Shown: positions 1-64,000 of the stretch, piece by piece
How the letters are laid out: each line of letters starts with the position of its first letter
Position numbering within the stretch: position 1 is the stretch's first letter
Source of the DNA: Phlyctochytrium arcticum
Lineage: Eukaryota > Chytridiomycota > Chytridiomycetes > Chytridiales > Chytridiaceae
Assembly (NCBI GenBank): GCA_025602905.1
Contig: JAHLKI010000027.1
Span: 124,001 to 188,000 of the forward strand
Direction: 5' to 3'
DNA length: 64,000 nt
Made by a program: the position numbers and the translations under genes
Notes under the pieces: generated by a model
Seen by the model: only the letters and a program-made list of their open reading frames with translations
Database searches by the model: none
Told to the model about the DNA's origin: nothing

Positions 1-225
1 CTGAGGTTGTAAGATTGAGCGCGGAGTTAATTGAGATCGACCGTAGGAGCGTCCGGGGGAGCGTGTTTTTGAAAGCATCAAAAATAATCAAAACCAAGAC
101 TGAGTACACCATGCACAAGTAACAGAATTTCATGCTGTCTAAACATTCTGACTATCGTCCACTCCGCTCTGCACTATACGAGTACGCTACATAAATACTC
201 GACTGATAAATATCCTACAATCATC

Positions 226-1784
226 CTATAATTTTGATTGCTCGCTACTCTTCTTCCCTTCTGAACTGTCGCCCTTAGAAGTAGATTTGTCCTTGCGGTA
301 TTCCGCTCGAACTACCCCTTCCTGGGCAACTGAAACTACCAATCGGCCATCCTGGGTATATATCCGGCCAAAATTCAGACCGCGACCAGCTACTGTTCGT
401 GTGCTCTAGTGAAAGGATGTTAGACCACGAAGAAAGAAACCCATCTGGTGGAAGATTATGAACAGTACCTCCATCTCGTACAATAGCCATTCATCGGCCC
501 GGAATGGCTCGTGGAACCAGACAGAATGGTCCAGCGAGGCAATCATACCAAGGCGCGGGTTGGAGTAGGCTGAGATGCCATGGGTCAGAATGGATGTTGT
601 GAGTAGGTAATGCTGCCAAAATTACAAAATGTTAGCAGTTTGTCAAGCGGTTCAAAACGGCCGAAAATGTTACGTCTGAGCAATACGCCGCGACAATCTA
701 TGTAGACACGTCAGAAAATAAAGACATAATGGTAAACTCTAACGAGACTCACGTTATGAAAGGCAGGGTCGTCCGGTAACTTTCCTTTAGCTTTCATCCA
801 CAAATATTGTCTTGGGTCCTTTTTTGGTGGACGGATGAGATCTCGAGCGCGTTGCTCGATATGGCAATCCCTTATGTCTATAGGAAGAGGCTATTGTAGG
901 CAAGTATTGTGTGAGTTGGAGCTTTGTCAAATTAGCTCTCAGCAAACAGACCTCCTGTAACCTCATTTCGAAATGTTCGCGGTATTTGGGGTGTTCCTGG
1001 ATCTTGGGATGTTTGAGCCAGTGTTGCAACTTTTCCTCCGTTCTAATTTTTCAAACGTAAGATTGAGAAGCAAACTAAACTGAGAATGCCAATGTACGCA
1101 CGATTGGAGTTCCTCCGGACCCTTCACCTCCGGCATCGGTTTTTGATGGCTTAACAAGCTCGCCTCGCCCGCTTGAAAGGATGCCATGAGAGTAAATATG
1201 ACTTTACCACGCTGCTGGGCCGTGACTGAGCGTGTTGCGTATGTTCTTCCTGGATACTATGATTAGTCTGAAGGACATCAGGCGTTAGTGATATTGCATA
1301 CCATCCCGAACACGGTCGACGCGATAAACTATGGGTATGGTATTGTCGCCGGGAAGAAGGAAGTAGCAGTGGAGGGACTATCAACCTTCAGTCAGACAAA
1401 CATGTGATGAACCCGGGGCATGGCCAAACCTACATGAACGCGAAAGTGTTTCTCAACTGTACGAGTTGCAGCCGATAGTCCAAGACCCACAACTTGCCCT
1501 CCTATGAAATAAAGAAATTCATCTTGGAGGTCACCCCGCTCGCTCAGGAAGTCAAATTGTACCGAATACTCCGCGTGCTCCAACCGGCAGCCATAGCTCC
1601 TTGCTTCGAAACAAGTTCAAGTCCAGCTCTACGTTATTGATGTCAGCCAATGAAGCAAAAGGAATAAGAGGAACACGGGGTGGGGCGTACCTTCCAGCTC
1701 CAAAGCCTGCTCGATCAATGTTACTAAACGTGTTTTTGCTTCCTCCGAACTATCCGTTTTTGACAAATCGTGGGTCGAAGACAT
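226..1784 (-). CDS. TES1: Peroxisomal acyl-CoA thioesterase II (TesB/ACOT8/Tes1 type), 9 exons
   Basis: Hydrolyses acyl-CoA to free acid and CoA, expected in the peroxisome in support of beta-oxidation. Spliced exons (descending): 1784-1691, 1628-1563, 1501-1434, 1377-1302, 1249-1102, 1042-952, 890-753, 612-469, 405-226. They sum to 1005 nt and 334 aa. TesB landmarks are seen in order: GGQVVG with ATRTV near the N-terminus, RVRDGRTYATRSV mid-protein, GMIASLDHSVWFHEPFRADEW, then GRIYTQDGRLVVSVAQEG. These form two hot-dog domains, as in the family. The last residues are SKL, a canonical PTS1 signal. An in-frame ATG at 1814 would add 10 residues; 1784 (MSSTHDL) was chosen because the family's N-terminus is short. 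It lies downstream of the NAD kinase on the same strand. Confidence 0.9.
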
Positions 1785-2191
1785 GGCGCGGTGAACCACA
1801 CGGAGCAGATCCAAATGTGGGCGTTACAGACGGTTTATTTTTGATGCCTGGTTCCAGAATCCAGTGGGGGAGGTGTACGCTTTATGTCTGGGAAAGTCAG
1901 TTTCAGTGAACTCGCCGCAAGAGTCAAGACTCGCGCGTCGGCAGAATGCACGTGAGATTATGAAAGCGAAAATTGGCGTATTTCCGACGTTAACGTTGAT
2001 ATGCCCACACAGAGAGTGTAAGTGAGTGAGAGCAGATGCAGATGTGCAAGTATGTGTATAATTCAGAAAAATGAACGAGATGTATAACGAGACAGCGTAT
2101 GTACAGCTTCTATAAGCTTTGCAAGTCTGTTGTATTTATGGTTGGCCCATGTGCATTGCACAAGAGTCTGATATAATGTTTACAAGTGTGT
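1785..2191. other. Intergenic: thioesterase 5' flank and NAD kinase 3' flank
   Basis: About 400 bases between two minus-strand genes. It should hold the thioesterase promoter and the NAD kinase terminator. No open frame with recognisable homology and no clear motif was seen. Confidence 0.5.
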
Positions 2192-4075
2192 TCACCACTT
2201 CATGCCATCCAAGACGTTGCCCTCATCAGCACCAGTGGAGGCACCCCAGCCCTTCTGTCGCTCTCGCTGGTTCCATCCCAGACATCGCTCCAGACCACTG
2301 AACCAATCCCGACTCTGATCTTCCCAGCAAACAGTGGGCACTGGCCAAACACCCGCTCGCACCACAACTTTGTCACCTCGCTGAAGACATACGCGGTGAC
2401 GTCCGTCAAAGCTGGCCCATGCGGTTGTACGTGAGTCGGGTGGAACCATGATGGTCACCTCCATGGTATCAGGTAGCATCATGGGGCGAAAGGAAAGCGT
2501 ATGGGGACAGATCGGGGTGACGAGAATAGCCGAGACATCAGGATGGACCAGGGAACCACCGGCCGAGAGGGAATACGCGGTTGAACCGGTTGGGGTGGCG
2601 ATGGTAAGCCCGTCGGCATGGATGGAGGTGAGGTGAGAGTCGTTGCCAAATAATTCGAGTTGCGACATGTAAGGGGATGGGCCTCGATCAATGGTCAAAT
2701 CATTCAGAATTTGGAAAGACTTTCCATGATCGGACGATTCGGGGTTTTCTGTGTCGTGGCGTAAAACGGTGCACGAGAATCGCATTCGAAAGTTCATGCG
2801 CATTCCACCCTGCATGCCCTTTCCGGCCACCACATTGCTGACTGAGCTTCGGAATTGGGTAAAATCGTAAGTTGTGAGAAAGCCGAGAGACCCGAGACGG
2901 AACGGAAGGATGGGAGGACATTTTTTCTGGAACATCCAGGCAGCAAAAAGGACTGTCCCGTCGCCACCAAGAGTGATGACAAAGTCAACGGACGAAGAAG
3001 CTTCAGCCGAAGATGAGAATGAAGCGTCCCAGAACTGCAGACGCGACGAAGCGGGTAGAGTAGGCCGAATCCGAAGGTGGTCAAATGAGAGTGGGTCGCA
3101 TGGCTCGTCTGGGGAAGCGGTATCTAAGCCAGATGCAGATCCCCCTGATGGGACAGATGGCTCTTTGTGAGTATGAGCGGCAAGATCGGCCATAAGTTCG
3201 TCGTATTCGTATGCAGGGTCTTCCTTTAAGCGATCTTCCACCAAAACCGTCATTCCCAGATCTTTGATAAGCCACTTGGAGACTTCTTTGGTGATGCGAA
3301 TAAGTCGTTCTTCGTGAATCTTGGTGACAATGAGAACGGTGCGCGGTTGATTGTCCCAGATGAGCTGCGCGCGGACAATCTTTTTGGCAATTTCGCGAAG
3401 GCCGACCGCCGTCTTTGCTAGTTCTGAGTGTGAGCTACTGCGGGAACGCCGGCGTTCCGGGTCCACCCCCGAGGAAGAGGAAGATGGCGGAGTAGAGGGG
3501 GAGGGTGTAGCGAGGGACTCTTTGGGTACCCGGTTCTCAATCAGAACCGGAGGGGTAGGGGGAAAGGAAGATGTCTCGGGTGAGCTGTTTGTGCTGCCTG
3601 ACGAGAGGGAAGGAGGAAAGGACTCAAAGGGGAGACCTTGCGGAGACAAACCGCTGGGCTTCTCTTCGGCAACCGCCTTGAGCCCGCCAAGGTTGGTCGA
3701 CATGTCGACTATTTCGCAACGGTACAATAAGGCTTCAATCTTGGGGGTCAGCGGGGATGTCGAGGGACTAGGCTCAAAACGGCGATGATGGTAGTTGAAT
3801 GAGTTTGGAAGAAGATGCGAGGGTTTGTTGGCAGTAGCATTGCCGGTGCAAATGACAGAATTTGGGTTGCGCGCAGATGAAACCGAATCGGGTAAAGTCA
3901 CTACAGAAAGCTTTGGGGATCCAAGTCGGCGAGATGATGAGTTTGTGGTAGAGGTTGATTTGGATGTCTGTAGAAGAGGGAGGGAGGGCGGGCCAGCCGT
4001 CTTGATGTGTATCGCTGGAGCATGTGTAGCGGGCATAGGTATATATGGCAGACGGAAGTTGGGTCTATCTAACAA
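2192..4075 (-). CDS. NAD kinase, single exon, 627 aa
   Basis: Phosphorylates NAD+ (possibly NADH) with ATP to make NADP(H). The catalytic domain occupies about residues 210-610. It shows GGDGT at about 370-374 (nucleotide site, preceded by FVITL), the LGSLGFLT segment at about 393-401, and DGLTIATPTGSTAYSLSAGG at about 486-506, all diagnostic of ATP-NAD kinases. The first ~205 residues are Ser/Pro/Thr-rich and of low complexity, as in other fungal cytosolic enzymes of this type (Utr1/Yef1). No convincing mitochondrial presequence was seen. It is unusual here in lacking introns. The start at 4075 is the first ATG of a continuous frame; an ATG at about 3701 (MSTNLGG) would remove much of the disordered tail. 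PFRLGSLGFLT has R where many homologues have N or S. Confidence 0.93.
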   Translation of the reverse strand: MLDRPNFRLPYIPMPATHAPAIHIKTAGPPSLPLLQTSKSTSTTNSSSRRLGSPKLSVVTLPDSVSSARNPNSVICTGNATANKPSHLLPNSFNYHHRRFEPSPSTSPLTPKIEALLYRCEIVDMSTNLGGLKAVAEEKPSGLSPQGLPFESFPPSLSSGSTNSSPETSSFPPTPPVLIENRVPKESLATPSPSTPPSSSSSGVDPERRRSRSSSHSELAKTAVGLREIAKKIVRAQLIWDNQPRTVLIVTKIHEERLIRITKEVSKWLIKDLGMTVLVEDRLKEDPAYEYDELMADLAAHTHKEPSVPSGGSASGLDTASPDEPCDPLSFDHLRIRPTLPASSRLQFWDASFSSSAEASSSVDFVITLGGDGTVLFAAWMFQKKCPPILPFRLGSLGFLTTYDFTQFRSSVSNVVAGKGMQGGMRMNFRMRFSCTVLRHDTENPESSDHGKSFQILNDLTIDRGPSPYMSQLELFGNDSHLTSIHADGLTIATPTGSTAYSLSAGGSLVHPDVSAILVTPICPHTLSFRPMMLPDTMEVTIMVPPDSRTTAWASFDGRHRVCLQRGDKVVVRAGVWPVPTVCWEDQSRDWFSGLERCLGWNQRERQKGWGASTGADEGNVLDGMKW

Positions 4076-5881
4076 TCTAAAGCAGAAAGATTGTCAGCCA
4101 ACTCTTGTTGATTGCACACGGTGAGATGAACGCTACCTTTTCCGCTAATGTTAGCCAGACAAGAGAGGGAGCGACCGAGTGTATGTCTATGGTATATGTG
4201 CAGCCGACAATATCGCTCAAAGTACTCTGTACTTTGAAGGTAGTGAGGAGGAGTGTCGAATCTGTCTGTAGGATTAATTATGTGCTCTGGGGATGCGAAA
4301 TGAATCCGCCTATTTGTAGCGTAAGTCATATCCATCGAGCGGAACAGTTCAATCTTGCCGCTCCAAAAAGTTGTTGGCCGCAAGGGTCGTCGCACAACCG
4401 GCCGCCACAGATGCCTCGCCGGTAAGCTAGGGTTGCCGCACGGAAATGTGTTCCGCGGCACGCCTCGACTATTCCAAAATATTGCGGATGCATATAGGGG
4501 CCAGCAAGAGCTACTTACATCAAGATGGACGGCACAAGCTAAGCTGGAACTGAGTATGCTTTTGTGGTTGTGAATGCTTTGCAGATATCATACCACAAGC
4601 GGTCCTTAGTTTTAATGTAAGAATACCATTGGCAACATATCAGTACTGTGTCAAACCTTCATTAATGAATCATCAACCCCAGAATTTGCAGCATCTGATC
4701 AACGGGCAAAGTGAACTGGTCGTGGCCAATTCATACCCAGTGGATCCTATAGGATACATCCACGGACTTGTACCGTGCAAGTAAGAGAACAAATCTGTGT
4801 GTGTGTGTATTCGGCTGCGACGTGAAATCTTGACTGGCGCGGTGCCGCTCTGATTAGCAGACACGGTAACGCTGTTTCACTCCGTGTCGACCCAAAGCAC
4901 TATCCAACACTATCCCATCGCTGCTAATCTTGTGCCCTTTGGCGCCCGGAACATGGAAGAAGGTTGAACTGATAGCGTAAGGCCCGTGTTGCCTTTCTCT
5001 AGAAAGTAGACGGCGCACCAAAGTGTGTCTCGTGATCCATCGAGGGTATCTTCGGGTATCTAGTCTGAGGACGTTTCAACGGTATAAGGTCTTTAGACTT
5101 TTACGGTGCCGTGCTTTCATTTATCACAAAAGCACACCAGTTTAGGCCATCTTGCAAGACGTCGCACCGAAGTAATTAATATCCAGTGGCAGGAGTGCAC
5201 ACTTGTTGACTCTCCTGACCATCTCCTCAAGATACCATATTCTGGATGGCTGTTAAACCAGAGTGCCATATAATCTCGAGTTCAATCTTTTGGAAACCTT
5301 TGCGACAGGCGCTCATGCGTAATGACGGCAAAGGTTGGCGGCTAGCAGCTTTGGCGCCAGCGCCCGCCCGAAGCGGGCTCTTACATTTCATTTAGTTCTT
5401 CAAGCTGAAGATTCATGGGAGCATCCTGGCGGGCATCAGGGCGGGCATACAAACTTAGATGATTGACCTCATTAGAGGTACGGGGCAAAAAATTTCACCT
5501 CTTCCGGGCTTGGGAACATATATGTATACTTTCTAATATGGCTGAACCTTCCGGGTCTCCGGGTGGCAGATCTAACCTTAGCCGACCTGAACAAAGGTTG
5601 TGATATACCGATTCTATGAAGTGGATCCCATTACTCGAGGGTCGGGTGGGAAAGCAGGGGAAAGCCTGGGAAAAAAGAGTCGCTCATCACAATTGAAAGT
5701 CACCGTAGAAAGTAGGGTTAACCCTAGCGTGACATAATGGCACAAAATGACTTTTGAAGTTTGTACTTTTTGAACCTCGGAAATCTGTTCGACATGCTCC
5801 GCAAATTAACCAAGACGCAAGAATCAATAAAGTAATAGCCGGTGCGAGTGGGTGTGAGCAACATACAGGGCCGACGGAAGG
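4076..5881. other. Divergent intergenic region (NAD kinase / transporter)
   Basis: 1.8 kb between divergently transcribed genes, so both promoters should lie here. A short GT repeat sits near 4797-4807. Open frames are short and unrecognised. No RNA gene was seen. Confidence 0.5.
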
Positions 5882-7654
5882 ATGCCTGGAGGTTTTCCTG
5901 ATACGAGCGACGAAAGTCAAGGTTTCGTTAGTGTGGAGCCACAAGACAATGTCGTGGTGGTAGACGACGAGATCGAGGTTGAAGAGGCCGTGAAATCAAA
6001 GGTTGGCGCTTACCTTACAGTGCTATTTGCTGGATTTGCGCTACTCTCTGACGGATATCAGGTAAGCCAGATACAGTAAATTTGCCAATGCTATCCCTTT
6101 ACTGACATTGCCTGGTCATTAGAACGGAATCGTTTCTTTTCTCAATGCCATCTTTTCTCGACTTTATCCTGCAGAATTCACGGCTCCCGTTAGTACCCGA
6201 ATATCCAATGCCGCCCTTGCCGGCCAAATCATTGGCCAACTTGCGTTCGGTCTGGTGGTTGATCGGATAGGACGCAAAACGGGGCTGGTTCTATGTACAA
6301 TGCTAGTCGTGGTAGGGGCGGGATTGACAGCGGCAAGTACAGGCCGCGACGCCGCCGGGATGTTTTGGATGATGACTGTCATGCGGTTTCTGCTGGGAGT
6401 TGGTGTTGGGGGAGAATATCCCTGCTCTAGTGCTAGTGCTTCCGAGGCAGCCGATGTGGTCGTGAAAGGTCGTAGGGGAGGCGTCTTTGTGATGGTCACA
6501 AATGTAGTTATAGATATTGGATTCGTCATGGCAGCTGTGGTACCAGCGGGACTCTTGTTGGGCTTCGGTGGATGGGAGAACGGCAAGGGAGAGATTGTAT
6601 GGCGGCTGGCTTTGGGTGCAGGGATGTTGCCGCCTCTGAGCGTTCTTTACTGTAAGTTTTTGAAATGTTCATCTTCCTCATCAAAACCCGAGCTTACATA
6701 TACACGAAATAGTCCGGATCAAGTCGCTCAATGTGGACCAGTATACTCGACACAACCTAAAGCGGTCTGTGCCATATCGCCTCATCCTCGCGCGTTACTG
6801 GCCGCGACTCCTCCTCACTTCCTCCTTATGGTTCCTGTATGACTTTATCGCGTATCCCGCGGGAATCTTTTGGTCAGTCATCATTTCGGCGGCGGTCCCG
6901 GATCCCTCCAACTTGTTTCATACCCAGTTGTGGGGAATCCTGCTCACAAGTTTCTATTTGCCTGGGGCGCTTGGAGGCGCTTGGGCAGTTGATGCACTCG
7001 GTCGCCGTAAGACAATGACGCTGGGGTTCGTGGGGGTTGCTGTGGTCGGAGTTATGATCGTTTTAGTCCGTGATTGGGCCGTTCAACACTGCTTTCCTCT
7101 CTTTGTCATTCTTTATGGGGTATACCTTTCCGCAAGCGAGTTTGGTCCAGGTACGTACGCTCATCAACGCCATGCTGTGCTGGATACTCAGGGTTTCCCT
7201 TTTGGGCATCAGGGGACTGTATAGGCTTGACTGCCGCCGAAATCTATCCCACTGCTATTCGCGGCACAGCCTACGGCATTAGCGCTGCCATAGGAAAGTT
7301 TGGGGCCGTTACTGGCACTTTGATATTTCGACCTCTTATCGGCGTCTTTGATCCAGGTGACACTATGGGACAGAAAGTTCCATTCTTATTGGGCGCGTAA
7401 GTGCCTTTGCGTATTGTGACCTGTTCTAGCTTACACACTAACTCAATTCATATAGGTTGATTGCGCTACTCGGTGCAGGTATTACATATTACTTTCTGCC
7501 CGAGTTTGAAGGACGGTCACTGGAGGAGGAGGATGTAAGCTTTCGTGCTTATTTGGAGGAGAATGGTGTACGCGTGAGCGAACTCATGGGAGTGGAGTCT
7601 CGCCGTGATAATGGGGATCGGCGATTGGACGAAGAGAATGAGAGGTTGTTGTAG
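5882..7654 (+). CDS. MFS transporter, GIT1-like (glycerophosphodiester/phosphate:H+ symporter family), 5 exons
   Basis: A plasma-membrane 12-TM carrier. Exons 5882-6061, 6123-6651, 6713-7150, 7225-7396, 7456-7654 give 1518 nt and 505 aa. The N-terminal cytosolic tail is acidic. TM1 ends at LLSDGYQ and exon 2 starts NGIVSFLN; this DGYQN junction is characteristic of Git1-type permeases. The MFS signature between TM2 and TM3 is VDRIGRKTG, and a second copy, VDALGRRKT, lies between TM8 and TM9. VGGEYPCSSASASE matches the TM4/5 GGE-YP-S-A motif of phosphate:H+ symporters. After TM10, AAEIYPTAIRGTAYGISAAIGKFGA is typical of the family. The C-tail is acidic (PEFEGRSLEEED). Glycerophosphoinositol or glycerophosphocholine is the likely substrate by family; inorganic phosphate is the alternative. 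Confidence 0.88.
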
Positions 7655-8037
7655 GATCATGCCATTATTAGAGCTGCCGCGTTTTCGTGTAAATATTGTA
7701 TCTAATGTATATAGGGTCTCAGCACTCATGTAAGTCAACGTATAATACCTACTGAGGGCTCTCGTCTACCCATTTGTGAGATGCATCTCAGTTTATGTTT
7801 CTGCCCGTTGCAGTGCTGCGCAATTGCGTACAATGTGTTTGTACGCCGTTCTTGCAGATAATTGAGCCTCTGGAGCCTCTCTGTCTCTCGCAATTGACAA
7901 TCTTTGATCAGCAGTAGCAGAAAATTCAGAATGTAGAAATACAGCTGTATTTTGTAAAGTAGAAACATTGTATTGTATGTTATGTAGACTCCACAGGTAG
8001 ATTTTCATCTATGGTCTATATAGGTATCACACTGAAA
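7655..8037. other. Intergenic between convergent genes
   Basis: Holds the 3' flanks of the transporter (+) and the first 7TM gene (-). It is AT-rich near 7900-8030. No gene or RNA was recognised. Confidence 0.5.
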
Positions 8038-9042
8038 CTAAACTCCGCCAATCCGACTCATGGTCTTTGTAGCGGTTTCTTCTAAAGCTTGTGGCCGGTT
8101 CCCAGCTTCACTGATTACCCGAGTATCTCGCATAGATCTGTTTGCCTTGTTGGTGATCGAATTGCCTCCTGTGGTTGATGTCCCGTCCCGTGATTTTTTC
8201 GGGCTTTCCGGCATCATCCACAACAGAATCCCGTTTACAAAAATGATATCGCACGTAATGAAGCAGGACATGAGCCAGGGCCATTCGACGACCCAATACT
8301 GCCCAATGGTGAAGAATATCCAGACTACGATAAATACGACGGTGAATATCAACTGGTTCCGCTGCAGGCGGGCGATTTCGCGATCAGCTTGTATATCCCT
8401 GCTGCGAAGATGGGATTGGAGAACGTAAATAACGATTCCGACGGCCAGTGTGAAACAAAGCATGAAAAGGAGGTTGTTGGCTAGTGTCAGTTCTTTGCCG
8501 AGATCTTGGCCGCAGGTTGCTGGATTATTGATGGGTGCAATGAGCACATTCACCATTAGCATGGTAAAGGAAGCCAAAAAGATGAAATTTATCAGTATAG
8601 CAAGGGCTGTGGCCACTCTTGTATTCCCCAGAAGCGCTTTCCCCAGATCCACAAAGACGTATACGAGCGAATACCGGAAAAGACCCAGCCCAAAAACGTT
8701 CCCTATGACAATGAGGATGGTGCAATTCCTCGTTATGTTGGGCTCAAAGTAGAACATCATGGTCACCCGCTGAATGATGTGCGAGATGCTGTTGAGAATA
8801 AGGGGGATTTTCTTTTTGTTACTGAGACGAGGATGCTCGATGATACGACCGGCGTAGACGATGGACAGGGCCATTGCTATGCTGCTCATGGTACCGATGA
8901 TGGAGGCCATTTTGATGAAAAACACGGGGAGAGAGTTTGGCAGAGGGAGTTTTTCGTACTTTCGGTTTAAGGCACATCTCTTTAAGTAGTTCCTTTTGTG
9001 TGGGCTTAAAAGATCATATGAATTAGTAAACAAAGTAGCCAC
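8038..9042 (-). CDS. Putative 7TM membrane protein, paralogue 1
   Basis: Function not recognised. The open frame is intronless, 334 aa. Seven hydrophobic spans can be seen: about 45-68, 80-97, 108-135, 146-170, 188-212, 228-250 and 258-278. They are followed by a ~55-residue hydrophilic Ser/Thr-rich tail. The conserved core shared with the next gene includes YAGRIIEHPRLS, HIIQRVTMMFYF, GNVFGLGLFRYSL, FVDLGKALLG, VIYVLQSHLR, DREIARLQR and GQYW-EWPWLMSCFI. The neighbour begins MASL at the first helix, so ATG at 8910 (MASIIG) may be the real start and the first 44 residues untranslated. The topology would suit a receptor or transporter accessory protein, but no GPCR-class motif was found. Confidence 0.7.
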   Translation of the reverse strand: MATLFTNSYDLLSPHKRNYLKRCALNRKYEKLPLPNSLPVFFIKMASIIGTMSSIAMALSIVYAGRIIEHPRLSNKKKIPLILNSISHIIQRVTMMFYFEPNITRNCTILIVIGNVFGLGLFRYSLVYVFVDLGKALLGNTRVATALAILINFIFLASFTMLMVNVLIAPINNPATCGQDLGKELTLANNLLFMLCFTLAVGIVIYVLQSHLRSRDIQADREIARLQRNQLIFTVVFIVVWIFFTIGQYWVVEWPWLMSCFITCDIIFVNGILLWMMPESPKKSRDGTSTTGGNSITNKANRSMRDTRVISEAGNRPQALEETATKTMSRIGGV

Positions 9043-9289
9043 GTTGTTAATTCCTTGGAATATGCTCTTAAAACAATATTAGGGCCCTCACTATTTTGAC
9101 AACGACAATCGAGAGCAAAATACACTTTGTTACTTCACAATCAATAGAGTTTGCTATTCATCCGCCGGTCTTTCGGCGGTCTTTCGGGCTTGGTTCCATT
9201 ATATTATTTGTCAAATTTACTGTTCTAACGGGTAACTACTGCAAGGTCAACAAAAACCCAGACAAACTATATCTACACACACACTAATT

Positions 9290-10186
9290 TTATTTCTCCC
9301 CTCGATTTATAGTTCCTCGAAGTGCCGACTCGTCCATCCCAGTGAGCTGGCGACTTTGCTGATCTATCGTTTGCGACAAGAGTCGTGCATCTTTCGACGA
9401 CTTGTTCGCTTTACTTTCGCCCGGTGAGAAGAAACTAGTTACATCTTTATGGCTTTTGTCGCTTTCGGGCATTAACCACAGTAGGATCCCGTTAACGAAA
9501 ATTGTATCGCATAGAATGAAGCAAGACATAAGCCAAGGCCATTCGTCCACCCAATACTGGCCAATCGTGAAAGTGATCCAAGTTGCGAGGAAAATGGTCG
9601 TAAACGTCAACTGGGTGCGTTGGAGCCGTGCAATTTCTCGGTCAGCCCGAATATCCACGGTTCGGAGGTGGGATTGCAGAACGTAAATCACCATTCCCAC
9701 GGCCATCGTAAACGCGCCCATGAAGAGAAGGTTGTTTGTCAACGTGAGGAATTTCCCGAGTTCCTGCCCGCACGTTGCCGGATCTTTAATGGGCGCCGTG
9801 ATGACATTCACCATTAGCATTGTAAACGAAGCCACAAATATGAGATTGATGGCTAACGCAAGGAATCTGGACACTCGCGTGTCGCCCAGCAGCGCTTTGC
9901 CCAGATCTACAAATACGTATATGAGGGAATAGCGGAATAGGCCGAGTCCAAAGACGTTGCCGATGACAATCAGGACCGTGCAGTTTCTGGATATGTCGGG
10001 TACAAAATAGAACATCATCGTGACCCGTTGAATGATGTGCGAGAAGCTGTTGAGAAGAAGTGGTATTTTTTTCTTGGTACTGAGACGAGGGTGTTCAATG
10101 ATACGACCAGCGTACACGATAGACAAGGTCATCCCTATACTGCTCATGGTCGTTATAAGGGAGGCCATACTGAGAAATTGTCGCAA
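9290..10186 (-). CDS. Putative 7TM membrane protein, paralogue 2
   Basis: 298 aa, intronless, in the same orientation as the preceding paralogue and 247 bases from it. Nearly every transmembrane span aligns without gaps to the neighbour, with clear divergence in the loops and C-tail, so this is a tandem duplication that is not very recent. It begins MRQFLSMASLITTMSS, directly at the first helix. Seven hydrophobic spans are followed by a basic/Ser-rich cytosolic tail of about 50 residues. Conserved Cys and Gly in the loop PATCGQELGK are shared by both copies. The product is unidentified; the even conservation of helices points to selection on a membrane function. Confidence 0.72.
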   Translation of the reverse strand: MRQFLSMASLITTMSSIGMTLSIVYAGRIIEHPRLSTKKKIPLLLNSFSHIIQRVTMMFYFVPDISRNCTVLIVIGNVFGLGLFRYSLIYVFVDLGKALLGDTRVSRFLALAINLIFVASFTMLMVNVITAPIKDPATCGQELGKFLTLTNNLLFMGAFTMAVGMVIYVLQSHLRTVDIRADREIARLQRTQLTFTTIFLATWITFTIGQYWVDEWPWLMSCFILCDTIFVNGILLWLMPESDKSHKDVTSFFSPGESKANKSSKDARLLSQTIDQQSRQLTGMDESALRGTINRGEK

Positions 10187-12299
10187 CAGGCCAAGAAGAA
10201 GCAGCTGGTTCGAAAATTTGCAACAAATGGGTCGTCACTACAAGTGGCGGAAAAATTGTTTTTGACCTGAACTCTAAAAAATCTTTAAAAAAATTCCTTC
10301 CTATTTTCATCAATCCGCCGCCTAATCCACCGGTAACTACGTAATTCGTTTTCTTCCAATCATACAACCGAGACTTAGGTTGTTTTTGTTCCACTAGATC
10401 CCTGTCATAAGAATAGCGACAAGCAAACAAGGCTGTAATTTCCGGAATAAAACCCTCAAATATTCCCGGGCTGGTCAAGTGACGGCATTCAACGCCCCTG
10501 CTACCATCGATATCAAGGCAATCGTCATCAATTGAATGCCCAACACATTCCGTTATGATATTGGAAGTTCGTAGGTGGGAAAATCTGCGAGGGGAGGTTA
10601 CGTTCGGGTATTCCCGGGATATGTCCTTTAATCCTACTTATGCACTTCCGGTGAATCCCGAGCATCCACGCAACCTGCTTCCATTTATAGGTGAGGCATT
10701 TGTCGTGTCCGCCGCCCGCAAACACTATCCTTTATTTAATCGCCAACAGGACATCTTGCGCAATATCTCCCGACAAGTTTGTTATCCGTTTTCACGATTC
10801 CAAAATGGTTTTATTTGGGGATTTGTTAAGTGCATGCCTTGTTTTTGTTGAACGGTGTTGAACGGACGACCTAACAAATGGATGCGTCGCATTGTGAACT
10901 GCTGGGTGATAATATGTGGAAGCGCTGCGTATAAAGCCAGGACGAGCCTAGACAAAAATGTTTCAGAACCCGAACTCAGATACGGATAGCAATATCCGTC
11001 AATGATGGCACATCAAGCAGTCGGAGTAGCCTCCCCTTTGCGATCTTGTTCTCATCGATGTTTGATTCTAGTCACCTAAAACTAGTATCCCGGCGCAGTT
11101 CTTGACTACCTCTTCTTCCATCCGCTGAAGTGCTTTTTCAACAGAAAGCCGTACGTTCAACAAAATTAGAAATACTTTGCCAAAGGGCGTCCCATCAACA
11201 AAAGGGTGTACGTTTGACCAGTTCCTATATTTATGTGGGAATTTGAAGAGACCTACACTGTCTTGTTCCTCCAACACTACTCGCATTCACGACATCACTG
11301 GAAAGCGAGAACACAGTGGATAGAGTGACATATCCCGAGAATCTCCAAAGTGTTTGACGTTACAACCCCAAGCTCTGTTGAACCAAGGCTCCTACCAAGC
11401 AACTTCGGATTCCGGACGGGCCAGGAACGCATTGTTGTAATGCAAAGCAACGTCATGGGGAGCAACTGGCCTGTGTCATTGGAATAGATGAGCCATTGGC
11501 CATTGTAGGGGCATCGGGATGACAAGCCGCAGCTGCGTCAAACTGATTTGAGCAGAACAAGGCGCAACCGCTTTCACACTGCCATTTTCGAACTTCTAAT
11601 GGATGAGAGAGAGTCTTGTTGCTGAGCCGCCCTAAATTTTATCAGTTCCAATTTTCAAGAATTTTCCATCAACGGAGATTGGCGCAGGAATTCAATACAA
11701 TACTCATCCACTGACTTTCCATGATACTCATCACTTATTTTACTACGAAAAAAAGTTTCATTTCGTTTGAAATAACAATTTCATTTTTCACCATGCCTAA
11801 TCCAAGATAAATGGATGCTTGACAGTAAACTTGCGCGCTGGCATTTTCTCATATTCTATTCCCAAGCTGAGTATTGAAGGTCATGATCCAGTAATATGGC
11901 CTACTCACTGAAAAATGCTATAAAGTCTTGATACCCATCCATCGTCGGAATGCATCGGAAGTGCATAAAAGTTGTCATATCCCGGGAATACCCGAAGATA
12001 TAAAAGAGCTCTCGCAACCGTCTCGTCGCAGATGTCCCATATCCCAACTGGTCGCCAAATACATTCTCTTAGTATCAGCAACAGTCTTTCACACTTATGG
12101 AATATGAATATAGAACAGGTCACAAAGTATCCGTGTCCAGAAAAATAAAAACTACTGGTTTATGAATAAAATCGCCAACAAGACATCCTGCAACCAAGTT
12201 TTCTATCCGTTTTCCGCATTACAAATACGTTTGTTCAAGTGGCGTGAATTCCCTATGTACACAAAACAATCCAAAAAAAAACCCCCTCTGTCTATCTCT
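10187..12299. other. Intergenic with diverged repeat fragments
   Basis: 2.1 kb without a gene I can support. Two short diverged repeat pairs are present. The segment near 10606-10660 (TTCGGGTATTCCCGGGATATG and on) reappears inverted near 11946-12003. The segment near 10731-10815 resembles 12158-12235 in direct orientation. Small open frames at 11068-11286 and 11295-11525 (-) have no recognisable features. Confidence 0.45.
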
Positions 12300-15200
12300 C
12301 TACGGTATACTCGACGCATCCATATTCCACATATCTCCCGCCACACGCGTCCTCAAACTCACCACTCCCGGGATAGTTTTGTACTGTGCCAGAGATATAG
12401 GTAAGCCCAATATACGCCAAGTTTTCTCTTTTTACACATACCTGAATAATACATCCATCATGCGCTCCAATCGAGACGGCTCTCATTCCATCACACGAGA
12501 AAACGACGCGGCCGACGGGACCCGTGTGGGATGTCCAAGTTAATGCGGGTGACTAAAGAGGAGTTAGAAGGGAGAATAGATGAAGGGGGTGGAGGTGATT
12601 TTTTACCTTTTCGGAACAAGCGGGGTACGCGAATAAATGGATATCCCCCCGATTGGTGCCTAGTAAAAGAAGTGGGGTCGAGGATGGAGGAGTCGATTTT
12701 GTGCATGCCGTAACCTAAAAATTTCATTAGTTTTCCGCAGTAAGTAGGTTGTATACTACAACCCCTTACCTCTCTAAGTCCCAAAACGGACCCCGCAAAC
12801 CGAAACAGATCTGATCGGTAGTCGGAATTATTCAGCACTTTATTCAACCAACTCCGTCGATTCTTCCTATCAGCCAATTTGTCTTTCAACAATTCGTCTC
12901 CGTTGCCGTAGACGCCTTTGGTCGACCACGTTAACGAACAGTTATTCGTCGCCCAGTCTACTTCCGAAAAGGGCGTTGTGCTTAAATTCGCGGGCTGGGA
13001 TGACATTGTCCCTAATTAAATGTTAGTTGTTGTTGTGAAAGGTGGAGGAGGATTGGAACCTACAGAACATGACTTCACTATTCCCACTATTGGATTGTAA
13101 CCGGTGGGAATCGGACGACCAATCCACGCTTGCGACAAAACTCGAGTGTCCCTTGCAACACATAATCCGTTGATACTCTCCCGCCTCCGCATTCTCGACG
13201 TTATAAATATCGATGACACCTTCTTGACTTGCGACCGCCAGGAATTTGCCGTTGGGGGAATAAGAGACTTCGTGGATCGTGTCCCTGCGTTGGCGGATCA
13301 CGTTGATGGTGCCTTGGATATCCGGTGTCAGGACGTGGACCTAAACAATAGTTTGAATTTTTGGGTGTGGGTTGGATGGGTTTTTGGGGCTTACCACGCC
13401 GTCATCGGTCCCGACCGCGACTTGACGAGCGTCGGGACTCCAAGTGCAGCAGCGGAGTTTAGTTTGGAGGTTTCGTCTCCTCGTCTACACAGCAAATAAG
13501 TCATTCCATATACCCCACTACAGTAGTCAACACCGGATTTCCTCTTACCAGTAAATGCTTTGATGCATCCCACAGTCTTAGAATCCCATCATCCCCACCA
13601 CTCAAAAACACATTCGGATCAGACGGGTGCGCAGCAAGTCCCCAATGCTGCCCGCCATTTTGTGTCGACGGAGCCTATTTGTAAAAAGTTGGATTAGAAA
13701 AGGGAAGAAAAAAGTTATAAATCGCTCTGAATGTATACCTCTCGAAACAGAGTTTTGATAGCTGTTACATCGTTGGAAACGGCTACTTCCCATTGACTCC
13801 CGTCACCTCGGCCGACCAGCACTTTGACCGCCGTAGCAGGTCCCGACCCGTCCGACAAGGTTTGGGATAAACTCCCACTCATACTTTTCATGGGAGACAA
13901 GTACATGGACGTCGACCCGCTCAGTCGGAGTGCCCGACTTGCTCGCCGGCGTAAATCGTTGCCGCGCCAGCCGTACCATAACCCGCCGCATCCGCCCGCG
14001 TCCAGGGATCGAATGGGGGAGGGATCGTCAAAGGCGATTTCGCTTACGGGTTGGAGAAAGTCGTTCCATAGAAGGATGCGGCCGTCTTCTCCGCCTGAGA
14101 GGAAAGAGTGGGCGGGGCCTGGAAGGGGGGAGAGGCAAAACACTGGACCCTATTATATCCGAATATTTCGGTAAGTAAAAGATGTCGCGTGTTCTTTCAG
14201 GCGTGAAATATCCCACCTTGTGTATCCTCTTGAGCGTAACTTCCACAATCCCCGTCCTCCAAAACATAATATCTCCATTCAGACTTCCCGTGACCAACAT
14301 GCGGTGCTTCGTATACATGGCACATAAAAGCGTGGGCGTCGGCTGTAGAGCATAATTGACGTTTGCTTTGAATCCCATAGTAACCGGTCCATCCTCTTTA
14401 ATCACGCCTTCCTTGCGAGACAGAGAGACGCCACTGCCCAAGATGGCTACATCGATTGTCCAGAAGGTCACGTAGTTTATCCCGACGGTGACGAAATCGC
14501 GGCGGCTCCAGGGGTGAGTTATAATTGTGAATAGCTTTGTGGGAACGTTATTTTAGGGTTTTGGGGGGGCATAGGTAAGGGGAGTTCGTAGATTACCTGG
14601 TTTTGGCAAACACCTTGTGCGAGCGCAGTCGGACTACCCGTGCCACTTCCATCCGTCCCTTTCCAGTCATAAATGCGTACCTACAGGAGGAATGGGCTTT
14701 AGATCTTTGAACGACCGTCACAAATTGAAAAGTTTCAAGAGTACCTCAGCGTCAAATTTCTGGTTCCCAACCACAATAAGGAAAGCCCCGTCTTTTGAAA
14801 ACGCCAGGGATGGGACATGCAGGGTATCTTTTGGAAGCTGAATCGTCGCCAATACCAAAACCTGTACATTCTCATCCAATTGCATCACCGTTGGCATTCT
14901 CAGATTGGGTGTCCGGCCCAAACGGCCAGTCACCGTGGTGGGGTTCTTCAATGTCCAGACTTTGACGCACGCATTAGGTCCACTCTCTGCCGATGCAGCG
15001 ATGCCCCCATCCGGATGAACGCAGAGCGCAGTCACAGTCTTGGCATGTTCGACAAACAGGCTTGAAGGATTCGGAGAGGGTTTGGACGCGTTGGGGATCT
15101 GGGTGACCACTACAAAGTTGCCGGCCGGATAAATCGTGATGGGTGATGGATTAGAAGAGGGTGGGGACAGGTACATGAAATTGGAGCGCTGGGTTGAGGT

Positions 15201-15710
15201 GGAATATCCTGATGATGCCCACGATTATTTCTCTAATGGTCTTTTGGCTTTTCAGCACAGATCGTACCATATATATGTTCCTTTTCCATATCTACATCGG
15301 GAATCGTTGGAGTTTCAGGTACATGAGAGACTGGGCCTTCAATGAATCGAAGGAAGCCCAAATTGGCCTACAGGTAACCCCTGAGTACATCATGCTTCAT
15401 CCTCAATCAATCAATTTGGCGGTACCTTTTCGCGAAACTCATCCAACCAAGACTGAGAGTCCAATCTCAACGGCAACTCCTTTTCAATGTCTGAGATTTG
15501 GCCGGATGCTCTTAGTTAACTTTGCTCCATACGTATACAGGCTTTTCACTTACCCAACGGGTTTTCATCATTTCCCACAAAGCCAGTCCAAGATGGATTA
15601 TCTGTGATGGAAGCGCTATTTTCCTTTGATGTGCTTCTCCCATCTAATGTTGGGTTGGTCTTTCGTCGATTTCTGCGGCGCTTGAAAAAACAAAAGCAGC
15701 GAGCAGGCAT
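12300..15710 (-). CDS. EML-family WD40 protein (HELP domain, microtubule-associated), 14 exons
   Basis: Echinoderm microtubule-associated-protein-like proteins bind tubulin through tandem beta-propellers. Exons (descending): 15710-15554, 15508-15426, 15367-15268, 15208-14745, 14680-14597, 14534-14217, 14149-13739, 13674-13549, 13484-13395, 13340-13064, 13011-12770, 12714-12607, 12552-12442, 12383-12300. They sum to 2655 nt and 884 aa. HELP-like motif: HIYGYSTSTQRSNFMYLSP with YPAGNFVVV. WD repeats include THPWSRRDFVTVGINYVTFW, LSGGEDGRILLWND, LSGGDDGILRLWDASK, SYSPNGKFLAVASQEG and SSDSHRLQSNSG-SEVMFW. The C-terminal propeller reads LLLLGTNRGDIHLFAYP, then HTGPVGRVVFSCDG. The N-terminal ~50 residues are basic. 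If the last intron is retained, translation ends at 12292 instead. The family fits a flagellated fungus. Confidence 0.87.
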
Positions 15711-16356
15711 CCTTCTCTTTGCTCAATCTACGGCTGCTTAAAGTTTATGGATGCGGCAACTTTAACAGTACTATCTTGTCCCGAACTGTGGGTTGATGAT
15801 GAAAAAAGATGAGAAATTTTGAGACATCACCAAAAGCCAGATTGAGTGGTTGGTAAAAATTCCGCCCCGTAAATAGAGGGTCGTTGTGCAAGCTCCGAAA
15901 TCAGGATGGACGCCGCTACAGACCCGAAGATTTGTTTAACTCTAGGGTAGGAGTATTTCCGAATTTTCCACACTGATTTTTCCCCATGTTCTCATAGCAA
16001 ATGTGGACTATGCATCATTTGTAAGTCCTGATAAAATTATATAACGAAAGCCAAAGCCTGAATAGGAAATCTGCTACATACGAGTATATATATGTAAACG
16101 GCCCCGGAGAAGGCCGGGAGAAGCCAAAGAAAGAAATAAAGTTTCCAAAAGCAGCAAGGAAATTCGGCGTGACGTCAAGGCATTACGTGTTTTTAACTCC
16201 GCCGACGTTTTTGTTATAAAGGAAACGTTGGATATCCAACTCCCTCATATAATATATCAACCTACCTACATATATACCTGCATATTGGCACCCAGCAACA
16301 TATTGCCTTAGCACGACCTAGCACTACTTATACCTACATAAAGAGCAACTTAAAAC
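15711..16356. other. Divergent promoter region (EML / Sfk1-like)
   Basis: About 650 bases between two genes transcribed away from each other. A TGACGTCA-like palindrome core (gtgacgtcaagg) lies at about 16169 and could be a bZIP/CRE site. AT-rich tracts (tatatatatgt) occur at about 16085. No gene was seen. Confidence 0.4.
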
Positions 16357-17288
16357 ATGGGTCTTTACCTGGCTTGGGGCATTCTCCCCTTCATAGCTGG
16401 TCTCGCCTGGACGGCACTCATCACCGCAGTATTGATCCTATGGCTGGCAACAGATACCCCGCATTACAAACAGGACGATGCCACCATTGTCTACATCTCG
16501 GATGTCGGTGCGTACTTAGAAAATGTGTCGGGTCAACCCTTTTCGTAGACTGACTTGTTACTCACCAGGCGCAAAGTACCGGACATTGTTCATCATTGGC
16601 ACTTCCATCACTTCCTTCTTTTTCGTTATGACGCTCCTGGTCGACCTGACCCTCCGCCACCGCGGCCGCCTGCCTCAACACTTTCAACTCCGGGAAACGA
16701 TAGACGCAGTGCTCTCTCTGCTGTTTGGTGCCATTGCTGCCGCATGTCTGGTCTTGCTCTCGGTCTATGATGCATTCCAGTACAATCGGGCACATTGGGC
16801 ATTCACGCTGGGATTCATGGCCTGCACCGCACTAAGTGCCATCTTCAAAGTCGCCGAGCTGCGGCGACTGCGCAAAGAGCATTTCGGAATTGTCAGGCTA
16901 TGGAAAAGCTACACGTTCAAATTGACCATTGTCCTCTTTGCCATTGGTAAGGGCCTTTTGTCGCTCCTCGATTTTTATACGACATGCACTAACTCTATAC
17001 GTTCTATTAGCAATCGCCGTCGCAATGATTGTCCTTATGAACGTTTGCACCCAAGACCCCAATGTGCCCGGAAAGTGTGACGGTGTTCACTCTGCTGCTG
17101 CAGTCTGCGAATGGGTTGCTGGATACCTGATTGGAATCTACTATTTCTCTCTGATACGAGACCTGCGGGCTGGGTACATCCACCACAATTCAACGGTCGC
17201 GATGGAGGCGGGTTCCTCGGCGTGGAGAGGCAACTCGGCTGCAACATTGCCAATGCCAAATCCATATCAACAACGGGCTTACTATTGA
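16357..17288 (+). CDS. Sfk1/DRAM/FRAG1-family multi-span membrane protein, 3 exons
   Basis: Exons 16357-16507, 16569-16946 and 17011-17288 give 268 aa. Six hydrophobic spans fit the Frag1/DRAM/Sfk1 family: about 8-30, 57-78, 100-125, 135-152, 172-195 and 212-235. The family hallmark YISDVGA, followed by LFIIGTSIT, is split by intron 1. In yeast, Sfk1 acts at the plasma membrane with the PI4-kinase Stt4 and in lipid asymmetry; animal DRAM members are lysosomal. The exact role here cannot be told from sequence. The C-tail is short and hydrophilic, ending QQRAYY. Confidence 0.78.
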
Positions 17289-17816
17289 TCTTTGTGACGA
17301 GTAAATTAATTGTTTTTTCATGTTTCACTCTATGTAAATATCTTTTGTTTGACCTTTGACCGCTGAAGAAAGATCTCATGCTATTTGACGAATGCACCCA
17401 TTAATAGCTACTTTCATTTTCTCAGCTCCTCTTCTTCTGGTTCCAAAGTGGTTTCATTCGCAGCTCCACCCCATCCATCAGTCTCCACTGCCAACTTTGG
17501 ACGATCCAGGGCAGAATTGCATCGCTCCCATTTGCTAGCATCCGGGCCTCTGTACCATGCAACGCCCCGTAACAACATCGGATAGTTTGGGAATGTCTAG
17601 CTATGATCAAAGGATTCGATCCTTGCTCTGATTGATACATCCCACAGTATCTTAAACCCTCCCATCAACGTGTATGATAAAATAGTTTACAAGCTCATTG
17701 ACGGTACACGACTTTGATCCAATCATCCTTTCCAAATCTCAGATCACTTCTGAAGACGTACGAGTATGCATTGGGGGGGATCAATTCAATGTGCCACTCT
17801 GCTCTAAAAGCCCTTC
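17289..17816. other. Intergenic
   Basis: Promoter-side flank of the SH3 membrane protein. A small palindrome (aaggattcgatcctt) lies near 17611. No gene or RNA was seen. Confidence 0.45.
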
Positions 17817-19875
17817 ATGTCTTCCTCGCCGATCTTCCTAGCTATAATTGGGAGCTTTGCCTTTGTAGGGATCGTTGACAGGGAAGGTAAGGTAGACAAA
17901 CAATTGGTTTTTATTTCAATTTTCAAGGCGTCCAGAATAATGTTTTCAGATTGTTCGGTGTGACAGAATCACACAGATTTGGCAGCAAACGTACCGCGCC
18001 ACGACTTTGGGCCGTTGGCTCCGACAATTCCGCAGATTTTTGTTGGTCGGGACTCGGGAGATCGCGAGATTCTCGTAGGAGAACTTGCCAGACATCTTAT
18101 ACCTCATCATCAGAACATTTCTTCGGGGATGCCTGCAAGACCCATGCCCGTGCCCACATCCGGCTCAATTGGATTTCAACCTGCAGATCCGACACCTACT
18201 GTCAAAAGATGGGACACAACGGCTGTAGCCGCAATCACACCCCCGCCCGAACATAAACTTGAACGTCGCCAGAACGGAACTGCGACACTTCGCTTCCTTT
18301 CGCCGTCACGGACGACCTACAACTTTGCTGCAAGGGCGGGTGGAATCAATATCCCGGTCGTAGTAGACGGCGAACGCATTCCGGTTGGGACTTATCAACT
18401 TTGGCACGTCGATGGCAACGATTGGCGTCCTCCAGGCATACCATGGTATGTAATCAGTAATAACTTCATTATGTATCCAGAAGCTGATCAGTTCATCAAG
18501 GGTGATTGATTCGCTACCCGCAACCAAAATCTATTCAAATAGTTTTGTGTGGGCTGGGTACTATCAATTTGTGTTGACCTTGCCCGGTGCTTTCACGCCT
18601 AATCCCGAAAATTCTGTTGCGGGAGGAGAATATGCCATGGAAACAGAAAACGGTCCCGGTCTTCCTGCTGGTGGATTCCCCGGTCTGTTGTGGACCGGAA
18701 ACCCATTTGCAAAGTTTTCGGAGCAGCCACCTACCCTCAGTAGTAACAGTACATCCTCTTCTCGGACCTCATCCCGGACTTCCGCGGCCTCCACAGCGTG
18801 GGCAACTCCCAGCGTAACACCCGAAGCCGAAGCCAAGGCAGGCGACTCCTCTCCAAATGCTTTTCTGATTGGGGGCATTGCCTTTCTCACTGTGATTTTT
18901 GTCATAAGTGTGATTATGTTTGCTACAAGGAAGAGAAAGCCAAATACGGGGCTTGGTCCAAACGGCAAAATTCTGACCCCAGCCCCCATTCCGCTCCCGG
19001 ACTTTTCATTTGCCGGAGACTACCCGCCATCCATAGCATTGCAAGGCCTGAGACCCACCCCAACCGTTTCAGCCTCTCCTACCTTATTACAAAGTCCCAC
19101 TCAGTCTCGTCCTTCATCACACCTCCCGTCCTCTCTCGTAGTTTCGGCGGGCTCTCCTGTACCCGAAACCGACTCTAGCATGCTAGAAGAGGACGACGAC
19201 GAAGGGGACATTGAAAATCCCCCGCCATCTTATGACCACGTGTTTCAAGCCATTCAGCGCCAAACAACAGTCAATACAGCACCACCGCCGACCTCTTCAG
19301 CAGAAAGCCAACAAGTATCTGACAATGTACCATTGACCTCTTCTTCACCTTCCAATCAATCATCATCTGTCGCAACTCGCCCAACGCTTTCTACCAGCAT
19401 TCAGCCGGCAAGTCCTCTGGTACCCGACTCCGATGCCAAAAAGAATGAGTTATGGGAAGATTACAGCAGCTTCACCAACAATCCTTTCGGCCATACTGGT
19501 TCCTCCTCGTCCATGATGCCAGTCATGATGCCAAATACTCCAAATAAGCCAATGGCTCTTTCACCCACCAACCCGTTCGCCACTACAAGCAATCCATTTA
19601 CGGACTACTATGCAGCCACGGGAGTAGCCTCGTCATCAGCCGCTCCATCCCCACCTTCCCCCTCCGGCTTGCCCCAACCCGGTACAATCCTCCCCATCTA
19701 CTACAATCACATAGCTCAAGGCAAATATGACATGAACCTTGCCGCCGGACATCATATCCAGGTCGCTGAAGTTATTGATGTCAATTGGGGAAGCGGGGCC
19801 GTGGTCGAGACGGGGCAGAGGGGTCTGTTTCCTTGGGTGGCGGTTGCGGTTGATATACGGGGAGGGTTTATGTAG
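17817..19875 (+). CDS. Single-pass membrane protein with SH3-like C-terminus, NPF and PPxY motifs, 3 exons
   Basis: Exons 17817-17886, 17977-18445 and 18492-19875 give 640 aa. The N-terminus is a hydrophobic signal (SPIFLAIIGSFAFVGIV). The extracellular part (~25-300) has no recognised domain and ends in a Ser-rich stalk. A transmembrane helix (IGGIAFLTVIFVISVIMFA) is followed by basic residues RKRK. The cytosolic tail is disordered, with PPPSY (PPxY, a WW-domain ligand) and three NPF motifs (NNPFG, TNPFAT, SNPFTD) that bind EH-domain endocytic proteins. The last ~60 residues resemble SH3: a -LPIYYN-HIAQGKYDMNLAAGHHIQV- strand pattern, NWGSG, and RGLFPWVAVAV in place of the usual GLFP-NYV. 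The layout recalls yeast surface sensors such as Sho1/Fus1, but orthology is not claimed. Confidence 0.72.
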
Positions 19876-20216
19876 ATTTTGGTAGATTTTAGAGATAAGA
19901 TAGATCTATGAGGTAGAGCTAGATGGTCTTATATATGTAGTTTTTTTATCCTAGAAGAATAACACAGGATATACGGTAGATGTGTTCTGATTTGCTGCTT
20001 TCCTCCAATGGATTTCGCAGCCACCGCACCGCGCCACAAGGTCATCAGCGCCCCTGGCCGGCTCGACCCTCGCGTGAGATTCCATCTTGACCACCATCGG
20101 GTTCTTGGTGTTGGTTTACGGCAAGCAAGACAGACAGCAGATATATACTCAGGCCAAGCGTCTCCACAAAGCTCCCTCCATCTTTTTTTTGTAGTTTTGG
20201 GAAAACGTTGTTCAGG
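19876..20216. other. Intergenic upstream of PEP carboxykinase
   Basis: 340 bases between two plus-strand genes. It contains the PEPCK promoter and 5' UTR, with a T-rich tract at 20181-20193 shortly before the ATG. Nothing else was recognised. Confidence 0.45.
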
Positions 20217-22433
20217 ATGTTTATGCTCCGCACTGCCGCGTCTCGCTGCGCTTTGGCCACCACGCCAGCACTCCGCTGCAAAAGTCGTCTGGTCGGCCAA
20301 CTCCCCTTACGGGCCTTGTCTACCGGAAAGACGGGTATGTGTTCTAGGGGCCATTTTGAGTCGTTCATCAGTTTGCTAAAATGTCCCATCTTTAGATATC
20401 ACCAAGAGCTTGAAAAAGGCCGGTATCTCCCCTGCTGCCAATGCTTCCGTCAAACGCAACCCGTCCATCGACACTTGCTACGCTGATGCGACAAAGTACG
20501 AGCCCGGAACGCACATTACATCGTCTGGTGCGCTGGCTGCCATCTCGGGGGCCAAGACGGGCCGAAGTCCCAGTGACAAGCGTGTCGTGGATGAACCAAA
20601 TCACTCCAAGGATGTATGGTGGGGACCCGTCAACATTAAACTGTCCAAGAAGAGTTTTCAGAAGAACCGGGATATGGCTATTGAGTACCTCAACAAGCGC
20701 GAGAGGCTCTGTACGTATATGCAAATTGGCAATTTTCTTCATAGTTTACTGAACGAGTGTTGTTTTAGACATTGTCGATGGTTTTGCCGGATGGGACCCA
20801 GAGTACCGTCTCAAGATTCGAATTGTTTGCTCCCGCGCATATCACGGTATGATTGCATCGCTTACTCTATATACGCATAAATTGCCCAGTGGACTGACTC
20901 TCTCGCAAATAGCCTTGTTTATGCATAACATGTTGATCCGCCCAACTCCTGAAGAACTTGCAAACTTTGGCGAGCCCGATTTTACCGTTTACAATGCTGG
21001 TGCCATCTCGGCTGATACGAGTGTTGAGGGTATCACGTCCAAGACCTCAGTCGCTCTCAGCTTTGACGAAAAGGAGATGGTCATTCTGGGAACAGAGTAC
21101 GCTGGGGAAATGAAGAAGGGGTAGGTGGATTCAAAAAAAGCAGGAGTTTGTTGTTTTTGGAGACTAATCAACCACCTCTGCGCAGTGTTTTCACTATCAT
21201 GCATTACCTCATGCCCAAGCGCGATGTCCTTTCTCTGCACACGTCTGCCAATGAGGGAGACAACAAAGACAAGGATGTATCCTTCTTCTTTGGTCTGTCG
21301 GGTACAGGAAAAACGACCCTGTCTGCCGATCCCCAGCGTCGTCTCATTGGTGATGACGAACACTGCTGGTCCAACAAGGGCATTTTCAACATTGAGGGAG
21401 GATGTTACGCCAAGGCCATTGACTTGTCTGCCGACAAGGAACCCGAAATTTTCCAGGCTATCCGCAAGGGTAGTATTCTGGAGAATGTGATTCTTGACAA
21501 GGAGAGCAAAGAGGTGAATTACAAGGCCAAGGACATTACCGAGAACACTCGCGCTTGCTACCCCATCGACTTTATGTAAGTCCATGGAAGTTGAACCTTT
21601 TGAAGAGAGATCAGTTATGCTAAAATTGAATTTGGGCAGCCCGAACGCCAAGATTCCATGTGTCGGAGGCCACCCTCGCAACATTATCTTGTTGACCTGC
21701 GATGCATTCGGTGTCCTTCCCCCGGTTGCCAAACTCACCACTGAGCAGGCCATGTACCATTTCATTAGTGGGTACACTGCCAAGATTGCTGGAACTGAGG
21801 TGGGCGTCACGGAGCCCCAGGCTACTTTCTCGGCATGTTTTGGACAACGTGAGTATTTCCAGCCTTTTGATGGTTGGCAGCTGCTAATGCGTGTCTTTTG
21901 ATAGCGTTCTTGGTATGGCACCCTATGAAGTACGCGGAGATGCTTGCTGAAAAACTCCAAGGTAAATCAATTGTGCAATATGAAGCATATTGGTTTACTC
22001 ATTTTGCGTACTACTTTTAGAGCACAAAACCGATGTATGGCTGATCAACACTGGCTGGACTGGCGGCAAATACGGTGTTGGTAAGCGTATTTCCCTAAAG
22101 CACTCTCGCGCCATTATCGACGCGGTGAGTTTTTCTTTACAAACCCAAACGCCCACTCGTTCATAAAACTAAATATTTCTCTATCAGATCCACTCGGGAG
22201 AAATGTCCAAATCTATCGCCTCCTCTCCCAAAAACTACCCCGTTTTCAACCTAGCCATCCCAACAGGCGGAATCCCCAATGTCCCCGACAACATTTTCAA
22301 CCCCAAGGATGTGTGGACTGACAAGGCTGCATTTACCAAGCAGGTCACGCACCTGGCCAACCTCTTTACAAAGAACTTTGACACGTTTGGAAAGGGGGTT
22401 GAGAGTCTGAAGAAGGCTGGACCTACTCTGTAA
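20217..22433 (+). CDS. PCK1: Phosphoenolpyruvate carboxykinase (ATP), 9 exons
   Basis: Converts oxaloacetate plus ATP to PEP, ADP and CO2, the committed step of gluconeogenesis. Exons 20217-20335, 20397-20710, 20769-20846, 20913-21120, 21186-21575, 21640-21848, 21905-21961, 22021-22124 and 22188-22433 sum to 1725 nt and 574 aa. Landmarks: [20 protein letters not shown] (substrate loop), IRPTPEEL, the kinase-1a P-loop [14 protein letters not shown], kinase-2 LIGDDEHCW, and the lid segment [38 protein letters not shown] lies near the end. Versus the mostly cytosolic fungal enzyme, the first ~40 residues are unusual: basic, Arg/Ala/Ser/Leu-rich with no acidic residue, resembling a mitochondrial presequence, and encoded almost entirely by exon 1. 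Confidence 0.96.
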
Positions 22434-23717
22434 ACATTTCTGTGATGGGATGTGATGGGACGCTTTTCTATGCTTTACTTTGCTTGAACATTATTAGTTG
22501 GGTTCTCATACTTCTTTGAACTTTATGTTTAGTGACTGCATACTCCTGATGACACTCGTGAGGACTCTGAGGATCTGAGGAGGCAAATGCATTTGTTCCA
22601 TATTTTAAGGAGATTGTTAACGGCACCCCCCTGAAAGTGTTAACGGCACCCCCCTGCAGCCGGATTACCATAGAAATACATCTGTTACCTAACCACTTAA
22701 GTGTCAGGTCCTTTCCTTTGTAGAAATGAATAGGTGCCAAAGGGCAGCAGCTATGGCCGCCCGCCCACCTGGCCAGTCTCACTCCCGAGTACTCAAGTCG
22801 AGCAGGGTTGCTCAATTGTGAAGAAGCTCTGATGGAAAACGGTCTGAGGAGACCTATGGCAGCAACAACAGCACACATGGTTTGAAGCACAGAGACAACC
22901 AATTCTCCCACAGACAGATGTCATTTGAATCTGTATGAAACAGATGTATGTCTATGGTAATCCACCTACAGGGGGGTGCCGTTAACACTTTTAGGGGGGT
23001 GCCGTTAACAATTCCCTATTTTAAAATTCCATTTTACGGAATGTTTCGATGACACAAAAAATCGAAAAGTTTGATGAAACTCGGCGGAGTCGGACATATG
23101 GTGGTCTCATTCTTTGGCGGCAGTCCTGTGTATTAATGAAAGGTTCAGTAACCAATCCTTTTGAAACGTTTGCTTTTGAGCCTTCTTGAAAGTTCTTGTC
23201 ATGCAACGACATGGAAAGAATCGAGCTCTAAGCTCTTTCCAGTGGGCAATACAGCTCTCACCCGGGTACAAATTTCTATTCCTCTTTGTGCAATGTGCAT
23301 GCACGCATATAGTATTGTCCTATGCCCCGATAGGAATGCTTGGCAGTCTTGTCATATAGTGGGTTTTTAGGTTTTTGAGCTGTGTGTTGGGCAGTGGGCA
23401 CCAACCCGTTGACCAGAAACCTGGCTCAAAGTCGACCCTCGTGCGCCGCCGGCCAACCCGGAAATTGGAAAGTGGACGTTTCCATATTTCTACTGAACGC
23501 GAAGCTACTGCCCGACGACCAAAAAACAAATTTACATTCCTCACTTTGACAGATTGGAGCGCTGGCGCTATAGTGCTCTGACGCCTGCGGTTTCCTTCTC
23601 ACGCTGGGAGGAGTTACGATTCTCGTTTCAACATTTTCTTGTGTGTGCTCGCTCGCAGTCGGTTGTTGCCCGCGGGTGAGAATCGGTGATTGCTCAAACG
23701 GACAATAGTCTCGAAAC
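22434..23717. other. Intergenic with MITE-like element
   Basis: 1.3 kb between PEPCK and the K+ channel. Apart from the inverted-repeat element at 22614-23011 listed separately, no gene or RNA was recognised. Confidence 0.5.
22614..23011. mobile_element. MITE-like element with long terminal inverted repeats, 398 bp
   Basis: The two ends are imperfect inverted repeats of roughly 70-80 bp, starting TTGTTAACGGCACCCCCCT and running through a shared GGATTACCATAGA-ATACATCTGTT. Within each end the core GTTAACGGCACCCCCCT occurs twice, about 23 bp apart. The interior has no convincing coding frame. No clean target-site duplication was seen, though TATTTTAA occurs on both flanks (near 22600 and 23017). 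This fits a non-autonomous DNA transposon; the transposase partner is not in this window as far as I can tell. Confidence 0.72.
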
Positions 23718-26307
23718 ATGTCGTTTATCAATCGAAGCCGGGTTCGGGCAGCCACAGACCACCACCCAGATATTTCGCAGGAACCGACAACAGTCACAAC
23801 AACAACCCGGTCACGGCGCAATTCGGCAAATACTATGATGCAGACTTGGATGCTTGAAGAGTGAGTGCCGCCTGCCTCTCTACATGGTGTGCTAAGTGTC
23901 TGACTTTTCCTTCTCCTCTCAGAGCACCACCCAAGGAAGATACTCGCCAAGCTATGCAAAGGAGGGGATTGCGACCGCCCAGTCCTCATAATTCCGACTA
24001 CCAGTTCAATCCCGAACGAGACGACTATGACGATGATTTGATGGGAGACGAGAGTTCGGGGTCGGGGTCGGATTCAGAGCCTGGTGGGGATGATTACGAT
24101 GAGACAAAACCCGGATTACATTTGAAGCCGTCACATCATGGTGGAGGAGGGGACAATTCAAAACTCGACCGATATGCATCCGATGCGACGGCGGTGAACG
24201 AGGCCGGATATCGACATAACCTAGACGTGGAGGAGGCCGGCAACTCTAGCTACGACAATGCCGCAGAACTCTCCATATCTTCTTCCAATTCCAGCATGTC
24301 TCATTTGACCTGGCGACAAAAGGCGTTTCGGATCTTGCATGACCGCAAGCACTCATTCATTGGGAGGATACTGCGGAAGATATTTACGGGGGCATTGCTT
24401 ATTTCCGTCATTACCATGTGTTTGGGGACCGTAGATCAGATTTTGGCTGATGAGCAAGCTATTCGAACCACATATGGCATTGAGGCGGCCTGTTTGGTTG
24501 TGGTACGTGATTCATTGCTTTTTTCCTTCTCTGCGGCTGTGTACTAATCTTGTTGGTGCTCTCCCTTTAGTTTACTTTGGAACTGATTCTGCATTGTGTG
24601 GCAGCCCCCAATTGGCGATACATCTGCACATTTGTCCGCGTGCTGGATTTTCTATGTGTCATCCCCTTCTATATCGACATCATCCGCTCCATCGCCGCCT
24701 CGCGAGAACTCTACTTGACAGCCTACCAGATTGAAGCGGGCGCTTGGGTCCGACTCTTGGACTTGTTTCGGGTCCTTCGTCTGTTTCGAGTATTTCCCAA
24801 AAGTTCAAAGTTGCGGATGATGGGGACCGCTTTTGCCCACTCTATTGATGGGCTCTGGTTATTGTTTTATACGATCCCGCTCCTGATTGTCATGTTTTCG
24901 GCACTGCTTTTCTATGCGGAGCAAACTCAGTCGAGCTGGAACGAAACCGAACGACTTTGGTACTATGATTCCACCGCCACACAATCACCCTTCCAATCCA
25001 TTCCAGATTGCTTTTGGATCATCATTGTCACTCTCACGACCATTGGATACGGTGACACTGTCCCTCGAACACTTTACGGCCGCCTGGTGTGCTCGTGTGT
25101 CATGATCATGTCGCTGTTTGTGGTAGCTTTCCCCTTGACCATGATTACATCTCAGTATGCGCTGGTTGCGGAGAAATACGCCATCAACCGCGCTCTTTTA
25201 CGGCGCGAACGAGCTGAAAAGGAAGAACAGCGTCGTCAGCGGCGTCAGGAACGGTCACTGCTGCGACAAATCGGGTTGCAGCGCACGGACACGATGATTT
25301 CCAACTTTAGAGATAAAGTCCGGAGTTTTGTGGCCAAGGACCCTAAAGAGGACAATGACCCGTACGGATTTTCGCCATTGGGGTTGCGTCGGGCTTGGAC
25401 TTCACCTGATTCGTATCAAGTAGCTCATAGCAACAAAGTCGCAGGCTGGCTTAAGCGGACCGACAAGCCACGGCCGTTACGTGGCGAAGATATGTCTTGG
25501 CCCTTACGAAAAGCGGGCAGCGGAGATAATCAACAGCAACAACCGCCGCAGTTGGAAATGTCATCGATCGTACCCAATAAGCCATTATCGGAGAGCCCTT
25601 CCCACGAGGGACAGAATACCCTGTCGGTGACTGGCGCCAACCGACTTTCTATGGCTTCTCTTGCATCCCGATTAACGGAGGGAGGCGACTATAATCACGA
25701 AAACACATTTCCTCGAACTCTATCCCGCCGTAACGCCAGTTCGCAATCACTTGATTTCATGCGCGTGCCAACCAACGTCTCGTTCAGTATCCCTCAAGCA
25801 TCACCCTCCTCAAATACCGCACTCAATGTTCCCTCTGTCCCCGATGTTCCTCCCGCGTCTATTCTAATCAGTGAAGCCAACACTCTCCCAACTGACTGCG
25901 ATGCCACCGTCCGCATTGCGGGTCCCCCCATGACCAGTCAATCTGTACCTGTACCTGTAGCAGCTGCAGCCGAACGGTCAACAGTCGCATCATCACCCAT
26001 CCGCTTTGCCCCCTCCCTGCCAAATCTCAAGGCGGCAACAACATTTGCCAGCAGCCCTCTCCGTCAATCCTCCGCCGACGTGGAATCCAATGCCTCCCTC
26101 TCACCCGAACCTCTCCCCTCTAATCCCACCACCACCCTTTCAACACCACAAGTCCCCCGCGCCCTCTCGATAGACATCTTTTCACCTCCCAGCAGCAATT
26201 CATCAATACCCTCGGCAGCGTCAGAGCCCATGATGACGATCAAAATCAATCTTCGTGACTCGGAACATCTCAAGCGGGTGCTGGAGAGTTTGCAGAATCT
26301 CACATAG
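23718..26307 (+). CDS. Voltage-gated potassium channel alpha subunit (Kv-like), 3 exons
   Basis: Exons 23718-23860, 23923-24502 and 24571-26307 give 819 aa. The cytosolic N-terminus (~180 aa) is acidic and Gly/Ser-rich, with no recognisable T1 domain. S1-S6 run from about 195 to 445. S4 is WVRLLDLFRVLRLFRVFP (about 300-317) with Arg at regular three-residue steps, the voltage sensor. The pore helix and selectivity filter read VTLTTIGYGDTVP (about 394-406), where TIGYGD specifies K+. S6 follows as MIMSLFVVAFPLTMITSQY, carrying a PLT rather than the animal PVP bend. After S6 comes a basic coiled-coil-like stretch (RRERAEKEEQRRQRRQER) and a ~350-aa disordered Ser/Pro tail. It should tetramerise in the plasma membrane. 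Confidence 0.92.
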
Positions 26308-27175
26308 CACACGGCGTAAACTTGCACACTATTATTACTCAGAATTTTTCGTCCTTTGTCCATATCCTCGCTAGTATTTATATTATAGATTCTCCCTTAT
26401 CCTGGAATACCACAATGTACATTTTGACATAATACATTCTCCGCTTGAGAAACGGCATTACTCTTCGGTGAAGGCCAAACGGCATTCTTGCAAATCCCTT
26501 ATCTAAACATCTTTGGGGGAGGCAGGGCGATTCCCGCTTATACCCACACCTTCGCCATACTCGTACGATTCCGTAGCTCAGGGCAAACGAATTCCAAGCG
26601 AAAAGCGCAAAGGAAGTCCAGTGCGGAAAAACGCAAGAAGTGCTAAGGATCACGAACTTGACTGTGCCGCCATATTGAGTAATCACAAACTCCGCACTCT
26701 TTTCCCGCTTTGCGTCGCCCATAGGCCCAGAGGCCTACAAAACAAAAGTCGCATAAGGAGGAAAAAGAATGAAAAAAGACAAGGGTCCGGGGTCCCGCCA
26801 GCGTGCTACTTCTCAGCGTGCCATACATTCTTCTTTGTGTTTATTTCGCGTATATAGAGACCGTTGTGATCTTGAAAGGAAATTGCAAAACTAATCTAGC
26901 ACGGGTGATGCATGATACGATGGAACATTTGGTACACCAGTTTAAGGCGAGGAACTCCCGAACTTATGGGTAGATAGGCGTGGACTGCGCCGACTGTCCT
27001 TTGGTAGGGGCTTCCATTGATCCCAGTGAGGGTCATCCTCTTCTTCCAAAACCCAAGAAGGTTTTGAATGAGGATATGAAATCCCGCCTTTCGGGCAGGT
27101 ATATAAGACAATGGCATGATAATTTGTATATACCTTTGAGCGTATTCGTCCACTTGAATTTGGCAAAAAGTAGAG
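26308..27175. other. Intergenic upstream of the GPCR gene
   Basis: 870 bases. A stretch near 26569 (ccgtagctcagggcaaacg) superficially resembles a tRNA D-arm, but no cloverleaf can be completed. TATA-like AT tracts lie near 27103-27133, shortly before the GPCR start. No gene was recognised. Confidence 0.45.
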
Positions 27176-30100
27176 ATGATGGGTCGACTACGATCGTCGA
27201 AGCCATCGTTGGTTGCAAGATGGACTCTTTTCACCATCGGCGCTCTTGCTTGCTTTTTGGATCGGAATGTCGTACTTGCTGCTCAAGCACCCCCCGGGGA
27301 CAGCATTGCCCAAAATGTATCGGTTCCTCTCACCTCCTTTGACAAGGCCTCAAACTACTTTGTGCTAGGAGGGCTGTTTAGTATGACCTCTGCCGGAACG
27401 TATTCGGAAAAGGGCATTCACCGAGCAGAGGCTATGCGATGTGCCGTCAAAAACTTCAACGCTAGTCCAGATATTCTGCCTGGTTTGACGGTATATTACC
27501 ATATTGCCGATGATTTGGACTTGCCCAGTCATTGTAAGGGCTCTCTTTTGTGGCTTTCCTCTAAACGTTTGGTTTCCTAACACTTCGACTTTTTTTAGCG
27601 GTTTACAAGACCATGAACTTTATTGATGACGGGATCATGGCAGTCATTGGAGCTGGTGCCTCATCCATCACGGATGTTGACTCTAAAGTGCTCTCATCTT
27701 TCAATATTCCACTCGTGTCATATGCCTCATCGACAACCTCGTTGGCCAATATTGTTCAGTACCCCAATCTTCTGCGTACCGTTGCGGATGATTCATATCA
27801 GACGAAAGCCATGATTGCTCTGGCAGAGCAGTTTGACTGGACTTTGATTGCCGCAAGTATGGTTTTAATTGAAGATTTTCCCATTGAACTTGATTTTTAT
27901 GCATTGTTTAGTTGGCACGGATGATACGTATGGAGCTGCTGGTCTGGCATCCTTCTTGATGGAAGCAAAGGCGGCAAATATCAAGATTCCCTGCTCCGAG
28001 ACAGTCACAGGCGGCCAAATGGCAGCTGTCACTGGATTCTCCACCTGTTTGGCCGGATCCCAGGTCAAAGTCGTCATGATTTTCGGTATGGCCTGCCCAA
28101 GCTTGCCGATTTTGTTAAAGTATTAATGAATGTCACCAATAGCCAATGAAGCGAATGCGGCTTCCATCATCACAGCTCTGAAAATGGCCAGTGCCGTCAG
28201 TGCTGACATGGTATAGCAAAATCTTTAGAATGCTAGTCAAAATGACCTAAATTTCCTTTCAAACCAGGTATTTATCGCATCCGACTCTTGGTCGACCACA
28301 CTTCCCCCAACCATTCTCAGAAATAACGGTGTAGACCCCTCCATTCTTACTGGAACCATTTCCACGATCCAGTGGCCTGGAGACTTGACTCCCATCAAGG
28401 ACTGTTTTGCAAATATCAATCCGTTGGCATACCCACAATTGACGACCTACTGGGAAAACAAGTTCAAATGCTCGACTGACCCATCGTTCACTGGGTCCGT
28501 ATGCCCCATGGGTTACAACCCAAATCGCATCGCATGTCGATGTAACGGGCAAGAAACGTTGGCTGGAGTTACTCCCAATGTAAGTCCATATACATTTCTT
28601 GGTAGTTGGCCCACGATGTAACATACCCTGGGATATGCAGAACAAGGCAGCTCTGGTCTATGATGCTGTACACACTATTCTGAATGCATTGGATTACCTG
28701 CTCAACAAATGCAATCAGCTCCCTGACTCGTTTCAAAATATTTGCGCCAGTGCTACTCTGACTGCCGAAAATATTTTAGACGCAGCCCGTCTGTTGAAAT
28801 TTGATGGTCTCTCGGGCGAAATATCCTTTAGCGGGGTCAACCGACGAGGTACGCTATCAGTAACTTATTTTTCGATGTGGGCATGCCACTAACAAGCTAT
28901 GTAGTGAGCTCGTACAGTTATATCCAGTATAATGGGAGCGCTTGGAACATGATTGGAGACTGGACAACGCGAGGAAACTCTTCCGTCGCTCATCTCAACC
29001 GCGCTGCCTTGACATGGCGGCCTGGTAACACTGAACCGCCCGTCTCTGGTGAGTTCCCGCGCGCCTGAATACAGGAACACGGAGCTGATCCTTGCCTAAT
29101 TTTAGTTCTGATTCCGGACTACGTCAAGTCCTCCGATGCTGTGGTCATTGCGGTAAAAGCCATTGCGGCTGCCGGTCTTGTTATCGATCTCTTCCTTGCC
29201 ATTTACATTGCCCGGAATACACGTCACGAAGTCATCAAGCGCTCCTCTCCCTTATTCTGCTTGTTAATGTTGCTGGGAATGGCCCTCATATATGTGGACC
29301 TGTTCTTGTGGGACGGACCTCAGAGCACCACTACATGTGTGAGCAAGATTTGGGTGCCGCTAGTAGGATTTGCAACAGTTATGGGACCCTTGCTGGCAAA
29401 AACTTGTGAGTGATAGCGCTGGGTGCAGATGAGCCGAGAAGAAAAAACTAATCTCCTTTATAGTCCGAATTTACCAAATCTTTAATAGCAAGCGATTGCG
29501 CTCGCGAACCTTGCGCAACTCGCATCTCATTGGCATGTTTGCCTTTGTCCTCTCTGGTCAATTAGCGCTTCTCGTGATTTGGACCGCATTCGACCCCATT
29601 TCACCAGCCAATGTCATCTCAACCTCTTCCAACTTCTATGGGGTCATCAGCTGTCAAGGCAAAGAGCCCGTATTCCAGAACGCCATGTTTGTAGCCTTTA
29701 TCGCGTACAACTGTTTGCTCTTGGGAGCTGGTAGTGCGTTGAGTTACAAGACTCGGAACGTTCATTCGAGTTTCAACGAGAGCAAGTACATTGCTTACAC
29801 GGTAAGGTTTTAAACCTTTGTTCATTGATTGTAAGGGCTCTTGTACTCATCAACCACTGTCGCAGATTTACAATATTTCCCTGTGTGTTGCTGTTCTCCT
29901 GCCCATCTATCTGACTATCGGCGACAACCCCGGCTCGACGCTTCGCACTTACCTGGTCCGGTCTCTCGCCACCATTTTCGGCAACACTGCCGCCATGCTC
30001 ATTCTTTTCGGTACCAAAGTGTACCAAGTATACCGCGACGCTCGCGCCGACGAGTATGACTCTTCGGGCGGTGCTGGTGGACCCAGTAGCGGCCGAAAGG

Positions 30101-30333
30101 GCTCTAGTGGAAATATTATGGGTGGCCGCAGGGGAAGCGGAAACTTGATGGCAGGGCAAGTGTACGTTGGTGGTCCTGGAGGGCCCCGGAGGGTCAATTC
30201 AGCGATTGAGGGGGGCAGCCGGCGCCCGTCTATGGATGTGGAAAAGAAGGGGAAGGAACAGGCAGCCCCAACACCAAAAGTCATGAAAGCAGTCAAGACA
30301 ACGATCAGTGAGGGGGATGAGGGACTTCCGTAG
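27176..30333 (+). CDS. Class C (GABA-B/mGlu-like) G-protein-coupled receptor, 10 exons
   Basis: Exons 27176-27533, 27599-27856, 27912-28085, 28143-28210, 28268-28579, 28641-28848, 28905-29048, 29106-29405, 29464-29801 and 29866-30333 sum to 2628 nt and 875 aa. A hydrophobic signal peptide (about 12-36) precedes a periplasmic-binding-protein-type ligand domain (about 55-480), seen in IMAVIGAGASSITDVDSKVLS, PLVSYASSTTSL and LLRTVADDSYQTKAMI. The 7TM block (about 525-790) shows class C hallmarks: GPLLAKTFRIYQIFNSKRLR after TM3, and SYKTRNVHSSFNESKYIAYT after TM5. A Cys pair (TTTCVSKIW and VISCQGKEP) matches the conserved extracellular disulphide. There is no obvious cysteine-rich linker, which suits the GABA-B branch. 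The C-tail is Gly/Arg-rich. The ligand cannot be read from sequence. Confidence 0.93.
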
Positions 30334-30814
30334 ATATAGTTTCATCATTCGTTCGCTCCTTGTGTTTATAGATACGCAACGTCAATGTTCATTTGCCTGA
30401 GCAATAAAAAGGTAGACACCTCAAAAATATATAAAAGGGTCTGCAGTCTGCAGCATAGTGTTCAGATGATATCTCCGCACAGCGTAGTTTTCATCTGTTA
30501 CCAATTTAAGAAAAAGCAAAGTAATGGTCGAATATGATCTCAAAATATCGTTGCCCAGAGATGAGTGATTAAGGTTAACTTCGTGTCGTTTGTGACATGC
30601 CCCGAATCCATCAATGCACTCACTCGAATAACCCTCCATAGCACCATAGAATCCCCTCACTACTTGACAAAATCAATAACATGTCTGCCATCCTGAGCCT
30701 CCATACATCTCATCACACAACCTTTCAGTGAGTTTCACCGCCCTCCAACAGTCCGAGTTTCAACACTAATCAATGAATTCACAGATTGTCGATATAATAC
30801 GTTGCGATACCATT
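30334..30814. other. Intergenic
   Basis: AT-rich 3' flank of the GPCR gene with a TATA-like run (aaaaatatataaaaggg) near 30423. No gene was recognised. Confidence 0.45.
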
Positions 30815-31076
30815 CGCAGCGAGCCCACGCATAAGCCCACCTGTCAAATAAACCCCCGCTTTCGCATATTTTCGCGTACGAAGCTCCTGGTATTTCCTTC
30901 GGCAACGAATACTCTCCACACCGTCCGAAATTGATGTGAATATTTTGAGCGTTCGCTGGAAAGGAATTTGGAAGACATGCCCTCCAACATCAAAATCATG
31001 CCATAATCCACCCATACGGTCGTTCAGCTGTTTTGACCACCATCCGTCAACTTTGTTCTTTTGGGCCGTGGGCTCG
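30815..31076 (+). repeat. GIY-YIG family copy A: 5' (promoter-like) module
   Basis: Plus-strand segment matching, with drift, the 5' regions found at 59205-59430 (+), 50430-50640 (-) and around the retrotransposon (47198-47340 and 40230-40308, -). Shared landmarks in order: GCCCACCTGTCAA, GCTCCTGG, GAATAC(T/C)CTCC, then ACATCAAAATCATGCCA(T/C)AATCC and ACGGTCGTTC. No coding frame continues from it: it abuts a reversed C-terminal fragment of the same family, so this locus is a rearranged remnant. Confidence 0.6.
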
Positions 31077-31079
31077 AGC

Positions 31080-31440
31080 TTAGATAGACCGATACAGTCT
31101 ATGTTGACGGCTTCGCCGCCGACTACTCTGAAAGTCTTGCCGATGTAGTCCTTGCCTTTTTTCGATGCCCTTCTGGCGACGAGTTGGACGTCACTTCCCG
31201 GAAGGAATCTCTTGAGCTTGCTCGTGTGTTCCGTTCGGCGTGGACTTGAATGGCCGATGCCTTCCTTCCTTTGACGATCGTCGACTTGGCGGTCTTGTTT
31301 GTCAGCTTGCCAGCAGACTCAGCACATCCTTCACCATACATTCGCCTCTGACTTCGACTCCCGGCTCTCCCCCACTTGGCCAGTTGCTCTCAGGTACTAT
31401 AGTAGCTCAACGCAATCGTGTCGTTCAAATCGATCCAACC
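31080..31440 (-). pseudogene. GIY-YIG family copy A: C-terminal-half fragment
   Basis: Reversed relative to the adjacent 5' module. Translation on the minus strand gives the family motifs LNDTIALSYYST, EQLAKWGRAGSRSQRRMYG and a GRKASAIQVHAERN stretch, then the segment equivalent to EVRLTTRRSPK. Frame shifts and stops are present. Neither the GIY-YIG core nor the C-terminal end is present. It is a decayed fragment. Confidence 0.65.
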
Positions 31441-31847
31441 ACTACAGTACGGTAAAAGCGCAACCTTTGTTATATATTTCGGTTTCAAAAAGTTATAAAT
31501 GCAGGAAGGTAGTATCACGACACATAAGTCATGCAAAGCTAAGGCCATGTCAAAGTTTTATAGATGAGATGTTCATATGCAATTCAGGTATATAGAGCAT
31601 ATAAAAAAAACAGCAGAGGATCAGGCCCCAGCTCCTACTCCTAGTCCTTTGATGCCAATTTGCCGAGGAGATCCGGTTGGGAAATTTGGCGATGAGAATC
31701 AAGGTACACACATGCATCTGGCTCTGACGCAAACAACTGCGCATCTCGACGGGAAACCCGTTGGAGGTTTGCGGTGGCTGAAAAGATGCGGTCCGAGTAG
31801 CGGACCCTCCGCAGTGTGTTGCACCCGACTCTGATGTTGTCAGTATT

Positions 31848-32102
31848 AACGTGATAATCCTCTTGATGGATGGATGGATGGATGGCACCACACGTTCTCG
31901 TTCGCGCAAGGTAGTTCACACGCTATGTATTGTAAGGTCCAACCTCTCAAACAGAGGTCTGGCATCGACTCTATATGTACACAACTGGGACACAACTTCG
32001 ACCGCTAATATAACTACATTTGGCAATCGACTGCGCAAACTAATCTGACATGTCACTTCCACTGCTGCCCTGCTACCACTGCTGCCAGGCTACATCACAA
32101 TA
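31848..32102. mobile_element. 255-bp insertion (or site of paralogue deletion) at the ankyrin gene 3' end
   Basis: The related locus at 49540-49905 runs continuously where this locus carries 255 extra bases. AGTATT lies on both sides (31842-31847 and 32103-32108), as expected of a 6-bp target duplication. The ends are weakly inverted (TTAACGTGAT versus TTATTGTGAT). Inside is a GGAT tetranucleotide run (about 31862-31887). The extra DNA supplies the stop codon now used by the ankyrin gene. A microhomology-mediated deletion in the other copy is the alternative. Confidence 0.55.
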
Positions 32103-34486
32103 AGTATTTGACATATTTTGCTTGGCTCTCTTAAATTTGTCTTCCAAACAACCTCCGCACATGGCATGACCCTCTTTGTTGAAGACGAGAGTGGTGTTGT
32201 TGATGGCAATTTGCGGCGAACCTTGACATGATATCCTCGTCAACTGGTTTGATTGTGGAACAAATGTTCCGTCAGAAAACAGCATTCCTCCGTGATCCCC
32301 CTCGTCAGTATCCGAAGTTTGGAAATCAAAATCCATATCAGTAATCCCGAGGTAAACGCAAATGGACTCCATGGTGGTATGCGCTGGCTCGTACTCGTAT
32401 ATAGAACTAGTGTTGTCCTGATTGATCTTGGTACAAGCACGTTTTTCGGGGTTGAGGTCATGGTAAAGCGCCGAAAGAAATAGGTGATCAAAACTCCAGG
32501 GTGGATAGGGTACTCCTATGCCCCTAAGGTATCGGAGAAGAGAATGATCATTGGCAATGAACGCCGGTTCCAGTAAAATAACCGCAAGTTCATTTGCATC
32601 GTGACCGCTGATGGTATACTGGGTTTGTCTGAGGAGTTCCAGAACGACATACTCTCTCTCGTTAATCGCACCCTTTACTGCGCTTTGCCATAGTTCTTTG
32701 TCGCTGGTAGAGATACTGCATTTTGGAGAGGGGGCTTTCAATTGATGCAATGCTACATTTTCGGCAGGCGACGATGGAATCAATACGCGAACTGCATCTT
32801 GAAGTCCTTGTAGGGCAGCAATAGCCAGCCAACGCTGCTTCAGTTTGTCGTGAGAGTAGAAGAAACCGCCATCAGGGTAAGAAGGGCCCGTTAGCGCATC
32901 TCGAATGATTGCAAATAAAACTGGCTCGTTTCGTTCAAGGGCTTCGGTACAGATATTATAGGCAAAGTATTGGGGAATAGTATTGCAGCCTGGTAGTGCT
33001 GCGCATGTCATCAGTTCGTATCGAAGGTCTTGCTTCACCGACTCATCCTTGTTATTATCGGCCATCAATCTCATTGTAAGCAAGCATATACGACGCAATG
33101 CGGCAACTGCGGCCGTTTGCGTTTCCGGATCCAGACCAATGGGTGCCACAACGACTTCCATTGGCCGCAACTTGAGGTGGACAAACAGATTGAAAAAAAT
33201 GTCGGACAGGGCAGACATTTCCCATCTCAAAGCAGGAGTTTTGATTGTCCGGATCATATGTTGTCGACATCTACTCATTATTCGGATCAAGGCCGGACTG
33301 CGGGAAATCGGAAGGTCAACATCGGTTAAAATCATAGGCCTAGACTCTGGTACGTTCTTGACAAAGTGCCAAAGAACTTTTTCTTTCCCATCCTTAATGG
33401 CACGGTTCGACGCGTGAATCATATCAGTGGGGTGTGTCTTCCTCATTTTGAACGCGGGATAGCGCAGACATGTCTCGAGCACCTCCCAGAAACCATGTGA
33501 AATTGCATGATAGACGGGCGGAATCCGTTGATCGGTTTCGCTCATTAAAGCGTTGAAATTGCCGGTACCGCCTAGCAGATTCCATAGATAGAGAAAATCA
33601 GACTCTGGATGGGTATATAGCCAAAGGTCAGCGCCTTTGCTTTGAATGTACTTGGCTCCGTAAAGGATAAGAAAATGTGCTACACTCGTGGTTTGACACA
33701 TCAGAGTGTTCTGCATAATTATGTTGCGGTCGCAGTCAGACATCCCATTTGTGAAAGGTTTACAAAACTCTAGAATGGGTCTAGTGGAGGCTTCTTCAAA
33801 CACCTTGAGGGCGACCCGTGGTACTTGCGTTGCATCCAGTTGCCGTATTAGCTCAAAAAATACTTCACTAATTCAAGGTGCCCGTAAGCAGCCGATAATG
33901 TAGCATACTTCAACAAGCCAGACAGCTCCGGTGCAGCCAGTGGCATCTCAGTCAGGGATTGAACTAGCTCCAATTTTCCATGTTCGATAGCCAAATTTAT
34001 TACCTGGCCCCGGGTTGCGCTGCCGTACTCGATGAATAGTTCGGTTAGAGGTAAACTGCCTTGGATGATAGCCCGTTCACCCGCTAAATACTCCATATTC
34101 ACAGTAGAACCGATATTTCGCTCGAAAAGTAAGCGCAGCATATCAATCTGCTCGAGTTTAACGGCCGTACTGGAAAAAGCCTCCGACATGCATCCCCCCG
34201 GGGAGAATTGAATTCCGGCATCCAAAATCAAATTAACTATGTTGCCTAACCCCAGTGCAATAGCGGTCCGAAGGGCAGCGTCTTTCGCCGGAAACAGGAC
34301 ATCCTGGCATTTGAAACAGCAGGAGCAGGCTTTAATGTCCGAGTGACCACCTGTTCGATGGTGCACACTGTCCCACTCCCAGCGGCAGTCCTTCAAAAAT
34401 TGTCGAACTTTTGCAATGTCGTTGGCTTTGACAGCTCTAACAAGGGCTATCGTCCGCCGTCCGTGTTCCTGCCGAGTGATCTTCAT
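32073..34486 (-). CDS. Ankyrin-repeat-type protein, one frame break at about 33850
   Basis: Two minus-strand frames form one gene: 34486-33848 (212 codons) and an overlapping continuation ending at 32073 (ATG at 33803, 576 codons). The first holds degenerate ankyrin helices (ALVRAVKANDIAKVRQFLKD, ALRTAIALGLGNIVNLILDAG, NLAIEHGKLELVQSLTEM, LSAAYGHLELVKYF). The frame breaks in a T6 tract exactly inside GHLELVKYF; one extra T would join it to FELIRQLDATQ. This suggests a homopolymer error or a fresh frameshift. The rest is alpha-helical with occasional ankyrin-like units. The C-terminus has a CGGCLEDKFKRAKQ motif that recurs at about 49.7 kb. The current last nine or so codons come from the 255-bp insertion. 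The role is unknown; it may be intact or a recent pseudogene. Confidence 0.62.
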
Positions 34487-35665
34487 ACTTCTGTTTTAAG
34501 TTCCAGATTTTGCCAGTGAACATGCCCCTGGATTTGGATATACTGACGATCTCTCGCGGCTTCTCACGGTCTCCGTTGACCATCAAAAATCATGACAATT
34601 TGACAGTTCAGATGACGGGGATTGGGGACTGACTGCGCCACTCGGACTATCTAAGCTGGCTTAGTCCGGCCGCCGACGATGGAATCACTTGATTGGGAAA
34701 CGCCATATCTCAAAACTATACTAGTACAAGCGATGCGAGCGAGCCGGATGGTCATTTGTGATCACGTCCAGTCTAGGACAGAGTCTAGGACAATCAACGA
34801 ACCCCCATCATTTGATGTTTACTCAGAGTTCAGTATCGTTCATACTCACCTACCCACGATGTTATACAAATTAAAAAAACCGACAGAGACAAACAACAGT
34901 GATTCAACCATTGCCAACAATGTAATATCAAGATCAGAGTTGCCCATCGCTTTGGTTTATTTAAAATGGCAGCAGATGAATGCGATCCGTTGGGCTACTG
35001 CTGGACTAGATTATGTATGCTGGGCATTGCTAGCAAATTACGGGTTATAGATGAAGAAAGTTCGTGTTAGGTGACGAAATTGATCCATCTGATCCGACTT
35101 GCGGGTCTAGCGCAGAAATATTGAACTTACCACAAGTTGAAATGTATTGTTATCTACACGGGATGGATGGGGGGTTTGTCCTCGTTTGAAGGATATATTA
35201 ACAGTGGTACCATCCTCTGTTAGTATAACGGTATCGAACTTTAGCTATACAACGATAAGGAAATGCATGAGGCGTGTCTTATATCAAGTTTCGGGGAAGG
35301 CCATTTGGCAACAGCTTATGGGGACTTCGAAAAATGTTAAGAATCTCCAATATAGGATGCTCAAACTCGTACTGTATAGCCGGGACTCTGTGTGAATCAC
35401 TACAGTACATCACGACCCCGCAAATTTTAAAGCGATTCATAGTGCTGTAAATGCATTTGCGATAGAAATCCAGCATCTCATTCAGCTTTTCAGGCTGTCC
35501 ATATTTGTTTTTTGCCCGGCGATTCCCGATCCGTAAAGAAAGGATCAATTTTTTGACAATGTTCCAAACCACAACACTGTGGGAATTTTGACGCGTCGCT
35601 CGCGCCGCATATAAAGTCTTTCTTCCACCCACCCTACCAAAAAAGTTTAAAAGCCCCTATACGAA
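34487..35665. other. Intergenic
   Basis: 1.2 kb upstream of the ankyrin gene. Short frames only; none recognised. A TATAAAG box lies at about 35611, ahead of the small open frame at 35666. Confidence 0.4.
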
Positions 35666-36222
35666 ATGTCTGTACATCCCCAAGCACGTTCCCTTACTCG
35701 ACGGGCAAGTACACATCTCAGTCTGGCATCTATGCTCGAACAAATTGGGAGCGTAGCCCCTCCGCCTAGTCCCGCAACCCAATTACCAAACTTGAATCTA
35801 TCCATGGCCGAGACAGAGGCTCGTGACGAGGTGGAGCCTCGAGTTCCACCTTCTCAGCCCCTCAAACGCCAACTCCAGAAATGTTTACCACCCCTCCCAT
35901 TATCCATCATAATGCCCAGCGCCCAAGGACCATTGTCCGCCCTCGCTATCAAACCCACAGAAAGTCCATCCAGAATTCAGCACCCATAGACTTATTTGCC
36001 AGTATTTACGTGTCCGCGCACATAACAACAACAGTATCGGACTCATCTCAAGATTCCGTTGTGCAATCCATACGCGTTTTCCTACCTCTCGATGCCGACA
36101 TTGACCGAATCGGATTTACACGCTGCAAAGTTGATCGCACATGGGGAGTCAGGAATTTAGTCTCTTTTGGGATAGGATTCGCTCATAATGGGATGGTTTG
36201 GGAGTGGATTGGGTGTTTATGA
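35666..36222 (+). CDS. Possible small gene, unrecognised, frame change needed
   Basis: An ATG at 35666, 50 bases after a TATAAAG element, opens a Ser/Pro-rich frame of 107 codons. A second plus-strand frame (35881-36222) overlaps it and reads on through SVVQSIRVFLPLDADIDRIGFTR to WEWIGCL. Joining them needs an intron or a frameshift near 35880; no clear GT..AG pair settles this. No domain was recognised. It could be a real small protein or chance. Confidence 0.25.
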
Positions 36223-37189
36223 GATGGTTGGAAGGCCAGTCGAAAGAACGAACGAACGAACGAACGAACGGTTTTGAATGTTGAGCACAACATATAATCG
36301 CACCCCCCCCCCCCCCGATCACCCCATCCGGCCTCCAGACATCCCTTTATGGATATTTGTCATCCAAAAAGGGAATGGTAAAGTCTTGACAAGCACATCT
36401 CTGAGTGGGCGATCAACCCGTTTGGTTTTTGGACTTTCCGGCGGGCCTTGGTCGTTGGCCAATCATACCCGTCAAGAACCTTCCTCATGATGTCCCTCCC
36501 TCTCTCCGTGCACTCCGTACAACAACATCCACCCTCTCATCTTGAATTTTTGAAATCTAGGGACTTATGGGCCATCCGTGTTTTCTGTACCGTGTGCAGC
36601 TCTAGTGGAAATGGGGCAACGTGTTCCTAGCATGTTTGAAATTTGCTGAGCAGAGATTTGTCATTATCCCATAGTTTTCCCTCTTTTGAATGATATTTGC
36701 TATATGTGCCGGTATGCATCAGGGTATGCATGTTGCATACTTTAGTCTATGAGATCCTGAGGTGGTGTCATTAGCGCACTTCCTCCAAAAGAATAAACCT
36801 CAAGAAAAAGTAGCGAAGTGAGCAAAGGCAAGAGAGACACTGAGCACCAAAAGAAAAGTAATGAATCATTAGCAACCGAGAGGCAAAAAAAAACATTTAG
36901 CGAGCGTATAAAGGGAAATTTAATTGAGACCAAAGGACAGTATCAGCAAGACAGGCAAACGAGGTTTTAAGTTAACAGCAAATACAGCGAAGGTAAATAA
37001 AAAAAGGCATAAGGAAAGGGGAGGACAACAAAGCAAGAAAGGGGACAGATCCTTGGTTGAAAGAATGAAAATTCGGCCCCGCTGCTCTAACCTCAAATTC
37101 ATTTCGAGAACAGGACCCGGGCCCTGTTGGTTCGCGTGACGCTGTTCCGTCTGAGCGGTCGCCCTCTCTGTCTCTCATCATTACAGGCT
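36223..37189. other. Intergenic with simple repeats
   Basis: Contains a GAAC tetranucleotide run (36247-36269), a poly-C tract (about 36303-36316) and low-complexity A/G-rich sequence around 36780-37070. No gene was recognised. Confidence 0.45.
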
Positions 37190-38980
37190 CGGAGGATGTT
37201 AAGGCAGACTTGACAAGATCATATATGGCCGATTGAACACAAAGAGTAGAGGGTAAGTGTGCATATATTTGAAAAAATACAAAATTAACAACTTTTGAAC
37301 TTAGTGACCACTCGGCCCCGCAGCCCCCTCCGCCCCATCCCAAATTCCGTGACGATTCCAGCTCATCTCGTCGTTGAAGGCTCTGAGGATGTTGAGGCAT
37401 ATGTCTCTTTTCTTCTGGCCACCGGTTCCCTTCGAGAATCGGTTATAAAAGGTCCAGGCCTCGGCGGTGTCGGCGTCCTGCAGCTTCAACGCGACTCTTG
37501 TGATGTCTGTTCTGCGGTCTTTGTCTAAGGGATGTGGGAGGTACGACTGACGGTGGTGAGTGTTCTCGTCGGCAATCTCCACGGTCAGTTTGACCTTTTT
37601 TATGTCAATGTTGGGGGCGTTCTGAGTTGCGGATAGACCCACGCGATCGATATTGACGCCTTCGCGGCCGAGCACGTTGAAGCTTTGGGTGATGTAGGTG
37701 TTGCCCTTTTTCGACGTCGTCTTTCTGGTACAGAGTTGGACCTCACGTGGAATCTGTTGAGCTTGGTCCTGCGCTCGGCGTGAATTTGACGCGCTGACCC
37801 CTTCCTTCCTGTAACTATGCTTTCGATTTGCGCAGTTTCATTGTTCCTGTCCTCCTTCCGCTTAGTCAGGCCACTCTTGCCACCATACTGCAGCTTTTGG
37901 CTTTCTATACCTCGTCGTCCCCACTCCGCCAGCTGCTCGCTGGTGCCAAAGAGTTCAATCCTCGATAATCCATGATCGTCCAACAGCCCAACCCCAGGCG
38001 GTTCTTGCATTCCCTCAGCGTTTCCTTGCGATAAAAATTTCCCAAGACTTGCACCAGGCATTCGAACGTGACAACTTCTTCACGACTCAACGCGTTTGTG
38101 TCCAGGACGACATACACGGCCACGATGCTCGTATCATTGATGATTTGGTAGCGACGGTATGCTGTTTGGCCAGGTAGCTGTTGGTATTTGGCTCGCAAAT
38201 GGTCCCGCGCGCGACCATAGAGGCCTCCTTTCGAACTCGTTCCCGAACCAGTATACCGGTACTTGTCCCCAAGGTTGTCGATGGTGAAGATATACACACC
38301 AGGATTGGTGTGGGTCGGTTCCATTTCGTCGAGGTGGACGGCTTCGTCGACGCATCCAGCCCTCAAGTAGGCCTTGGCGCCATCCGTCAGCATCGAAAGG
38401 TATCGGGCGGCCAACACTTGCAAGTCTTGGTTCAGAACTGTGGCGATGGGGAAGGTAACTTTGGTCGCGTCTTCAGCCGCCCACAGTTTGAGAGCCAGTA
38501 ATCCTCTATGAATGGGGATTTCCGTCTCCGGGTCGAAGGGTGTTTCGGCGAAGGTGGCCATCTGGTTGTCGTCATGTTCCGTCAGAACCAAATTGACCAT
38601 GCGTTGAGCCAGAAGCTCGGCGGAGGCGTCAAGGGGTGTTGCATCGACCGGAGCGTTGGGATTGGCCGTGGGTGCCGTTACGATGGGAGAGGTGGGAGAG
38701 GGGAGGTCGATGGGTGAGGTGGGGTCGGCCGTGGATACCGTGACCATGGGAGAGGAGGGAGACGTGAGGTCGATGGGAGAGGGGGGGGTTGGCCATGATG
38801 TTGTGACTTTGGATTTTGACGCTGAACTACATGAATATGTCTTTGTGTCAATGCTTGAACTTTCTTCGCGGGAGGAATGCCACTTACAAAAGAGGCGGTG
38901 GATAGAGGTTGATGCGTCGGAGCTTTGAGTGGCAGGTGTCGTCACGTCACAGTTATGGAGGCAAAGTCAAGTCACGGGTA
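37190..38980 (-). pseudogene. GIY-YIG family copy B, near full length but frameshifted
   Basis: The N-terminal 346 codons are open (38945-37905). A Ser/Thr/Pro linker is followed by IPIHRGLLALK, then the core GVYIFTIDN..YRYTGSGT, GGLYGRARDHLRAKY, a YRRY motif, VVTFECLVQVLGNFYR and ECKNRLGLG. In this copy YAG reads YTG. After DYRGLN the frame breaks; the continuation (EQLAEWGRRGIESQ, TGRKGSARQIHAERR) is in a second frame (to about 37680) and the C-terminus (VKLTVEIADENTHH to GAAGPSGH) in a third, ending at 37301. A 3' UTR-like tail follows to about 37190. The 5' module is missing: the copy starts at a 26-base poly-G tract. Confidence 0.72.
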
Positions 38981-39006
38981 GGGGGGGGGGGGGGGGGGGG
39001 GGGGGG
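38981..39006 (+). repeat. Poly-G tract of 26 bases
   Basis: An uninterrupted run of G separating the 5' end of family copy B from the truncated 3' end of copy C. The length may be unreliable in an assembly. It marks the junction between two truncated copies. Confidence 0.9.
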
Positions 39007-39044
39007 CAGGATGGTTTGTTCAGCTCTGCTTGTCGGCCGAAGGA

Positions 39045-40308
39045 AAGTCCGCTTTTTAACAGGGATCAATCTTGACGAGAGCTGCCCGATTGATGGTGAC
39101 GATTTCGCTGCCGGCGAGCACTTTGAAATCCTTGCTGATGTACTCTCTGCCCGACTTTGGTAATTTTTTGGTGACAAGATTGACGTCGGCCCCTACAAGG
39201 AGTTCTCGGATCCTCTCCTTGCGGTCATCGTGGTACCAGGTATCATAGCCCTGAAGATTTCCTTCTTTCTTGGCTTCTTCGATGTGTTCTTCTTTGCCTG
39301 ATCAACCAAATACGCCGTCAAGGCACTCTTGCCATTCTGCTGCAATTGACTTTGAACCCCTGCCCTGCCCCACTGCGCGAGCTCTTCTCGGGTGCCGTAG
39401 TAACCCGGAGCGATAAGTCCTGTCAGGCGAACAGTCCAACCTCAGGCGGTTCTTGCAGTTGGTCAGTTTCTGGTTACGGTAGAACTCCCCAAGAACCTGC
39501 ACTACGCATTTGAAGGTCAGGATCTCTTCTCGGCTGAGGGCATCCGTATGCAAGACGACATACACGGCCAACTTGCTATCTTTGGTGATATTCCGGTACC
39601 GACGATACTTGGCTTGGGCCGCCGCTTGGCCGGGCTGCTCTCCGCAACTTTCGGCGATGTTGATATGCTCCTGGCCACGTTTGTATAGGCCACCTTTGTC
39701 AATTCGCGTGCCAGACCCGGCATAGGCTTTCTCGTCGACCGTGAAAACGTAAACCCCGAAGTTCTGGTCGCTGGGTTGGATGGGATCGAGAACGGCCTCG
39801 TTGATGCATCCGTCCTTGAGATAGGCCTTGGCCTTCTCGGTCGGTCAGTAGAGAAACGATCAGCCAGGATTTCCAAGTCTTGGCTGAGAACTGTAGCAAT
39901 CGGGAAGGTAACTTTGGTCCCGTCTTCAACCGCCCGGCGAGCAATCCCCGGTGAATGGGATCTTCGTTCTTCGCATTGAACGGCGTTTAAGAGAGGGTGG
40001 CGATCTGATTGTCTTCGTCGTCCGAAAGAACCAGATTGACCATAGGCTGGGCAGCGTCGAGCGTAGAGGTGGGGTCCTCAAGAGGTGTTGTTGCGACAAT
40101 CGGAGTATTGGGTCCTGCGTACTTTTGACTTTGACGTTGCACTAGGTGAATATGTCTTTGAGTGAAAGCTTGAGGTTTCTTCGCGGGGAAAAGAGTCGGT
40201 GGAAAGAGGTGAACTTGGAAAAGTTGAGTGACAGGTGAGGTTAACGGTGGTGGTCAAGACGGCTGGACTCATTGTGGCATGATTTTGATGTTGGTCCCTG
40301 CCGGTCCT
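39045..40308 (-). pseudogene. GIY-YIG family copy C, frameshifted and 3'-truncated
   Basis: Minus-strand copy with its 5' part at 40308 (ATG at about 40275, MSPAVLTTT) and the same Ser-rich leader as copies B and F. The core is readable in pieces: GVYVFTVDEKAYAGSGT, GGLYKRGQEHINIAES, VAVYVVLHTDALSREEILTFKCVVQVLGEFYRN and NCKNRLRLDC. EYISKDFKVLAGSEIVTINRAALV is read just before the truncation near 39045. At least three frame changes are needed. Its 5' control module is split by the Ty3/gypsy element: the distal half resumes at 47198. Confidence 0.7.
40304..40308 (+). repeat. Target-site duplication, left copy (GTCCT)
   Basis: GTCCT immediately precedes the left LTR and recurs immediately after the right LTR at 47198-47202. 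A 5-bp duplication is the expected size for Ty3/gypsy integration. Confidence 0.9.
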
Positions 40309-40544
40309 TGTAGCGTTTTCGGGTAAAAAGTGGTATGGACGGTAATGCACCTTCCCAGGGTGCGTGAGTCGGGTTGTGTATTGCTTTAGCGCAGAGTAAA
40401 GAGAAAGCGTAAAGAGTCTGAAAATGTACAGTGCAGGATGGGATATACAAAAAGAAAAACAAAACAACACGTGTGATGTGGCACGGCACTGCGCTGTTTG
40501 CGCAGTGGTGCGGACAATGCGCAGCGAACCACGAGCCCGCTGCA
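40309..40544 (-). repeat. 3' LTR of the Ty3/gypsy element
   Basis: Reads TGTAGCGTTTTCGGG to CCCGCTGCA on the plus strand, giving the standard TG..CA ends. It matches the other LTR at every position I compared. Confidence 0.95.
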
Positions 40545-40553
40545 CCCCCCTCA
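40545..40553 (-). other. Polypurine tract
   Basis: On the coding (minus) strand TGAGGGGGG directly abuts the 3' LTR. That is the expected place and composition for the plus-strand primer of an LTR retrotransposon. Confidence 0.75.
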
Positions 40554-41227
40554 GACTCGATGCTGGAAAGAGGAGCGAGGCTTCAGATCAGGGTTCGTGT
40601 GTCAGCAGAAAGATTGAAGTATCAGGTCACCAGCACAACCTCACCGGGCAACTATACACCGAACACGCCAGACGTGTATAGAAGCCAGCGGTGCAAGTGA
40701 ACAAACCGAACAACGCCAGACGTTTGGTCACCTGAATTGTGTTGGATCACCTCCAAGTCAATTTCACTGTTGTCACAGGCATGAATAGCTGCTACTTGCA
40801 GCTTCCCCGAGACTCTCGTTGCAGATTGTGCAACAACCGTGTGCGCATGTTCGCACAGGTACGAAGGTAAGGATGTGTTTCCTTGCGTTGAAGGAAATTA
40901 CGCGTAATGACGGAGATAAATGTTTCCCCGGCCTCTCATCACCTATGCATAGATGATGCATCAACTCAGCTCAGGCTGATCAGGCCTACCGGAGTTCTGA
41001 CGTGCGAGACGCGTCGTCAGCAAGGAGCAACCTTGGATGTGGGTCTCAAAGTGTTGAGATGGTGCGCGCGCGTAGGTAGTATCAAGATATGGGATGGGAG
41101 GTCCCGAATAGTAATGAATGACGTGAAGTGTTGCAAGAGGACACTCGTTGCTTTGATAGCAGTCATGCGGTATTCTCTCATTGAGAATGTGATACTTTGA
41201 ATATGAAACACATCTTCCTTGACGTCA
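40554..41227 (-). other. Retrotransposon 3' untranslated region
   Basis: About 670 bases between the pol stop codon and the polypurine tract. There is no supportable open frame on either strand. It belongs to the element, not the host. Confidence 0.6.
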
Positions 41228-44200
41228 CTAGCGTTTGCGTTGTGAACGTTTCGATGGGGGCTCGGCTGTAGACGAAATGTCAGTTGCCGATGCTTCGTTT
41301 TGGGCTTTCTTTCGCTTTGAACTCTTGGGTGCTGAGGGGCGTGCTAGTTCCCATGCTTTCAGCGCGTCGGTTTGCTCAAGGTGTTCCCGCGGTTCCCAAG
41401 TTGAGTCCTCTGGCCCGAAGCCTTCCCATTGAACCAAGTATTTCCGCTTCTTGTGACGGATCCGCTCGTCCAGAATACGGTCGATGAGCCAAAGTTCCTC
41501 GCCGTTGACCAGCACAGGCTCCGGCGCATCCTTCGTGGCACGATGGGTAATAGAGCCAGGTTTGTGCCACGGCTTCAGAATGTCGACATGAAATGTCGGA
41601 TGTACCATACGCATTGGATGAGGTAGTTCCAGCGTGTAGGTATCAGGGTGCGGTCCGGTTCCTTTGACCTTGAATGGACCAAGCCAATCCTGGCGAAGTT
41701 TCTCCGGAAGCTTACCCAAAGCTGGAATGTGGATCCCTTTGCGTTTGAGTAAAACTGAATCGCCCTTCTCGAAGATGAGCGTCCGCCGACCCTTGTCATG
41801 GTTCCTTGCTTGCACATCTTGTGCATCGCGTAACCGTTGTTGTACCACCCGTTCGATCTCATGGAGAGTATCAACAAACTTGGCTACTTGCCGATTTGTT
41901 GGCTGTGATATCTCCTGCAGACCTTCCCTGGTATGGTGTCCACCATTGACCTGTGGGAGGCGGCCTTTGTCGATCATGAACGGGGCATAGCCGGTATTTG
42001 ATGGTGTTGAGTTGTGGTGAAACTCAACCAAGGGTAGGATATCAACCCAGTTCTTGCCATCGCCGTCTATGTAGGCCTTCAGCACGTTTTTGACAGACTT
42101 GATTTTGCGTTCGCATTTGCCGTCTGTCTGCTGATGTCGAGCGGTCGCCACCTCTAACTTGATACCGAGAGCAGCGGTAAAAGATTGCCAAAATTCGGCT
42201 AAGATGCGGCTGTCGCGATCGCTGACAATGACCTTGGGAGCACCTTCGTTCTTGAAGAAGTGCTGGGTGAAGAGATACGCAAGCTCTTGACTCGAAACCT
42301 CCATGTTGCAAGGGATGAGGTACACACGTCCTGACAGATAGTCGACTATGACCAGGGCGGCATCGTAGTAGTCGCCGTTATGGCTAGGTTTCCCCCCCCA
42401 CGATTCCGTCCTAGGTAGTGAGACTAGATCCATGCCGATGGTGTGCCAGCGCTTATCAGGCACTGGGAGCGAGCGTAATAGTCCGACACCTCGTGCGGGA
42501 CTTCGGAAGCGTTGACAAGTTGCACATGTGCGAACATAAGCTGCAACGTCGCGTTCCATAGTCGGCCAATGGTATTCTTGCAGCAGACGACCATATGTCG
42601 AATGTTTACCAGTGTGGCCACCCGTAACCAACGTATCGTGATATTGCGCGAGCAATGCACTTCGGAGGGCATCGGGTACATACAGGCGATCTTCGTAACG
42701 GAGCAAGGTGAGGGTTTCACCGTTTTTGCTTTTCTCCGGAAGGACTTCCACGGAATAACGCCGTTCAGGGACCGTCAAGGTGTGCGGCGCCGATGCCTTG
42801 TCTTCAAGTGTCTTTTGCATTTGAAGAGCGAAGTCGTCTGTAAGCAACAATTCGGCCCAAACCGTCAGGTCAACGGGGAGCTCGAGTTGTTGTGTTGCCT
42901 GTGCAAGTTGCTTCTTGGCACGTTTCTTGGCACGCGCAGCGTTGACCGACACAACAAGATTAGACTTGTCGCTCGGAGTGCTGGCGGAATGCACGGCGAT
43001 GGCGTTGATCGTAACACGCTGGGCGCAATCAGCACATCGCGGGGCATAATAGGGGTTTCGGCTCAGGACATCGGCCACCGTGTTCCATTCGCCAGGGAGA
43101 TACTCAATGTCAAAGTCAAATTGTTGAAGGAACTCGACCCAATTCGCTTGTCGTCGACTCAAATGCTGCTGATCCTGTAAATAGATCAGAGATTTGTGAT
43201 CGACGAACGCGCGGAAATGGCGTCCCAAAAGGAACTGTCGGTTGGCTTTCAACGTTTTGACGAGGGCGAGGAGTTCCTGTTCGTGGACCGGGTACCGTGT
43301 CTCCGCATCTTGTAATTTTCGGGAAAAATACAAGACCGGTCGCAGTTTGGGCAGGTTTTTGAATCCATGTACCGTCGTAGGTAACGGAGAGGGCATGGGG
43401 TCGTCTGCGTCAACTGGCTGAGCAAGCCATCCACCGATGGCGAAGCCGGATGCGTCCGAAAACACATAGACTTCTTTGGCAGGATCGTACGGCGTCAAAA
43501 CAGGAGCCGTTGAGATTTTTTCTTTCAGTGTTTTAAACGCTGATATCTCCGAATCGCCCCATTTCCACGGGTTATTGCCAGACTGTAGCTCCGATAGGGG
43601 ATGCGCGATCCTTGCGTACTCGTCAATGTAAGATGACAAGTAATTCGTCAAACCGAGGAAGGATTGAATATCTTTGAAGTTCTTGGGAGTGGCGAAATTG
43701 TTCACGGCAGCAACTTTGCTGTCCGAGATTCGCACACCGGATGTTCCCAACATATGACCGCAAAATTCAACCTCCTGTACTGCCCACGAGCATTTGGATG
43801 GTTTGACGTACAGAGCGCTTGATTCAAGAGTTGCCAAAACAGTTTCGACGTGCTTTTGATGTTCTTCAAGCGTATCTGAAAAAACGAGGATATCGTCAAG
43901 GTACGAGATAACATAGTCGTCGTACATGTTCCCGAAGACTTTGTTCATGATGCGTTGGAACGTTGCGGGTGCATTAGTCAACCCAAATGGCATGACAACA
44001 TACTCGAAATGTCCAAAACGCGTCTTGAAAGCCGTCTTCTGGATATCACCTTCGCGAATCCGAACGCAGTGATAGGCCTCCTTAATGTCAAGAGAGGAGA
44101 AGTATTTCTTGCCAACGGTGCGGTGTCGCAATTCTCCAAGATGCGGCAAAGGTGTTCGGTCTTTTTTCGTTTGTTTATTCAACCCTCGGTAGTCGATACA

Positions 44201-44581
44201 ACAACGAAGAGTGCCGTCTTTCTTTGGCGCAAAGAGAACTGCTGCACCCCACGGGCTGGACGAGTGTCGAATCCACCCTTTGGCAAGCAACGTTGTAATT
44301 TGCCGTTGAAGTTCTTCCAGTTCCTTCGGGCCCATTGCACGCAAGGGCACCGACAGAGGTCTTTCTACGCCGTCGATTTCAATTTTGAAGTCGTCTTCGC
44401 CCCGAGAAGGTGGTAACGTGCGTAGCTCTGTGAAAACTGTCTTCTTGAACTTTCGTAAGATTGGCAGTAACGGATTGTCTTCCGGAATGGACGCTAGCGG
44501 ATCTTCGTCCGGAGCTTTTTGTCCATTGGCCGCGCTGTCGGTACTACTTGTACTTGCAGCCGCATCGCTCGGAGAAATTTT
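41228..44581 (-). CDS. pol: Retrotransposon Pol: reverse transcriptase, RNase H, integrase, chromodomain
   Basis: The frame is open from 44581 (after a TGA) to 41228. It overlaps the end of the protease frame by 88 bases and is probably reached by a further -1 shift. RT: KDGTLRCCIDYRGLNKQT, VVMPFGLTNAPATFQR and the catalytic VISYLDDILVFS. RNase H: VYVFSDASGFAIGGWLAQ with RKLQDAETRYPVHEQELLAL. Integrase zinc site HTGKHSTYGRLLQEYHW..CATCQRF (HHCC type). Integrase catalytic residues appear in GMDLVSLPRT, IVSDRDSRILAEFW and QQTDGKCERK. C-terminal chromodomain: IDRILDERIRHKKRKYLVQW then EGFGPEDSTWEP, which in chromoviruses can direct insertion to marked chromatin. No internal stop or frame break was found. 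Confidence 0.95.
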   Translation of the reverse strand, partial: KISPSDAAASTSSTDSAANGQKAPDEDPLASIPEDNPLLPILRKFKKTVFTELRTLPPSRGEDDFKIEIDGVERPLSVPLRAMGPKELEELQRQITTLLAKGWIRHSSSPWGAAVLFAPKKDGTLRCCIDYRGLNKQTKKDRTPLPHLGELRHRTVGKKYFSSLDIKEAYHCVRIREGDIQKTAFKTRFGHFEYVVMPFGLTNAPATFQRIMNKVFGNMYDDYVISYLDDILVFSDTLEEHQKHVETVLATLESSALYVKPSKCSWAVQEVEFCGHMLGTSGVRISDSKVAAVNNFATPKNFKDIQSFLGLTNYLSSYIDEYARIAHPLSELQSGNNPWKWGDSEISAFKTLKEKISTAPVLTPYDPAKEVYVFSDASGFAIGGWLAQPVDADDPMPSPLPTTVHGFKNLPKLRPVLYFSRKLQDAETRYPVHEQELLALVKTLKANRQFLLGRHFRAFVDHKSLIYLQDQQHLSRRQANWVEFLQQFDFDIEYLPGEWNTVADVLSRNPYYAPRCADCAQRVTINAIAVHSASTPSDKSNLVVSVNAARAKKRAKKQLAQATQQLELPVDLTVWAELLLTDDFALQMQKTLEDKASAPHTLTVPERRYSVEVLPEKSKNGETLTLLRYEDRLYVPDALRSALLAQYHDTLVTGGHTGKHSTYGRLLQEYHWPTMERDVAAYVRTCATCQRFRSPARGVGLLRSLPVPDKRWHTIGMDLVSLPRTESWGGKPSHNGDYYDAALVIVDYLSGRVYLIPCNMEVSSQELAYLFTQHFFKNEGAPKVIVSDRDSRILAEFWQSFTAALGIKLEVATARHQQTDGKCERKIKSVKNVLKAYIDGDGKNWVDILPLVEFHHNSTPSNTGYAPFMIDKGRLPQVNGGHHTREGLQEISQPTNRQVAKFVDTLHEIERVVQQRLRDAQDVQARNHDKGRRTLIFEKGDSVLLKRKGIHIPALGKLPEKLRQDWLGPFKVKGTGPHPDTYTLELPHPMRMVHPTFHVDILKPWHKPGSITHRATKDAPEPVLVNGEELWLIDRILDERIRHKKRKYLVQWEGFGPEDSTWEPREHLEQTDALKAWELARPSAPKSSKRKKAQNEASATDISSTAEPPSKRSQRKR

Positions 44582-45486
44582 TCAGCCTTGAGGTGGGTCT
44601 TGACGTCCTTGACCGAGGCGAGAGGTGATTGAAGGCGAGGCGAGTCGAGATTGCAGTCAAACGCACGTAAGTGGGCAGCATTGCAGGATGGTTGTTGCTC
44701 ACGTTTTCGTGAAACCGGTCTTGCTTCGCATAGGCGACGAACGCCTTCAAACATGAAAGACATGCGAGGACGTTCATCAACCTTGTCAATCTGGAGTCCT
44801 TCAAGGCCGAGAATGAAAGGTAGTCCCACAATGGCATCTACGCGTAATGGCGCAACAATGAACGGTAGCTCACCGAAGGAACATTTGTTGTGATCGCAGT
44901 AGAGGTCCAGGGCTCCTAGCATCATTCGATTCGACTTGAAGGTTTCTCCGTCGTCTCCCCATTCTACTTCGATAGTAGAGCTGGGTTGATAGGTTGGGAA
45001 CTTATGTTGCCTGACCCACTTGTCGTTGATCATCAGGGTATCGCACCCGGTGTCGACAAGAATACGGGCCATCTTGCCATTCAACTTCGCATGAACGACA
45101 AAGGCATTTTGAGCAATTACCGGTTCAGGTCCACAAGCAACACGGCGTGGAGCATAACGATCTTCATCCAAGGAACCTCCAATCGGTGCAACCCGAACAA
45201 CGCCAGACGGCTGCATCGGTTTTGATGATTCCTTGACCTCCGATCGTGTATCTCCTCGTTGCGTAGCTTGTGATTGTGGACTCGAGGACTGAACTTCTTC
45301 GGTAAATGTAAAAGTGGACACAGTATTGATGGATACGGTTGTATTTGAATTAGAGAAGTTATTAAAAACAAAAGGATTATCTAATCTGACCGAACCATCC
45401 TGCGGCAAACGACCTGTGTCGTTATTGCTTGCCGGATCTAGTTTTTTGGATCGCGGCGTTTGGCATTGGGACATCTGGCAGACCAA
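44494..45486 (-). CDS. pro: Retrotransposon aspartic protease frame (Pro)
   Basis: Open frame of about 330 codons lying -1 relative to gag and overlapping its end. The active-site motif RILVDTGCDTLMINDKWV (DTG) lies mid-frame, preceded by NAFVVHAKLNGKMA, as in retroviral-type aspartyl proteases. The downstream VDAIVGLPFILGLEGLQID carries the second conserved hydrophobic-Gly strand (IVGLPF). It is probably made only as a Gag-Pro(-Pol) fusion, because entry at the slippery site would join it to Gag near SKKLDPAS. Confidence 0.88.
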   Translation of the reverse strand: MVCQMSQCQTPRSKKLDPASNNDTGRLPQDGSVRLDNPFVFNNFSNSNTTVSINTVSTFTFTEEVQSSSPQSQATQRGDTRSEVKESSKPMQPSGVVRVAPIGGSLDEDRYAPRRVACGPEPVIAQNAFVVHAKLNGKMARILVDTGCDTLMINDKWVRQHKFPTYQPSSTIEVEWGDDGETFKSNRMMLGALDLYCDHNKCSFGELPFIVAPLRVDAIVGLPFILGLEGLQIDKVDERPRMSFMFEGVRRLCEARPVSRKREQQPSCNAAHLRAFDCNLDSPRLQSPLASVKDVKTHLKAEKFLRAMRLQVQVVPTARPMDKKLRTKIR

Positions 45487-46838
45487 TGGTCGCCACTACC
45501 GCAGCAGTAGCACCAGATGCGGTCTGACTCGGCCTGCTGGTTGTTTTTGCGAGGTCCGGGAGATGAACTTGACCCGGATCCGCTGGCTCCAGCGTTGGCT
45601 CCACGCCCTTGGTAAGCATAGGGCTTACCATGGTTGTGGGTTTTGCCATTTGCCGCAGAGACGTTGGCTTTGGGACTCTTTCCACCACCGTTCTTCGCCG
45701 GGCCATTATTGGCAGCCGGCACGGAGGCGGGACCCTTGCCTTTTCCGGTTCCACCCGCGACAGGGACATAGACCCCGTCATTGTCGCATCCCCACGCTTG
45801 GAGGGTTTGGGTGGTAGCCGTTTGGATCTGGGTGAGGTTGGCGTCGGGATGCATTCCGAAAACAGCCTGCATCAGGCGACTCCAAAATTCCCCTCCCCGT
45901 TCCAGTCCGTCACGAAAGTAGCGTCGCATCTGATCTTCGTCAATGGGGCTACGGGCGGTGCTGGTGGTTCTCAATTCGCCAGTGATCCTGTTGAAGGCGG
46001 AGATATAGGCCGAGTAATTTCGGCACGTGAGCTGACGGAGCCTGGCCAAAATGGCGTCCCGCGGGTTTCGTGGCTCGAAGCGCTCCCTGAGCTTCGCTTC
46101 AAACTCCTCCCGGTTTGCGGGTCTCTCGGCCAGGGTCATGGAGGAAAACCAGTCCTTGGCTGTTCCCTCAAGGGCGCGTTCCATGTAATCCACGAACGAT
46201 CGCCCCGCGCGCTGGTCCTCGTTGGCGGGAGAATGGTCAAGGAAAGCATAATGCTTATCCAAGAAGTCACGGATCTTCTTGTGTGACGCAACGTCACTAC
46301 CCTCTCCCGAGAACATGGCATTTTCAGCTTTGCGCTGGAGTGACTTGTTTTGCATTGAATCAAACAAGTTTCCTTGTTGGCCATTGCCATCGCGAGCGGC
46401 CACGTCAGCTTTGAGCGAAGCAATCTCCTCCGTCAAGGATGTGAGAATTGCCGTAAGCTGTTGCTTGTCCGCGACGTCAGCGATGGCTCCTCCAAGAGCG
46501 GACGCCGCGGGGGTGGCATTACCCGAGAGGGAAACACCAGTCATCCCCGTAGGTCCCTCAGAAGGCCTAACCACGTCTCTCGGGGGCTCTTCGTCGACCA
46601 TCATGGGTACGACGCCTCCCGCATGGTTGTCTGTGCTGGTCGAACCAGTCTCCTGAGCATCTCTTTCTCCAGCAATGGAGGATGTCTCAGAATGCTGGCC
46701 GATCTCTCCAGCGTCAGTTTGGTCTTCACCCAGGAGAGGAGGTCCGCTCTCTATAGTACTAGAGACGGGGCCCTCTTCACTCGGCTTGCCTTTGCTTTTG
46801 GTCTTGCGCGCCACAGCCTGCTTTTGTCCAGAACCCAT
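45438..46838 (-). CDS. gag: Retrotransposon Gag, 466 aa
   Basis: Starts at ATG 46838 and ends at TAG 45438. The capsid-like part holds FVDYMERALEGTAKDWFSSM and LRERFEPRNPRDAILARLRQL, a pattern typical of retrotransposon Gag. Near the C-terminus is a CCHC zinc knuckle (CYCCGSGDHWSARC, spacing CX2CX4HX4C) for nucleic-acid binding. The last codons form the frameshift site described separately. Confidence 0.93.
   Translation of the reverse strand: MGSGQKQAVARKTKSKGKPSEEGPVSSTIESGPPLLGEDQTDAGEIGQHSETSSIAGERDAQETGSTSTDNHAGGVVPMMVDEEPPRDVVRPSEGPTGMTGVSLSGNATPAASALGGAIADVADKQQLTAILTSLTEEIASLKADVAARDGNGQQGNLFDSMQNKSLQRKAENAMFSGEGSDVASHKKIRDFLDKHYAFLDHSPANEDQRAGRSFVDYMERALEGTAKDWFSSMTLAERPANREEFEAKLRERFEPRNPRDAILARLRQLTCRNYSAYISAFNRITGELRTTSTARSPIDEDQMRRYFRDGLERGGEFWSRLMQAVFGMHPDANLTQIQTATTQTLQAWGCDNDGVYVPVAGGTGKGKGPASVPAANNGPAKNGGGKSPKANVSAANGKTHNHGKPYAYQGRGANAGASGSGSSSSPGPRKNNQQAESDRIWCYCCGSGDHWSARCPNAKRRDPKN
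45441..45447 (-). promoter_or_regulatory. Canonical -1 ribosomal frameshift heptamer A AAA AAC
   Basis: On the coding strand the Gag frame reads CCA AAA AAC TAG, so the heptamer is in the X XXY YYZ register directly before the Gag stop. Slipping back one base gives TCC AAA AAA CTA and enters the protease frame. The stop codon follows immediately, with no spacer. No downstream pseudoknot was worked out. Confidence 0.85.
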
Positions 46839-46951
46839 GTTGAACGGAACAAAGAGTAGAAAGAATTAAAAGAAGCGAAAGAGGTAGAAGCGAAAGGTCG
46901 AGTCGAAAGGGTAAACGGACGGTTTGAGGCTAGTAGGATTGCTGATGGGGT

Positions 46952-46961
46952 GGTGCTACCA
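46952..46961 (-). promoter_or_regulatory. Primer-binding site
   Basis: Immediately inside the 5' LTR the coding strand reads TGGTAGCACC. It is the complement of a tRNA 3' end GGTGCTACCA and close to the TGGTAGCGCC complement of yeast initiator tRNA-Met. An initiator-Met primer is therefore likely but was not checked against this genome. Confidence 0.7.
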
Positions 46962-47197
46962 TGTAGCGTTTTCGGGTAAAAAGTGGTATGGACGGTAATG
47001 CACCTTCCCAGGGTGCGTGAGTCGGGTTGTGTATTGCTTTAGCGCAGAGTAAAGAGAAAGCGTAAAGAGTCTGAAAATGTACAGTGCAGGATGGGATATA
47101 CAAAAAGAAAAACAAAACAACACGTGTGATGTGGCACGGCACTGCGCTGTTTGCGCAGTGGTGCGGACAATGCGCAGCGAACCACGAGCCCGCTGCA
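46962..47197 (-). repeat. 5' LTR of the Ty3/gypsy element
   Basis: 236 bp with TG..CA ends, matching the LTR at 40309-40544 throughout. It is followed on the plus strand by the GTCCT target duplication at 47198. Confidence 0.95.
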
Positions 47198-47345
47198 GTC
47201 CTCCAAGATCCACCAAGATCCATGAGGCGAACCACCGTTCCTTCCAGGAAGCTTGAAAGTACTAATCAAATAAATTTCGGCTGGATCGATGCATGCGGAG
47301 GGGAGCTTCAACTTGACAGGTGGACTGGGCGTTCCACCGCCGTTC
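47198..47345 (-). repeat. GIY-YIG family copy C: distal half of the 5' module
   Basis: On the minus strand it ends GTGGATCTTGGAGGAC, matching GTGGATCTTGGAG at 59339 in copy F. The other half (ACATCAAAATCATGCCACAAT) resumes beyond the retrotransposon at 40290. Upstream it contains CACCTGTCAA and GCATGC as in copy F. This gives a natural empty-site comparison for the insertion. Confidence 0.7.
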
Positions 47346-47879
47346 TAGTTCCACAGTTTGTGTCGCAAATCGTAGATCCAAACCCCTCTGATCAACTCAT
47401 AAAACCCTAATCCGACCTTAAAACATGCCATTATGGTCATTTATCGGCCCAAAAGGGATTAAAGCCCTGACTAGCCTATCCACTTGTGTGTGCGATCAAG
47501 TGAAGCTTCACCTTCCGTTCCAGCGTTCTATGGGTTCCGCCGGTTCCGAACCCAGAGACCCAGTCCCCCATCAAAAGAATTTGGAAGGTAGGCAGCGAAC
47601 TACCGTATGGCAATATTAGTATATCAATACACAAGAAAGTCTACAGATATGAAGTAGACACGATGGCCGAGTGCTGCCCAAGCAAACCACCATATCGTTT
47701 TCTGGAGTTTGGGTGCGTGCGTGGGAAGCAGCGTGGGAAGACTGGTGGGAAGAGAGGCTTAGTCAGTGGCTGGTCAGTGCATCTGGAGTGCATTTAGCCA
47801 TCCCGACGTCTCACTGAGGTTTCGATATGATACAAGGCCCAAGGATACGCTCAAAGATGACCAGACAATTTGAACGTTG
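47346..47879. other. Intergenic
   Basis: About 530 bases between repeat-derived segments. No gene, RNA or repeat was recognised. Confidence 0.4.
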
Positions 47880-48589
47880 TCATATAAATTGGACGCAGAA
47901 GAGTTGGGGGGCAAGAGTATATATATATACATGACATAAAACTAGTAAGTTTTTCAGAATACAGTGACAACTCGGCCCAGCGACCCCCGCTGCTTCATCC
48001 CGACTTTCGTGTCGCTCCTCTACCAGACGGGTCACAATGCCCATCTCGATGACGTCGTCCCAAAGCATGTCATCATTGTAAGCTCGAAGGATGTCGCCGC
48101 AGATCTTTTTTCGTTTCTCCATTGACGCTTTTCCCCATCTCCTCAATTGGGTATAATGAGTCCAAGGCAGTAACTCTGTTGAAACTAGGTTTCGTAGCAC
48201 AACAGTCTTCAATAATCGCAGAGTGATCAGTCGGTATCTTCGCTAAGATCGGTAAAAGTCTATTCTTCAAAAGTCGGAGATCCAAAACCTAGGCAACAAA
48301 TCACGTGAACATAATCTTCCTATTGCTATGCTAACGAGGATATGCCAGGTATGGGGCTAAGCCCAATACAGAGACGAATGTAAACCAAACACAGAGGAAG
48401 TCTGCAAAAAAATGGCAGAGGTTTCATATACAGAATGCCCCTGGTCATTCTCAGTGCCAATTCCATTGAGCGCTCCTCTAAAACCATGGCTGCAAATCCC
48501 CCTCCCATCTTGGGTTGGCTTTGGAAATCAAGGCTGTGTGCAATACCCGCCCAGGCGACGCCATCCCACCATGAATCCTTGCTCCCTCC

Positions 48590-48830
48590 ATCACTCCCAA
48601 ACGGCCATGCCAAAATGCCATCTGTTTTCCCACGTTCAGGCCATGCCAAGATGTAATCTGGCATTGGGACTCGGCCTATGGCCTCGAGAATTTGCCCAGA
48701 GATTTCAACTCAAGGCCCTCCATCACTTACCAACTGCCATGCCAAGATGCAATGTGTTTTCCCACGCTCATCATTACCAAACTGGGCTTTGGGACTCGGC
48801 CTACGGCCTCGAGGATTTGCCCAAATATAC
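48590..48830. repeat. Imperfect direct duplication, period about 135 bp
   Basis: Two units share GCCATGCCAA(A/G)ATG, TTTTCCCACG, TTGGGACTCGGCCTA-GGCCTCGAG and ATTTGCCCA. They lie inside the copy-D mosaic, between its C-terminal tail and its better preserved middle part, so they probably belong to an inserted unrelated repeat. Non-coding. Confidence 0.6.
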
Positions 48831-49539
48831 CAAGTCGCGGGACTCGCGGCGGGAGCAACGGTGTCCGAACAGGTCACGTGGGGCACGTGGTTCGGACGGA
48901 TTCTATTTTAATGTATAGAACTATTGCTATGTTGACCCAGATTCCCACGTCCTATAGAACCACTTCTAGCAGGTTCCACAAACTCACCCTCCAATGACCG
49001 CAGTTTCAAAGCGATTCGCGTAATGCCTGTCTCGTATGCTTCATCGAAACTGTGGTCAATGTAGGACTTGTGGTAGTGAGTATTCTCCTCCACAATCTCC
49101 ACTGTCAGATGGACCTTTTTCAGTTGGTTGAAGGCGGGTGCGCCACCGGGAATTTCGCTGATCAGAGCTGCCCGGTTGATGGTGACATTTTCGCTGCCGG
49201 CGAGCACTTTGAAGTCTTTGCTGATGTATTCTCTGCCCGACTTCGGTGATTTTCTTGTCGTCAGATTCACGTCGGCCCCCACAATAAGTTCGCGAAGCCT
49301 CTCCTTGCGGTCATCGTGGTATCGGATAGCCTGAAGTTTTCTTCCTTTTGTGGCTTCTTCGATGTGTTGCGTTTTCTTCGTCTGATCAACCAAATACATC
49401 GACAATGCACTCTTGCCATGTTGCCTCACTTGGCTTTGAATGCCCGCTCTCCCCTTCTCTGCAAGCTGATCCTCTCCTTACGGTCATCATGATATCGGAT
49501 AGCCTGAATTTTTCTTCCCTTCTTGGCTCCTTCGATGTG

Positions 49540-49905
49540 TTGCTTCAATCGGCGCATCTTGACGGGAAATCCGTTGTAAGTTTGGAGCCACGAAGAAAAT
49601 GCGGTCCAAGTTGCGGACCCTCCGCAGTGTGTTGCAGCCGACTCTGATGTAGTCAGTATTTGACATATCTTGCTTGGCTCTCTTAAATTTGTCTTCCAAA
49701 CAACCTCCGCACATAGCATGACCCTCTTTGTTGAAGAAGAGAGTGGTGTTGTTGATGGCAATTTGCAGCGAGCCTTGACATGATGTCGTCGTCAGCTGGT
49801 TTGATTGTGGAACAAATGTTCCGTCAGCAAACAGCCTGCCTTCGATCCCCCTCGTCAGTATCCAAAGTTTGGATCTTCAAATCCATATCTTCAATTCCAA
49901 GGACC
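49540..49905 (-). repeat. Fragment of the ankyrin-type gene 3' end
   Basis: Closely matches 31735-31847 followed directly by 32103-32350. It contains the CGGCLEDKFKRAKQ motif. Unlike the gene at 32-34 kb it lacks the 255-bp segment and so reads on in frame through NTDYIRVGCNTLRRVR. It is embedded between two GIY-YIG fragments. Confidence 0.75.
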
Positions 49906-50813
49906 CACATTCCTCCGTGGCATCCCGTTCCGGATCCTGCGTACCTGTCATCATCCACCGTGAAGACATGCACGCCAAAGTTTTTGTAGCCCGGTGTATA
50001 GGATCTTCGGTCTGTGCGTGCCATCCAGTCGCACTTCATCTGACGTGGTAGGGCTTTGTCCAAGTACATTGCCAACTCCACAGCATTGGCAGAAGGGGTC
50101 GTGCCTGAAAACGGATGGGGCAAAAGTCTTGCTTGAGTGCATACCCGGGAGTCCCAATTGGCCTATGGGTCGGCGGTTGATGAGTCGTCTTCGAGAAAAC
50201 TTGATGGAATTGGATAGCCAAAGCATCCTTCCCAACGGCAGGTTTGCCCTCAAGTCTCCCCCACTATGGTAGTAACTCCAGGCAATGGTGTCGCTCAGTC
50301 CTCAAAAATCCCTGGCAGTCCAACAGCCCAACCCCAAGCTGTCCTTGCAAGCGCTGAGGGTCCGGTTGAGGTGAAACCGTTGAGATGGTCCCGTCACTCT
50401 GTTGCTTCCCGGTCCTGTGAAGACATACACGCCAAACTTGTTATCGAGAAGTATGAGGTGGATTGTGGCATAATGTTGCCCCGCCTCCAAGGTCCACGAG
50501 GCTCCTCCACTGATTCCGGCTGGCGGGGAGGGTATTCTGGGAATGCCAGGACAATGCACACGACCCCCCATATATATATATGTGCGTCGCCAGATTGACA
50601 GGTGGCTTGGCCCACAGCAAATTTCGGGCTCGTCATTCGCCAGCAGCTGCATTTGCAAAAGCTCCAAGGCAGTCCAGACTAGCAAATATGATAGCAAATC
50701 GATGGTTCCGGTCGCTGCGACGGATTCACCCTTTATGGTCGAGAACAGACGCGAATCGCGTCAAACCAACGACGAAAGTGAGTTCCCAAAAAATTAAAAG
50801 TGAAAAAATACAG

Positions 50814-50896
50814 CGACACGAGCAGGATTTGAACCTGCGCGGGCGAAGCCCACCAGATTTCGAATCTGGCGCATTAGACCACTCTGCCATCGTGCC
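50814..50896 (-). tRNA. tRNA-Ser (anticodon CGA)
   Basis: The 83-nt cloverleaf can be drawn completely. Acceptor stem GGCACGA pairs with TCGTGTC. The D-loop has GG (AGTGGTCTAATG). Anticodon stem CCAGA/TCTGG carries loop TTCGAAA (CGA). The long class II variable arm is TGGGCTTCGCCCG and the T-arm GCAGG-TTCAAAT-CCTGC. The box A (TGGCAGAGTGG) and box B (GGTTCAAATCC) promoter elements are intact. No intron. Confidence 0.95.
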
Positions 50897-51240
50897 TCCT
50901 TCATGAATCGTTCTTTTGAGCATGAGTGATATACGCTCGAAACAATACGGTGGTTTGCTCCGGCCATCGTGCCTCCTCATCAATCCGTTTAAAATGATAC
51001 GGCGATTTACTCAGGAAGCCTCTGCCATCATGCCCTGTTCATGAATTCTTGTTTTGAACATGAGTGATATAAGTTCAAAATATACGGTGGTTTGCTCGGG
51101 CAGCACTCGGCCATCGTGTCCTTGAATTGTTGTTTTGGGCATGAGTGATATCCGTCTGATATCCGTCACTCATCGAGCGTTGCTTGTGATTGTCTGTTCT
51201 AGAGCAAATTGATATCGGTCAAAAACCATACGGTGGACCC
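50885..51240. repeat. Degenerate tandem units carrying tRNA-Ser 5' ends
   Basis: About four units of 60-100 bp, each beginning with (CTCTG)CCATC(G/A)TG(C/T)C, the complement of the tRNA-Ser acceptor 5' end. They continue TGAATT-TTGTTTTGA-CATGAGTGATAT and ATACGGTGGTTTGCTC. The first unit is the real tRNA flank. A further related piece lies near 58905-58980. They look like repeated duplication of the tRNA 5' flank. Confidence 0.65.
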
Positions 51241-51930
51241 TGGTGCACCGCCGTCCACTCCATCCTCGGTGGTAAAGAAGTGAAGGCCCCCTGAAGGGGG
51301 TGCGAGGAAGACCTCGACATATACACAGTACACTTGCCGACAAACAAAGCCATCCTGAAACTGGGGATTCATAACCCAGCGAAACGCGAAATTTGACCGC
51401 GCAGAGAACGATGAGCGTGTCAGCTCTTTAACTCCATTTAGGCGGTTTAATTGCCTTAACGGGACGCGTTCGGCCCGGATTGGGACTTCATGAGCGGATC
51501 AGAGGGGTCAGGCCGATTATGTGATTATCATGACTGAACCTTGAATCTCGGTCGGTCGGTGTCTTTGACTCAAGGAAGATGAAGGAAGGGAGAGAGCCAG
51601 CAACAATGGGTGGGACGTTCCTGTCCTAGGACTGTCCTAGTGGCAAAGTTACGCAAAATTCGGCACCTGGCAAAGTCATGTAGTGACCGACGGACGCGTC
51701 GCGGGCACTCCGCGGCGACGGGACGCGCAATGCATCACAATTCCAAAAACAAACTTCCATCGAGGAATCCCAAAATTTGCAGAGAGAAAGACTATACTTT
51801 ATGGCAAAGAGTAGAAAGGAAACCGGAGAAAATGTGAGAAAGAGAAGGAAACTACACTACAAACTACTATTAAGGAGCTAAACTAAAAAGATAAATAAAC
51901 TAGGACTTGCTGAAGGAATCTGCGCCAGAG
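51241..51930. other. Flank between tRNA repeats and transposase gene
   Basis: 690 bases without a gene. The segment CCCGGATTGGG-CTTCATGAGCGGATCAGAGGGGTCAG (about 51474-51511) resembles 59100-59138. An imperfect palindrome CCTAGGACTGTCCTAG lies near 51626. No transposon end could be fixed by eye. Confidence 0.45.
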
Positions 51931-54900
51931 TTAAGACGACTTGGCGGAAGAAGCAGGGCCAAACAGACTCAGAATGTTACCATCCTTCGCGGTCACTCTT
52001 TTCTCGCACCGGAGTTCTTTCCCATCACACGTTCTTTTGTTGGAACTGCAGTATGGGCATTGTCGTTCACAGCCTTTTTGCGCACCATTGCATATCTTGC
52101 CTTTCGCCTTGCACGAATTGCACCGCAAGGCGACCTTTCTCTTCTTCTTTGGTGGCTCTAGAAACAGCAAGTTTATATACCATTTAACGATCGGAGGCTA
52201 AATTCTTGTTCTTACCTAACCGTAAGTTTGATGAAGGAACCGACGCCGAGGGACGAAGGGATGAGGCGGGCGCAGGGGACAATGTTGAAGGAGAGCCAGA
52301 CGCGGCGGGTGTGGAGGATTCTGTCGGGAGGATTGTGGAAGCCGAGGCTGCTGTGGCGGTTATTACGGAAGAAGCAGGAGGTGGTGCCAACGCGGGGGGT
52401 TTGGCTTTATCCCCAAAAAGTTTTGTGACTCTTCGATACACCCTTTTCTTGAAAGCTTCCAACTCAAGCGATTCATACTCCAAGGGGTACCATTTCTTGG
52501 CATTGGCGCAAGGCTTCGCCCATTCCCACCGACGGCCGCTTTGCTGATAGCGCACAGCGAACCAATCGACGATGTTATCTTTGCTGGCGGGAGGGTTTTC
52601 TTCGTTGTCATTCTCGATCACCGTTAACTAACAAGGTGTCAGGAAAAGCGACAAATATCGATATACTGCGAAGAAAACTTACCGCTTCGATCGCTGCCTC
52701 CGCGTCATCTTTCTGTTTTCTCAACGCTTCCCATCGCTTTTCCAACGTTTTTGGGAGCCGGTATTGGAGATCTTGTGTTAGGAGCGACATCAGCTCCATC
52801 AGTGATAGGAACTTCTGTTTTGGGTACGTGAGGGCCGACTTGTGGATCGCCTCAAAGATATCATGCGCTATGGAGCTCTCCAAATTGTCAAATGGTGCGT
52901 TGGTGGGGGCTCTCGGGCGAATTAGAACGATAACTTGCGGGGTGTATTTTTCAGTCTCGCTCTGACTTCTCAATTTCTGCCGGACCTCGGTGACCTCTGC
53001 GGCCGTAAGCCCATGCTCCAATGCTGCCTCAAATGGTGTTTGGTCCACAAAGATGCTGGAGTCAATGAGAGCCACGTACGCCTTGACGCGTTGTTCGATC
53101 GCAGCAAACGATTTGAACCCCAGTATACGCCCATGATCCTTGACGTCCTTCACCATGTCTTGGAATTGCGTGACGGCTGCGTTGTACAAGAGCATGGCTA
53201 CAAGCGGGCAGTACTGGTCTTTGACATTGGCCTTCCAAGCGATCCCTTCCATCTGCGTCAAGACTTTGCGCAGCAAGATATACTCATCCTTGCTGAATGT
53301 GCTACGCGACACATCTAGGAAGTTCATACCCAAACAGTTGAGAAATTCGGCGGACGTGAGCCTTCTGCCTGGGCGGAGAACAGCAGGTGAGGCAGCCATG
53401 AGGAATTGCTTTAAGGGGCCAGCTCTAACTTCCTTCTTTTGCATACCCTTGAGCGACAGCTGCTGGAGATCCGAGGCTCCGATAGGGTCCTCTGGTAAAC
53501 CCTCCTCGTTGAGTCGAAAAAATACTTTCCAGTACGACACTTTTGGCTGCAGGACGGCAGTGGGTTGGAGATTTTTTAGTCCCATGCCTTGCTTTAAGCG
53601 ACGGATGATTTGCAAGGCATACTCTGTCGTATCCGGAATATCTGGGATGTACTCACGCGTCACCAACGTGTGCCGCAGGAGAGTGAGAATATCGAAATTG
53701 TGGATGGATGGGATTCGGCCAAATTTGATTCCGCAGTCGTGGTTGCGCTTGAAATAAGTGGTAAGAAATCGACACGCAATACCTCAAACTGAATTGAAGC
53801 GCCTACCTTGATTACGAAAAAACTCAAAAGCCTGAGAGCTAGCTCAGGACCCATCTGGCGGTTGCTGAGCTTCTTGAGCAGGGCGTTGGTGCTTTCTACT
53901 CCACTGGTATGGAGGAGTTTAACCTTCTCGTTGTTTTCTTCGTAGGTGTTGGAGCCATTCATGTACAGGCAGCCATCCCGAATCAGCTGGGCATTTGCCT
54001 CCACCGTGCCGTTCCACTTTTCCAAAGAGGCCGCACTAATACTGTTGTTGCGGTCCACACTTCGGCATGCTGTCTCGAAAGCAACAGCTGCTTCTTCGGG
54101 TGGTCTGAGGTCTTTTGACTCTGTGTATAGTGCCGCCTTCAGGGCGCCTGCCACGCGCGCCCGTTCAGGCTTGTCAGATATCTTAGATAGAATCCTATTA
54201 AAACAATGCAGCCGTCGTTAGCAATCGAATAATTTAGCCAAAGTTATATCGACATACCGGTTCATTAGGTGCCATGGGTCTTGCTTCACTTCTATGTGGG
54301 GATTTTTTTGGTTGACCAGGCCTTGGACGTTATGGACATTGTCGGTAATCAGCATTATCGGATGATCCGCTGATTAAAGATGCTCTCAGCACGAGTCATG
54401 TTAAAGGTGCCAATCAAGTCTTTCTCACCTGTGGGGGTCCATCCTTCTTGGTCAGCATTCGCAAGAACTTTGTCTAACGTTGGTTCTATGTGCTCATGGC
54501 TTTCACTGCCAATGAAAGCGATATGCAGAATTTGTCCGATTTCATTTTGGACTATATGAAGTCCTTTCATTGACTCGGGGGTGTTGTGTTTTCCGGTTGC
54601 TGGGTCGTACACGCGAATATGGCTGGAATATTTGTACGTGGCGTCTATGGAGATACACTTCTTTGCCCTGGACATCGACATTGTGGCTTCTGCAACATCC
54701 AGGGCACCTTCAGTGAGTGCCAGCCAACAGTCTAGAAGACCCTTGCCTTCATAGACGTCCTGCTGCGCCAAGTATTCCGTTAGTGGGCGTGAAGTTGGGC
54801 GAAGGCTCGGTTCAACCGTTGAAAACTGGGTTTCCATCCTGGCATTGAAAATGCCGCACAAGTAGGACCATCTTTCGCTTCTCGCGCGTTTCAGGGTGCG

Positions 54901-55561
54901 GAGATAAGGGTTTAGGCCGTTCGGACCGACGATGTTATGGTGAATGTCCACCAACAACATCCTCGATAATCCCGCCTTCAAAGTGAGACAGTAAGGGAAC
55001 GCGTTGGCCAAGGCTGGGGTGATCTTCTTCATAAACGCTGTCGATACCGTGTTGAAGGGCGTCTGGGTGGTGGAGCAAGTGTAGGAGTAATAAAGAATGC
55101 GGACTCTGTAGGAGTGGTCGTCTGCAAATCTGCCGTGAGCGTCCTTCCCTGAGAGTAACAATGGGTTCAGCTCCTGTCCTCATACATATAAACGATGACC
55201 ACTTACTCTTGGGAATGCAGTTGTCGCAATGGACGCAGGGAACAATTGATTTATCGAAAAAATTCTCAGGTGTCCAACGGAAAATGGGGCAATCAAAGAG
55301 AGCTGGAGTGCTGCGCAATTTGGGGTGATGCTCGGGAAGAATGAGGGAGGTTTGATGGTCAGCATCATTAAGCGCTTCCTTAAGTAGGGCTCTATGCTGC
55401 TCAGTGATCGGCTCCTTCTTTGCCTTACTTTCTTTGGGATCTTCGTCTTCAAAAGAAGCAGTGTCGGTTGGGGGTTCAAGGGGATGACCATCAAGGATGC
55501 TGAAAACATCATCCAAGTCGCCTTCTTCAAAGTCGTAGTCAGAATACTCTTCGTCACTCAT
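51931..55561 (-). CDS. Intact DDE-type DNA transposase, 7 exons, 1,092 aa
   Basis: Exons (descending): 55561-55207, 55148-54429, 54369-54258, 54194-53807, 53747-52683, 52627-52216, 52157-51931; 3279 nt, no internal stop. An acidic N-terminus is followed by a CVHCDNC zinc-binding motif. The presumed catalytic core has KCISIDATYKY (first Asp), MLITDNVHNVQ (second Asp, rebuilt exactly by splicing intron 2), HIEVKQDPWHLMNR, then LHTSGVESTNALLKKLSNRQ (candidate Glu). A long helical region, a low-complexity Ala/Ser/Pro linker, an NLS-like PPKKKRKV and a Cys-rich cluster (CNSCKAKGKICNGAQKGCE..CPYC..C) complete it. The superfamily was not identified with certainty; the protein does not show KDZ, Mutator or hAT signatures I know. 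The spliced, intact frame suggests a live or domesticated transposase. Confidence 0.75.
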
Positions 55562-56706
55562 TTTGTGGAGATCTAGTTTTCAAGAGGGAATCAACTCGTT
55601 CACCTCGCTTTTGTCTTAAGTCTTTGGTTTTTTTTTCCCCATAAAATTCTCGCGTTGTGCGCAGCAAGGAACTCTGCAAGAGACTGATGATTGCAAGCTT
55701 ACTCGCAAAATCTCGCATAACGTGCGCAATTTCATATTTGACCTCCTTCTGAGAGTAACGGTTTCGTGATATCTGTGCTCGTCACATAACAGCTCTAAAA
55801 CATATATTTTCGGCTGATACTTTTGCCTCTGATGTTCAAAATGCTTTGTGTATTTGATTCTACTCTTTTATTATGCATGTATCGTAATCAAAAAGAATAG
55901 AAACACTTGGTAGAACGAGCCCTTAAACATGAATTCACAGGAAATACATACGCAAAATTGTGGCCAAGAAGGCAAGATGCGGTACTGGATGCGGTAGGAA
56001 ACTCGAAGATGCGGCGGGGTCAGTCGGGAGGTTGCGGGATTTGGGATGTCTTCATCTCCGGAAATTTCCGCGGATTTGCGGAGCTAAGCAATCCGATTTG
56101 CGGCGGGAGCGCACCCATAACCAAGCAGGATAGCGAAAACGCCTCGACGCGTTGGTTGCCATGCCAATAAGTTAAACTTTCGCGAGAAGTTTTACTCGGT
56201 TTTGGTCGCACTTTCAACCAGAGAGAAGTTCAGGAGAACCACGTCTTATTATACACTTCAATCGCGGTAAGTGGGGAAGATCAGGGGAAGATCCTCTGAA
56301 GATCCCGATCCAAGTGGAGAGTTCTTGATTAGTCTATAGACCAACGTTCATCTCAATCAGTAGCAAGACAGGATGGCCGAGCTTTGAGATGATCTTCTCT
56401 CTACATGTCAGAATGTACAGGCCACATACCGGACAAAGAAAATAATAGCTTCCCAGCAGTTCTCCAGAGTAGGTAGCATGTAATGCATCTGGCGTTCCAT
56501 CTAGGTTCTGTTCACAGGAGGATCAAGACAGTCCAGTTGGCGAAGAAATTGGCAAATCACAGCTGTGTTTCGGTCGTTCTCACATGGCCCAGGGCGCAAT
56601 CGGCAATAGTTGTATAAAGGATGAGACTGCTCTCAACAAGCGCTCCGGATTGAATAAAAAGCTTTATCCTCTGTCAAAAACAATAAAAAAGGAAATCTGA
56701 TCTCCG
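55562..56706. other. 5' flank of the transposase gene
   Basis: 1.1 kb without a supportable gene. No inverted match to the left flank was found by eye. TACGCAAAATT occurs on both sides of the transposase gene (near 51651 and 55949), but in direct, not inverted, orientation. Confidence 0.45.
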
Positions 56707-56788
56707 CGACACGAGCAGGATTTGAACCTACGCGGGCATAGCCCACCGACATTCGAAATCGGCTCCTTGACGACTCGGACATCGTGCC
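56707..56788 (-). tRNA. tRNA-Ser (CGA), second copy, somewhat degenerate
   Basis: 82 nt in the same orientation as the copy at 50.8 kb, with the same acceptor stem (GGCACGA/TCGTGTC), long variable arm (GGGCTATGCCC) and T-arm. The anticodon loop TTCGAAT gives CGA, but its stem ends in a T-G pair. The D-loop has CG where GG is universal (AGTCGTCAAGG), which may impair folding. It may be a functional minor copy or a decaying pseudo-tRNA. Confidence 0.75.
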
Positions 56789-57135
56789 TTACTTGTTGGA
56801 ATTTGAGATCCAGACGTGGTCCAAGTCCTTTTCTTATTCGACTAATCCCGACTCTTCATTCAAGATTGGGATCCATTGTCAGTCGCACGCGTCTACCACC
56901 GTGGGACATTCCCTTCACCAACGTTGAATCCATACTCGCGTCCTCTCTCCATTGTAGAACAGATCGTAGGATGGTACAGTAGTTCATCATTGCACATTAT
57001 GTCCTTTAGCGATGGTGGCAATTGGATGGGATGTGCTGAAATTTCTCATGCGAGTGGGGCAACTAATCAGACAGATGGGGAAGAGATAATTGGGATGGCC
57101 GTCCAATCAGTACTCGAGTATCAGAAGATGACTTT

Positions 57136-58449
57136 ATGTCGATTTTCAACAGCTTTGAGGATCCGATTCACCGGGGATTGCTCGCCCTAAAACAGTTCGC
57201 GATTGAAGACCAAACGAAAGGTGCTTTTCAACTCGCGGCGGTTTTGTCGCAAGACCTTGAGATGTTCGCCGCGCGGTTTGTTTCTCTTCTGGACGATGGG
57301 GCCAAGGCGTATCTCAGGGCGGGATGCATCAACGAGGCCGACCATCTCCGGCAGATCCAACCCGGCGACACCAAATATGGTGTATACGTCGTGACCGTGG
57401 ATCACTGCGCGTATGCCGGGTCAGGAACGGGAGACAATGGAGGGATGTGGGCTCGTGCCCGGGACCACCTCAACCCCGGCTACCGACAGCAGCTCGCCCA
57501 AGCCCGATACCGGCGGTATCGTGTCATAACCCCTGACAGCACGGTAGCCGTCTACATCGTCTTGCTTACTGATGCATTGAGCGCAGAGGAGGTGGTGGCC
57601 TTTGAGTACTTGGTGCAGGTTCTTGGGAAGTTTTATCGCAACAGGACCCTCGAGACATGCAAGAACCGACTGGGGTTGGGCCGTTCGGTCATCGGGGACT
57701 ACCGGGGCCTAAACGACACGATTGCGTTGGGATACTTTGGCACCCGCGATCAGCTTGCCCAATGGGGCAGGGCTGGGGTGCAATCCCAACGGCAACAGAA
57801 TGGCGTGGATGCCCTGACGGGGTGGTGGGTCGATGAGGACAATCAAGACCGGCAAGTCGAGATGACCAAGCGAGGACGGAAGACTTCGGCAGTCAAAAAC
57901 CACGCGAACCTTAAGAGCAAACTTCACAGATACCTTGAGGGATGTGAGGTAAGGCTCACTACGCGACGGTCGCCCAAGGCAAGCAAGGTCTACGTCAGCC
58001 AAGACCTCAGTATCCTCGGCCGCGAAGTCGTCACCCTCGACCGTGCCGGCTTGGCAAGCATCATCGGCGGGACCGCATTCGACGAGCTCCAGAAGGTCCA
58101 CTTGACCGTGGAGGTTGCCGACCCGAACACCCACCATCCCAACTCGTATCTACCCCACGAACTCGACCGCGAGCATCAGACAGGCATCACGAGAATCGCA
58201 TTCAAGCTCCGGTCGGCGGACAGCGACGTTCCATGGACGTTTTATAACCGACTCTCGACAAAGGGAAAGGGCTCGGGAAAGGGGATGGAGAAACGCAAAG
58301 TTATCTGCGAAAAAATCCTCCGAGCCTACAACGACGATGACTTGGTTTGGGACGAGGAGATCGAGACGGAGAGGGCGACGAGTCTGGTGCAGCGGCGTCG
58401 CGCAAATCTGGATGGAGGAGCGGGGGTGGCGGGTCCGAGTGGCCACTGA
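57136..58449 (+). CDS. GIY-YIG-like nuclease, family copy E, only intact member (437 aa)
   Basis: Single exon. The frame is open upstream to about 57063, but the first ATG is 57136. Residues 1-75 form a helical lead (IHRGLLALKQF, LDDGAKAYLRAGC). The GIY-YIG-like core runs from about 81 to 180: GVY (82-84), YAG (93-95), an Arg/His cluster ARARDH (106-111), VAVYIVLLTDALSAEE, a Glu in VAFEYLVQV (157) and the Asn in CKNRLG (177). These are the positions expected of the Tyr, Tyr, Arg, Glu and Asn of this nuclease fold. Then come RGLNDTIALGYFGTRDQLAQWGRAG, a basic region (RGRKTSAVKNHANLKSKLHR) possibly binding DNA, and a conserved C-terminal domain (VHLTVEV, TGITRIAFKLRS, WTFYNRLS). It ends GVAGPSGH, as copy B does. 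Family assignment is inference from motif order. Confidence 0.72.
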   Translation: MSIFNSFEDPIHRGLLALKQFAIEDQTKGAFQLAAVLSQDLEMFAARFVSLLDDGAKAYLRAGCINEADHLRQIQPGDTKYGVYVVTVDHCAYAGSGTGDNGGMWARARDHLNPGYRQQLAQARYRRYRVITPDSTVAVYIVLLTDALSAEEVVAFEYLVQVLGKFYRNRTLETCKNRLGLGRSVIGDYRGLNDTIALGYFGTRDQLAQWGRAGVQSQRQQNGVDALTGWWVDEDNQDRQVEMTKRGRKTSAVKNHANLKSKLHRYLEGCEVRLTTRRSPKASKVYVSQDLSILGREVVTLDRAGLASIIGGTAFDELQKVHLTVEVADPNTHHPNSYLPHELDREHQTGITRIAFKLRSADSDVPWTFYNRLSTKGKGSGKGMEKRKVICEKILRAYNDDDLVWDEEIETERATSLVQRRRANLDGGAGVAGPSGH

Positions 58450-58607
58450 CCTGGAGAGGATATATATCATTGTATTGTATTTAAGGAGGTTCAAATATAC
58501 ACACTTGCCTCCCAACTTTACTCTTCTTTGTCCATTTTGCGTTTATAGGAATGTTGTAAAGTCGATATCGTAAAATTGGGCGTATCTTTGGGCCTTGTGT
58601 CGTATCG
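58450..58607 (+). other. Conserved 3' tail of GIY-YIG family copy E
   Basis: A/T-rich segment GTATTTAAGGAGGTTCAAATATACACACTTGCC.. that also follows copies B, D and H (for H, 63380-63510). It ends near GTGTCGTATC-AAATC. No poly-A run or inverted end was seen. It is the shared 3' UTR of the family. Confidence 0.6.
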
Positions 58608-59204
58608 AAATCGTCAGATGTTTCCTGTACGGGGCCAAGAACATTTCTTTTGTCGAAAGATTTATATGCAGAGCGTCCTGCTTGGTTGAATATGCTTGAT
58701 TGAGACATCGATGAGATCCAACCAGGGATCGTCGGGTATTTTAAGCCCATTGTAGACGATGTCGTTTCCTCCGTGGTTCGGTTATGACAGCTGGTTGTTC
58801 GCCTACGGTCGAAAGCGTGTGGGGCAACCGGATACATATAAGCTAAGCTGCTTTTGTGTTTCCTGGTCAAACGCTGAGGTTTGATCGCAAACGAGCGAAT
58901 AGACTGCTCAGATCTTTGATTCTTTTTGAGCAATGTTATGTTCAAAATGATACGGAGGGACCTCGGGCAGTCATCATATCATTTGTTTCTACGGAACCTG
59001 GAATGCCTCCTAGTATTTGATCGCGCAAGGAGGCGGACATGCTTTTCAGGTCTGTAGTCCCTTTTGAGTAGAGAGGCGTCCATAATGGGACATTTTGAGC
59101 CCGGATTGGGGTTTTATGTGTTGATCACAGGGGTCAGAATACGCGTTAAATTTCGTAAATTTGCGCCTACAAGCGAGAACGGTGGTCGAACGGCTCGAAC
59201 GGCC
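58608..59204. other. Intergenic with repeat remnants
   Basis: Contains a unit resembling the tRNA-flank repeats (about 58905-58980) and a 38-bp match to 51474-51511 (59100-59138). No gene was recognised. Confidence 0.45.
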
Positions 59205-60330
59205 CAGTCGGCCAAGCCCACCTGTCAAACTGTCAAGGAATGCATGCACATATAAGGGGCTCCTGGCCATTCCCCCCGGCAAAGAATACCCTCCGAAATC
59301 ATTTGAATACTTTCTGGAAGGAGCGGGGGTTCGCCTCGTGGATCTTGGAGAACATCAACATCATTCATGCCACAATCCATACGGTCGTTCGGCCCTCTTG
59401 ACCACCATCGTCAACCTTGTTGTTTCGGAGACCGTTAGGAACGGATGCCAAACGCCGTTCAATGCACCGACCGAGGAAGCAACCCAACGGGGATTACTCT
59501 TGCTCTCGACTCAGTTCTCGCATTGATGCAGTGATCCCTGCCTTGCTTTCGGATCCCGTACTGTCAGTCCATAAATTGGACACCTGTCACTCAAGTTCTC
59601 CCGCCAACCTCTTTCCACCGACTCTTTTGTAAGTGGCATTCCTCTGCGAAGAACCCTCAAGCATTCACACAAAGACACATTCATCTAGTGCAACGTCAAA
59701 ATCAAAAGTAACAACATCCCCCCTCTCCCATCCTCACGATCGACCTCACCTCTCCCAAACCTCCCATCCTCACGGCACCCACGGCCGACCCCACCATTCC
59801 GGTTGTCACCAACACCTCTTGAGGACCCCAACACTCCGCTCGATGCACCACCTCGTGCTCCCACCAATGTCAATTTGGTTCTGTCGGAAGAAGACGACCA
59901 ACAGATCGCCACCCTGTCCCAAACACCTTTCGACCCAGATACCGAAGTACCCATCCACGGGGCTTGCTTGCCCTGAAAGATTTCGTGGTCCGAGACTGGA
60001 CCAAGGTCACTAGGCCAATCGCCACGATTCTCAACCAAGCCTTGGAAATCCTGACTGATCGGTTTCTTTCCCTCCTAACCGATGGAGCCAAGGCGTATCT
60101 GAGGGACGGATGCATCAAAGAGGCTGATCATCTCAACCTTCTCAAATCCAGCGACACCAAGTTCGGTGTCTCCATATTCACGGTCAACGACAAAGCCTAC
60201 GCGGGGTCTGGAACGCGAACCGACAAAGGAGGCCTGTACAAACGTGGGCAGGAGCATATCAACATCGCCGAAAGTTGCCGACAGCGGCCTGACCAAGCGG
60301 CGGCCCCAGCCAAGTATCGTCGGTGCTGTC
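59205..60330 (+). pseudogene. GIY-YIG family copy F: 5' module plus N-terminal half
   Basis: Has the best preserved 5' module: AAGCCCACCTGTCAA, GCACATATAAGGGGCTCCTGG (TATA-like), GAATACCCTCC, CGTGGATCTTGGAG and CATGCCACAATCC. Next comes the Ser/Pro leader, with a stop and frame shifts. VNLVLSEEDDQQIATLSQTP leads to a readable core: AILTDRFLSLLTDGAKAYLR-like segment, KFGVSIFTVNDKAYAGSGT, GGLYKRGQEHINIAES. It breaks off after KYRRC. In GVS the second Tyr of GVY is lost. Confidence 0.68.
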
Positions 60331-60408
60331 TCTCTTGGCATCTATACGGTATGTGTATTCCGGTCATTTCCAGAGAATTGTGAACCATGCTCAGACATTG
60401 TATATTAG

Positions 60409-61335
60409 AACAAGAGATGGCAGTATCTTGAACATGAAGTGGCAAAGGAGAGGGAGCTACGGGAGTTGGGGGTGGCAAAGGAGAGGGAGCTACGGGAGTT
60501 GGGGCTTGCGAAGGAGAGGGAGCTAAGGGAGAAGGATGTTAAAAGGCTGGAGCTGGAGATCCGGGAGCAAGTAGCGAAAAGCATGCTCAAGTTTGCCGTT
60601 GAAGACGGGACGACAGTTGTCTTCCCCGTCGCAACTGTTTTATGTCCAGATCTGCAATTCGTGGCCCACCGATTTCTCTCTCTATTGACCGACAAAGCCA
60701 AGGCCTATGTGAAGGACGAATGCGTCGATGAGCACGAGCATCTCGACGAAATGACACCCAGCCACACCAGCATGGGTGTTTACATATTCACCGTCGACCA
60801 GAAGAAAGCGTATGCCGGATCAGGCACGGGATCAAAGGGGGGTCTTTACGCGCGTGCCAGGGACCATTTGAGAGCCGAGTACCACAACCTGCCTGGCCAA
60901 GGCGAATATCGTCGATACTACAAAGTCACCAACAAGACCAAGCTCGCGGTGTATGTCGTCTTGCACACCGATGGATTGAGCCGAGAAGAGATCATAACGT
61001 TCGAATGCTTGGTGCAGGTCCTGGGAACGTTGTACCGCAACCAAAAGATGACAGACTGCAAGAACCGCCTGGGGTTGGGCTGTTGGGCGGACAGGACTTA
61101 TCGAGGCCTGAATGATACCGTGGCTCTCGGCTACTATGGCACCCGAGAACAGCTTGCGCAGTGGGGGAGTGCCGGGATTCAAAGCCAAAGGCTGATGTAT
61201 GGTGGGAAGGATGCCTTGACGCGGTTTATGGATAATGAGGACAACCAAGACGATCATGTTGAAATAGCCAAGCGGGCAAAGAAAGTGCAAGCCATTCAAG
61301 GATTCGGCATCGACCTCTCCACAACAACGATCTGA
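60409..61335 (+). CDS. GIY-YIG family copy G, chimeric with coiled-coil repeats, C-truncated
   Basis: The reading frame opens at a splice acceptor (TTAG at 60405-60408). A strong donor GTATGT at 60349 would join it in frame to GAVSLGIYT, making a 60-nt intron, so the ATG lies upstream and is not certain. The exon begins NKRWQYLEHEV and then has three copies of a 10-residue heptad-like unit (AKERELRELG), a charged coiled coil replacing the usual Ser/Pro leader. The core is well kept: MGVYIFTVDQKKAYAGSGT, GGLYARARDHLRAEYHNLPG, EEIITFECLVQVLGTLYRN and DCKNRLGLGCW. Then come RGLNDTVALGYYGTREQLAQW and the basic KRAKKVQAIQ. It ends abruptly at AIQGFGIDLSTTTI, lacking the C-terminal domain. Intact catalytic residues suggest a possibly functional offshoot. 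Confidence 0.6.
   Translation, partial: NKRWQYLEHEVAKERELRELGVAKERELRELGLAKERELREKDVKRLELEIREQVAKSMLKFAVEDGTTVVFPVATVLCPDLQFVAHRFLSLLTDKAKAYVKDECVDEHEHLDEMTPSHTSMGVYIFTVDQKKAYAGSGTGSKGGLYARARDHLRAEYHNLPGQGEYRRYYKVTNKTKLAVYVVLHTDGLSREEIITFECLVQVLGTLYRNQKMTDCKNRLGLGCWADRTYRGLNDTVALGYYGTREQLAQWGSAGIQSQRLMYGGKDALTRFMDNEDNQDDHVEIAKRAKKVQAIQGFGIDLSTTTI
60439..60533 (+). repeat. Three tandem 30-bp coding units
   Basis: Units of GCAAAGGAGAGGGAGCTACG type, period 30-33 bp, nearly identical for the first two and drifting in the third. Each encodes AKERELRE(L/K). They keep the frame of copy G. Confidence 0.8.
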
Positions 61336-62839
61336 CTTACTTTCAACGATCCTATCACAGATTGTACGTTTGTTTACCCTATTTCATAAACTTTGTGACT
61401 AAGATCCTTTACATAGGCCCCATCATGTCCGACATCATACGAGCCATTGAGGAGCGCGCCCGTGCCCTCATTGCCAGCACGGAAGCGCTGCCGCCGCCCG
61501 AAATGCTGGCCTTCGCAATACCCTGATACCAGAGAATACAAGTTATCGCGACCGTATTCAAGAATTAATTGCGCAGCACGGCAGCGCAGTCAGCCCAGGA
61601 CCGCTATTGCTGATCGCTTCAACACCCATCGCCCACAAATCCCAGCACCTCGACATCCATCGCCACTGCCTCACGTTCCTCTTGGCACATCTCCCCTCTT
61701 CGCCAACCTTTGCATCGCCAACACACCCGAAGCCACTACTTTCGACGACGTAGAAAATACAGAGGCGCCGACCGACGAGGTCCCCACTCAACCTGCTGCG
61801 AATTTTGCAGATGTTCGTCCTGTTTGAGGCAGCCCAGTCCCACGGCCGTCGCTTGGAGCGGATTATGGCAGCGAGTTGGACGCCGTCTCCCGAATTAAAG
61901 GTATTTCGTGACAAAAATTCTGCCAGGTGATGATACTCATTGTTGGTGACCAGACCAACATCAAGCGGGAGACGGCTAAGATCTGCCGTAATCCGAAGGC
62001 GCAGTCCTACGTTGGCACGACGGATGCATTGGTCAAGAAGATTTTTGTCAATGAGTGGGGCGTGGCCAAGGAGAGCGCGAGCGTGCCATCCATTCACAGG
62101 GGTGTCTCTGAGTTGATTTTGCGCCAGAACAATAGAAGAAACGAAAGACGCAAGTCCAGGGCAAACCGGTGCTCGACATTGCCCTCACAGTACCTAAAGC
62201 CGGTCCTTCCTCTAGCGGCAAATACCCTAGTACTGCGACCGACTAAGCGCCGCCTCACCAAGTTATTTCCAGATGTTGATTGGCTGCAGGTACATTGATA
62301 TTTTGAATGGCTCAAATTCAAACAAACAAACTACTTCAAATACTTAGATGTCTGAATTACCTCGAATTTGTTCGTGGGAAACGTCTCACGTGGAAGGTCA
62401 ACTTGTGCCCGCGCCAGCCAGACTTCAAGGTCAGACATGCACATTCAAAAGCTCAACACGGCTCTCAGTTTCACACCAGTGGGAGCCAAACTGGATGAGC
62501 GCGTAAGTTGCGGCGTAACCGGTGCTCGGGGTCCTCCGTCGTTTCGTATTCAAGGCAAAGTGCGTCACGGTTATGGGCTCTCTATTGCCTGCTCCCGGTC
62601 GCGCGCCCCTCTTCTCGCAGCGTTACGTCTGCGATACCCAAAGCTCTGAGCAGCCTTTTACGTAGTGGCCCTCGCCGGAAATAACTGATGCTTTGCCCTA
62701 GAAGTGGGAAAGATATGTATCCCGAACGCTTGGAACGAGGCGGTGCATTTAGGGTTTATTGAGGATAACTTGGATGCCTTCCGTACAGCACACGAGAAGC
62801 TGCAAGATCTGGAAGAGCTGGTCAAGATCATTCCCGTGG
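61336..62839 (+). other. Decayed coding-like region, unrecognised
   Basis: Several plus-strand stretches look protein-coding but do not join into one frame. They are: SDIIRAIEERARALIASTE (from 61426), AGLRNTLIPENTSYRDRIQE (about 61505-61565), FVLFEAAQSHGRRLERIMAA (about 61811-61870), VMILIVGDQTNIKRETAKIC continuing to KKIFVNEWGVAKE (61927-62100), and VGKICIPNAWNEAVHLGFIE (about 62706-62765). Candidate introns exist (GTATTT..CCAG at 61901-61926). Possibly one broken gene; no family was recognised. Confidence 0.35.
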
Positions 62840-63510
62840 TGCACCCGCCTTCGACCTACTGAAGAAGGTGCATTTGACAGTGGAGATCGCGCAGGAGAAT
62901 ATCCACCACCCCAAGTGATACCTTGACCGCGATGTTGACCGCCAGCACGAAACGGGTGCTCTCAAGCTTCATGGCCACTCTATCCAAGCTGCCCTTTGAA
63001 TTGGATGGACCGCTTCCAAGCAAAGGAAATTTCAGGGGGTTCATCATTCATCGCCTTGAAGTGCGGCAACGGCCATCGGTTTCAAAACGCGAGGCCGGAA
63101 AACTCGACGCCCAGTGTAAAGCCTGTTTCGATAAGTCTCAACGAACGACAACCGAGCTCCAGAACGCGGACGGCGGCTTACCCTGGACGTAGCTACAACC
63201 GATTGAGGTCTAAGGGAAACGGCTCAGGAACATCCCACGAGAAAAAGAATGAGATCTGCCTCCGCATCCTCCGAGCATACAACGATGAGATGCTCTGGGA
63301 CGAGGAGCAGGCGACGGTGAGCGCGAGTGCGACGGGCAAATCGGGATGCACCCGCGGGGCCGAGTGGTCACTGAATCCTGGAAAAATTTATAATTTTGTA
63401 TTTAATGAGGTTCAAATATATACACTTGCCCCCAACTTTACTATTATTTGTCGATTTTGCCAGAAATCTTTGAGCGTATCCTTTGGCCTTCTGTCGTATC
63501 AAAACCTCAA
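62840..63510 (+). pseudogene. GIY-YIG family copy H: C-terminal fragment and 3' tail
   Basis: Starts at LLKKVHLTVEIAQENIHHPK (about 62858), passes several stops, then reads YNRLRSKGNGSGTSHEKKNE and ICLRILRAYNDEMLWDEE, matching the end of copy E. It is followed by the shared 3' tail up to about 63510. No N-terminal half precedes it. Confidence 0.68.
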
Positions 63511-64000
63511 TGAGACGTCAATTCAGTAGTTGGTTCTGGGTTCTAAAATTCTGGGCAGCTGCCGGACGACCCGTCGGATCAGAGACTCGGAGTATGATGG
63601 AGTTCCAGGGCTAATGCACTGACCAGCCAAATGGCCAAGCCCCTCTTCCCACGCGCGCGTCCGGAGTCCTCCGGAGGACCAATATAACTATTCTCTACTA
63701 AAACTGTTAATGTCAATCCAAAAGATATAGAAACTCCTGCATCCTTTGTAGGTTTGACGGCATGTCCCCCGCGTCGAGATCCATCATGTTCCACGCGCCT
63801 ATATAGATGTTCTCCGCCAACATTTTAATGTTGAGCGATGGGAACTTGTCGTTCTCCATACAATCTTCATCTCCGCCACCACTTTACTATTGATCCAAAG
63901 GAAGTTTTGGAAAACCCCATATCCAAATTTCAACTTTTTCAAGATGTTGCGTTGTCACAAATATATTTTTTTCAACAAAATGGATACAACAACGCTACGT
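63511..64000. other. Unassigned sequence to window edge
   Basis: About 490 bases. There is a short palindrome (GGAGTCCTCCGGAGGACC) near 63664. No gene or RNA was recognised. Confidence 0.4.

Follow-up and report, generated by a model that had tools for sequence, protein, structure and literature searches.

The locus examined here raises two linked questions: what kind of protein of about 440 amino acids is encoded in it so many times over, and whether its copies belong to a mobile element or to a gene family multiplied in place. The window is the whole stretch of 64,000 nucleotides of Phlyctochytrium arcticum DNA that was analysed, and positions refer to it unless a contig is named. With the protein of copy E as the tblastn query, homologous pieces were detected across 31.2-63.3 kb of the window, and the copies were delimited as follows.

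31076-31434, minus strand: copy A, a fragment (about residues 190-309 of E) adjoining a 5' module of opposite orientation
37108-37174, minus strand: probably a further piece of C-terminal tail, lying downstream of B, with a 73% DNA match to a relic on contig C5
37304-38567, minus strand: copy B, almost full length, frameshifted
39068-40237, minus strand: copy C (residues ~8-309 of E), with stops and frameshifts and Lys at the position of E157; its public gene model is DFS34DRAFT_696841 (P0002)
47805-50633, minus strand: copy D, a broken mosaic (residues 45-105, 165-201 and 205-437 of E), with its 3' end at 47805 and its 5' module at about 50459-50633
57136-58449, plus strand: copy E (437 aa), alone in being both full length and open, with a putative GIY-YIG domain at about residues 80-180 and N- and C-terminal regions without assignment
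59958-60326, plus strand: copy F, an N-terminal fragment
60580-61299, plus strand: copy G, open for residues 17-254 of E
62793-63519, plus strand: copy H, a C-terminal remnant (from residue 296 of E) with 3' flank

The copies are aligned head to tail in two opposed arrays, D-C-B-A on one strand and E-F-G/H on the other. The cluster is bordered by a receptor-like gene that ends near 30.3 kb and, on the right, by ABC-transporter-like ORFs. The preliminary description had stated that only E is uninterrupted, and this was confirmed, the open frame of G covering just a part of the protein; the copies other than E carry frameshifts, deletions, a fragment of a neighbouring gene or transposon insertions. 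The loci A to H listed there are indeed homologous pieces, with the correction that F and G are different copies, because F is closer to C (74% identical over 78 codons) than to G (54% over 92), and that G and H, judging from their order, are probably one copy interrupted by about 1.5 kb.

In the 31.5-Mb genome, all 16 matches to the copy E protein (E≤1e-3) fell within C27:155,076-187,328, corresponding to 31,076-63,328 of the window, and the best non-self match (E 3.8e-78) was far above chance. Four further protein queries and three flank-DNA queries were also run. No substantial part of the gene was found outside the cluster with copy E and the four further protein queries over the whole genome. 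The protein queries gave a C-terminal relic on C5 (~1,077.7-1,078.1 kb), four outside matches of the charged repeat that starts copy G (E 0.007-0.016) and one more match at E 0.73, and the flank DNA gave a 5'-flank relic at C44:93,802-93,934. The family is real, but it is clustered at one locus rather than dispersed. Of the earlier wording "dispersed, multicopy", the second term stands and the first does not: the genome-wide collection of copies returned one 33-kb stretch, with only relic pieces on C5 and C44.

Among 5.8 billion database proteins, only P0002, the gene model of copy C, was recovered and no relative from outside the locus, a weak negative as regards the single-sequence protein searches, which missed even P0002. 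One pattern scan of viral contigs gave 76 pattern matches and no relative, the search of phages gave two records only (E 5, taken as chance), and plasmids gave no match. The family is not named in the open-licence literature among the matches listed. The gene family is, so far as seen, known from this genome alone.

Upstream and downstream flanks are common to several copies, and the following flank features were mapped.

30823-31064, plus strand: 5' module piece beside copy A
47213-47501, minus strand: rest of the copy C 5' flank beyond a retrotransposon, the R1 repeat starting at about 47501
51391-51511, plus strand: R1 repeat in the orientation of E, presumably the distal 5' flank of E, from which a transposon-like element now separates it
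58440-58617, plus strand: 3' flank of E, common to H and D
59017-59720, plus strand: 5' flank of copy F, R1 repeat followed by the proximal module

The proximal 5' module is common to F, C, D and A and is not detectable at E, so that expression of E is not certain. By eye, a TATA-like stretch was noted in the proximal module of copy F, and a possible 5'UTR intron lies at 59629-59688 of the same flank (GT-AG only). The start point of R1 is identical in five places, and was first read as a common border, that is, as the end of an element. This reading was weakened by contig C14, where a pattern search detected the R1 start and a 3-kb stretch holds several R1-like pieces and nothing convincing as a gene remnant (best tblastn E 0.068). 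Inspection by eye showed neither terminal inverted repeats nor target duplications of the unit. The preliminary description had proposed that the whole gene moves with its promoter as a unit; the flanks were indeed co-duplicated, but within one locus only, and with the lack of a detectable proximal module at E and the distal repeat on another contig, which has no convincing gene remnant there, the proposal is right in part only. The outcome that the preliminary description had named as refuting its view, segmental duplication alone and no common borders, is nearly what was found.

Three unrelated transposon-like elements lie within the cluster. The insertions and tRNA genes are these.

40309-47197, minus strand: Ty3/Gypsy chromodomain retrotransposon inserted in the 5' flank of copy C, not a part of the family, with two identical 236-bp LTRs and the target duplication GTCCT at 40304-40308 and 47198-47202
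48333-48920, no strand assigned: small MITE-like insertion in D, with ~88% identical copies on contig C3 and CTATTGCTATG at both sides
49552-49902, no strand assigned: piece of a neighbouring gene in D, matching 31739-31847 (84%) and 32103-32352 (90%)
50813-50896, minus strand: tRNA-Ser(CGA) upstream of D
51583-56122, minus strand: multicopy transposon-like element between R1 and E, with a 98.4% identical copy on C51, not a part of the family
56706-56788, minus strand: second, diverged tRNA-Ser(CGA), upstream of E

The source of the neighbouring-gene piece is the 3' part and flank of the gene with ORF 32073-33803, which has no Pfam match. Next to this ORF lies ORF 33848-34486, with a weak match to ankyrin. 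Pieces of the tRNA flank recur in the D-C spacer (E 1e-8) and marginally in the E-F spacer (E 0.013). A role of tRNA-Ser as an insertion target was considered and not adopted, the recurrence at E-F being marginal and the tRNA lying on the gene strand at D and on the opposite strand at E.

The ratio dN/dS was 0.16-0.47 in each of the 17 reported pairs, as determined by a simple Nei-Gojobori count with dS saturated in many pairs; eight pieces give 28 pairs, of which 11 with an alignment score below 80, mostly non-overlapping pieces, were dropped. This range argues that the copies diverged while they were working genes. Divergence was uneven, dS being 0.39 for C-F and 0.63-1.88 when E is compared with each of the other seven. 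Tandem clusters that evolve by birth and death of genes are characterised by a single locus, head-to-tail copies, many pseudogenes and dN/dS below 1. The cluster described here is alike in each of these features, its copies being linked head to tail with shared flanks and pseudogenes, but, unlike such clusters in general, it encodes a protein family for which the collections searched offered no named relative.

As to the nature of the protein, copy E carries residues in the order expected of a GIY-YIG nuclease (G82-V-Y, Y93-A-G, R107, H111, E157 and N177), in agreement with the definition of the superfamily as outlined in PMC1564403: ordered GIY, YIG, a central Arg, a C-terminal Glu and, in most families, Asn. 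The ordered key residues are kept in E, G and B, while C has Lys in place of Glu, and the Tyr of GIY is missing from D and F. The same pattern arose in 23 of 20,000 shuffles of E and in 10 of 20,000 shuffles of residues 61-200, for a pattern that was made by ourselves without validation on known GIY-YIG proteins and that the GIY-YIG gene of contig C60 (first motif GCY) would fail. In HHalign, the family profile matched a GIY-YIG homing endonuclease profile with a probability of 19% (E 0.0012), in register over GVY...YAGS...R...H; the latter profile consists of 10 sequences, for which 8 of the 15 phage rows listed, among 101 matched records, were used. The score was reached by none of 300 column shuffles, and the reversed profile scored lower. 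The positive control yhbQ gave 77%. With smaller profiles the probability was 11.7% and 9.0% (in either case none of 100 shuffles scored as high), and 1.4% when yhbQ was the only target. Residues 60-200 of E as a single sequence scored 10.5, compared with 9.6-12.2 for other parts of E, so that it is the family profile alone that lends support.

The Pfam GIY-YIG model detected three places in the genome, none within the cluster, and the scanned proteins had no GIY-YIG match in Pfam, NCBIfam or the sequences of solved structures; nor did E match a known DNA-binding module in Pfam or NCBIfam. The only AlphaFold model, from a single sequence, was unusable (mean pLDDT 36). Several weak matches were taken as chance: peptidase M16 in Pfam (E 0.0077 for copy E and 0.0012 for the cut-out domain, both below cut-off), Fnr in NCBIfam (E 0.056), thermolysin (E 0.17-0.38) and a designed protein (E 0.18). 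The reading of the motifs as GIY-YIG, put forward in the preliminary description together with a profile-profile check, is favoured but unproven: residue order, alignment in register and the shuffles make it plausible, and the low HHalign probability and the silence of Pfam hold it back.

That the family is an unrelated orphan, its motifs arrayed by chance, is a minor possibility. The sub-threshold M16 match as the sole Pfam yield, the 19% of HHalign, the failure of the Pfam GIY-YIG model on the cluster and the unusable structure model would all suit it, but the rarity of the ordered motifs among shuffles and the family profile score argue against it. A free-standing, homing-like selfish gene should also be considered, which would cut related sequence at the locus and, by repair, copy itself with its flanks, both building and eroding the cluster. 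It is with GIY-YIG homing endonucleases (I-TevI type, encoded in mitochondrial introns or by free-standing phage genes) that the family profile agrees best, through the shared order GIY, YIG, R, H (R+4), E, N and an alignment in register to the 10-sequence profile; the single intact copy among decayed ones, the flanks copied with the gene and dN/dS below 1 are likewise consistent with such a gene. The chytrid family differs from these enzymes in being a nuclear multi-copy cluster with a weak profile score and no known DNA-binding module found. Since the same cluster could be obtained by ordinary unequal exchange, and E shows neither a recognised DNA-binding module nor the proximal 5' module, this explanation is considered unlikely. 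Quite unlikely, too, is the further step of supposing that an early fungal lineage has a nuclear GIY-YIG nuclease gene that propagates itself independently of introns; the breaks it makes would be mended from adjacent copies, and complete units, promoter and 3' flank included, would thereby accumulate as a local array.

A dispersed transposable element carrying the gene, with R1 and the 3' flank border as its ends, could explain the identical R1 starts, the 3' border common to H and D and the one relic each on C5 and C44. The genome searches did not reveal copies scattered over many unlinked sites, and on these searches the explanation was rejected as very unlikely: no substantial gene part lies elsewhere, R1-like sequence occurs in several places on C14 with no convincing gene remnant, terminal inverted repeats and target duplications are not seen by eye, and no transposase was found within the unit. 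Penelope-like retroelements are known to carry GIY-YIG domains in eukaryotic nuclear DNA (PMC3846280) and share that setting with the family, but the chytrid unit has no reverse transcriptase and is not dispersed. As far as the unit was examined, the earlier statement that no reverse transcriptase accompanies the gene is borne out (the scan covered 18 of the 21 window ORFs of at least 200 aa, three ORFs antisense to transposon genes being left out): E has none, and the sole one found, at 41.2-44.4 kb, sits with RNase H, integrase and chromodomain in the Ty3/Gypsy insertion, which has its own target duplication and adjoining gag and protease ORFs. A Penelope-like element or remnant was therefore rejected and is extremely improbable.

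Two other kinds of nuclear GIY-YIG gene may be compared. UMAG_11064 of Ustilago maydis, described in PMC7593156 as a recent nuclear insertion of mitochondrial origin and codon usage, is alike as a decayed GIY-YIG-type gene in fungal nuclear DNA; in contrast to what is described there, GC3 of copy E is 0.69, above the 0.55 and 0.56 of two neighbouring host genes, and the GIY-YIG gene of C60 was not among the genome matches of E. Proteins of the COG3680/ANKRD41 (ANKLE1) type, as presented in PMC1564403, are likewise eukaryotic nuclear GIY-YIG proteins, but E has no ankyrin or LEM match, the weak ankyrin match lying in the separate neighbouring ORF.

On balance, the putative GIY-YIG nuclease genes of the locus probably form a birth-and-death cluster that arose by local tandem and inverted duplication and in which all copies except E later decayed. 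Under this birth-and-death explanation, the central ~100 residues of the ~440-aa protein would most likely form the nuclease domain. The gene with its flanks would have multiplied at one locus, by a recombination route that we can only infer, and the copies would have diverged as working genes before the decay. Copy E would cut DNA through G82-V83-Y84, Y93-A-G95, R107, H111, E157 and N177, and its C-terminal ~240 residues may bind or aim the nuclease.

If the fold is false, the locus would be an orphan gene cluster of an ordinary kind that displays the anatomy of pseudogenes well. If it is true, the family would represent a GIY-YIG branch beyond the reach of the Pfam model, with no relative found outside the locus among 5.8 billion proteins (as far as those searches reach), and a nuclear protein-coding family of a chytrid that is neither Penelope nor recognisably a mitochondrial intron gene. 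One intact copy, E, is left and is open to expression and testing.

Searches of the whole genome (91 contigs, 31,481,740 bases), for which all match counts are lower bounds, placed nearly all of the family within the window, which is C27:124,001-188,000 on a contig of 381,795 bases. By tblastn against the window, the homologous pieces of copy E (57,136-58,449, plus strand), the only full-length open copy, span 31.2 to 63.3 kb. Against the genome, copy E gave at least 16 matches, and all 16 listed were inside this stretch, as were all nine listed of the at least nine found with the N-terminal part of copy B, a nearly full-length frameshifted copy. Copy G gave at least 16 matches, of which 12 fell in the cluster; the remaining four (E 0.007-0.016) were to a charged repeat at the start of G. 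This repeat (KERELRELG-like, 60466-60580) opens copy G, was not seen in the other copies, and has weak matches on contigs C3, C23, C76 and C77. The C-terminal half of E gave at least 13 matches, 12 in the cluster and one on contig C5 (E 8.5e-4), and the C-terminal part of B at least nine, seven in the cluster, one on C5 (E 0.005) and one on C7 (E 0.73). The match on C5 is apparently a genuine relic, since several family copies align to two pieces of it and short DNA matches to copies H, D and B and to B's downstream flank show 73-90% identity. In DNA searches, the 5' module gave at least five matches, four in the cluster and one on C44 at 74%, and the 3' flank at least two, both of those listed in the cluster; for the stretch 58,990-59,190 no match besides itself was listed. 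The preliminary description had correctly seen both the family and its flanks, the 5' module and 3' flank. The genome does not bear out its description of the family as dispersed or its suggestion of a selfish element.

The copies are ordered D, C, B, A on the minus strand and E, F, G/H on the plus strand. About 300 bp separate the 3' end of D (47,805) from where C's 5' flank starts (47,501), and about 400 bp separate E's 3' flank (about 58,617) from F's 5' flank (about 59,015), indicating that D-C and E-F are each aligned head-to-tail. D and E point apart, and the spacer between them carries the distal 5' repeat, R1, at 51,391-51,511 in E's orientation. F and G count as separate copies, since the amino-acid identity of F is higher with C (74%) than with G next to it (54%).

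The proximal 5' module is common to F, C, D and A, with a TATA-like sequence seen by eye in F and D; it was not found for E in the window comparison. A possible 5'UTR intron (GTAAGT...TAG, 59,629-59,688 in F) is common to F and B, and C has this region too, but lacks the GTAAGT. R1 has an identical starting point in five places, and all four occurrences of the strict motif TTGATCGC[ACG]CA in the window are at R1 starts. Two R1 repeats (36110-36228 and 36416-36322) face each other, and no gene piece was found between them. A genome pattern search for the R1 start gave four matches, three in the cluster and one on contig C14 (control, 0). The C14 stretch (around 69,679-69,711) holds several R1-like pieces and no convincing remnant of the family gene. 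R1 therefore belongs to a more widely spread repeat and cannot serve to mark where a gene-carrying element ends. The same C14 locus also holds a coding stretch reading, by eye, as bZIP-type.

Insertions in the cluster are as follows.

51,583-56,122: transposon-like element between R1 (51,391-51,511) and E, 98.4% identical to a copy on contig C51
48,333-48,920: MITE-like element of about 590 bp, interrupting D, with about 88% identical copies on contig C3
Within C's 5' flank, which it splits: Ty3/Gypsy retrotransposon whose 236-bp LTRs are identical, with the target duplication GTCCT

The transposon-like element is multicopy, a 268-aa stretch of its protein having at least 41 genome matches, and three of its ORFs gave no Pfam match at E 0.05. 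Copy D is also interrupted by a piece of a neighbouring gene. On contig C3 (714,000-723,900), two transposon-end copies and two MITE-like copies face each other in a large inverted arrangement. Degenerate tandem copies of a tRNA-Ser 5' end with its upstream flank lie at 50882-51151 of the window. The ORFs flanking the cluster on both sides look ordinary, including NAD kinase and an ion channel (Pfam); a receptor-like gene near 29.5-30.3 kb and ABC-transporter-like ORFs to the right were read by eye. Two adjacent stretches, 8203-8920 and 9461-10177, are 76% identical, overlap ORFs without Pfam match, and are perhaps another tandem gene pair.

The assignment of the domain to GIY-YIG is likely, judging from motif order and profile alignment. 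Copies E, G and B keep the whole series in order: GVY, YAG, R, H (four residues past the R), E and N. The Tyr of GIY is missing from D and F, and in C Lys replaces Glu. Shuffled sequences matched the unvalidated motif pattern devised here 23 times in 20,000 for E and 10 times in 20,000 for residues 61-200. The pattern had six matches in a set of 594 distinct ORFs (at least 120 aa) from the window and the other loci read, all of them from copies E, G, B and C. Compared with a profile built from ten GIY-YIG sequences (eight taken from phage records, one from a viral contig and one from contig C60 of this genome), the family profile aligned over GVY...YAGS...R...H in register, at 19% probability and E 0.0012; the positive control yhbQ reached 77%. 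None of 300 column shuffles attained the family score (best 21.6 vs 24.4). Pfam, NCBIfam and PDB sequence searches did not detect GIY-YIG in the family protein, and the Pfam GIY-YIG model found three places in the genome, none in the cluster. An AlphaFold model from the single sequence had a mean pLDDT of 36, the least poor stretch being around residues 81-160, and was set aside as uninformative.

The place in the genome that scores highest with the Pfam GIY-YIG model (C35:216,678-216,806, 31.5 bits) may be Slx1. On the 61-kb contig C60, a GIY-YIG gene, presumably mitochondrial, with an in-frame TAG read as Leu under code 16, occurs twice (25,184 and 57,996), identical around the match. The two occurrences are 32.8 kb apart, and C60 looks as if a circle of about 32.8 kb had been assembled nearly twice.

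Protein-database searches returned only the record from the cluster corresponding to copy C, 'hypothetical protein DFS34DRAFT_696841 [Phlyctochytrium arcticum]', and in one of them only; as these searches were word-gated, they argue weakly for an absence of relatives elsewhere. For the 17 of 28 pairs of pieces that aligned well enough, dN/dS was 0.16-0.47, with dS from 0.39 (C-F) to 1.88 (E-B). The locus holds a local gene cluster that is mostly dead; one member is intact, and the domain is probably GIY-YIG. The substitution ratios indicate that the copies diverged mostly under constraint, decay coming afterwards.
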